Below, one piece after another: positions 1 through 37,338 of a stretch of DNA of 37,338 bases (its first letter is position 1; the number at the start of each line of letters is the position of its first letter). A program made the translations under genes and the position numbers. Below the pieces are notes generated by a model that saw nothing but the letters and a program-made list of their open reading frames with translations, was not told the origin of the DNA and ran no database searches. Source of the stretch: Gallionella sp. (lineage in GTDB: Bacteria; Pseudomonadota; Gammaproteobacteria; Burkholderiales; Gallionellaceae); NCBI GenBank assembly GCA_027311105.1, contig DAICZN010000029.1, forward strand, positions 1-37,338, in the 5' to 3' direction.

Positions 1-1
1 T

Positions 2-217
2 TACGAACTATGCTACGGCTGCTCGCGCCCGATCACCGCTGAGGAAAAAGCCTCGCCAAAATATCAGGCGGGCGTTTCCTGCCCGCATTGTTTTGATACC
101 CTCACCCCCGAGAAACGCGCCGCCGCGCTGGAGCGGCAGAATCAGGTCGAGCTGGCCAGGCAGCGCGGCGAAGCGCATATAGGCAAACGGGGTAAAAAAA
201 CCGCAAGGATAGGTTAG
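2..217 (+). CDS. trhO: TrhO-family tRNA uridine(34) hydroxylase (rhodanese-like), C-terminal fragment
   Basis: This is the last 71 codons of a gene that begins before the window; the stop is TAG at 215-217. The peptide carries the cysteine-rich tail typical of the TrhO/YceA (UPF0176) family: CYGC, then a spacer containing SPKYQAGVSCPHC, then a basic end rich in Arg and Lys. Known members install 5-hydroxyuridine at the tRNA wobble position in an oxygen-dependent way using a rhodanese domain. That catalytic domain lies outside the window, so the assignment rests on the tail alone. The next gene converges on it, with 25 bases between the stops. The start is not visible. Confidence 0.8.
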   Translation, partial: YELCYGCSRPITAEEKASPKYQAGVSCPHCFDTLTPEKRAAALERQNQVELARQRGEAHIGKRGKKTARIG

Positions 218-242
218 TTTGCAGCTTGGGCGGAGCGCAGCG

Positions 243-620
243 TTAGGCGGGTTGATTCCTTTGCAGGAAGAACTCGCCTATCCACTTACCCCGTTTGAAA
301 TCTATCTTGAGCCGTTTCGGCACGAAGGCCTCCGGCCTGACGATAGGAAAATCTTCCACGGGCGGCTCGACCTCGAAATCCTTCACGTTGCATGCCTTTG
401 TCATCACCGGCCTGAACCCGATCTTCAATCGCGGGGCCGCAAAAGCAAAGTTTGCCGCCTGCGCATCCCCGCCGAAGCGCACCGCTTTACGGATCAGGCA
501 GCTGAAATACAGCTCCATCTCGACCGCCAACGGCTGGTCCAATTCCTGCAGCTTTTTATCGGCGGATGAAGTCCATTCCACCAGAACTTTTTTGCCTAGA
601 ATCTCGATGATCTTTTGCAT
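243..620 (-). CDS. Conserved hypothetical protein, 125 aa
   Basis: I do not recognise this family. The chosen ATG at 620 begins MQKIIEILGKK and is preceded by AAGGAG six bases upstream; the frame stays open for 22 more codons upstream but without a ribosome site. The product is soluble-looking, with alternating charged and hydrophobic segments, no signal peptide and no membrane helix. It contains a single Cys near the middle (FSCLIRKAVRFGG) and ends with a basic, aromatic stretch (KRGKWIGEFFLQRN). It converges with trhO on the left and faces a block of extragenic repeats on the right, so context gives no functional clue. Real-gene status is supported by the ribosome site and balanced composition. 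Confidence 0.7.
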   Translation of the reverse strand: MQKIIEILGKKVLVEWTSSADKKLQELDQPLAVEMELYFSCLIRKAVRFGGDAQAANFAFAAPRLKIGFRPVMTKACNVKDFEVEPPVEDFPIVRPEAFVPKRLKIDFKRGKWIGEFFLQRNQPA

Positions 621-689
621 GTACGGTTCTCCTTGTAGTTCGTGGATTGGGTTGAACACAAAGCCCAACATCAAAAACAAAACCAACTT

Positions 690-930
690 CGCCGGGGGTA
701 GCCCGGCAGCTAGTTACTTTCTTTTGAGTGGCCAAAAGAAAGTAACCCAAGAAAAGGCCACCCCGGTTTGCCGCCCCCTTCGGGGGTTCCCTCGATCAGA
801 CACCAACGAGCGGGGCTGCGCAACTCGCACGATCCGCTACGCGGCCACGTGCTCAAACAGTGCTCGCCCAACCCCACCGCCCGTTCGCGCCTGATCGAGG
901 CGGCGCTCAGGGGATGGAAAAGCAAAACCG
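690..930 (+). repeat. Extragenic repeat, left copy (with perfect hairpin)
   Basis: This non-coding block begins with the motif CGCCGGGGGTAGCCCGGCAG at 690 and runs through CCCCGGTTTGCCGC at 761-774 into a GC-rich tail. It is a diverged copy, in inverse orientation, of the block at 1000-1239. Inside it, 713-726 and 733-746 form a perfect 14-bp stem (GTTACTTTCTTTTG against its complement) with a six-base loop. Short open frames here are by-products of composition and have no ribosome sites. Similar extragenic elements are scattered through many beta- and gammaproteobacterial genomes; that comparison is from memory. Confidence 0.7.
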
Positions 931-999
931 AAAAAAACGGGTGGGCTTTGCCCACGATGTCGGGCGTTGCCCGACATTAACAATTACAAAAAGAGTCGT

Positions 1000-1239
1000 G
1001 CGCGCAGCGCACACAAAACCGCTTTGTCTTCTCCCCTGTGCGCCGCCGAGTAGCGCAGGCGGGTCAGGGGTAGTCGGCGAGGACTGTCTGAGCGCGTAGC
1101 GCGAGTTCCGCAGCCGCCTGACCAGTCGAGCAACGCAGGGGACCGCGCAGCAGCGGCAAACCGGGGTCGCCTTCTTTTTGGTTACTTTTTCTTTGGCGAA
1201 GCAAGAAAAAGTGACTAGCTGCCGGGCTACCCCCGGCGG
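1000..1239 (-). repeat. Extragenic repeat, right copy in inverse orientation
   Basis: Read on the minus strand from 1239, this block repeats the left copy: CCGCCGGGGGTAGCCCGGCA, then a near-perfect hairpin built on CTTTTTCTT/AAGAAAAAG, then ACCCCGGTTTGCCGC (1153-1167 on plus). Both tails then share spaced motifs (GGCTGCG-AACTCGC, CGCTACGCG, ACAGT-CTCGCC), so the copies are related over about 230 bp and not only at their ends. Together with 690-930 they form a head-to-head palindrome-like structure of about 550 bp. No credible gene lies between them. Confidence 0.7.
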
Positions 1240-1254
1240 TTTTTGCTTTTAGTT

Positions 1255-1320
1255 CGCAGGTTGGGTGGAGCGTAGTGATACCCAACAAAATGGGGCGAAC
1301 AATAACGGTGGGTATCGCTA
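1255..1320. repeat. Short palindromic GGGTGGAGCG-type repeat
   Basis: The segment around 1259-1287 reads GGTTGGGTGGAGCGTAGTGA followed by TACCCAAC, so its ends are complementary (GTTGGGT/ACCCAAC). A related piece, CTTGGGCGGAGCGCAGCG, occurs at about 223-242 behind trhO. Elements of this form are common between genes in betaproteobacteria. It lies directly after the stop of the leftward gene ending at 1318 and could act as a 3' hairpin on its message, but there is no T-tract. Confidence 0.5.
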
Positions 1321-1689
1321 TCTTCCGGCAACTGCATCTCTAAGTTCTCGGATCCTACGGAGCAAAAAATACCATCCGTACGGCAAGCAGAATAGAATGA
1401 AGACAATCAGCGCAATGTATTTGGCGTTATCGAAAGTGCGCTCGGATGTTGATAGAGACTCAACGATTTGCTTTTGAATTCCTATGTCATTTTCTCCCAC
1501 CAACTTGAAAAGTACGTTGGGTTCGCAGACCAAGCCTTTGCCGTTTGGTGCTTGTGCCGCTTGCGCTCTACACTTTTCGACCAACGACGATAGCTGTGAA
1601 TTTTCGTAAATGGATGCTACATACCCTCCAAGCAATATGCAAACAGCTAGCGTTGCACCGACCAAAAGATACTTCGTTTGTCTGTCCAT
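1318..1689 (-). CDS. Small two-helix membrane protein, unknown function (possible cassette gene)
   Basis: The product is 123 aa from the ATG at 1689, which has AGGA six bases upstream; a TTG two codons earlier is less well placed. It starts MDRQTKYLLVGATLAVCILL, giving a membrane helix at about 7-27. A roughly 65-residue extracytoplasmic loop with two Cys (KCRAQ and LVCEP) follows, then a second helix at about 91-112 (YIALIVFILFCLPYGWYFLL), and the protein ends in a basic RRIRELRD tail. The two loop Cys could form a disulphide. I know no family for it. With the next gene it forms a pair of small same-strand membrane-protein genes separated by an attC-like palindrome, which suggests integron-cassette origin. 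Confidence 0.65.
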   Translation of the reverse strand: MDRQTKYLLVGATLAVCILLGGYVASIYENSQLSSLVEKCRAQAAQAPNGKGLVCEPNVLFKLVGENDIGIQKQIVESLSTSERTFDNAKYIALIVFILFCLPYGWYFLLRRIRELRDAVAGR

Positions 1690-1723
1690 TTTCAATCCTA
1701 TCGCTGACGATTAGCGGCGTGGC

Positions 1724-1802
1724 GCCTAACATTTAGTAAGGAGCTGGCCTGTAGGTAACGAAGTCGGCTGTTGGCCAACCCACTTGACCGCAATCATTAG
1801 GC
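1724..1802 (-). other. attC-like imperfect palindrome between two small genes
   Basis: On the minus strand the 79-base segment opens with GCCTAAT and closes with GTTAGGC, the latter matching the integron core GTTRRRY. It begins six bases after the stop of the upstream gene (1808-2191) and ends 35 bases before the start of the next (1689), the usual geometry of a cassette junction. The centre holds a smaller palindrome, GTTGGCCAAC. Against it: the opening core is GCCTAAT where RYYYAAC is expected, the inner arms pair poorly, and no integrase or second attC is visible. This is a tentative call. Confidence 0.3.
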
Positions 1803-1807
1803 ATAAG

Positions 1808-2191
1808 CTAGCGGAAACGGATAACAGCTTGCCATGACCCAATACCAAAAGCTATGAGACTACATGCAAAAAGAATAATCGCACCCCAAAGGAGACAATT
1901 GTGTTTAAAGACGAATTTCTCTGTACGTCCGATTTCATTGAGCAGTTTTAGTTGCGTCAAATAGGCAAAGAGCATTGAAAATCCGCAGATTGCCAAGCCT
2001 ACTAAGAAAGCTAGCATGGGGCAGCGCATGTCAGGTTCTGTGGTCTTGCCAGCGATATTCCCAAGATAAGCAAGCAAAGCGACGGCAGAACCTCCATTCG
2101 CCAGCGCGGAAAACTTAAACCCCTCGATTGAAAGCATGATGAGAGATTTATAGGTTTCAAGCCAGTGGTCTCGCGTGAGATCAGTCGTCAT
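1808..2191 (-). CDS. Small membrane protein with LANGGSAVALLAYLGN motif, unknown function
   Basis: The likely start is the ATG at 2191 (MTTDLTRDHW), giving 127 aa; the longer frame to 2239 runs into the end of aroC and is not favoured, although no strong ribosome site precedes either. After an amphipathic N-terminus come three predicted helices: about 29-48 (FSALANGGSAVALLAYLGNI), 57-82, and 101-124. The motif with paired glycines followed by AVALLA is one I associate from memory with small membrane proteins often carried in integron cassettes; this was not searched. It starts only 10 bases after the aroC stop, on the same strand, so it could be cotranscribed with aroC. Confidence 0.7.
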   Translation of the reverse strand: MTTDLTRDHWLETYKSLIMLSIEGFKFSALANGGSAVALLAYLGNIAGKTTEPDMRCPMLAFLVGLAICGFSMLFAYLTQLKLLNEIGRTEKFVFKHNCLLWGAIILFACSLIAFGIGSWQAVIRFR

Positions 2192-2201
2192 AGAAACAAG
2201 A

Positions 2202-3290
2202 TTAACGTAATTTAGGCGTCGTACAAACCACATCCGCATTCTGCGCCCTATTCCTCAGCGCATGATCCATCAGCACCAGCGCCAGCATCGCCTCGGCGAT
2301 CGGCGTCGCGCGTATGCCTACGCAGGGGTCGTGGCGGCCGTGGGTCTCCACTATCGTCGCGTTGCCCTGCAGGTCTATCGTGCGGCGCGGCAGGCGGATG
2401 CTGGAGGTGGGCTTGACCGCGAGGTGCGCGACGATGTGCTGCCCGGTGGAGATGCCGCCGAGGATACCGCCGGCGTGGTTCGATAAAAATCCTTGAGGCG
2501 TCATCTCGTCGCCGTGTTCGCTGCCCTTTTGTGTAACCGATGCGAAACCCGCGCCGATCTCCACGCCCTTCACCGCGTTGATGCTCATCAGCGCGTAGGC
2601 GATCTCGGCGTCGAGGCGGTCATACACCGGCTCGCCCAGACCCACCGGCACGTTCTCCGCGACCACGGTGAGTTTCGCACCTATCGAGTCGCCGGACTTG
2701 CGCAGCGCGTCCATGTAATCTTCCAGTGCCGGCACCACGCTGGCATCCGGCGCGAAGAACGGGTTGTCGTTTACCCCGTCACAACTCTTGGACGGGATCT
2801 CGATCTCGCCGATCTGCGTGATATAGCCGCGCACCACCACTCCGTATTTTTCGTGCAGCCACTTCTTCGCAATCGCGCCGGCCGCGACGCGCACCGCGGT
2901 CTCGCGCGCCGAGGAGCGCCCGCCGCCGCGATGGTCGCGGAAGCCGTATTTCTGCGTGTAGGTGTAGTCGGCATGACCGGGACGGAAGGTGCTGGCGATG
3001 TTGCCGTAATCCTTGCTGCGCTGGTCTTCGTTACGGATCAGCAGCGCGATCGGCGTGCCCGTGGTCCTGCCCTCAAACACGCCGGAGAGTATCTCCACCG
3101 TGTCCGATTCGCGCCGCTGCGTGACGTGGCGCGAGGTGCCGGGCTTGCGCCGGTCCAGGTCATGCTGGATGTCGGCTTCGGACAGCGCCAATCCCGGCGG
3201 GCAGCCGTCCACCACGCAGCCGAGCGCGGGGCCGTGCGATTCGCCGAACGATGTCACCGTGAACAAAGTGCCGAGTGTGTTTCCAGACAT
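2202..3290 (-). CDS. aroC: Chorismate synthase
   Basis: AroC converts 5-enolpyruvylshikimate-3-phosphate to chorismate, the last step of the common aromatic pathway, using reduced FMN without net redox change. The 362-residue length is standard. Family motifs are present: [19 protein letters not shown] near residue 16, the [28 protein letters not shown] block at about 47-75, the [15 protein letters not shown]/substrate segment at about 121-132, and near the end [24 protein letters not shown]. The N-terminal [10 protein letters not shown] is the usual start. Upstream lies only a repeat-rich non-coding stretch. Chorismate could feed aryl starters of the pigment cluster 20 kb away, but the two are not linked in an operon. 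Confidence 0.97.
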
Positions 3291-3982
3291 GACTAAACCT
3301 CGCTTAATTTTTGGTGCGAGTTTAACATAGCGGCTCCGACAGAGCGGATGGGTCGCCGCAAGTCAGCGGGGGACCCACCGGCCTGCCCCTTGCGGGTACG
3401 TGGGGCGCAGCCCTCCGGTGCGGGATAACCAGCGACTTGGTTGCCGCCCAGCGGCGGCCTAGTCGAATGGCTAGTAGTTTCACCAAGGGTCGCAGGCGGC
3501 TGCTTCACCAAACACAGTAACTGATAGAGCGTTCGCAGTCGCCGGACACAATACTATCGAGGTTTCCATATTTGATGACAGTGACGCATCTATCGGAATG
3601 CGGCAGGGAGAAAGTAAAAACCGGCACGTCGTTTCCGTCCTTCGATGGACTCGGGATAAACTGTCCTTCGGACGAGCGGGAATCCGGAATACCTCGTCAT
3701 TGCAACAAGACTTCAGCTGCGAGCAAAGCGCGGCAGAGGCGAAACCGGCGTGGCAACCCAGGACACCCCGTCATTGCGAGAAGGCGAAGCCGACGTGGCA
3801 ATCCAGATGGCTAATCAAAATGCATCTTTGTCTTGCTGGATTGCTTCACTTCGTTCGCAATGACGGCACTTTGAGCCTCTGCACTTCGTTCGCAATGACG
3901 GCAAGGGTGTCATGAATTATGGAAGTATCAATAATTTCACATTCCTGCGCAGACAAAAAATGAACAGCCCGGAGATTTACAG
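3291..3982. other. Non-coding, repeat-rich intergenic region
   Basis: No gene is supported between the divergent aroC and MDR genes. The left half (about 3330-3520) is GC-rich with open frames lacking ribosome sites. The right half is dominated by the dispersed repeat described at 3695-3905. The promoter of the MDR gene must lie within about 3905-3970, but no convincing -35/-10 pair stands out. GGAG at about 3970 serves as the ribosome site of the downstream ATG at 3983. Confidence 0.6.
3695..3905. repeat. Cluster of CGTCATTGCGAG-type extragenic repeats
   Basis: Forward copies read CGTCATTGC at about 3695 and CGTCATTGCGAG at 3769 followed by GTGGCAATCCAG at about 3795. Inverse copies follow: CTGGATTGC at about 3836 with TTCGTTCGCAATGACGG at 3850-3866, and a second TTCGTTCGCAATGACGG at about 3885-3901. 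The forward and inverse units can pair into long hairpins. This is a well-known dispersed element type found between genes in many bacteria. It has no coding capacity here. Confidence 0.75.
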
Positions 3983-4996
3983 ATGAAAGCGATCCTGATG
4001 ACCAGCGCCGGCGGCCCCGAGGTACTGGCCCAGTACGATGTCGAAAAACCCGATCTGCCCACACCCCATCATCTGCGCGTCAAGCTGTCGGCTGCAGCAA
4101 TCAATCCGCTGGATGCCAAGCTGCGCGCCAAGCCGGTCTATCACCCCGACAAATTGCCCGCGATACTCGGTTGCGATGGGGCAGGCATCGTGGAGAAGGC
4201 CGGCGGCAATGTAACGCGCTTCAAGGTCGGCGACCAGGTGTTTTTCAACAACGGCGGGCTGGGCGGAAACCAGGGCGGCGAGCCCGGCTGTTATGCCGAA
4301 TACACCACGCTGCATGAAGAATATTGTGCCGCGCCACCCGCCAATATCAGCCTGCAGGATGCTGCGGGCTTGCCGCTGGTGCTGATCACCGCCTGGGAGG
4401 CGCTGGTCGATCGCGCCAACCTGCAAGCCGGGCAGACCATTTTGATCCATGGCGGCACCGGCGGCGTGGGTCATATCGCATTGCAGCTGGCCAGGCATCT
4501 CGGCGCGCGCGTCGCCGTTACGGTCAGCGACGACAAAAAGGAAGGCCTGGCACAGGGCCTTGAAGCGGAAAAGATCATCCGCTACAGGGAAAAAGATTTC
4601 GTTGCCGATACGATGGACTGGACCGGGGGCAAGGGCGTGGACGTGGTGCTCGACACGGTGGGCAGGGACACTTTTTTGCGCTCATTCAATGCGGCGCGCA
4701 TCGGCGGCAAGATCGTCACCATACTCTCCACTCCGCTGTCTCTGGCGGACACGCAACTGGCGCGGCTGCGCAATCTGGCCATATGCTACGAGATGATGCT
4801 CACCCCGCAGGTGATCAAACAGCACGACGAACGCATCCGCCAGCGCAAGATACTCGAACAGGGCGCCCGGCTCGTCGAAGCCGGCAAGCTCGGCGTGCTG
4901 GTTTCCCATGCGCTGCCGCTGCAGGAGGCCGCCGAGGCGCATCGCCTGATCGAAACGGGAAGCGTACCGGGGAAGATCATCCTGACGATGGACTGA
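3983..4996 (+). CDS. Zinc-independent MDR family NAD(P)H:quinone oxidoreductase-like protein
   Basis: The 337-residue protein is a medium-chain dehydrogenase/reductase of the quinone oxidoreductase (zeta-crystallin) type. The N-terminal GroES-like domain contains LSAAAINPLDAKLR and the LGCDGAGIVEKAGGNVTRFKVGDQVF block. The Rossmann domain shows ILIHGGTGGVGHIALQLARHLGARV at about 152-177, with a GxGxxG-like nucleotide loop. The structural-zinc cysteine cluster of alcohol dehydrogenases is absent. The family reduces quinones or enones with NADPH in the cytosol; the substrate here cannot be read from sequence. GGAG sits about ten bases before the ATG. It converges with the globin gene. Confidence 0.9.
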   Translation: MKAILMTSAGGPEVLAQYDVEKPDLPTPHHLRVKLSAAAINPLDAKLRAKPVYHPDKLPAILGCDGAGIVEKAGGNVTRFKVGDQVFFNNGGLGGNQGGEPGCYAEYTTLHEEYCAAPPANISLQDAAGLPLVLITAWEALVDRANLQAGQTILIHGGTGGVGHIALQLARHLGARVAVTVSDDKKEGLAQGLEAEKIIRYREKDFVADTMDWTGGKGVDVVLDTVGRDTFLRSFNAARIGGKIVTILSTPLSLADTQLARLRNLAICYEMMLTPQVIKQHDERIRQRKILEQGARLVEAGKLGVLVSHALPLQEAAEAHRLIETGSVPGKIILTMD

Positions 4997-5022
4997 GCCG
5001 TTCGTTCAGGTACGGGTTCCTG

Positions 5023-5421
5023 TCAACCCTCACGGTTGCGCATGTGGTCCGCCACCTTGGCGAATGCCGCGGACAAATCCCGGCGCAGCCCCGCGTCCTC
5101 CACCACCTCGGCGAGCGCCTGATTCATGCACAGCAGCCACTGGTCGCGCTCTGTTGAACCTATGCTGAACGGCAAATGGCGCGCGCGCAACATCGGGTGG
5201 CCGTATTGCTCTACATACAACTGCGGCCCGCCCATCCAGCCGGACAGGAACTTGAACAGCTTGTCCGTCGCGCCCTGCAAGTCCTGCGCGTGCAGCTTGC
5301 GTATGCCATAGGCTTCGGGCAGCTCGTCCATCAATGCATAGAAGCGCTGCACCAGCGCGCGAACCTTGTCCGCGCCGCCGATGCGTTCGTAATGGGTCAG
5401 TATTTTGCTGTCTGCTTGCAT
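5023..5421 (-). CDS. Group II truncated haemoglobin
   Basis: The 132-residue protein fits the compact 2-on-2 globins of group II (GlbO type). Visible landmarks are FYALMDELPEAYGIRKLH (helix B region with the B10 aromatic), FLSGWMGGPQLYVEQYGHPMLRARHLPFSI (the most conserved family stretch, with the proximal His in this region), and ERDQWLLCMNQALAE with the conserved Trp at G8. Such proteins bind oxygen, CO or NO and are linked to oxygen chemistry or NO and peroxide defence, but the role here is unproven. Ribosome site strength is modest (AGAGAAG about ten bases upstream). It follows thpR by 78 bases on the same strand. Confidence 0.92.
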   Translation of the reverse strand: MQADSKILTHYERIGGADKVRALVQRFYALMDELPEAYGIRKLHAQDLQGATDKLFKFLSGWMGGPQLYVEQYGHPMLRARHLPFSIGSTERDQWLLCMNQALAEVVEDAGLRRDLSAAFAKVADHMRNREG

Positions 5422-5499
5422 GTGTCTTTCTTCTCTTCGGAGTAACGTTGTGGCATTGCCCGGGGTGGCATTGCATGGGCCGGAGTCGGCGATTTTACC

Positions 5500-6051
5500 C
5501 TAGCCCAGCGAAAACCTCGCCAGCAGCCGGTAATCCGCCTGACCGTCCCGCTGCGCGGATTGCACCAGGACAAACTCCCTGACCTGCCAGCACGCCGGAT
5601 GCATGCCGGGCAGGGGTGAGTCGGTCCAGCGGGCGTTGCGCAACAATGTGACGTGCGGCTGGTATTCACGTTTATCGAAACCGAAACCGTGCCGGGTCAG
5701 GGATTGCTCCAGGCCGCCTGCCAGCAGCACCAATTGTTGCGGTGCTTCGCCGGGCGCGGCATACACAATATGGTTGTGCCCCCAGTAACGGGCCGCATCG
5801 AAACACAATTCGAATGCTTGTCCGCTCACTTCCCGTGCCGCAAGATTCAACGCCTCAAGCCTGGAATGCTCCACATCGCCGATGAATACCAGCGTGGTGT
5901 GCAGTGTTGCGCCGCTCATGGCACGCCCCCCACACAAGTGTTGCAGCGGTTTCTGCCAGGCGACCAGAAGTTCGCGCTCCGGGACGGACGGCCACAGCGA
6001 GAAAAAAACCTTTGCTTTCGGGTTGCCTGATGGATGGGTCATGGCCTGCAT
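5500..6051 (-). CDS. thpR: RNA 2',3'-cyclic phosphodiesterase (2H superfamily)
   Basis: ThpR (formerly LigT) hydrolyses 2',3'-cyclic phosphates on RNA and can ligate tRNA halves in vitro. The 183-residue protein has both hallmark HxTx motifs, LHTTLVFIG at about residues 50-58 and PHVTLLRN at about 132-139, which build the two-histidine active site. Spacing and total length match the family. The start could be the ATG at 6051 or, three codons later, the one at 6042; neither has a strong ribosome site. The gene is divergent from the large oxidoreductase gene, sharing a 78-base intergenic region. Confidence 0.93.
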   Translation of the reverse strand: MQAMTHPSGNPKAKVFFSLWPSVPERELLVAWQKPLQHLCGGRAMSGATLHTTLVFIGDVEHSRLEALNLAAREVSGQAFELCFDAARYWGHNHIVYAAPGEAPQQLVLLAGGLEQSLTRHGFGFDKREYQPHVTLLRNARWTDSPLPGMHPACWQVREFVLVQSAQRDGQADYRLLARFSLG

Positions 6052-6129
6052 TTTATCCGCATCTTGAAGAGGGTCGAGTAGCGCACTGCAATCGGGTAAA
6101 ATGCGCGCCTTGCAGAGCCAGAGAACATC

Positions 6130-9100
6130 ATGACCGCACGTTTACGCGAAATCCCCTACAACTACACTTCTTTTTCCGACCGCGAGATCGTGTTGCGCAT
6201 ACTCGGCGGCGAGGCCTGGGACATTATCAACACGCTGCGCGAAGAACGCCGCACCGGACGTTCCGCGCAAATGCTGTATGAGGTGCTGGGCGATATCTGG
6301 GTGGTGTCGCGCAACCCGTATCTGCAGGACGACCTGCTGGGCAACCGGAAACGGCGCGCGGCGCTGGTCGGCGCGCTGCACCACCGCCTTAATGCGATAG
6401 ATGCGCGCCGCCAGGACAACCAGATCGTCAAGCGCCTGCTGCAACTGACACGCTCGGCAGTCGATCAATTCGCGGATGAATTCGAGCAGACCCTGGAACT
6501 GCGCAAACGCGCGATGAGGGTCTTGAGCCGCATCACCCGCAGCGACAATATCCAGTTCGACGGCCTGGCGCGGGTCTCGCACGTAACGGACGCGACCGAC
6601 TGGCGCGTGGAATATCCCTTCGTGGTGCTGAATCCCGATTCCGAGGAGGAAATCGCCGCGCTGGTGCGCGCCTGCATAGCGCTCAAGCTCACCATCATCC
6701 CGCGCGGCGGCGGCACCGGCTACACCGGCGGTGCGGTGCCGCTGGATAAATTCTCGGCGGTGATCAACACCGAAAAACTCGAGTCTCTCTCGGCGGTCGA
6801 GCACATCGTCCTGCCCGGACTTAGCGAACCCTATGCAACCATTCATTGCGGTGCGGGCGTGGTCACGCGGCGCGTGATGGAAGCAGCCGAGAACAGCGGC
6901 CTGGTGTTCGCGGTAGACCCGACCTCGGCGGATGCATCGTGCATAGGCGGCAATGTGGCCATGAACGCGGGCGGCAAGAAGGCCGTGCTGTGGGGCACCG
7001 CGCTGGACAACCTGGCGTCATGGCGCATGGTCACGCCGGATGGCCTGTGGATGGATGTCACGCGGCTGCATCACAACCTCGGCAAAATCCACGATGTGGA
7101 GAACGCAACTTTTCGCATCAGCCGTTATGAAACAGACGGCAAAACACCGCACGGCGCACCGGAAATCCTCACCATCCCCGGCATCGCGTTTCGCAAGGCC
7201 GGACTGGGCAAGGACGTCACCGACAAATTCCTGTCCGGCCTGCCCGGCATCCAGAAGGAAGGCTGCGACGGCATCATCACCTCGGCGCGTTTCATCCTGC
7301 ACCGCGCGCACAAACACACGCGCACGGTTTGCCTGGAATTCTTCGGCCAGGTGCGCGATGCGGTGCCCGCAATCGTCGAGATCAAAGCCTATATGGATGC
7401 GCATCCCGGTGCACTGCTGGCCGGGCTCGAACATCTCGACGAACGCTATCTCAAGGCGGTGGGCTATGCCACCAAATCCAAGCGCGGCAGCCGCCCCAAG
7501 ATGGTGCTGGTCGCTGACGTGGTCAGCGATGACGCTGACGCGGCGGCACAGGCCGCATCGGAGATCGTGCGCCTCGCCAACCTGCGCAGCGGCGAAGGCT
7601 TCATCGCTGTATCCGCCGAGGCACGCAAGAAATTCTGGCTGGACCGGGCGCGCACCGCCGCGATTGCCAAACACACCAACGCGTTCAAGATCAACGAGGA
7701 CGTGGTGATCCCGCTGCCGCGCATGGGCGATTATTGCGACGGCATAGAGCGCATCAACATCGAGTTGTCGCTGCACAACAAGCTCAGGCTGCTGGATGCG
7801 CTGGACGAATTTTTCGCCGGTGAGCTGCCGCTCTATTACCAGGACGACAAGCAGCTCGGCGCCGCCGAACTGCTCGGCAATCGCGCCCACGAAGCGAAAC
7901 AATTGCTGGCCGGGGTGCGCGCCCGCTGGCAATGGCTGCGGGACAATCTGGACGAATCCGGCTCCCTGTTGCAAGACGCAAAAGACAAGCCAGACAGGCA
8001 GACCGAACCCTGCAACTCAACCGTTTTCCAGGTCCTGCAAGACCACACCGTCCGCGCCTCATGGAAGCACGAGATACGCGAACCGCTGCGCCAGATATTC
8101 AGCGGCAGCACTTATCAGCCGATACTCGACCAGTGCAACAGCCTCCACCAGCAAGTGCTGAAAAGCCGGGTGTTCATCGCCCTGCACATGCATGCCGGCG
8201 ACGGCAATGTACATACCAACATTCCGGTGAACTCCGACAATTACGCAATGCTGCAGCAGGCAAACGCCGCGGTGGAGCGCATCATGCGTCTGGCGAAGGA
8301 CCTGGGCGGCGTGATCTCCGGCGAGCACGGCATAGGCATCACCAAGTTCGATTTTCTCGAGGCGGAAGAGATCGCCGCATTCAGCGCGTACAAAAAGCTG
8401 GTCGATCCGGAAGGCCGTTTCAACAAGGGCAAGCTGCTCAGCGGCGGCAACCTGGAGCGCGCTTACACTCCCAGCTTCAACCTGATGGAGCTGGAAAGCC
8501 TGATCCTGGAAAAGAGCGAGCTGGGCGAGATTTCCGATTCGATCAAGGACTGCCTGCGCTGCGGCAAGTGCAAGCCGGTTTGCAGCACGCATGTGCCGCG
8601 CGCCAATCTGCTGTATTCGCCGCGCAACAAGATACTCGCCACTTCACTGCTGATCGAGGCGTTCCTGTATGAGGAACAGACACGGCGCGGCGTTTCGATC
8701 CAGCACTTTGACGAATTCAATGATGTTGCCGACCATTGCACGATATGCCACAAGTGCCTGAATCCCTGCCCGGTGGACATCGACTTCGGCGATGTATCGA
8801 TCGCGATGCGCAACTTCCTGCGCAAGCAGGGCAAAAAGAAATTCAGTCCGGTCACCGCCACATCAATGTTGTTCCTCAACGCCACCGACCCGACCACGAT
8901 CAAACTGGTGCGCAAGGTGATGATAGAGTGGGGATACGGGGCACAGCGCATAGCCTATCAAATCGCCAGGCGTTTCGGCCTGCTGAAGGGCCAGACTGCA
9001 CGGCCGCCTGCCACGGTGGGCGGCGCACCGCTTAAATCCCAGGTGATTCACTTCATCAACAAGCCGATGCCGGGCAATCTGCCCAAGAAGACCTCGCGGG

Positions 9101-9957
9101 CGCTGCTGGACATCGAGGACAGCAGCGTCGTGCCCGTCATCCGCAACCCGCACAAATTGCACGAGGACAGCGAGGCGGTGTTCTACTTCCCCGGTTGCGG
9201 TTCGGAGCGCCTGTTCGGCCAGGTCGGGCTGGCGACACAGGCGATGCTGTACGAGACCGGCGCGATCACGGTGCTGCCGCCGGGCTATTTGTGCTGCGGC
9301 TATCCGCAGAACGCCTCCGGCCAGGCCGACAAGGCCAGCCAGATCACCACCGACAATCGCGTGCTGTTCCATCGCGTGGCGAACACGCTGAATTATCTCG
9401 ACATCAAAACGGTGATCGTGTCGTGCGGGACCTGCATGGACCAGCTGCTGAAATACCAATTCGACAAGATTTTCCCCGGCTGCCGCCTGCTCGATATCCA
9501 CGAATACCTCCTGGAGAAAGGCATCAAGGTGCAGGGTGCAAGCGGGGTACGGTACATGTACCACGATCCTTGCCATTCACCGATGAAAACCTATCAGCCG
9601 CTCAAGGTGGTGAATGAATTGATGGGCACGGAAGTGCCTCTCAGCGAACGCTGCTGCGGCGAATCCGGCACGTTCGGCGTAACCCTGCCGCAGATCGCGA
9701 CGCAGGTGCGCTTCCGCAAGGAAGAGGAAATGCGCAAGGGTGCGGACGCGTTGCGCGCCGACGGCTTTCAGGGCGAAGTGAAGATCCTGACTTCCTGCCC
9801 GTCCTGCCAGCAGGGCCTGTCGCGTTACAACGACGATAGCGGCACCACGGCAGATTACATCGTGGTGGAAATGGCCAAGCATCTGCTCGGCCCGAATTGG
9901 CTGGTGGACTATGTGAACAAGGCAAACAATGGCGGAATCGAGCGGGTGTTGCTGTAA
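6130..9957 (+). CDS. Giant FAD-linked oxidase / Fe-S / CCG-domain oxidoreductase (DUF3683 type)
   Basis: This 1275-residue protein combines modules that are separate subunits in glycolate or lactate oxidases. Residues 1-90 match a DUF3683-like N-terminus ([18 protein letters not shown]). A PCMH-type FAD-binding domain follows with [15 protein letters not shown] at about 190. The FAD-linked oxidase C-terminal domain shows [16 protein letters not shown] at about 686 and GEHGIGITK at about 729. Two ferredoxin-like clusters follow ([11 protein letters not shown] near 807; [12 protein letters not shown] near 869). Two CCG repeats of the HdrB/GlpC type end the protein (PGCG...YLCCGYP near 1020-1056 and DPCH...RCCGESG near 1148-1176). 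It probably oxidises a D-2-hydroxy acid and passes electrons to quinone or another acceptor; the substrate is not evident. TAAAAT at 6097 is a possible -10. Confidence 0.93.
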
Positions 9958-9999
9958 GGACAGGCTGACGGTTCGGCCTTGGCCGGAGAAGGATAAATC

Positions 10000-10422
10000 G
10001 TGACGACTAAAACGGTTTGTGAATTGTGCGAACAGCCCGGCGGCACACTGCTCTGGCAGGATTCCAGTTGCCGGGTGGTGCTGGTCGAGGATGCCGACTA
10101 TCCCGGTTTCTGCCGGGTAATCTGGAAGCAGCACGTCAGCGAAATGACCGATCTTTCCGCGCCCGACCGGGAACATCTGATGGCAACCGTTTACGCCATC
10201 GAAGCAGCGATACGCGAGGTGATGAAGCCGGACAAGATCAACCTGGCCAGCCTCGGCAACCTTACCCCGCACCTGCATTGGCATGTCATTCCGCGTTACC
10301 GGCACGACAAACATTTCCCGCAACCGATCTGGGGCGCGGGACAGCGCGCGGGGAAACCCGCTTTCATGCCGGACTGGCAAGCGCGGCTGAAGCAAAACGT
10401 GAATTCCAGGCTGTCCGGCTGA
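10000..10422 (+). CDS. HIT family protein (nucleotide-binding hydrolase)
   Basis: The 140-residue product carries the histidine triad HLHWHVIPR at about 91-99, the signature of the HIT superfamily of nucleotide hydrolases and transferases. An N-terminal CELC pair is common in bacterial HIT proteins with a metal site. The start is GTG at 10000, with GGAGAAGGA just upstream. The gene lies 42 bases after the large oxidoreductase and two bases before the next gene, so the three may be cotranscribed. The substrate is unknown; adenylylated or dinucleoside compounds are usual for the family. Confidence 0.93.
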   Translation: MTTKTVCELCEQPGGTLLWQDSSCRVVLVEDADYPGFCRVIWKQHVSEMTDLSAPDREHLMATVYAIEAAIREVMKPDKINLASLGNLTPHLHWHVIPRYRHDKHFPQPIWGAGQRAGKPAFMPDWQARLKQNVNSRLSG

Positions 10423-10424
10423 GC

Positions 10425-12038
10425 ATGCTGGATTTGTCACTTGAACCGACCGATGCCGACGCGAAGCCCAATTTCCGGGATGCGGCCGGTTGCGCAAAAT
10501 GGCTGCGGCAGTTGCAATTGACCAATCTGCAACTGGCCCACAGCCAGCTGCTGACCCAGCTGGACGAACTCAACCGCTATCCGATGCGGCCCCGGGTACG
10601 GCTCAATATACTGGAACAGCTGCGCGACACCGTCCACCATGTGCAAAATGATTATTCCCTGCGGCTCATTTCCAAACCGCTGCCGTTAAATGAAAACGAG
10701 TTGCTGGTGTTCGTCGCTATCGTGGGCCTCTGGCAAACCATGTCGCTGGGATATCGGCGTTGCCTGCAGGCGCACGTGGACGGCGACAGCCAGCTTGTCC
10801 AAAGCGGCGCCCTGCTGTGCCAGCGCAGTCTCCTGTATGGCGGGAAAGTGATATTGGAACACTTGCGCACCGGATACGAATTCGATGCCAAACTGTGGCA
10901 ACAATTGCACGGCTTGTATGCATACTGCGAAAAGAAAGGATTGCAGCACAAGGAAATCCCGGACCCCCTGAATGGCATTAGAACGCACAGCACTTGCCAC
11001 GGCATCTACATCAAAATTCTGCTTGCCTGTTATGCGCGCCCCGCCGAATTGAACCACCCGCAACTGCAACGGCTCGATCATTGGCTGACACGATGGGGCG
11101 ACACATTGTCCCTGGATCTCAGTTACACCACCAGCAGGGGAGATGCGCAGCCGCTCGCGCTGGATTTTGACGGCCCGTACGGGCTGCGATCAATCCATCT
11201 GGTTAACCATGGCGAGAACACGCGCTACCTGGCAATGGTGCCTTTGAGCAAATTGTTGCGCATCAAGACCATCCTGTTGCAGCAAGGCCAAACCCCGCAG
11301 CAACTGGAGCTGGGCGAGTACAGCAGAAACGATTGCATCGAGTCCCTGATTTTTTTTCACCAATGCTGGTGCGAAAACCGCAACATTCGCTCCGACCGGC
11401 GGAACCCGGTCGAAAAACCGGTGCAAATTTTCTACAAGCCGGAAGTCGTTCATGCGCTGCTTTCCGGAAAATCACCGGCGCAACCCGCACATGCTGTCAA
11501 CGCAAGCATTTTGAAATCCGGGCCACCCCCAGCCCAGGCGTGGCCCGGATCGCCCGGCAACGATCTGGGTATAACCGGGCAGGCGTTTGAAACCTGGATG
11601 GTTCTTAACGAAAGCATCCTGGGAGCGCAGCTCACACGCAAGGGAATGCAAGGTTCCAGGGTATGGCGCAACCAACTGATCGCCCTGCGTTTCGCGGACA
11701 CGGAAAACTTCATTCTGGGAGTCCTCTCGTGGGCGAACGTGACACTTGGCGGAAAATTGCGTGTCGGGGTGCGTTATCTGCCGGGGTCTCCGCTTGCGGT
11801 AGCGCTGCGCACCGGTGAAGCAGACTTGCCGGCGGCGGGGAGCCGGATTCCGGCATTTTTTCTGCAGGCCGTGCCCGCGTTAACGATACCGCCCAGCCTG
11901 GTCATGCCGCGCGAATGGTTCGATGCGGGACGCGCGATCGAGATTATGCACACGAACGGCAAAATGCAGAATGCCAAACTGGGGTTCAGCGTGGAGCGCG
12001 GAATGAATTACCAGCGCGTCAGTTTCTCTCTAGTGTAG
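10425..12038 (+). CDS. Conserved protein of unknown function, 537 aa, possible PilZ-like C-terminal barrel
   Basis: The start is the ATG at 10425, two bases after the HIT stop; the frame runs open further upstream but only as an overlap of the HIT gene. The N-terminal 250 residues look all-helical (LQLTNLQLAHSQLLTQLDELN; RVRLNILEQLRDTVHHVQNDY). A middle segment (GPYGLRSIHLVNHGENTRYLAMVPLSKLLRIKTILLQ) looks like alpha/beta. The end has beta-rich RVWRNQLIALRF, NFILGVLSWANVTLGGKLRVGVRYLPGSPLAVALR, reminiscent of PilZ-like barrels, but the c-di-GMP-binding RxxxR and D/NxSxxG motifs are not seen. No signal peptide. I cannot assign a function. Its 3' end overlaps that of phoR by nine bases on the opposite strand. 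Confidence 0.85.
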   Translation: MLDLSLEPTDADAKPNFRDAAGCAKWLRQLQLTNLQLAHSQLLTQLDELNRYPMRPRVRLNILEQLRDTVHHVQNDYSLRLISKPLPLNENELLVFVAIVGLWQTMSLGYRRCLQAHVDGDSQLVQSGALLCQRSLLYGGKVILEHLRTGYEFDAKLWQQLHGLYAYCEKKGLQHKEIPDPLNGIRTHSTCHGIYIKILLACYARPAELNHPQLQRLDHWLTRWGDTLSLDLSYTTSRGDAQPLALDFDGPYGLRSIHLVNHGENTRYLAMVPLSKLLRIKTILLQQGQTPQQLELGEYSRNDCIESLIFFHQCWCENRNIRSDRRNPVEKPVQIFYKPEVVHALLSGKSPAQPAHAVNASILKSGPPPAQAWPGSPGNDLGITGQAFETWMVLNESILGAQLTRKGMQGSRVWRNQLIALRFADTENFILGVLSWANVTLGGKLRVGVRYLPGSPLAVALRTGEADLPAAGSRIPAFFLQAVPALTIPPSLVMPREWFDAGRAIEIMHTNGKMQNAKLGFSVERGMNYQRVSFSLV

Positions 12039-13325
12039 AGAACGCTTGACCGGGAACACCAGCATGAAGGTGCTGCCAACCCCTTCTTCGCTGAAAATTT
12101 CCAGCTTGGCCTGATGGCGCATCGCGATATGCTTGACGATCGCAAGGCCCAGGCCTGTCCCCCCCGTTTCCCGTGAACGGCTGCGGTCCACGCGGTAAAA
12201 ACGCTCGGTAAGCCGCGGGATGTGCTGGGCAGCAATGCCGATACCGCTGTCTTGCACTGAAAACACAGGTTGGCCGCCGCGTTCGAACCAGCGCAACAGG
12301 ATAGCTCCGCCCTCCGGCGTATAGCGGATTGCGTTGCTGAGCAGGTTACCGAAGGCGCTGTGCAACTCATCACGATTGCCGAGCAAATTGACCGGACTTG
12401 CGATCTCCATTCGCAAAGCGTGGCGTCCCCCGCTCAGCAGTTTTCCGTCCTGGTCAACCTCATCGAGCAGCTCCTTGATATCCACAGTTTCTTCGCGCAG
12501 GGGACTTTGCTCATTCTCCAGCCGAGACAGCGTCAGCAGATCCGCCACCAGATTGTCCATACGCCGGGTTTGCTCGGCCATCAGGTGCAAGGCGCGCGCT
12601 ATATTTTCCTGGTTGAGGTCCGGCATATCCTGCAGGTTTTCGAGAAAACCGCTTACCACGGTCAGCGGTGTGCGCAGTTCGTGCGATACATTGGCAACAA
12701 AATCCCGGCGCATCGCTTCGATGAGCTTGAATTGGGTGATGTCGCGGCTGATCAACAGCCGCTTGTTGCCGCCGTATGGAATGAGTTTCACGGACAACAC
12801 CATATCGTCATGCCGCGCCGGTATCATGATCAACGGTTCATTGAAATTCGACTCATGGAGATACTCGACGAATTCCGGCTGGCGCACCAGATACGTGATG
12901 TCCTGCATGATATCGTGTTCGGCATCAAGGTAAAAATGCTGCTGGGCAAGCGGATTGAACCACTCGATGCGGTTCATCTCGTTCAGGATCGCAACGCCCT
13001 CCGGCAAGGCGGCAGTCGCCTGCTCGATGTGATGCAATTCGGCGGCCAGCTCCTGCTTGGTCTGGTTATGCTCCCTGACCATTTTGTACAGTTGCGAAAA
13101 CACATCGTCCCAGATTCCCCCGGCTTCGGGAATGGTTTCGATGCGTGCGTCGTTCAACCACTCCCCCAGCTTGAACAATTGCCGCGCGCGGTATGCCATC
13201 ACGATCAGCAACACGGCCAGCATGAACAATAGCGCGACAACGGCGGAAAATATGCCCCACAACAACAGCGCCACCAATGCGCTCAACGCCACGGGCAGGC
13301 TTACCCTGAACCAGAAATCTCGCAA
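12030..13325 (-). CDS. phoR: Phosphate regulon sensor histidine kinase
   Basis: PhoR senses phosphate status with the Pst transporter and PhoU and phosphorylates PhoB. The favoured start is TTG at 13325 (RDFWFRVSLPVA follows), with GAGGGA six bases upstream; the frame stays open for 33 more codons. From that start the protein is 431 aa. It has membrane helices at about 8-43, a short linker, a PAS domain at about 95-195 (LPEGVAILNEMNRIEWFNPLAQ), the HisKA site FVANVSHELRTPLTVVSGFLENL with phospho-His at about 215, and the ATPase motifs NLLSNAIRYTPEGG, DSGIGIAAQHIPRLTERFYRVD and GGTGLGLAIVKHI. It lacks a large periplasmic domain, as is usual for PhoR. A 248-base gap separates it from phoB upstream. 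Confidence 0.94.
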   Translation of the reverse strand: MRDFWFRVSLPVALSALVALLLWGIFSAVVALLFMLAVLLIVMAYRARQLFKLGEWLNDARIETIPEAGGIWDDVFSQLYKMVREHNQTKQELAAELHHIEQATAALPEGVAILNEMNRIEWFNPLAQQHFYLDAEHDIMQDITYLVRQPEFVEYLHESNFNEPLIMIPARHDDMVLSVKLIPYGGNKRLLISRDITQFKLIEAMRRDFVANVSHELRTPLTVVSGFLENLQDMPDLNQENIARALHLMAEQTRRMDNLVADLLTLSRLENEQSPLREETVDIKELLDEVDQDGKLLSGGRHALRMEIASPVNLLGNRDELHSAFGNLLSNAIRYTPEGGAILLRWFERGGQPVFSVQDSGIGIAAQHIPRLTERFYRVDRSRSRETGGTGLGLAIVKHIAMRHQAKLEIFSEEGVGSTFMLVFPVKRSLH

Positions 13326-13573
13326 AATTATTCCCTCAATGAACAACTGATGTGACTGCCAGCCTTCTGACCGATGAAAATACCAGCCAATCCGCCAGGC
13401 TGTCAAAAGACTTTGCATGGCCATTCGCCCATGCCACCCAAATGCAGCGACATAAGCGGCTGCCTGACTCCAACAAAATCATTGTGGAATACAGCCAAGT
13501 GCCTGCTTATAGCACGGAAAAAGACGCCGGGTTAGCCGTTGCCGATAGCCATTTCGGCCGGGAGCATAATACT

Positions 13574-14278
13574 TCAGGAAGGCCGCTGGTTAGAACTGAT
13601 TGAAAAACGATAACCGCTGCCGCGCACGGTTTGAATCACACCATCCAATTCGGCAGGTTCCAGTGCGGCGCGCAAGCGGCGGATATGCACATCCACTGTG
13701 CGCTCCTCGACGAACACCTGTGTACCCCATACCTGATCGAGCAATTGCGTGCGGCTGTAAACGCGTTCCGGGTGGGTCATGAAAAAATGCAGCAGGCGGA
13801 ACTCGGTCGGACCCAGCTCTATATTATTGCCCTGCGCGCTCACGCGATGATTGGTCGGCGACAACTCCAATCCGCCCGTCGCTATCGTTTCATCCGGCAA
13901 AACAGGAATATGGCGGCGCAACACCGCCCTTATCCGCGCCATCAACTCGCGGGGCGAGAAAGGCTTGGTGATGTAATCATCCGCCCCGGATTCCAGTCCC
14001 AATATCTTGTCGCGCTCGTCCCCGCGCGCGGTCAGCATGATGATGGGGATATCCTTGGTCCGCGCGTCGGCGCGCAATTGTTTAGCCAAAACCACCCCGC
14101 TGGTATTCGGCAGCATCCAGTCCAGCAGGATAAGGTCCGGCGCAATGCTGCGTATCTGCCGCCAGGCGCTCTCCCCATCCTCGGCCCGCAACGCCAGAAA
14201 GCCCGCCTGCACGACATTGAACGCCAGCAATTCCTGAATCGCCGGCTCATCCTCCACAATCAAAATCTTCGCTTTCAT
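13574..14278 (-). CDS. phoB: Phosphate regulon response regulator
   Basis: PhoB is an OmpR-class DNA-binding regulator that activates phosphate-starvation genes. Of two adjacent ATGs, the second (14278) is better spaced from AAGGA, giving 234 aa. The receiver domain shows the acidic pair in [10 protein letters not shown], the phospho-Asp in LILLDWMLP (about residue 53), LTARGD and [17 protein letters not shown]. The winged-helix domain ends [17 protein letters not shown] and [12 protein letters not shown], both typical of PhoB. A Pho box lies 63 bases upstream, so it is probably autoregulated. phoR follows on the same strand. Confidence 0.95.
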
Positions 14279-14340
14279 CATTTATCCTTTATCTTCATAT
14301 CCGGCATTCTGGTCCGAGTCCGCAAGAATATGAATTATTT

Positions 14341-14358
14341 GTGACAGGAAGATGACAG
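14341..14358 (-). promoter_or_regulatory. Pho box upstream of phoB
   Basis: On the minus strand the 18 bases read CTGTCATCTTCCTGTCAC: two direct seven-base units, CTGTCAT and CTGTCAC, separated by four bases. This matches the known PhoB operator in repeat sequence and spacing. It ends 62 bases before the phoB start, with an AT-rich stretch (AAATAATTCATATTCT) about ten bases downstream that can serve as the -10 region. It sits in the short gap between the symporter stop (14362) and phoB. Confidence 0.88.
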
Positions 14359-14361
14359 GCG

Positions 14362-15879
14362 TCAAGTTTGTGTGTGCGACGAATGCCGGTGTAGGTGCTC
14401 CGCCACATGCCCGGTATGGCTTGCGGCAAGGTGGTGAAGCTGCGCGTGTGGAGGTTCCTCCGGCAAATCCCCCCCCACCACATTGGGCATAAGTGATCCG
14501 GCTATCATGCCGAATGCGCTGGCGAACAATCCGGCAAACTGTGCCGGGATGAAAGGATCATCCGGCCCGAAAACCAGAATCGCCAGCCATACCGACAAGC
14601 CGCAGAAGATTGCCGCCAGCGCACCCTGCCTGGTCGAACGCTTCCAGAAAATACCGGCAAGCAGCGGGATAAAAGCCATCACCAGCGTGATCTGATAAGC
14701 GTTTTCGACCATCTTGAAAATACTGGCCTTGGAGTTCATCGCGTAAAATGTGACTATGACGGTGAACGCCACTGTCACACCGCGCATCAGGTGCAGCATC
14801 CTGCGGTCGGACAAGCGGTGCGCCAGCATCGGTTTGAGTATGTTTTCGCTGAAGGTCACCGATGGCGCCAGCAGGGTCGCAGAGGCGCAGCTCTTGATGG
14901 CGGAAAGCAGGGCGCCGAAGAACATTACCTGGGCAAACATCGGCGCATGCCGCATCACCAGCGTGGGCAGGATCATCTGCGGGTCGGTGTCGATCAGGCT
15001 GCTCACCATCTTCGGATCGATCAGTGTCGCCGAATAAGCCAGGAACATCGGCACGAAGGCAAACACAAAATACAAACCACCGCCGAACACCGCTCCCCAA
15101 ACGGCGATGCGCTCGGTACTGGAAGACTGCACCCGCTGGAACACGTCCTGTTGCGGAATCGAGCCGAACATCATGGTCATCCAGGCGGCGGCGAAGGCGA
15201 TGATCTCCTTGGCATCCGGCGCAGGCCAGAATTCAAATTTCCCCGCCTGCGCGGCATGCTGCACCACCACGCTCACCCCCCCCACCTGGCCGCTGATCTC
15301 GTGGCCGATGAACAGCATGCCGACAACAATGATGATCATCTGCAGGAAATCGGTAACGGCGACTGCCCACATTCCGCCGAAGAAGGTATAGATCAGGATG
15401 GTGCCTGAGCCTATCCACATGCCGGCCAGCTTGCTGATCTCGCCGCCGGACACCACGTTGAACACCAGACCGAGTGCCGTGATCTGCGCACCTACCCAGC
15501 CGAGATAGGAGATCACGATCGCGATCGTGGTCAGCACCTCGACGCTACGGCCGAATTTTTTCTTGTAGAAATCGCCTATCGTCAACAGGTTCATCCGGTA
15601 CAGCGGCGCGGCGAAGAACAGCCCGACCAGGATCAGGCACATCGAAGCGCCGAACGGATCGGCCACTACTCCGTGCAGACCCTCCTTCAGAAAAGTTGCC
15701 GGAATACCGAGTACGGTTTCCGAACCGAACCAGGTGGCAAATACCGTAGCCGTAACCATATAGAAGGGAAGACCGCGTCCGGCTATCGCGAAATCGCGGG
15801 TGTTGTGCACGCGGGTTGCGGCGTATAAACCGATCCCGACAGAAAGTATCCAATAGGTGATGACGAACCAGAGCAGCAT
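14362..15879 (-). CDS. Sodium:solute symporter family protein with His-rich C-terminus
   Basis: The 505-residue protein has about 12-13 hydrophobic helices and motifs of the SSS (SLC5) family: FAIAGRGLPFYMVTATVFATWFGSETVLGIPATFLKEG near the start, YKKKFGRSVEVLT, and MWAVAVTDFLQMIIIVVGMLFIGHEI. It would import a small solute with sodium; the substrate is not predictable. A GGGGG tract precedes the ATG at 15879. The last 28 residues contain nine histidines, unusual for this family and possibly metal-binding. The gene has no obvious operon partner: the peroxiredoxin upstream has its own terminator and phoB downstream its own promoter. Confidence 0.9.
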   Translation of the reverse strand: MLLWFVITYWILSVGIGLYAATRVHNTRDFAIAGRGLPFYMVTATVFATWFGSETVLGIPATFLKEGLHGVVADPFGASMCLILVGLFFAAPLYRMNLLTIGDFYKKKFGRSVEVLTTIAIVISYLGWVGAQITALGLVFNVVSGGEISKLAGMWIGSGTILIYTFFGGMWAVAVTDFLQMIIIVVGMLFIGHEISGQVGGVSVVVQHAAQAGKFEFWPAPDAKEIIAFAAAWMTMMFGSIPQQDVFQRVQSSSTERIAVWGAVFGGGLYFVFAFVPMFLAYSATLIDPKMVSSLIDTDPQMILPTLVMRHAPMFAQVMFFGALLSAIKSCASATLLAPSVTFSENILKPMLAHRLSDRRMLHLMRGVTVAFTVIVTFYAMNSKASIFKMVENAYQITLVMAFIPLLAGIFWKRSTRQGALAAIFCGLSVWLAILVFGPDDPFIPAQFAGLFASAFGMIAGSLMPNVVGGDLPEEPPHAQLHHLAASHTGHVAEHLHRHSSHTQT

Positions 15880-15973
15880 GCAATATCCCCCAGCAAGGCA
15901 ATGACAGATTGGCCGAAATTGTATCAGCCCAGTTCATTATGAGCGAAACAAAAGCGCATCCTCAGAAACGCAA

Positions 15974-16000
15974 AAAAGCCACCCCGAAAGGTGGCCTTTT
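15974..16000 (-). terminator. Rho-independent terminator after the peroxiredoxin gene
   Basis: AAAAGCCACC at 15974-15983 pairs with GGTGGCCTTTT at 15990-16000 around a short CCGAAA loop. Read on the minus strand, the stem follows the peroxiredoxin stop (16020) by about 20 bases and ends in a T-run. The A- and T-runs on both sides make it potentially bidirectional. Confidence 0.8.
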
Positions 16001-16019
16001 GACACAAAAATAAACCGGA

Positions 16020-16622
16020 TTACAGTTCTTTTGCGTGGCTGGCCAGATATTTCGCCACACCTTCCGTGGACGCGTTCATGCCGGCCTTGCCTTTGCTCCA
16101 GCCCGCCGGGCAGACTTCGCCGTGTTCCTCGGTGAATTGCAGCGCGTCCACCATGCGCAGCATCTCGTCGATATTGCGGCCCAGCGGCAGATCGTTCACC
16201 ACTTGGTGACGCACCACCCCGGCACGGTCTATCAGGAAGGAACCGCGGTAGGCCACTCCGCCGTCGGCCTCCACATCGTAGGCCTTGCATATCTCATGCT
16301 TGATGTCGGCCACCAGCGGATAGCGCACCTGGCCTATACCGCCGTTGTTGATCGGCGTGTTCTTCCAGGCAAAATGGGAAAATTGCGAATCTATAGATAC
16401 GCCGATGACTTCGACGTTGCGTTTCTTGAATTCGTCCAGCCTGTGGTCGAAAGCGATCAGCTCGGAGGGGCAGACAAAGGTAAAATCCAGCGGGTAGAAA
16501 AAGATCACGGCGTATTTGCCGGCGATGTGCTTCCTGAGATTGAAAGTTTCGTTGAAGTCGTTGTTGCCCATAACGGCAACAGCGTTGAAATCGGGCGCGG
16601 CTTTGCCGACGAGTACTGCCAT
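16020..16622 (-). CDS. Typical 2-Cys peroxiredoxin (AhpC/Prx1 type)
   Basis: The 200-residue protein reduces peroxides with a peroxidatic Cys in FFYPLDFTFVCPSE (Cys51, with the conserved Thr48 and Pro44) and a resolving Cys in EHGEVCPAGW (Cys171). The C-terminal helix after EVCPAGW, ending YLASHAKEL, fits the Prx1/AhpC subfamily with an intermolecular disulphide. A strong ribosome site (AAGGAG, eight bases before ATG) suggests high expression, and a clear terminator follows. No AhpF or dedicated reductase gene is adjacent, so it probably relies on thioredoxin or an unlinked partner. Confidence 0.95.
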   Translation of the reverse strand: MAVLVGKAAPDFNAVAVMGNNDFNETFNLRKHIAGKYAVIFFYPLDFTFVCPSELIAFDHRLDEFKKRNVEVIGVSIDSQFSHFAWKNTPINNGGIGQVRYPLVADIKHEICKAYDVEADGGVAYRGSFLIDRAGVVRHQVVNDLPLGRNIDEMLRMVDALQFTEEHGEVCPAGWSKGKAGMNASTEGVAKYLASHAKEL

Positions 16623-16848
16623 GTATTTCTCCTTCAGGGTTGATTTATTTTCGAGCCGCGCAATTTAGACTCTTGCCGCCGCCGCGTCAACCTTAAGCTG
16701 GTTGTTAATTTCTGTTTTCACAGGGCGCAGGCCTCGCAAGCTCGCGCTGCACTGCAGCATCGAAATGCAAAATGGCTTGTTCCGCCGGGAAAAATCCTGT
16801 CCGCTTTGCACATCCGCATTGCGGCCAGCCTGCAAACGGCAGTCGGGA

Positions 16849-17397
16849 CTACAGTATGAACGGAATAAACATCTTGCTCTGCTTCATGTACTCCCGGTAT
16901 TCCTCGCCGAAATAACGGATGTTTTCGCTTTCCTCAACGCGCGCGGTGGCCAACAGAAACCCGTTGGCGATTACGGCCAGGATGCCTCCGGCCAGCGATG
17001 GGTTTTTGAAGAAAAATCCCCAGCACAGGAGGAACAGAGAGCCATAAATGGGATGCCTGATGTAGCGGTATATCCCGACTTTTACCAGAACGGTGGTTTT
17101 CTCGAATTCAAACATCGGCGCATCGTTGCGATTGGTGTCGGGCTTCCCTGACCACTGCAACAGCATGACACCGAACATAACCATCAGCAGGGAAGAAAAA
17201 AACAAGAACCCTGAAATGATTTGATTCGCGGAATTCGTATTGACGTACCATACATCCATGTTCAGCACGAACAGAACAAGCATGCACTCCCAGGCAAAGA
17301 AACGATAATAACCGTGCGAGCCCGGCTTGCGCAGTGAAGCGCGCGACACATAAGCCAGCACAATGGTCACGGCAACAAAAGTGATCCCTTTCAGCAC
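16849..17397 (-). CDS. Isoprenylcysteine carboxyl methyltransferase-like membrane protein
   Basis: The start is GTG at 17397 with GAGG six bases upstream. The 182-residue protein has about five membrane helices. Its C-terminal half carries the ICMT/PEMT-type methyltransferase signature: VKVGIYRYIRHPIYGSLFLLCWGFFF (RHP at about 114-116), then ARVEESENIRYFGEEYREYMKQSKMF, where the Glu and the FGEEYxxY block line the S-adenosylmethionine and substrate site. Bacterial members methylate unknown small or lipid substrates. It stands alone on the minus strand, with about 226 bases of featureless sequence to the peroxiredoxin gene. Confidence 0.85.
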   Translation of the reverse strand: MLKGITFVAVTIVLAYVSRASLRKPGSHGYYRFFAWECMLVLFVLNMDVWYVNTNSANQIISGFLFFSSLLMVMFGVMLLQWSGKPDTNRNDAPMFEFEKTTVLVKVGIYRYIRHPIYGSLFLLCWGFFFKNPSLAGGILAVIANGFLLATARVEESENIRYFGEEYREYMKQSKMFIPFIL

Positions 17398-17586
17398 GCT
17401 TAACCTCGGATATTATGGGTGCCTGATACAACCGGCCATTCGGCGCAACTATTTAATTGACATTAATCCGGGACTTCCGCTCCTTGCCTTGCCCAATGAC
17501 ACATGAACCCGGGCGAAAACCACACTTTCCTCTTGCACCCTGCCCGCCTATTCCCGCCCTCATCCTGCAAAACAGGCCCGGCCAGC

Positions 17587-17612
17587 CCGAGCCCCGGAAA
17601 CCTGGGGCTCGG
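17587..17612. terminator. GC-rich hairpin downstream of btuM
   Basis: CCGAGCCCC at 17587-17595 pairs perfectly with GGGGCTCGG at 17604-17612 across an eight-base loop. It lies about 27 bases after the btuM stop and could end that transcript, but no U-tract follows on either strand. It might instead be a pausing or stability hairpin. Confidence 0.35.
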
Positions 17613-17638
17613 CCGCAAAACAAAACACAGGTTTGGTT

Positions 17639-18235
17639 TTAGTGTGCATGCACCCTTTGCCTGCTGATGATTTCAGCAGCCATGTGGACGGCCACCGCGC
17701 AAGCAATATAAAGCAGCGCCACTGAAACATAGGGGACATAATATTGGGCAACCCGTGCTGCGTACTCAAGAACGCTCATTTCCGCGTATCGCCCGGAGAA
17801 TAGATAAAACGCGGCGTTGGAAAATATAAATGCGAAACTGCAGGATGCCCAAGCAGCCAGGGCCAGGCCAGGCAATTCCCTGCTCTCCATCGCGCGCCCC
17901 TTCACCATCTTTCCGGGTGCGCACCAGTGTCCGGCCAGCCACAGGCTGGCATAGGTCGGGATGAGAAACCAGTAGGCCGGGGTCATGCACCAGTCGCTGA
18001 CGCCTTGCACGGAAGTCGCGTAGTAATCGATGCAACCTGCTTCCAGGATCAGCGCGGAAAATACCGCCACGGACCCGCGAACCGATCGGGATAAATATAA
18101 CCCGCCCAGGAAAAACACCGCAAGGGAAGCATCCGGCAGGGACACCGCCGAACCAAAATGATTAAAACGGGTGGCCGCCATCAGCGCAGCCAGCGCAACA
18201 AAAATCACGATGGCTCTGGTTTGAAAGTTATTCAT
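17639..18235 (-). CDS. btuM: BtuM-type vitamin B12 transporter (solitary ECF S-component-like)
   Basis: The start is the ATG at 18235 (MNNFQTRAIV) with GGGAG just upstream, giving 198 aa; an upstream ATG at 18283 is not supported. The protein has about six hydrophobic helices. It lies 67 bases after btuB under the same cobalamin riboswitch. Small membrane proteins in this setting are BtuM, a family studied in Thiobacillus denitrificans that takes cobalamin across the inner membrane and decyanates it through a conserved Cys binding cobalt. Two candidate Cys are visible, Cys68 in LILEAGCIDYY and Cys83 in VSDWCMTPAYWF. No ECF energising module is nearby. The assignment rests on context, size, topology and the Cys. 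Confidence 0.75.
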   Translation of the reverse strand: MNNFQTRAIVIFVALAALMAATRFNHFGSAVSLPDASLAVFFLGGLYLSRSVRGSVAVFSALILEAGCIDYYATSVQGVSDWCMTPAYWFLIPTYASLWLAGHWCAPGKMVKGRAMESRELPGLALAAWASCSFAFIFSNAAFYLFSGRYAEMSVLEYAARVAQYYVPYVSVALLYIACAVAVHMAAEIISRQRVHAH

Positions 18236-18302
18236 TGCATCTCCCGGATTGAGCTTGCTGTAATGGCTGCAACAGTACACCAAGCCGCGCGAATTGGAAA
18301 TA

Positions 18303-20135
18303 TCATTGTTTGTAGTTCAATCCGACAAACAGTGTCCTTCCCAGTGAATTGTAGGCATACGCCTGTGAATAATCGCGATTGAACAAATTGTCCACGCGCA
18401 CCAGCAAGTTCGTATTCTTGTCTATCCTGTAGGCAGAAGTAAGATTGAGCAGCTGGTAACTGGATAGAGTGACCGTATTTCCGTTGAGATCAAAGTCCTG
18501 GCGCGCCCCGCTGTAATGCATCTCGGCCCCCATGCTCCACGCACCCAAATCATGCGTTGCCGCAAAGTCGCCGTACTCCCTGGCCCTGCGCAACAGCAAC
18601 TGGCCGGTAGTACTGTCCCGGGGATTCTGGGATGTCGCATTGGCATTCAGATGGGTGTTGCCAAACACCCCGGCATAGCTCAATTCCTGCCCGGTGATTT
18701 GCGCCTGGTTGATGTTGACAACCGTGGTAAAAGCGGAATTCAGCGCAATCAAATCGCTGATGCGGTTATCGAAATACACCGCATCCACGCGCTGGTCATT
18801 CGCCGCATAGTGCAGCCCGGCCTCCTCGTTTTGCGAACGCTCCGGTTTCAGGTTCGGATTGCCCTGGTAACCAAACGCCAGCGGGTAATACATATCATTG
18901 AAGGTGGGCGCCTTGAATGCGTTGCTGATGGTCGTGGTAAAGCGCAGCGCATCTGTAAATTGCAGGCCATACCCGATCAGGCCCGTGTTGGCTGCCCCAA
19001 AATCCGAGTAGTGATCCTGGCGCAGGTTTAATTGAACCTGATGCTTGCCGAATTCGCCCACATAACCTGCCAGCAGGCTGTCCACATTGCGCGCAGTTTG
19101 CGTAAATAGTGTGTCCGAAGATACCGCCTGCCCCAGATATTCCACCGCCAAATCCACATGCTGACTATCCGCGATCTTGAGATTATTTTGCCAGGTCATC
19201 TGATTGCTTTGTGTCTGGAAACGCGAAGACTGCGCACCATTGAGATAGCTGTGGCTGTCATCGGTGCCCTGTGCCACGCGCAACTGGCTGTGCCACAACT
19301 CGCTGATTTGATCATTCGAGGACACCGATAATTTGTCGATATTTTCAACTGTGTTGTTCAGGTCTGTCGGCGAGCCGTAAGGGTTGTCAAAGGAGATGTT
19401 GCCGCGCGTGCTGAACAGGGAAGCCGACAGGGAATGATCCGCGTTGAGGGCATGTGTGACTTGCGCATCAAAGGTATTGTTGTCATAGGGATTGTTGTTG
19501 GGATTCGCCAAGGGCGCCAGTTGCGGATTCATCGCCGAAATACCATCGGTTTTGACCCTGCCGGCATTCACGCTGAACGAGGTATCATTCACATCGCCGG
19601 AAAACCCTGCCGCCAGATGCTGTGTGCCATAACTGCCCACCCCTGCGCTGGCATTGAATGACGGAGTGCCTTGTCCGTGCTTGGTAAACAATTGAATCAC
19701 ACCGCCGATGGCTTCGGAGCCATACAGGCTGCTGACGTTGCCGCGCACCACCTCGATGCGTTCGATGCTGTCCAGCATGATGTGCTCCAGCGCGGTTGTT
19801 CCGGTGGTGGCGGAATTGATGCGCACACCGTCCAGCAACACAAGGACATGATCGGAATTGGTGCCGCGCATGAAAATGCTGCTGATGCTCCCCATCCCGC
19901 CGGACTGCACCACCTCGACGCCCGGCAGCGAACGCAGCAGAGTCGGCACGTCCATAGCGCCGGACTTGCGTATATCCTGCTCATTCAGCACGGTGGTGTC
20001 GGCAATGGTTGTGCCCAACGTTTGCGGCATGCGCGTGGGTGTCACGATCAGCATATCGAGCGGCTGATCAGCATGTGCGCCAAAGGAAAGTGAGAGCGCA
20101 CCGAACAGTGCGGCCCTGATAATTTTTTGTTTCAT
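18303..20135 (-). CDS. btuB: TonB-dependent vitamin B12 outer-membrane receptor
   Basis: The 610-residue product starts at the ATG at 20135, with AGGGA seven bases upstream. A signal peptide (MKQKIIRAALFGALSLSFGA, cleaved after AHA) is followed by a TonB box, DMLIVTPTR at about 27-35. A plug domain comes next (DVPTLLRSLPGVEVVQSGGMGSISS and MRGTNSDHVLVLLDGVRINS, then IERIEVVRGNVSSLYGSEAIGGVIQLFTK), and a 22-strand-type barrel ends in VGLNYKQ. The plug and the upstream cobalamin riboswitch identify it as BtuB and not a siderophore receptor. It would import cobalamin at the cost of TonB energy and is turned off when the vitamin is plentiful. Confidence 0.93.
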   Translation of the reverse strand: MKQKIIRAALFGALSLSFGAHADQPLDMLIVTPTRMPQTLGTTIADTTVLNEQDIRKSGAMDVPTLLRSLPGVEVVQSGGMGSISSIFMRGTNSDHVLVLLDGVRINSATTGTTALEHIMLDSIERIEVVRGNVSSLYGSEAIGGVIQLFTKHGQGTPSFNASAGVGSYGTQHLAAGFSGDVNDTSFSVNAGRVKTDGISAMNPQLAPLANPNNNPYDNNTFDAQVTHALNADHSLSASLFSTRGNISFDNPYGSPTDLNNTVENIDKLSVSSNDQISELWHSQLRVAQGTDDSHSYLNGAQSSRFQTQSNQMTWQNNLKIADSQHVDLAVEYLGQAVSSDTLFTQTARNVDSLLAGYVGEFGKHQVQLNLRQDHYSDFGAANTGLIGYGLQFTDALRFTTTISNAFKAPTFNDMYYPLAFGYQGNPNLKPERSQNEEAGLHYAANDQRVDAVYFDNRISDLIALNSAFTTVVNINQAQITGQELSYAGVFGNTHLNANATSQNPRDSTTGQLLLRRAREYGDFAATHDLGAWSMGAEMHYSGARQDFDLNGNTVTLSSYQLLNLTSAYRIDKNTNLLVRVDNLFNRDYSQAYAYNSLGRTLFVGLNYKQ

Positions 20136-20354
20136 GATTATTCCCTGAATAAATTCCAATCGTCCCCGTTGGAATATTAATAATCAGGAAATACGGCGAG
20201 TGTGATTGCCTCTGAAAGACTGTTGCACAACAGAGTGAGCGCAGTTGAGGCCAGGCAAAGCATTTGCCAACCTGGCGAAATGGCTGGTTGCTCCGCCGGC
20301 AGTTGTGCAGCGGTCTTTCCGATGCGCCACCCGCAGCATCTCCTGTCCATCGCC

Positions 20355-20543
20355 ATCAGGCCGGTATCCGGGCTCGCAAGTCCTGATTTGCCGCCTTCCC
20401 ATAAATTTTCCCGGGGGATCACTCACAGTGGCATACTGGCAAATCCACACTCGCTTACCGTTGCGGGGGCAGCTCAGGCATGGGGAACTCATGTTCCCGC
20501 ACCTGCTTCCCGTTTAACTCGCCTGCAACCAGGCGGGCACCTC
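20355..20543 (-). ncRNA. Cobalamin riboswitch
   Basis: Read on the minus strand this leader shows the ordered conserved pieces of the adenosylcobalamin aptamer: GAGGTGCC, ACGGGAAGCAGGTGCGGG, CTGCCCCCGCAACGGTAAG, the GCCACTG element, GGGAAGG, and the B12-box-like AAATCAGGACTTGCGAGCC followed by CCGGATACCGGCC. It is 220 bases upstream of btuB, leaving room for an expression platform. By family knowledge, binding of cobalamin represses the downstream genes btuB and btuM. Confidence 0.93.
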
Positions 20544-20650
20544 AAAGCGGCGCGCACTTTACCACAGATTTATCACGCCTCACCAAGCGCAGATTCAGCC
20601 ATGACAAACCACAAAACTTACAAAACGCTTGCATAAGCCCACCTTAGCGT

Positions 20651-20680
20651 TTGACTTATCAGCACTTTTCAATTTATAGT
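20651..20680 (+). promoter_or_regulatory. Sigma-70 promoter of the zapB-like gene, apparently leaderless
   Basis: TTGACT at 20651-20656 and TATAGT at 20675-20680, 18 bases apart, each match the sigma-70 consensus in five of six positions. The expected transcription start six to eight bases after the -10 coincides with the ATG at 20687. The open frame extends through the promoter, but a start at the TTG at 20651 would put the start codon inside the -35 element. Confidence 0.7.
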
Positions 20681-20686
20681 CAAAGT

Positions 20687-20887
20687 ATGGAAAACGAATT
20701 GGACGCGCTGGAAGGCAAACTTGCTCAGTTGATACAAGTCAGCGGCAAGCTGCGTGCGGAAAACCAGCAATTGCGACAAGAGTTGGCGCACACTCTGAGC
20801 AGCAATCGCCAATGCAGCGACAAAGTCGAAATCGCCAGGGCACGTTTGACGAAGTTACTGGGGACCCTCCCGGAAAATCTGCCATGA
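20687..20887 (+). CDS. ZapB-like coiled-coil cell division protein (TIGR02449 type)
   Basis: This small 66-residue protein is almost entirely a predicted coiled coil (ENELDALEGKLAQLIQVSGK; RAENQQLRQELAHTL; CSDKVEIARARLTKLL), ending GTLPENLP. Short proteins of this type directly precede zapA in many proteobacteria and are thought to act with ZapA at the FtsZ ring. The ATG at 20687 has no ribosome site and sits at the predicted transcript start. Its TGA stop overlaps the zapA start (ATGA), so translation of the two is probably coupled. Confidence 0.85.
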   Translation: MENELDALEGKLAQLIQVSGKLRAENQQLRQELAHTLSSNRQCSDKVEIARARLTKLLGTLPENLP

Positions 20888-21195
20888 GCAACTCCACGAA
20901 AACCCTGGAAATCAAGATTCTCGACAGGGAATTGCGTATCGCATGCCCGGAAGAGCAGCGCAGTGAACTGCTGGATGCAGTAGCTTATCTGGACAAGAGG
21001 ATGCGCGAGATACGCGATGCCGGCAAGATTGCCAGTGTGGAGCGCATCGCACTGATGGCCGCGCTCAATATCACCCATGAATTGCTCACCACAAAAATCG
21101 GGCGGGGCGTTGACCTGAACGACTTTAAGCGTAGAATGGATGCCATGCAAACAGCGATTGATCAGGCATTGGCCGAACAGGACACGCTGTTTTGA
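20884..21195 (+). CDS. zapA: Cell division protein ZapA
   Basis: ZapA crosslinks FtsZ filaments at midcell. The 103-residue protein starts at the ATG at 20884, overlapping the upstream stop. It shows the family pattern: an N-terminal beta domain (LEIKILDRELRIACPEEQRSELLDAVAYLDKRMREIRDAGK) followed by ERIALMAALNITHELL and a C-terminal coiled coil. Size is typical. The 6S RNA gene follows after 60 bases, a conserved proteobacterial arrangement. Confidence 0.95.
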   Translation: MSNSTKTLEIKILDRELRIACPEEQRSELLDAVAYLDKRMREIRDAGKIASVERIALMAALNITHELLTTKIGRGVDLNDFKRRMDAMQTAIDQALAEQDTLF

Positions 21196-21256
21196 CAAGG
21201 TTTCCAGCCATCCACTGCCCAGGCGAAACTGCCGGGTAAGTCATTGGTTATAGTTT

Positions 21257-21436
21257 GTCCCCTGCGGTGTTCGACAGGCCTATAATTCTTTGAACCAATA
21301 AGCTTTGCTTAAGGCCGCGACCTTTGATGTTACTGTTGTGCGCATCCCCGAATGGCGGATGTACCTGATGTGACTTGGAAGCGGCCCTCTTGAACCCAGG
21401 TTCAAGATGCTGGGTCAACGGCACAGGCGGGGGGCT
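21257..21436 (+). ncRNA. ssrS: 6S RNA
   Basis: 6S RNA binds sigma-70 RNA polymerase by mimicking an open promoter. The roughly 180-base segment can fold as a long closed rod: the 5' end CCCCTGCGGTGTTCG pairs with the 3' end CACAGGCGGGGG. It contains the conserved right-arm hairpin TTGAACCCAGGTTCAAG (21393-21409), close to the equivalent in Escherichia coli. A -10 element TATAGT lies at 21249-21254, and position right after zapA is the classical location. Exact ends are estimated to within a few bases. Confidence 0.88.
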
Positions 21437-21444
21437 TTATTCCG

Positions 21445-21479
21445 GTGCGACCTTAGATTACCTCGGGTCGCACTTTTTA
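21445..21479 (+). terminator. Rho-independent terminator after 6S RNA
   Basis: GTGCGACC at 21445-21452 pairs with GGTCGCAC at 21466-21473 and is followed by TTTTTAT. It lies directly behind the 6S RNA and 17 bases before the EVE-domain gene, separating the two transcripts at least partly. Confidence 0.88.
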
Positions 21480-21495
21480 TTTGCTGAAGTGAACC

Positions 21496-21960
21496 ATGCG
21501 CTACTGGCTAATGAAATCCGAACCCGGAGACGTCAGCATCGACGACCTTGCCGCCCTTCCCGACCAGACAGTGGCCTGGTATGGCGTGCGCAATTACCAG
21601 GCGCGCAATTTCATGCGCGACCAGATGAAGGTCGGCGACGGCGTGCTGTTCTATCACTCCAACTGCAAGGGACCGGGCATCGCCGGCATCGCAAGGGTCG
21701 GCAGCGAGGCCTACCCCGATGCCACGCAATTCGAGCGCGCCAGCAAATACTTCGACCCCAAGGCCACACCGGAACAGCCGCGCTGGTTCAATGTGGACGT
21801 GCAACTGGTCAAAAAAATCGCGCTGATCTCCATTGGCGAATTGCGCAAATACCCCGAACTTGAACGGATGCGCACCTTGCAGCGCGGCAATCGCCTGTCC
21901 ATCACGCCGCTCGATCCGGCCGAGTGGAAATTCATCGTTACCAGGCTGGTGCACAGCTAG
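21496..21960 (+). CDS. EVE domain-containing protein
   Basis: The 154-residue protein is a single EVE (PUA/YTH-like) domain: MRYWLMKSEPGDVSIDDL at the start, TVAWYGVRNYQARNFMRDQMKVGDGVLFYHSNCKGPGIAGIARV in the middle, and PRWFNVDVQLVKKI with RLSITPLDPAEWKFIV near the end. Aromatic residues in the pocket are those used by this fold to hold modified bases in RNA or DNA, but its cellular role is unknown. In E. coli the gene after 6S RNA is ygfA; here it is this one. The TauE/SafE gene starts one base after its stop. Confidence 0.93.
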   Translation: MRYWLMKSEPGDVSIDDLAALPDQTVAWYGVRNYQARNFMRDQMKVGDGVLFYHSNCKGPGIAGIARVGSEAYPDATQFERASKYFDPKATPEQPRWFNVDVQLVKKIALISIGELRKYPELERMRTLQRGNRLSITPLDPAEWKFIVTRLVHS

Positions 21961-21961
21961 C

Positions 21962-22816
21962 ATGGAATGGTATGCGGCTTATTTGTTTCTCGGTGCAGTC
22001 GCCGGATTCCTGGCCGGAATATTCGGCGTCGGCGGCGGGTTGGTGCTGGTCCCCGTGCTGATGTTTCTGTTCGATTCACAGCACTTCCCCGCTGAAGATG
22101 TGATGCTCCTCGCCCTCGGCACCTCAATGGCGGCGATCATGTTCACATCGCTGGCAAGCTTGCGCGAACATCATCGCTACAGCGCGGTAAACTGGCGCGT
22201 GGTGCGCAACATCACCCCCGGAATTCTGCTCGGAACCGGTGTCGGCGCATTGCTCGCCGCTTCAATTCCGACACACGGCCTGGCCATATTTTTCGCACTG
22301 TTCGTGTATTCCGTGGCCGCGCAGATTCTGCTCAACATGCGCCCGCACGCCGCGCGCCAATTGCCCGGCGCAGCCGGCATGACGCTGACCGGCATACTCA
22401 CAGGCGGTCTTGGCAGCATGGTCTCCATCGGCGGCGGATCCATCATCGTGCCATTCCTGGTCTGGTGCAATATTCCGCTGCGCAGCGCTATCGGCACTTC
22501 CGCGGCGATTGGCTTTCCGGTTGCTATCGGCGGCACGATCGGTTATGTGGCAACCGGCCTGGGCATCCATGCCTTGCCCGCCCTGAGCCTGGGCTTTGTC
22601 TATCTTCCCGCCCTGTTCTGGGTCGCGTTTGGCAGCATCATCACCGCACCGCTGGGCGCAAAAGCAACGCATTCCATGCAGGTCGGGGCATTACGCAAAC
22701 TGTTCGCGATACTGTTGATCGCACTGGCAAGCAAAATGCTGTGGCATGAGCTGCCTTGGCACACTCAGCCGGCTCCGGTAGCCACTTCCACCCCCTCCCG
22801 GCTCAGCCGCCAGTAA
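21962..22816 (+). CDS. TauE/SafE family sulfite exporter/permease
   Basis: The start is the ATG at 21962, one base after the EVE gene stop, giving 284 aa with about eight membrane helices. Family features are the two glycine-rich repeats FLAGIFGVGGGLVLVPVLMFLF near residue 17 and TGILTGGLGSMVSIGGGSIIVPFLVW in the second half, each at the start of a homologous half. Members move sulfite, organosulfonates or other anions; the substrate here is unknown. The last 52 bases overlap, on the opposite strand, the 3' end of the ketosynthase-like gene. Confidence 0.93.
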   Translation: MEWYAAYLFLGAVAGFLAGIFGVGGGLVLVPVLMFLFDSQHFPAEDVMLLALGTSMAAIMFTSLASLREHHRYSAVNWRVVRNITPGILLGTGVGALLAASIPTHGLAIFFALFVYSVAAQILLNMRPHAARQLPGAAGMTLTGILTGGLGSMVSIGGGSIIVPFLVWCNIPLRSAIGTSAAIGFPVAIGGTIGYVATGLGIHALPALSLGFVYLPALFWVAFGSIITAPLGAKATHSMQVGALRKLFAILLIALASKMLWHELPWHTQPAPVATSTPSRLSRQ

Positions 22817-23379
22817 TGAGTATCCGGCGAAGCCAACTCCATGAGGCTGGAGGCGGCCACGAAATTTGCGGACGGCGGCGCACATGGCACAAGTCTGAGC
22901 CAGCTGCTGCCGGCGGGTCCCGGCTCTTCCACCCAGCCCAGCAGCATCCCGCCGCTTCCGGCCTGGAGGCAAGCGAAAGTTGCCAGCTCCGCCGGGTTGC
23001 GCGCCAAAACAATGCCAGCGTCTCCCTGCCATTTCAGCGCGGCGGCCAGCGCCGGCAATAGCTGGCTGGTTTGACTCTGCAGGAAGCTGAAAGGCATAGG
23101 CAGGCCTTCACGATTTTGCTCCAGCACCTGCAATATCGCCGAAAACGAGCCGCGCAAGCTGCACACCTGCAGCATGGTGTCTGCCGGCAACGTGGTTTCC
23201 CCGGCCGCGTCGAGACAAGCAAGCGCGCCGAAAAGTGCCAGTTCAGCCAGGATTCCGATTCGGCGCGGGCGATACCCCAGACGGATTGCCAACTGCTCGC
23301 GCCAGTTATCGGGAAGCTCGTTGCCGGAGCAAAATCCGCTGGCAGTTCGCCCGGTGATTTTCCAGGTCATGCTATCCAT
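22765..23379 (-). CDS. Ketosynthase-like chain-length-factor protein (APE type)
   Basis: The 204-residue protein resembles the N-terminal ketosynthase-like domain (PF13723 type) of short proteins annotated as beta-ketoacyl synthase chain length factor in aryl-polyene clusters. The relevant stretch is LRGSFSAILQVLEQNREGLPMPFSFLQSQTSQLLPALAAALKWQGDAGIVLARNPAELATFACLQAG, with the ketosynthase fold pattern but no nucleophilic Cys at the expected place (SQTSQ). By analogy it should pair with the adjacent ketosynthase and set chain length without catalysing condensation. Its ATG overlaps the ketosynthase stop by eight bases, supporting a heterodimer. It is somewhat shorter than the usual roughly 240 aa. 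Confidence 0.75.
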   Translation of the reverse strand: MDSMTWKITGRTASGFCSGNELPDNWREQLAIRLGYRPRRIGILAELALFGALACLDAAGETTLPADTMLQVCSLRGSFSAILQVLEQNREGLPMPFSFLQSQTSQLLPALAAALKWQGDAGIVLARNPAELATFACLQAGSGGMLLGWVEEPGPAGSSWLRLVPCAPPSANFVAASSLMELASPDTHYWRLSREGVEVATGAG

Positions 23380-24472
23380 GTCGTGTGCTCCCGGGAATCC
23401 CGGATCTCATGCTGGCGCTGGTATCCTCGAGTATCACGGCGGCATGGCCTCCGCCAAAACCCAGGATGTCCGCCAGTACATAACGTACGGATCCGGCTTC
23501 CGGATGAGCCAATACTGCACGCAGACCAGGATCCGGCAAATAGCCTGAACCCGGCCAGATGTTCGCTTCCAGACATGCTGTCAGCAAGGCGATTTCTGCG
23601 GCTCCGGATGCCCCCAGGGTATGCCCGATCGCCGCCTTGAATGTGACCAGCGGGGGCAATACTTCGAACGCCGCCGCCAATCCTGTCAATTCGTTTGCGT
23701 CATTTACCGGACTGCCCGCGGCCTGCAATTTGATCAGGTCTATGTCGGATGCCTGCAGGCCGCTGGCCTTAAGCGCCCGCGCACACATTTCACTGACTGT
23801 TTCCGGAATGGCGCCGGTCGGGTCGCGGCCATCGACGATATTGCTGCCTCCGCAAAAACGCCAGCGTGCCGGCTGGCCGGACAGATGCAGCACCGATACC
23901 GCCTCTCCGAGGGCGATCCCGTCACGGTCCAATCCCATTGGTTTTGGCTGGCCTGGCGTCAGCAGCTGCATCGCCGCAAAACCTGAAACGGAGTATCGGT
24001 TGGCCAATTCCACTCCCATTACAACGGCATCATTCACCCGGCCCGAATTGATGAATCCGGATGCGGACAAAATTGCCTGCAGCGAAGAAGTGCAGGCGCT
24101 GGAAACCAGATAGACCGGCCCTGTCCAACCCAGCCATTCGGCTATATTTTCGGCAAAGTCATGACTGTCTCCGGAACGAACCAGCCCTGTTTCAATCGCG
24201 CCGATGTCCAGTGAAGAAGATGCCACAAACAGCGGCGCGTTTCGAACCGTGTCCAGCCCCGCCTCGCCGGCGGCCGCACACACCAGCCGCTGTGCGCGGA
24301 TGCGCCAGTCCGGCTCGGCGTGGTCAATACTGAAATACGGCCAATCTGTTCCGTCGGCCAACACTATCCGGCCCACGTCCCGTCCACCCGCCGAGATACA
24401 GCCAAGCGCCTCGGAAAGACTTGCGCCCAGTGCCGAAATCAGCGCCCTCCCGCGCAGATATACCGGCTTCAT
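23372..24472 (-). CDS. Beta-ketoacyl-ACP synthase of the pigment cluster
   Basis: The 366-residue enzyme has the thiolase-fold ketosynthase pattern: the nucleophile in LVSSACTSSLQAIL (Cys127), LDRDGIALGEAVSVLHL, and FKAAIGHTLGASGAAEIALL (Lys279, His284). The first active-site His of KAS I/II enzymes, in HGTGT, is replaced by LQAAGSPVNDANE. It would extend the polyketide by two carbons per cycle from malonyl-ACP, together with the chain-length-factor-like partner downstream. Its ATG overlaps the stop of the acyl carrier protein gene, so carrier, ketosynthase and partner are translationally coupled. Confidence 0.88.
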   Translation of the reverse strand: MKPVYLRGRALISALGASLSEALGCISAGGRDVGRIVLADGTDWPYFSIDHAEPDWRIRAQRLVCAAAGEAGLDTVRNAPLFVASSSLDIGAIETGLVRSGDSHDFAENIAEWLGWTGPVYLVSSACTSSLQAILSASGFINSGRVNDAVVMGVELANRYSVSGFAAMQLLTPGQPKPMGLDRDGIALGEAVSVLHLSGQPARWRFCGGSNIVDGRDPTGAIPETVSEMCARALKASGLQASDIDLIKLQAAGSPVNDANELTGLAAAFEVLPPLVTFKAAIGHTLGASGAAEIALLTACLEANIWPGSGYLPDPGLRAVLAHPEAGSVRYVLADILGFGGGHAAVILEDTSASMRSGIPGSTRHG

Positions 24473-24738
24473 GCGCGACGCACAGACAGATATTCGGCAA
24501 GATGGGCGATGCTGCTCAAGGCTCGCCGTGTTTCCTTGCTGTCGGGCAGGCGTATAGCGTAGCGCTTCTGGATTTCCATGGAAATCTGCAATGCGTCGAG
24601 AGAGTCCAGGGCCAGCCTGGAGTCGGGCCCGAAAAGTATTTCATCATCGGCCAAACCGCCTTGCGGTTCATCCTTGTCGGCTGCGTACAGAACCAGCGCC
24701 TTCAGCTCGCGTTTGAACGCGTCAAGATCAGCAGTCAT
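24469..24738 (-). CDS. Acyl carrier protein
   Basis: From the ATG at 24738 the protein is 89 aa, and a continuous frame upstream is not needed. The phosphopantetheine site is in GPDSRLALDSLDALQISMEIQKRY, with Ser46 following Asp as required. Typical four-helix ACP spacing is present. It lies between the ABC permease and the ketosynthase and overlaps the latter (ATGA), so it is probably the dedicated carrier for the leftward operon, distinct from the carrier at 30806. Confidence 0.93.
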   Translation of the reverse strand: MTADLDAFKRELKALVLYAADKDEPQGGLADDEILFGPDSRLALDSLDALQISMEIQKRYAIRLPDSKETRRALSSIAHLAEYLSVRRA

Positions 24739-24754
24739 CCCTGATCCCGTTTCA

Positions 24755-26053
24755 TCAGCTGGCTCTGCGGCGGAAAAAAACAACCGCAATGATGATCATG
24801 ATCGCGGCAAAGCCCGTCAACTTTGCCGCCGGCATCAATACCCCGGCCGTATCGCTGCCGCGCAGCAGGACTGCAAGCATGCCCTCCAACCCCCAGTTCA
24901 TCGGTGAAAACTCCGCAAGCCGCTGCATGACTTCGGGCATAACGAATTTGGGCACCATCACGCCACCGATAGCTGCCATCAGTATGTTCACGATCGGACC
25001 CAGCGCCGAAGCTTGTGCATGCGTCCTTACCAGGCTTGCCAGCGCCAGCGCCAGGCCGATCGCCGCCATACTCACAGCAAGCAGTACCAGCATAAGCGCG
25101 CTCCAATGTATGCCCGCCAGCGACAGCGCATCCCCGCCCAGCAGCGGCATCAGCCAGACCCCCACCGCCAGCATCAATGCGGCTTGCAGCCCATTGATCA
25201 CCAGGTATGGCAAGGCCTTGGACCAGATCATCACGCCGGTGGGCACGCCCAGGCTGGCAAGCCTGGTCAGCGCTCCGCATTGCCGCTCCTGGATGAACAG
25301 ATTTGCCAGAGAAGCCACGACAAAAAACATGCCGAAAACCAGCCAGGCAGGCACGTTCTGCTGGACTGCGGTGGGGCGGGAGCCTGCCGATAACCGTTCA
25401 GTGTCTATCATGGCCAATGCGGAGACAGGCGCTGACTCATCCGGCGCGCCTGAACGCAATGAGCGTTGCGACGATCGTTGCGGCAATCGTTGTGACATGC
25501 GGGCCGCCGATAGCAGGGCCCGGGCACGCAGCTCGTTTGCAATCATGATCAGCTCGGCGTTGTTTGCAGCAAATGCGCCGCCTTCCAGTCCCGGCTCGGC
25601 AATCAACCTGAGTTGTTTCCCGCTATCCGGGTGCTCGGCTGCCAATTCTCTTGAAAAGTCTTTTTCTATGACCAGAACGTAACTCAACTTGCCGCCGCGC
25701 ACTTCGTCTTCCCAGTCAGCACTGTTTGCTTGCGGGCTTCCGTGCCTTTTTTTCCACTCTGCAAGAAAGTTGTCAGCCAGCCGACCGCTGTCCCGGTTCT
25801 CTACCACGTATGGCAGAGCCTTGGTGGGCGGGCTGTACACGTCTTTGAGCGCGAGCGACATGATGACGATAAAAATGGCCGGCATCAGAAACAGCGCGGC
25901 CAAACCATGCACATCGCGGATCAGGGCAAGAAATTCCTTTTTGATCAGGGCGAGCAGCATATAAACAACCACCAAAGTCCCGGTTCCACAGGCAGATGGA
26001 GCCTGCAGCAATTCTTCTCGGGTAACGCGGTCCGGATTTATCGGGGTTCGCAT
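24755..26053 (-). CDS. ABC-2 type transporter permease
   Basis: The ATG at 26053 gives 432 aa; a TTG two codons earlier overlaps the ATPase stop, and an internal ATG at 25960 (MLLALIKKEFLALIRD) is also plausible since the helix pattern begins there. One membrane helix (LAALFLMPAIFIVIMSLAL) is followed by a large extracytoplasmic domain of about 190 residues, then five helices at the C-terminus (WLVFGMFFVVASLANLFIQERQ; VINGLQAALMLAVGVWLMPLL; ALMLVLLAVSMAAIGLALALASL; and so on). This is the YhhJ/DrrB-like half-transporter layout of drug and lipid exporters. It pairs with the ATPase encoded just upstream. Confidence 0.9.
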   Translation of the reverse strand: MRTPINPDRVTREELLQAPSACGTGTLVVVYMLLALIKKEFLALIRDVHGLAALFLMPAIFIVIMSLALKDVYSPPTKALPYVVENRDSGRLADNFLAEWKKRHGSPQANSADWEDEVRGGKLSYVLVIEKDFSRELAAEHPDSGKQLRLIAEPGLEGGAFAANNAELIMIANELRARALLSAARMSQRLPQRSSQRSLRSGAPDESAPVSALAMIDTERLSAGSRPTAVQQNVPAWLVFGMFFVVASLANLFIQERQCGALTRLASLGVPTGVMIWSKALPYLVINGLQAALMLAVGVWLMPLLGGDALSLAGIHWSALMLVLLAVSMAAIGLALALASLVRTHAQASALGPIVNILMAAIGGVMVPKFVMPEVMQRLAEFSPMNWGLEGMLAVLLRGSDTAGVLMPAAKLTGFAAIMIIIAVVFFRRRAS

Positions 26054-26055
26054 GG

Positions 26056-26976
26056 TCAATCCCGCAACGGACGATGGGTGAGTGCCATGAACAGTTGCTC
26101 CAGGTTATTACGCCCGAATTCAACATACTTCAACCGACCGCCGACTTGTTCCACAGCGGCCAGCAGTTCGGCGGGCGTCCTGTCATGGGCAAGCGTCACC
26201 CGCCATTCTTCGCCGACAGACTCGACCTTGCCGAAACGCCCGAGCAGGGTATTCATTTCGCCGGCCGGCACGCCTTCCGCCGCCAGACGCATATGCGCAA
26301 CGCCATCCCGCAGCAACTCATTGAGGGTGCCATCACGCAAAACCTTGCCATCGTCAAGAATGACCACCCGGTCTGCAATCGCCTCGATTTCGTCCATGTA
26401 ATGGGAGGTATAGATCACGGCCGCGCCGCTATCGGCAATCATCTTCACGGCATCCAGCAGGAACGCCCGTGACTGCGGGTCCACGCCCACAGTGGGTTCG
26501 TCCAGGAGGATAAGCTCGGGTTCGGGCAACAAGGCTATTGCCAGGTTCAGGCGCCGTTTCAGTCCGCCGGAAAGCCTTTCGGCGCGGATTTTCACGAAAC
26601 GCTCCAACTGGGAAAAGGCCAGGCACTCAGCGATACGCCGGCGTTTGCAGTCGCCTCCCAGCCTGCCCGCCGCCGCAAAACATTCCAGGTTTTCCTTTAC
26701 CGTGAGCATTGGATAGAAAGCGTATTCCTGAGGCGCAACCGCGATGCGTGTTGGAGCTTTGCGCCGAACGTCCGCCAGCGGCGACCCGTCTATCAATATA
26801 GCCCCGTGCTGGACCTGCAATATCCCCGAGAGGTGCGAAATCAGCGTGGTCTTGCCGGCACCATTCGGGCCCAGCAAGCCAAGAATTTTGCCGCGCCCGG
26901 CATTGAGTGACACGCCTGTCAGCGAGGGTTTCTCCGCATCCGGGTAGCAATACGAAAGATCCCTTATTTCCAGCAT
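26056..26976 (-). CDS. ABC transporter ATP-binding protein
   Basis: The ATG at 26976 overlaps the stop of the BtrH-like gene (TGATG) and gives 306 aa. Walker A is GPNGAGKTT at 37-45, the signature is LSGGLKRRLNLA at about 135, Walker B is LILLDEPTVGVDP at about 155, and the switch His lies in IYTSHYMDEIE. The C-terminal 90 residues after the nucleotide domain are the extension typical of CcmA/DrrA-class exporters. It would drive export of a lipid-like product with the permease encoded next. Confidence 0.95.
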   Translation of the reverse strand: MLEIRDLSYCYPDAEKPSLTGVSLNAGRGKILGLLGPNGAGKTTLISHLSGILQVQHGAILIDGSPLADVRRKAPTRIAVAPQEYAFYPMLTVKENLECFAAAGRLGGDCKRRRIAECLAFSQLERFVKIRAERLSGGLKRRLNLAIALLPEPELILLDEPTVGVDPQSRAFLLDAVKMIADSGAAVIYTSHYMDEIEAIADRVVILDDGKVLRDGTLNELLRDGVAHMRLAAEGVPAGEMNTLLGRFGKVESVGEEWRVTLAHDRTPAELLAAVEQVGGRLKYVEFGRNNLEQLFMALTHRPLRD

Positions 26977-27959
26977 CAATTGAGCGCCGTTTTCAAATCG
27001 CGAAAAAAAACTTCCTCTTGCCTGGAAAGGTCGCGCAGCAAATCCGCCAATATCACCGGATTCAGGGCATCGCGCCCCTTGACCATGCGTGCAGTCGCCA
27101 GCGCAAATGCTCTCCAACCATCACCTATCAACATCAGCCGGTCGGAAAATCCGGACAGCATTCCCATGCCGGACAAGCTCGCCACTTCCTGCAGGAAGGC
27201 CGCATACAGAAAACGGAATCCCGCGCCTCCCGTACCGATTTCCTCCTGCATGCGAATGATGTGCCCCACAAACAATGAACTCCGGTGCGCAGCCGGATCA
27301 AGCCTGGCAACCCTGCTGGCAAGCGTTTTGATGCCGCGCACACCGATGATAGGCAAAGGCGCAAGCATCGTCCGGCAGGTTTTAAGAATTGCTTTGCGCG
27401 CCGCCCGGGATGTGATGGTGGATACGCCCGGCTTTTGCATGGTATACAGCAAACCCCTGGGGGCAAGCACACCCCTGGCAAAGCGGGCGCGCGACAGGGA
27501 TGCCGCATCGCAGCGCACAGTCTGCTCGCCAACCGGGTCGCTGATCAGGTAATCATTGCCCTCCTTGCCGAACACCAGGAGATTATGCGCATTAAAATGA
27601 AAGCGCATGTCCTCCGGAAAATAGGGCAGCCAGTACACCGATGTCTGCAAACCCACCACATGGCCTTGCGCCAGCAACTCATCCAGGCGCGCCTGTCCCG
27701 CGGCAGGATTGCGAAAAGTTTCAAAGCGAAATTCGGCCTCGAGCACTTTGCCCAGACCCCTGATGATGGATCTGGGTGGCTGGCGATAAGCGATGAGGGG
27801 CAGGCCGGACAGCTTGATGAATGGCAGGTAGGCAAACGACAATGCCGCCGACAGGCCAAAGGCCATGGCCTCGGTAATCGGCACACCGTGGTGGCAGACC
27901 AGGTTGGAGACCACTCCGCTTTCACAATGTGCGGCATGGCGATGGTGCGGGAAAGTCAT
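26976..27959 (-). CDS. BtrH-like papain-fold acyltransferase
   Basis: The ATG at 27959 overlaps the upstream stop and gives 327 aa. The N-terminus, HHRHAAHCESGVVSNLVCHHG, matches the BtrH N-terminal domain pattern HCxSG, with Cys12 as likely nucleophile. FNAHNLLVFGKEGNDYLISDPV supplies a His (125) and an Asp (141) in the arrangement of C39/papain-like enzymes. BtrH in butirosin biosynthesis transfers an acyl group from a carrier protein to an aminoglycoside amine. By analogy this protein could move the polyene acyl chain from its carrier onto an acceptor such as the resorcinol. That role is inference. The C-terminal 130 residues are helical and without a known match. Confidence 0.8.
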   Translation of the reverse strand: MTFPHHRHAAHCESGVVSNLVCHHGVPITEAMAFGLSAALSFAYLPFIKLSGLPLIAYRQPPRSIIRGLGKVLEAEFRFETFRNPAAGQARLDELLAQGHVVGLQTSVYWLPYFPEDMRFHFNAHNLLVFGKEGNDYLISDPVGEQTVRCDAASLSRARFARGVLAPRGLLYTMQKPGVSTITSRAARKAILKTCRTMLAPLPIIGVRGIKTLASRVARLDPAAHRSSLFVGHIIRMQEEIGTGGAGFRFLYAAFLQEVASLSGMGMLSGFSDRLMLIGDGWRAFALATARMVKGRDALNPVILADLLRDLSRQEEVFFRDLKTALN

Positions 27960-28351
27960 GGCAGGCGCTGTAATTGTTGCACGGCAAGACCGAGCGCTTC
28001 GGCATAACGCTTCAGCATGCCGGGCGACAGGCGCGCGAAAATCTCCGGCCGGAAATGGCGGCGGATACGCCAACGCCAGATGCCGGTTGACTGCGCCAGC
28101 AACAACAAGTCCATGCGACGGGCATACATCCAGTATTCCAGCGTCGATGACAAACCATTTATCGCGTTTTGCCGTGCAGTTTCAGCCAGGGAACGCATCT
28201 CTTCCACGGCCTGGCTGGTCACTATTTCCTCAACCTCCCACCCATTGGAAGCGGCCACCACGATGTGGCCGCCCGCATCCCTGGCATAGACCGCCTTCCT
28301 GTACCCCCCCAGGGTTTTGTTGCCATCCTGGGGTACATTTTGCAAATCCAT
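27956..28351 (-). CDS. Small pigment-cluster protein with HTH-like C-terminus, unknown function
   Basis: The ATG at 28351 overlaps the darB stop (TAATG) and gives 131 aa; its own stop overlaps the BtrH-like start. Residues 15-70 form an N-terminal part (GYRKAVYARDAGGHIVVAAS, GWEVEEIVTSQAVEEMRSLAETARQ). Residues 80-128, MDLLLLAQSTGIWRWRIRRH and then FARLSPGMLKRYAEALGLAVQQL, follow the pattern of a Cro/Xre helix-turn-helix: LA...G-[5-6]-R...F..LS...L.RYAEAL.... No function is known to me. I recall similar small proteins next to darB genes in Bacteroidetes, which was not checked. Confidence 0.8.
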   Translation of the reverse strand: MDLQNVPQDGNKTLGGYRKAVYARDAGGHIVVAASNGWEVEEIVTSQAVEEMRSLAETARQNAINGLSSTLEYWMYARRMDLLLLAQSTGIWRWRIRRHFRPEIFARLSPGMLKRYAEALGLAVQQLQRLP

Positions 28352-29484
28352 TACACCGCCTCCAGATAAGCGAACGCGCTGGAAAAACGACCGCTCTCCG
28401 GAATGTACATCAACAGCTTTTGCCCTTTCTTTATGCGGCCGGAACGAAAAAGTTCGTCCAGCATAATGTACGGGGCTGCCGATCCGGTATTGCCTTTTCT
28501 TTCCAGGTTTGAAAACCAGCGCTCGCGGGGAATGGGCAAACCGATTTCGGCGAGGCCTTTGACGATAGGCTCGACAAAGTACCGGGAGGATATATGCGGC
28601 AGAAACCAGTCTATATCCCGCACGCCCAGGTTTCTTTTTTCCATTACCGCGGCTAGAGGCTCGGACAAAGTGGCCCTGATGACATTTTCGTTCAATAGCC
28701 GGACATCCTGCTTGAGCGAAAAGATGGAATTCGAGCCCCACTCCGCCGCCGCGAATCCCCGCCAGCCCAGCAAAGACCCGTCTTCGCTTTTTTCACCGCC
28801 TGCATACATGCAGGCGGGCAATTCATGTGCGGCAGAAGAAAGCTCGATCCAGTCTATGCGCAACGATTGTGTGCCGCATGGCTGGTTCTCCAACAAGAAT
28901 GCGCCCGCACCATCCGAGAGCATCCAGCGTAGAAAATCTTTCTCAAAGGCTATTTCCGGATGAGCCTCGAGTGCCTGGAGCTTGTGCTCTACCTCGGCCT
29001 CAAAGTTGGCGGCGCGCAAAGAAGAAGAGGCCAGCTCGGAGCCCGTGGCAACTGCACGCTGCACATCGCCCGCGCTAACCGCCAGCCATGCATGCTTGAG
29101 TGCCGCCGCACCGGAGACACATATCCCCGAAAACGAAACCACCTGCAAACGCGGCCATTTCAATTCGCCGTGCACCATGACCGCATGGTTGGGCAACAGC
29201 TGATCCGGAGAGGATGTGCCACATGACAACAATTCAACCCCGTCTACCTCACCCAGGGCGCCAACCGCCTGCGCCGTGAGTTGCGCATTCGACATGGCGA
29301 CCTTCCCTGTCGTCCGGTCTATGGCGTAATGCCGCGACAGAATGCCGTTGCTGCGCAATATCACCCGCCGGGCACGCGACGGTTTCCCGCCAACCATGCC
29401 CAGCACCTGCTCCATTTCGTCATTGCTGACCGGATCAAAAGGCAGGAAGGATGCCGTTTTGTTGATATAAACTTTAGATAACAT
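28351..29484 (-). CDS. darB: KAS III-like ketosynthase of dialkylresorcinol biosynthesis
   Basis: DarB-type enzymes couple two fatty or polyene beta-keto precursors to a cyclohexanedione that DarA aromatises to a dialkylresorcinol. From the ATG at 29484 the protein is 377 aa. The N-terminus, VYINKTASFLPFDPVSNDEM and GGKPSRARRVILRSNGI, is the family hallmark. The KAS III triad is present: Cys122 in VVSFSGICVSGAAALKHA, His297 in DWFLPHISSRYF, and Asn332 in LERKGNTGSAAPYIML. Its start lies 11 bases inside the end of darA. The darAB pair is what marks the cluster as resorcinol-forming. Confidence 0.9.
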   Translation of the reverse strand: MLSKVYINKTASFLPFDPVSNDEMEQVLGMVGGKPSRARRVILRSNGILSRHYAIDRTTGKVAMSNAQLTAQAVGALGEVDGVELLSCGTSSPDQLLPNHAVMVHGELKWPRLQVVSFSGICVSGAAALKHAWLAVSAGDVQRAVATGSELASSSLRAANFEAEVEHKLQALEAHPEIAFEKDFLRWMLSDGAGAFLLENQPCGTQSLRIDWIELSSAAHELPACMYAGGEKSEDGSLLGWRGFAAAEWGSNSIFSLKQDVRLLNENVIRATLSEPLAAVMEKRNLGVRDIDWFLPHISSRYFVEPIVKGLAEIGLPIPRERWFSNLERKGNTGSAAPYIMLDELFRSGRIKKGQKLLMYIPESGRFSSAFAYLEAV

Positions 29485-30439
29485 AATTGGACATACGCTC
29501 GTCTCCCGAGCCCGAAGGAAGTTCAAAATCATGCTTCATCCGGGCGAGTTGCTTTCCCAGCACAGGCCGGATCAATGCCTGCAGCGCCAGGCTGGCTGGT
29601 ATCACGGTCACGATCAAGGCAACCAGAAAGATCACATATAAAAACAATAGCGGCTTGCGCAACCAACTCCCCGGCTCCCCGGCTGCGCGCACCAGCTTCC
29701 CCCATAAATAAAAACTGCGTGTTGCCGCCTGTTCGGTGAAATACAGCCTCGCATCGGCTTCAACAGCCTTGAGGCCGGCAAGCAAAGGGGCGGCGCTTTT
29801 CTCGGCATCATTTGCCAGTGCGCTCTGCAAGGCCAGGCCAAAACGTTGCGCATGCAAAATTTCAGGCGGCGCGATCCCCGGGGGAGGCAAGCCCAGAAAC
29901 CCCGCCTGTCTCCCGGTGAGAAACCAGAGCGGCGTCGTGACGAGCGTGGCAAACACATTTCCACGGTCGGCAAAAACCACATTGTCGATCAGGCGTGCAC
30001 CCAAGCCGTCCAGCATGCTTTTCATCTTCTGGTGCGCCATCAACCACATATTCCGGCAGGCGATCACAGTGACCACAGGTTTGTTTTTCAGCAAGCTGGT
30101 CGTCATGGGGTGCTTTAAAAAAGCCGTAACCGGCAAAGATGGGGCAAGAAACCATACCTGATAGAACAGAATGACCAGGTCAAAATCTTCCCCGCCCTTC
30201 AGCTCAAGCGGCTCAAGCTTCGGCGCGATCAAATGTGCGGCCTCGGGAAACGCATCGAAGAATCGAAAAACCGGCCACGGGAATGGATAGGCGGGCACAG
30301 GGCGGAGCATTTCCAGGTGCACATCCACTTTCGGATTTTCCCGCAAAGGGGCAAGAACCTGATGGGCAATCCGGGCAAGCTGTCCGGTTTGCGAGTAACA
30401 GATTGCCAGTACACGCTTAGGTCGATCGGAAGTAGTCAC
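29474..30439 (-). CDS. darA: Dialkylresorcinol condensing enzyme family protein (DarA-like)
   Basis: The likely start is GTG at 30439 (TTSDRPKRVLAICYSQTGQ follows), giving 321 aa; the frame stays open 22 codons further. The N-terminal half resembles a flavodoxin-like fold, with the phosphate-binding loop YSQTGQL at about 15-21, and then DFDLVILFYQVWFLAPSLPVTAFL and NKPVVTVIACRNMWLMA. The C-terminus has a hydrophobic segment at about 264-290 that probably anchors it to the membrane. In flexirubin and dialkylresorcinol clusters DarA works with DarB to yield the aromatic resorcinol. It is the first gene of the leftward operon. Confidence 0.85.
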   Translation of the reverse strand: MTTSDRPKRVLAICYSQTGQLARIAHQVLAPLRENPKVDVHLEMLRPVPAYPFPWPVFRFFDAFPEAAHLIAPKLEPLELKGGEDFDLVILFYQVWFLAPSLPVTAFLKHPMTTSLLKNKPVVTVIACRNMWLMAHQKMKSMLDGLGARLIDNVVFADRGNVFATLVTTPLWFLTGRQAGFLGLPPPGIAPPEILHAQRFGLALQSALANDAEKSAAPLLAGLKAVEADARLYFTEQAATRSFYLWGKLVRAAGEPGSWLRKPLLFLYVIFLVALIVTVIPASLALQALIRPVLGKQLARMKHDFELPSGSGDERMSNYVI

Positions 30440-30805
30440 AAAAATCCATAGCTGCAAGTTCAATAAAAATATTCTTGCCTCAATCCGGCCAACTCCTGAA
30501 GCCAATATCTGACGACGCGGGGACTCGATGAAACGCGCGGAGAAACAAGGTGATTACAACCAGTTTGTTCTTGATTCTATCCCATAATGCGCTTCACGCT
30601 CAATAAACAATGGCATCTTAACGCACTGGAAATTTAATGACTCAATGCCATGCCTGCGTCAAATGGCAGCGGTGAAACCGGGATATATCCATCGGGCGAT
30701 CATGGACACCCAACTGAAAATTAAGTATCCTTGCACTGTGCGCTGGCGTTATTTCACGCCAGTTCCGGCATTTCACATCAGGAACAAATTCGTGAGCGTT
30801 TTATT
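30440..30805. promoter_or_regulatory. Divergent intergenic control region of the pigment cluster
   Basis: These 366 bases hold the promoters of both operons but no gene. CTGGCGT at 30743-30749 and ACGCCAG at 30756-30762 form an inverted repeat about 45 bases before the acyl carrier protein start, possibly an operator or leader hairpin. The stretch around 30560-30620 is AT-rich. No promoter matches the sigma-70 consensus convincingly on either strand. AGGAAC at about 30780 is rather far from the ATG at 30806. Confidence 0.5.
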
Positions 30806-31090
30806 ATGAACACTGCTGCCGACATCAAAGATACCGGGTTTGAGCAAGAACTTGCCCAACACATCGTTACCGCATTGAATATGGAAATCAATCCGGCTGG
30901 AATCGACCCTCTCGCCCCTCTGTATGGAGATGCCGGTCTCGGCATAGACTCGATCGACGTGCTCGAAATCTCCCTGGTTATCACCAAGCAATATGGTGTT
31001 CAACTGCGCTCGGATGATGAAAATAATGTCAGAATATTTTCATCATTGCGCAATCTCGCCAACCATGTCCAGCAATACCGGATCAAATAA
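30806..31090 (+). CDS. Acyl carrier protein, first gene of the rightward APE-like operon
   Basis: The 94-residue protein has the phosphopantetheine site GDAGLGIDSIDVLEISLVIT, with Ser49 after Asp. The ATG at 30806 is chosen because the upstream extension is not ACP-like; the ribosome site is weak. The COG4648 gene begins immediately after its stop (TAAATG). In aryl-polyene clusters a carrier protein in this position accepts the aryl starter from the ligase encoded two genes downstream. Confidence 0.92.
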   Translation: MNTAADIKDTGFEQELAQHIVTALNMEINPAGIDPLAPLYGDAGLGIDSIDVLEISLVITKQYGVQLRSDDENNVRIFSSLRNLANHVQQYRIK

Positions 31091-31747
31091 ATGCGGTCTC
31101 ATGGCAGCAGAATCGGCGCCATTGCCTTTGCCCTGGCTTTTCTGGGTTACCAGTTCTTCATTCATAAAGTAACCACCTCCGGCCCGCTTACACCGGTCAC
31201 GGCAGCGCTGGTTCTCATTCCCTTTGTTATCGCGGCAGGATGGGCCATTGCAGTTGAACTGGGTTTGCGCTGGGCGCTATTCATAACCATAGGCATGACA
31301 GTCCTCGGCGTCTCATCGGCAGGCATTCTCGGCCTTCCCCCTACCCTCATCTTCGGCCTGCCGCACATGGTGACCAATTTATTCCTGATGTGGTTCTTTG
31401 GACGCACGCTGAGGAACGGGCGGGAGCCATTGATCACGTCCATAGCCCGGCGTGTGCACGGTTCGCTGACAGCGGATATCGAAATCTATACGCGAAGAAT
31501 AACCTACGTTTGGAGCCTGTTTTTTCTGCTGCAGGTGGTTGTATCCGCAGGATTGTATATTTTTGCCCCGCTGAAGGCCTGGTCGATATTCATCAACATC
31601 CTTAACGCCCCGCTGATTGCCCTGGTGTTTCTTTGTGAATATTCATACCGCACATTGCGTTATCGCGACCACCGGAGCTCGATTTTTTCCGGCACGCAAT
31701 TTTACTCGCGCGACAAGCCGGTATCCAAATCCTCCAAATCAGGTTAA
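31091..31747 (+). CDS. COG4648 family membrane protein of APE clusters
   Basis: The 218-residue protein has about six membrane helices (AIAFALAFLGYQFFI; ALVLIPFVIAAGWAIAVEL; WALFITIGMTVLGVSSAGIL; MVTNLFLMWFFG; WSLFFLLQVVVSAGLYIF; FINILNAPLIALVFLCEY) and a basic C-terminal tail beginning YRTLRYRDHRSSIF. Membrane proteins of this type, with the same ACP-COG4648-AMP ligase order, recur in aryl-polyene clusters. No biochemical function has been assigned that I know of. It directly abuts the carrier protein gene. Confidence 0.85.
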   Translation: MRSHGSRIGAIAFALAFLGYQFFIHKVTTSGPLTPVTAALVLIPFVIAAGWAIAVELGLRWALFITIGMTVLGVSSAGILGLPPTLIFGLPHMVTNLFLMWFFGRTLRNGREPLITSIARRVHGSLTADIEIYTRRITYVWSLFFLLQVVVSAGLYIFAPLKAWSIFINILNAPLIALVFLCEYSYRTLRYRDHRSSIFSGTQFYSRDKPVSKSSKSG

Positions 31748-31764
31748 TCGCTGCGGGCCAGACC

Positions 31765-33099
31765 ATGCCATCCATCCCGCTGCTGAAATACCGCCAACCC
31801 GAGTCCGTTTTTGCGTGGCAGGACGGGAATGCAATCTCCGCACAGCGTTTCCTGACCGATGTCGTATCGCTGGCGGAACTGTTGCCGGCACGTTCCCATA
31901 TCCTGAACTTGTGCAATGACCGATATCGTTTCCTGGTCGGGTTTTCTGCGGCATTGTTGCGCGGCCAGATCAGCTTGCTGCCGCCCAACCAGACACCCGA
32001 CCTGCTTAACCGGCTCAAGCAGCATTACGCGGACTTGTATTGCCTTACCGATGCGGCTGATTACCGCGGACCACTTGAAACCCTGCACTTCCCCGACCTA
32101 TCCCAACTGGTCCTGCCCCCGACTTCAATACCCGAAATCCCGGCCAGCCAGATAGCGGCTATCGTTTTCACCTCCGGATCTACCGGCAATCCGATGCCCA
32201 ACGAAAAAAGCTGGGGCTCCCTCACCCGCAGCGTCACCGCCGAAGCGCAAAGATTGTCAATACTCGACCGGGGCAACCTGACTTTGCTGGGCACGGTACC
32301 GCCCCAACACATGTACGGATTCGAATCTACCGCGCTGATTGCGCTGCAGGCCGGCGTGATACTGCACGCTGCCAAACCGTTTTTTCCGGCAGACATCGGC
32401 GCGGCATTGAATGGAATCCCCGGTCCGCGCGCGCTCATCACCACGCCTGTGCACCTCAGGACCCTGGTCGCCAGCGACGTGGACTTGCCTGAACTTGAAC
32501 TGATCGTATGTGCCACCGCACCCCTGACACGCGAACTGGCCATGCAAGCCGTAACGCGCTTTGGCGCGCCACTGCGGGAAATATATGGCTTCACGGAAGC
32601 CGGGCAGATAGCCAGCCGTGACACCGCGACAACAGATGTATGGCAGACCCTTGATGGATTATCATTGCGCGAGGAAGATGGGGTCATTTATGTTTCCGGC
32701 GGCCATGTTGTTGGCGAACTCCCGTTCAGTGACGTGGCAGAACTGCACAGCGACACCACTTTTTCGCTGCACGGCAGGACTGCAGACCTGATCAATATCG
32801 CGGGGAAACGCACTTCTCTCGCCAGCCTGAACCACCACCTCAATGCAATCGATGGCGTGCTGGACGGCGTATTTTTCATGCCCGAAGAGCACGACGGGAA
32901 CACGGTTAGACTGGCTGCATTTGTCGTGGCTCCCGATCTTGATACCCGCGAAATACTGGCTGCCCTGCGGCTGCGTATCGACCCTGCATTTTTGCCCAGG
33001 CCGATGCACAAAGTGGATGCATTGCCCAGAAATGCCACCGGGAAATTGCCCCGCGCCAGCCTGGCCACCCTCCTTCAGCAATACAAGGGAGCGGCATAA
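31765..33099 (+). CDS. AMP-dependent acyl/aryl-ACP ligase
   Basis: The 444-residue adenylating enzyme shows the P-loop FTSGSTGNPMPNEKSW at about 135-150, the YGFTEAGQIASR motif at 274-285, a hinge Arg in LHGRTADLINIAGKRTS at about 338, and the catalytic Lys in NATGKLPR (Lys427). It is shorter than acyl-CoA synthetases, as are the ligases of aryl-polyene clusters, which activate 4-hydroxybenzoate or a related acid and load it onto a carrier protein. The substrate cannot be read from the sequence. It lies 17 bases after the membrane protein gene. Confidence 0.88.
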   Translation: MPSIPLLKYRQPESVFAWQDGNAISAQRFLTDVVSLAELLPARSHILNLCNDRYRFLVGFSAALLRGQISLLPPNQTPDLLNRLKQHYADLYCLTDAADYRGPLETLHFPDLSQLVLPPTSIPEIPASQIAAIVFTSGSTGNPMPNEKSWGSLTRSVTAEAQRLSILDRGNLTLLGTVPPQHMYGFESTALIALQAGVILHAAKPFFPADIGAALNGIPGPRALITTPVHLRTLVASDVDLPELELIVCATAPLTRELAMQAVTRFGAPLREIYGFTEAGQIASRDTATTDVWQTLDGLSLREEDGVIYVSGGHVVGELPFSDVAELHSDTTFSLHGRTADLINIAGKRTSLASLNHHLNAIDGVLDGVFFMPEEHDGNTVRLAAFVVAPDLDTREILAALRLRIDPAFLPRPMHKVDALPRNATGKLPRASLATLLQQYKGAA

Positions 33100-33100
33100 A

Positions 33101-33421
33101 GTGACCACGCTGTTGTTGCAGTTCCCCGCAAACCATCCTTGTGGCGCCGGCCACTTCCCCGGCAACCCTGTCATCCCGGGCGCACTGCTGCTGGACGAAG
33201 TGCTGGCCTGCATTTCTGCCAGCCTGGATGCCGGCGACACAGCATGGAAAGTGAGGTCCGCCAAATTTCCGGGGACGGTCAGGCCCGGCGACAAGGTGCG
33301 CATCAACTTTACCCGGCCCGGTAACGGCGACATCTGCTTCGAATGCACCGTGTCCGGCAACAAGGTATTATCCGGCACTTCAAGTATTCGTCCCGTATCC
33401 GCCGTGGAATCACCATTGTGA
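33101..33421 (+). CDS. Hotdog-fold 3-hydroxyacyl-ACP dehydratase (APE type)
   Basis: The start is GTG one base after the ligase stop; the protein is 106 aa. The helix-capping signature HPCGAGHFPGNPVIPGALLLDEVL contains the catalytic His18 of the FabA/FabZ-like hotdog family, and RSAKFPGTVRPGDKVRINF is the second conserved block. It should dehydrate the 3-hydroxyacyl intermediate in each round of polyene extension. Its stop overlaps the next gene start (GTGA). Unlike FabZ it stands within a pigment operon, and it is at the short end of the family size. Confidence 0.85.
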   Translation: MTTLLLQFPANHPCGAGHFPGNPVIPGALLLDEVLACISASLDAGDTAWKVRSAKFPGTVRPGDKVRINFTRPGNGDICFECTVSGNKVLSGTSSIRPVSAVESPL

Positions 33422-34305
33422 GCCAGGAGTGGACCACCCGTCCCGAGCGCAGCAATGTTCTCGTGATCCGCTTTATCGTGTGGTTTGCACTTGCCGCGGG
33501 GCGATACGCGTCCCGCGCCCTGCTTTTCCCGATTTGCCTCTACTTCATCATCGTTTCCGCAAAGGCGCGTGCCGCCTCCCGTGATTACCTGAATCGGGCA
33601 TTGCAGCGCCGCGCCACTCTGCGGGATATTTTCCGGCATTACTTTTTCTTTGCATCGACCATTCTCGACCGGATATTCCTGCTCGACGGACGAAACGAAT
33701 TGTTCGAGATTCATGTGCAAGGGAAGGAGTTCTTAAAAGAAGCCATCTCCGGTGGCCGCGGCTGCCTTCTTGTCGGTGCCCATATGGGCAGCTTCGAAAT
33801 TTTGCATACGGTCAGCCTCGACCATGGATACGCTGAAACCAGCATGGCCATGTATCAGGAAAACGCACGCAAACTGAACACCGTCCTCGGGAGCATCAAT
33901 CCCCGGCGCAACCCGTCCGTGATCTCCCTTGGAAAAATCGACTCCATGCTGAAAATTCGCGAGGCGCTCGATTGCGGCGAAACTGTCGGCATGCTGGCGG
34001 ATCGCGCCATATCGGGGGAAAAGATGATCCGCTGCAATTTCCTGGGTGGGACTGCTGAATTTCCCTCCGGCCCGTTTCGTCTTGCGGCGATACTCGACCG
34101 CCCTATCATCCTGATGTTTGGCCTGTATCAGGGCGGGAACCGTTATAATGTTTACTTGGAGCGCCTGACCAGGCTGCCACCGGGGCAGAATCCGGGACGC
34201 GATGAAGAAATAGAACAATCCGTTAAACAATTCGCCAGGCGGCTGGAACATTACTGCATCTTATCCCCCTACAACTGGTTTAATTTCTATGATATCTGGA
34301 AATAA
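33418..34305 (+). CDS. LpxL/HtrB-like lysophospholipid acyltransferase of the pigment cluster
   Basis: The start is GTG at 33418, overlapping the dehydratase stop; 295 aa. The N-terminus has a membrane-associated helix (VLVIRFIVWFALAAGRYASR). The acyltransferase box is GAHMGSFEILH (His122, Glu127), followed by MLADRAISGEKMIRCNFLGG and FPSGPFRLAAI. This is the LpxL/HtrB subgroup. In aryl-polyene clusters this enzyme is thought to attach the polyene acyl chain to a membrane acceptor. It overlaps the following gene by 17 bases. Confidence 0.9.
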   Translation: MSQEWTTRPERSNVLVIRFIVWFALAAGRYASRALLFPICLYFIIVSAKARAASRDYLNRALQRRATLRDIFRHYFFFASTILDRIFLLDGRNELFEIHVQGKEFLKEAISGGRGCLLVGAHMGSFEILHTVSLDHGYAETSMAMYQENARKLNTVLGSINPRRNPSVISLGKIDSMLKIREALDCGETVGMLADRAISGEKMIRCNFLGGTAEFPSGPFRLAAILDRPIILMFGLYQGGNRYNVYLERLTRLPPGQNPGRDEEIEQSVKQFARRLEHYCILSPYNWFNFYDIWK

Positions 34306-35050
34306 TCCCGATTTGATTTTGCCAGCCCAAACCACCTTACACGCACGAATCACGCATGGCGCAATAACACCCTCTCCGGCAAGCGGCAACAAACCCGGTG
34401 CGTATCCAGGGAAAAGCAGAGGATTGGATGGTTTCCTTCCTGCTGACAGCCGGCCGCGCCCGTTTTTCTGGGTGTTTCTGGCAGTTTTTTTCGGCCTGGC
34501 GTGCCAACCGGCTTATGCAGCCGAACCGGAAAGCGATGCATGGAACCTCAATGCACTGATGCACGGACTTGCCCAGGTAAAGCACTCCAAAGCCACCTTT
34601 GTCGAACACAAATACTTGAGCATACTGAAAACCCCGCTGAAATATTCCGGAACACTCACCTACAGCGCCCCGGGACATCTTGAAAAGCTCACGCTGCTTC
34701 CCAAGCCGGAAAGCCTGGTACTGGATCAGGATATTCTGGTCGTGCAACGCGGCGAGCCGGTCCAGAAGCGCACCCTGTCCCTGCAGGACTATCCGGCGAT
34801 CTGGGCATTCGTCGAAAGTTTCCGCTCCACGCTGGCGGGAGACATAGCCACCCTCGACCGCTTTTACAAGGTATCCATGGATGGCCAGCCGAATCAATGG
34901 CTGCTCATCCTGCGGCCGATCGACCCGAAGATGAAAAACCTGGTCAGCGAAATCCGCATCACTGGCAGCCTTGCGCAAATCGGCACCATCGAGATCCGCG
35001 AACCGGGCGGTGACTATTCGGTAATGAACATCAGCAAGGATGATTCGTGA
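34289..35050 (+). CDS. LolA-like periplasmic carrier protein of the pigment cluster
   Basis: The frame from the ATG at 34289 gives 253 aa but leaves 57 residues before the signal-like segment FFWVFLAVFFGLACQPAYA (cleavage before AEPES). A TTG at 34424 would give a normal 31-residue signal but has a poorly spaced AGAGGA, so the start is uncertain. The mature part (LMHGLAQVKHSKATFVEHKYLSILKTPLKYSGTLTYSAPGHLEKLTLLPKPESLVL) matches the LolA/LolB-like fold that shields lipids in the periplasm. It probably carries the pigment to the outer membrane. The next gene start overlaps its stop. Confidence 0.85.
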   Translation: MISGNNPDLILPAQTTLHARITHGAITPSPASGNKPGAYPGKSRGLDGFLPADSRPRPFFWVFLAVFFGLACQPAYAAEPESDAWNLNALMHGLAQVKHSKATFVEHKYLSILKTPLKYSGTLTYSAPGHLEKLTLLPKPESLVLDQDILVVQRGEPVQKRTLSLQDYPAIWAFVESFRSTLAGDIATLDRFYKVSMDGQPNQWLLILRPIDPKMKNLVSEIRITGSLAQIGTIEIREPGGDYSVMNISKDDS

Positions 35051-37338
35051 AGCGTTTCAGCCGGTCCCTGTTTAGCCGGCATGCCGCTGTTGCAGCCTGG
35101 ATTTTTTTCCTGGCGCTGTGCATTTTCGTTGTCAGCAGAGTTCAGGTCGGCGCCGACCTCAGCGCATTCCTGCCGCGCACACCAACCCCGGCGCAACAGT
35201 TGCTCAGCGAACAATTGCGTGACGGCGTTTTTTCCCGGCTGATCCTGATCGGCATTGAAGGGGGCACGCCGGATGCCTTGAGTGCAGCCAGCAAACAGCT
35301 CGCGCAGCAATTGCGCAATGAAAAACAGTTCTCGCTGGTCAATAACGGCGATGAAAACAGCCTTGCCAAAGACCAGTCTTTCCTGCTTGAAAACCGCTAC
35401 CTTCTGAGCTCCGCAGTCACCCCGGAACATTTCACTCCCGGCGGACTGCATGCAGAACTCGAGAACTCACTGCAATTGCTGGGTTCCCCGGCCGGATTCA
35501 TGGTCAAACAACTGATTCCCCGCGACCCCAGCGGGGAACTGCTGCATCTGCTTGAAGGATTTTCCGGCCAGAGCCAGCCATCTGCGCACAACGGTGTGTG
35601 GGTATCGCATGACGGCAGGCGCGCGCTGCTGCTCGCACAAACCAGGGCGCCCGGGTTTGACATCGATGCCCAGCAAAAAACCATAGCGCTGATCCATACC
35701 CGTTTCGCAGAAATTACCCGCGCTGCGGAATTTTCCGGCTTGCGTCTGGTGATGAGCGGTCCCGGCGTGTTTTCGGTGCATGCGCGGGACCATATCAAGG
35801 ACGTCGCTTTCATTTTTTCCGTCATCACTTCAATTCTTGTCAGCATCCTGCTGTTGCTGGTCTACCGTTCCTGGCGCGTGCTCGCCTTGTCGCTGCTTCC
35901 CGTGGCCAGCGGCGCACTGGCGGGAATCGCGGCAGTCAGCGTGGGTTACGGCGTGGTTTATGGGGTAACGCTGGGATTTGGCATCACACTGATCGGCGAA
36001 GCGGTGGACTACGCGATCTTTTTCTTCACCCGCCTTGCTCCCGGCAAACCGCCAAACATGGCGCTCGACAGGATTTGGCCCACCCTGCGCCTGGGCGTAA
36101 TGACCACGATCTGCGGTTTCAGCCCGATGTTCCTGGCGAATTTTCCGGGCTTCGCGCAATTGGGGCTGTTCTCGGTAGTAGGCCTGATCGTAGCCGTGCT
36201 GGTCACCCGCTGGGTACTGCCCAGCCTGGTACCAGACAATTTTTCCACCATTACGCCCGCACGTCTTTCCGCCCGGCTGATGGATCTGATACGGCAAGCT
36301 CCGCGGATGCGCCCGGTGGTATTGGCAGCAGTACTGGTCGCGGTCCTGTCCATCGTTTTCCACCGCGGGCCGGCGTGGAGCGACAGCCTCTCCAGCCTCA
36401 GCCCGTTGCTGGAGGAGGATAAGCGCCTGGACGAATCGTTGCGGCATGATATAGGCGCACCGGATGTGGGCTATATGGTGATCGTCGGCGGCAATAGCCG
36501 CGAGGATGCGCTGGTGAACAGTGAAGCGTTGGGCGCCCAACTGGATATCCTGGTCAACAGCCATGCCTTGTCCGGTTACGATACACCCGCCCGCTACCTG
36601 CCGAGCGACAAGGCGCAGCGCGCCCGACTGGCCGCATTGCCCGCAGCGGAAAAGTTGCAGGCCAACCTGAGGCAGTCACTCGCGGGCCTGCCGTTCCGCG
36701 CGAACCTGTTCGCGCCCTTCCTCAGCGATGTCGCCAACGCCCGCAAGCATCCGCTGCTTGCACCCGATGATTTGCGCGGTACCAACCTCGGACTCCAGAC
36801 TGAAAGTCTACTGGTTCAGCGCGGCAACGGCTGGGCAGCCATCCTGCCGCTGCGGGGCGTGACCGATATCACGACTGTGCAGCGCGCAATCACCCGGCAG
36901 GGTGGGAACATCGTATTGCTGGACTTGCAGCGCGAAAGCAATCTGCTCTACCAGACCTACGTTGATGAAGCCATAAAATTATCCAGTTTCGGCGCCCTGG
37001 CGATCATCCTGCTGCTGCTGGTCAACCTGCGCTCGGTGCGTCGCGTGGCAATGGTGTTGCTGCCATTGGCCGCCGCTGTAATCATCACCACGGCCATTGT
37101 GCTGGCCAGCGGCCAGAAGCTGCTGATCTTCCACCTGATAGGCTTGCTGCTGGCGGTTGCGGTGGGTTCCAACTATTCGCTGTTCTTTGATCGCGAAAGT
37201 TATTCCGGGCAGGATGACGACAGCAACCGGCGCACCATGCTGTCGCTGCTGGTTGCCAACATCTCCACCAGCATCGCATTCGGCATGCTGGGATTTTCCG
37301 GTGTCCCGTTGCTGGCCGCGATAGGCGAGACCGTAGCG
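35047..37338 (+). CDS. MMPL/RND family exporter of the pigment cluster (3' truncated by window)
   Basis: The start is GTG at 35047, overlapping the LolA-like stop (GTGA). The frame is open for 764 codons to the window end, so the C-terminus is missing. An N-terminal helix (AAVAAWIFFLALCIFVVSRV) is followed by a large periplasmic domain with VGADLSAFLPRTPTPAQQLL. Then come helix bundles with VAFIFSVITSILVSILLLLVYRSWRV and LGFGITLIGEAVDYAIFFFTRL (conserved Asp in the membrane), a second periplasmic domain, and a second bundle at the end (FGALAIILLLLVNLRSVRRVAMVLLPLAAAV). It would move the product out of the inner membrane by proton motive force. Confidence 0.9.
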   Translation, partial: MKRFSRSLFSRHAAVAAWIFFLALCIFVVSRVQVGADLSAFLPRTPTPAQQLLSEQLRDGVFSRLILIGIEGGTPDALSAASKQLAQQLRNEKQFSLVNNGDENSLAKDQSFLLENRYLLSSAVTPEHFTPGGLHAELENSLQLLGSPAGFMVKQLIPRDPSGELLHLLEGFSGQSQPSAHNGVWVSHDGRRALLLAQTRAPGFDIDAQQKTIALIHTRFAEITRAAEFSGLRLVMSGPGVFSVHARDHIKDVAFIFSVITSILVSILLLLVYRSWRVLALSLLPVASGALAGIAAVSVGYGVVYGVTLGFGITLIGEAVDYAIFFFTRLAPGKPPNMALDRIWPTLRLGVMTTICGFSPMFLANFPGFAQLGLFSVVGLIVAVLVTRWVLPSLVPDNFSTITPARLSARLMDLIRQAPRMRPVVLAAVLVAVLSIVFHRGPAWSDSLSSLSPLLEEDKRLDESLRHDIGAPDVGYMVIVGGNSREDALVNSEALGAQLDILVNSHALSGYDTPARYLPSDKAQRARLAALPAAEKLQANLRQSLAGLPFRANLFAPFLSDVANARKHPLLAPDDLRGTNLGLQTESLLVQRGNGWAAILPLRGVTDITTVQRAITRQGGNIVLLDLQRESNLLYQTYVDEAIKLSSFGALAIILLLLVNLRSVRRVAMVLLPLAAAVIITTAIVLASGQKLLIFHLIGLLLAVAVGSNYSLFFDRESYSGQDDDSNRRTMLSLLVANISTSIAFGMLGFSGVPLLAAIGETVA

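Follow-up and report, generated by a model that had tools for sequence, protein, structure and literature searches.

A probable arcuflavin-type pigment gene cluster in a Gallionella-clade bacterium

What would a bacterium make with aryl-polyene genes on one strand and dialkylresorcinol genes, back to back, on the other? We analysed a 37,338-base stretch of DNA (the window), which is an entire contig (C13) of a partial genome bin that is 65.5% complete. The nearest relatives of the bin are MAGs of the iron bacterium Gallionella (96% identity in DarB), in line with the betaproteobacterial host suggested in a preliminary description of the window. With high confidence, we assign the locus to the arcuflavin type of pigment cluster.

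Gene content of the two divergent operons

Gene content, order, protein families, synteny in relatives, and conserved residues were obtained in this work. An open-reading-frame check of the window confirmed the back-to-back arrangement given in the preliminary description: all 16 genes are open frames in the proposed order and on the proposed strands, forming two divergent operons of nine leftward and seven rightward genes (Table 1). By annotation, the leftward order is darA, B, D, E, F, I, C, J, K, and the rightward order is arcV-U-T-S-R-Q-P. Sequence inspection placed the probable starts at a GTG (~30436) for darA and an ATG (30806) for arcV. Scanning the divergent gap for sigma-70 promoters returned two consensus matches against 1.0 expected by chance, and no terminator.

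Table 1. Features of the divergent locus, in window positions
Feature	Position	Strand	Assignment	Basis and remarks
darK-like	22765..23379	-	204 aa	no Pfam/NCBIfam match; relative in 42/80 DarB loci
darJ	23372..24472	-	ketosynthase-like, 366 aa	PF00109/PF02801
darC	24469..24789	-	acyl carrier protein, LDSLD motif	PF00550
darI	24755..26059	-	ABC-2 permease	PF12698
darF	26056..26979	-	ABC transporter ATPase	PF00005
darE (NCBIfam name DarH)	26976..27959	-	BtrH-like Cys-His-Asp, candidate acyltransferase	NF053550, PF14399+PF16169
darD	27956..28351	-	small protein, 131 aa	no Pfam match; relative in 77/80 DarB loci
darB	28351..29532	-	StlD/DarB-family cyclising ketosynthase	NF005293; start possibly downstream
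darA	29474..30436	-	proposed aromatase	start uncertain; the open frame extends to 30505
divergent intergenic region	~30437..30805	.	between the operons	
arcV	30806..31090	+	acyl carrier protein, DSID motif	PF00550
arcU	31091..31747	+	probable membrane protein, 218 aa	no Pfam/NCBIfam match; syntenic in relatives
arcT	31765..33099	+	AMP-forming ligase, 3-hydroxybenzoate-type by homology	PF00501
arcS	33101..33421	+	FabA-like dehydratase	PF07977, 24.2 vs 23 bits (scanned as 32843-33421); start uncertain
arcR	33343..34305	+	LpxL-like acyltransferase, Lip_A_acyltrans	PF03279; start uncertain
arcQ	34289..35050	+	LolA-like carrier, LolA_3	PF19574
arcP	35047..37338	+	MMPL exporter	PF03176; cut by contig end

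The pairing of an aryl-polyene set with DarA/DarB was borne out by Pfam and NCBIfam matches, except for DarA, which matched neither collection and was named from its position and relatives (79 of 80 DarB loci by tblastn). By family scores and a solved relative, DarB belongs in the StlD/DarB family: it exceeds the NF005293 cut-off (588.6 against 450 bits) and matches the solved StlD (5gk0) over its full length (E 1.6e-127). It scored under the stricter resorcinol_DarB cut-off (NF053539, 497.6 against 550 bits), as did all six of the other DarBs scanned (465-527 bits). Cys138, His313, and Asn348, which we take to have the same roles as in FabH, are at least 97% identical across 81 rows.

Profile comparison matched DarJ to ArcK at 100%. 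Cys127 and His284 of DarJ are conserved and the first FabF-type His is replaced (61 of the 65 loci with a match), with residue roles that we assume. The carrier-protein motifs are conserved in the loci used (DarC, 22 of 66; ArcV, 4 of 14). Two earlier labels lack the backing of a family model: a chain-length factor role for DarK was unsupported, with profile probabilities of 9.5% against DarJ, 0.7% against ArcK, and 0.3% against ArcJ, and DarD, described as small and HTH-like, gave no Pfam match. ArcU takes its name from position and relatives, COG4648 being the label of the preliminary description. The best NCBIfam match of ArcT, 4_coum_CoA_lig, reached 101 bits, under its cut-off of 335.

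Contig C9 and the type of pigment

As had been anticipated, the cluster runs past the end of the window: the contig ends inside arcP, whose product lacks about 20 last residues compared with full-length relatives (764 of 784-785 aa). The ketoreductase and further synthases expected beyond this point were found on contig C9 of the bin, together with a methyltransferase and a chorismatase; this contig holds arcB, C, D, E, G, H, I (by position), J, K, M, and N. The window and C9 together give the polyene set (ACP, ligase, dehydratase, ketosynthase, ketoreductase, acyltransferase, LolA, and MMPL). Neither Pfam nor NCBIfam gave a match for the C9 protein taken for the dehydratase ArcI; no arcF, arcL, or arcW/arcX was seen, and arcO is unplaced. 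An antiporter, an MFS protein, and a second methyltransferase have no place in our pathway scheme.

In relatives, single contigs link the C9-type polyene genes to arcP. In the window genome, the ends of C9 and C13 do not overlap, and linkage is therefore claimed only from relatives. On C9, the 360 bases following the second ketosynthase gene (KS2) show no match to the arcP end, so an insertion probably lies between arcP and KS2. In one relative (G005), a 216-base part of the C9 tail corresponds to sequence past an AbiE pair that follows arcP.

Arcuflavin of Azoarcus sp. BH72 is described as a xanthomonadin-like aryl polyene joined to a dialkylresorcinol (DAR), and Table 1 of that report contains a counterpart, by annotation and order, for each of the 16 window genes (PMC3949708). 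As reported there, the two Azoarcus arc loci are unlinked and the dar genes are listed some 19 gene numbers away from one arc locus, whereas in the window the dar and arc sets are divergent neighbours. The Azoarcus dar set contains darG/darH (Phd/PilT-type; PMC3949708), which are absent from that of the window, and our gene set adds a second FabF-type ketosynthase gene as well as PAP2, MFS, and methyltransferase genes. Having polyene and resorcinol genes side by side makes the locus more compact for cloning than its dispersed counterpart in Azoarcus.

Betaproteobacterial polyene-DAR hybrids, Gallionellales included, are already known: the 2014 report named Sideroxydans as a carrier of both sets, and Sideroxydans lithotrophicus ES-1 is a Gallionellales genome in which polyene and DAR genes were reported, as here (PMC3949708). 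The open-licence literature yielded no aryl-polyene/dialkylresorcinol paper naming Gallionella, Gallionellaceae, or Sideroxydans, a result of little weight since the 2014 paper words the matter otherwise. Our analysis extends the known occurrence of arcuflavin-type pigment genes to relatives of Gallionella.

The preliminary description had likened the locus to flexirubin clusters, with an ammonia-lyase expected. A cluster of that kind would use a 4-coumarate starter made via tyrosine ammonia-lyase and give a Bacteroidetes-like pigment with an alkali colour shift, which we consider very unlikely here. DarA and DarB are also present in flexirubin clusters, as are genes of the export type (LolA, acyltransferase, exporter, deacetylase, and glycosyltransferase). 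Those described for Chitinophaga pinensis and Flavobacterium johnsoniae specify an aryl-polyene ester of a dialkylresorcinol, the kind of product proposed here, and have export-type genes in common with ours, but start from tyrosine ammonia-lyase (PMC3992019). A scan of our 65.5%-complete bin with PF00221 (ammonia-lyase) gave no match, and the polyene block instead carries a chorismatase of the FkbO/Hyg5 family (PF21168, 127.3 against 27 bits), with solved relatives including FkbO (4bps) and a score under the TIGR04444 cut-off (245.2 against 325). Arcuflavin and xanthomonadin clusters are described as carrying a chorismatase. The product of such an enzyme is held not to be predictable from sequence (PMC3949708). 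Furthermore, the C9 ketoreductase falls short of the FlxB cut-off (277.9 against 340) and exceeds that of a FabG model (371.9 against 273), and the best DarB relatives are betaproteobacterial.

The idea of a likely two-part pigment was upheld; the flexirubin analogy in its details was not supported. The Azoarcus-type gene set, the chorismatase on C9, and the lack of an ammonia-lyase match in the incomplete bin together point to a yellow, arcuflavin-like rather than a flexirubin-like product. The Azoarcus pigment is reported to show no alkali colour shift (PMC3949708), so that a base-induced shift would probably be negative here.

DarE as a candidate for joining the pigment halves

The 2014 paper labelled DarE a BtrH-like peptidase; the darH of that paper is a PilT-domain gene, distinct from the NCBIfam DarH (PMC3949708). 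The BtrH-like label of the preliminary description proved apt: DarE carries a BtrH_N domain and exceeds the NF053550 cut-off (447.7 against 300 bits). Cys12, His125, and Asp141 are invariant (43 of 43). Sequence comparison with solved structures gave no match up to E 1, and relatives appeared only by fold comparison, in which the DarE model aligned to CtaG, AziU3/AziU2, and CcbD over 293-304 of 327 residues at just 10-17% identity. DarE is predicted to share the full-length fold of the carrier-protein-dependent acyltransferases CtaG, AziU3, and CcbD. Its three invariant residues recall C11/H128/D144 of CtaG, with a His-to-Asp spacing of 16 residues in both, and we infer a catalytic role for His125.

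Judged by its modelled fold, DarE appears to be the best candidate for the ester-forming step that joins the pigment halves, and a concrete, testable one. We tentatively propose, as a possibility somewhat short of even, that DarE/DarH is the ester synthase of proteobacterial polyene-dialkylresorcinol pigments, in which a papain-like Cys12-His125-Asp141 triad would transfer the polyenoyl group from its carrier to a resorcinol hydroxyl. Known BtrH/CtaG-type members mostly N-acylate, forming amides, whereas DarE would form an ester; if this is true, DarE represents an O-acylating branch of the family. For flexirubin, the ligase-like FlxW has been proposed to join the halves (PMC3992019).

Co-occurrence of DarE with polyene genes was dropped as evidence of its role, as the test does not discriminate. 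The sample comprised 50 DarB genomes picked from the 80 loci. DarE was above cut-off in 47; two genomes (G434 and G445) had no DarE match yet weak MMPL matches, one (G438) had a fragment only, below cut-off, and two others (G432 and G437) had DarE and no ArcP match.

Proposed pathway and occurrence in relatives

In the following scheme, the reactions of the chorismatase, the ligase, and the DAR enzymes, as well as the product, are borrowed from the 2014 Azoarcus work; we infer the product identity in this bacterium, the role of DarE, export, and function. The C9 chorismatase would supply 3-hydroxybenzoate, which ArcT would load onto the carrier protein ArcV. The ketosynthases ArcK/ArcJ and KS2, the ketoreductase ArcH, and the dehydratases ArcI/ArcS would then build the aryl-polyene acyl chain, which the methyltransferase ArcM may O-methylate. 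DarJ/DarC would provide a beta-ketoacyl partner, DarB would condense and cyclise two acyl chains, and DarA would aromatise the ring to the dialkylresorcinol, to which DarE would esterify the polyenoyl chain. ArcQ (LolA), ArcP (MMPL), ArcR/ArcD, and the DarF/I ABC pair may help the pigment reach the outer membrane, where it could serve as an antioxidant.

Alternatively, the genes could be merely adjacent and serve separate pathways, one leading to a free dialkylresorcinol that acts as a signal or antibiotic and the other to a xanthomonadin-like polyene. Consistent with this, at 38% identity and 25% cover, 69 of the 80 DarB loci show no more than one arc gene within the sequence available, many loci ending early, and in one genome (G002) the operons lie about 11 kb apart, with unrelated genes in the part read between them. 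However, the unlinked Azoarcus sets are reported to yield one hybrid molecule, with no free DAR detected (PMC3949708). An ArcP relative is present in 48 of the 50 chosen DarB genomes (34 strong and 14 weak, the latter with best E above 1e-50), and the predicted DarE fold is that of a carrier-protein-dependent acyltransferase. We therefore regard separate products as highly improbable and favour a single arcuflavin-type hybrid.

The arc and dar genes were seen in co-directional arrangement in loci from Nitrosomonadales (L037), Gallionellaceae (L039), Sideroxyarcus (L041), and Ferriphaselus (L051). An A-like halogenase gene is present in the closest relative.

Gene content of the dar and arc operons

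The source bin (1.75 Mb, 144 contigs) is 65.5% complete, and its contig C13, of 37,338 bases, is the window. The stretch under study comprises two divergent operons, dar (leftward) and arc (rightward), around a gap of ~370 bases. A preliminary description had proposed an aryl-polyene and DarA/DarB hybrid. All 16 of its reading frames were present in the sequence, and most of its gene labels were backed by family scans. The exceptions were DarA, DarK, and ArcU, which had no model match in the scanned libraries, and DarD, which was scanned against Pfam only and had none; these four names come from position and from relatives in other genomes.

DarB scored 588.6 bits against the StlD/DarB family model (cut-off 450) and aligned over its full length with the solved ketosynthase StlD (5gk0; E 1.6e-127). 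In an 81-row alignment of the window with 80 loci, its Cys138, His313, and Asn348 were each identical in at least 97% of rows. With the stricter resorcinol_DarB model, DarB scored 497.6, below the cut-off of 550, as did all six other DarBs scanned (465–527; Variovorax, Pseudothauera, an Azoarcus MAG, Pseudomonas, a Helicobacteraceae MAG, and a gammaproteobacterial MAG). In DarJ, the ketosynthase Cys and one His were kept in 61 aligned loci, and the HGTGT-type His was substituted. DarJ may perform decarboxylation or transfer instead of normal elongation.

Coordinates of features in the window and in stretches of related genomes
Feature	Location	Strand	Details
dar and arc operons	window 22765-37338		divergent
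Gap between operons	window 30437-30805
DarJ	window 23372-24472
TonB-dependent receptor-like gene	window 18303-20159
Cobalamin riboswitch	window 20342-20559	-	RF00174, 97.7 bits
6S RNA	window 21256-21437	+	RF00013, 64.9 bits
arcP end, Ca. G. acididurans	L101, near 4113
KS2 start, Ca. G. acididurans	L101, 4228		strand opposite to arcP
Halogenase-type gene, Ca. G. acididurans	L104:58-1410		arcA-like
AbiEii/AbiEi pair, G005	L102:7438-9041		Pfam
HsdR-like gene, G005	L105:4330-5055		type I restriction subunit
Genes between dar and arc, G002	L014:1-8900

Polyene genes beyond the contig

The further synthase genes expected past the contig end were found on C9, a second contig of the bin, and in relatives, so the preliminary description withstood its own refuting condition, a lack of synthase genes past the window. 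C9 encodes, in order, an FkbO/Hyg5-family chorismatase, MipA, an acyltransferase, a glycosyltransferase, a Na/H exchanger, an MFS protein (labelled by reading the sequence), a methyltransferase, a ketoreductase, a putative dehydratase (no model matches), an ArcJ-like KS domain, the ketosynthase ArcK (547 bits against PRK09185, cut-off 407), a second methyltransferase, a polysaccharide deacetylase, a small protein, PAP2, and a FabF-type KS (KS2).

In Candidatus Gallionella acididurans, arcR-Q-P and the whole C9 gene set share a single contig; a tryptophan-halogenase-type gene follows this set, and the dar operon lies with arcS-arcV on a separate contig (L012). G003 (L099) has the same gene order between arcP and the chorismatase, with no matches to the small protein, the MFS protein, and one methyltransferase. 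In G001 (L100) and G002 (L103) this order holds from arcP as far as the ketoreductase, beyond which each contig stops within 3 kb; ~2.2 kb separates KS2 and arcP in G001.

In the window's own genome, C13 and C9 could not be joined by sequence: arcP had no match in the 360 bases that follow KS2 on C9, and 216 of these bases match sequence of the close relative G005 beyond an AbiE toxin-antitoxin pair just after arcP. G005 also has an HsdR-like gene (label read from sequence) after KS2; defence genes were probably inserted within its pigment cluster.

Relation to arcuflavin and distribution

Because Table 1 of PMC3949708 gives the same genes for Azoarcus sp. BH72, matched by annotation and order, the window is predicted to hold another arcuflavin-type cluster. 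The preliminary observation was confirmed and its interpretation was broadly correct; this kind of system has been known since 2014. According to PMC3949708, arcK or arcT insertion abolishes the Azoarcus pigment, ArcB converts chorismate to 3-HBA, ArcT adenylates 3-HBA, arcuflavin is a methylated aryl-heptaene with proposed esterification to a dialkylresorcinol, and pigment extracts show no alkali shift; D. aromatica and V. paradoxus are named along with an S. species. Flexirubin, by contrast, starts from tyrosine through an ammonia-lyase (PMC3992019), and no ammonia-lyase gene was found in the window's bin, itself 65.5% complete.

The closest DarB relatives were from MAG LL2.bin39 and Ca. Gallionella acididurans (96% each), followed by three Gallionella MAGs (81–82%) and by Rhizobacter, Variovorax, and Rhodocyclales (~70%). 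Counting the window's own genome, DarB was detected at E <=1e-60 in 8 of 60 sampled genomes of the family, and the StlD/DarB cut-off was exceeded in 14 of 399 genomes of the order. The trait is patchily spread.

At least two arc genes lay within the stretch examined at 11 of 80 DarB loci (38% identity, 25% cover; flanks up to 10 kb, many shorter). The layout was divergent in Gallionella (L012, L013, L015) and also at L052, where the gene order differs; dar and arc ran in one direction at L020, L037, L039, L041, L050, and L051, and L064 was mixed. In Gallionella G002 the two are ~11 kb apart, and the 8.9 kb of this that was read holds unrelated genes (labels read from sequence): an NrfD-like membrane protein, a TonB receptor, a hybrid sensor kinase, and an EAL response regulator.

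Elsewhere in the window, the cobalamin riboswitch lies upstream of the receptor-like gene, and the 6S RNA directly follows a gene that we take to be ZapA-like.
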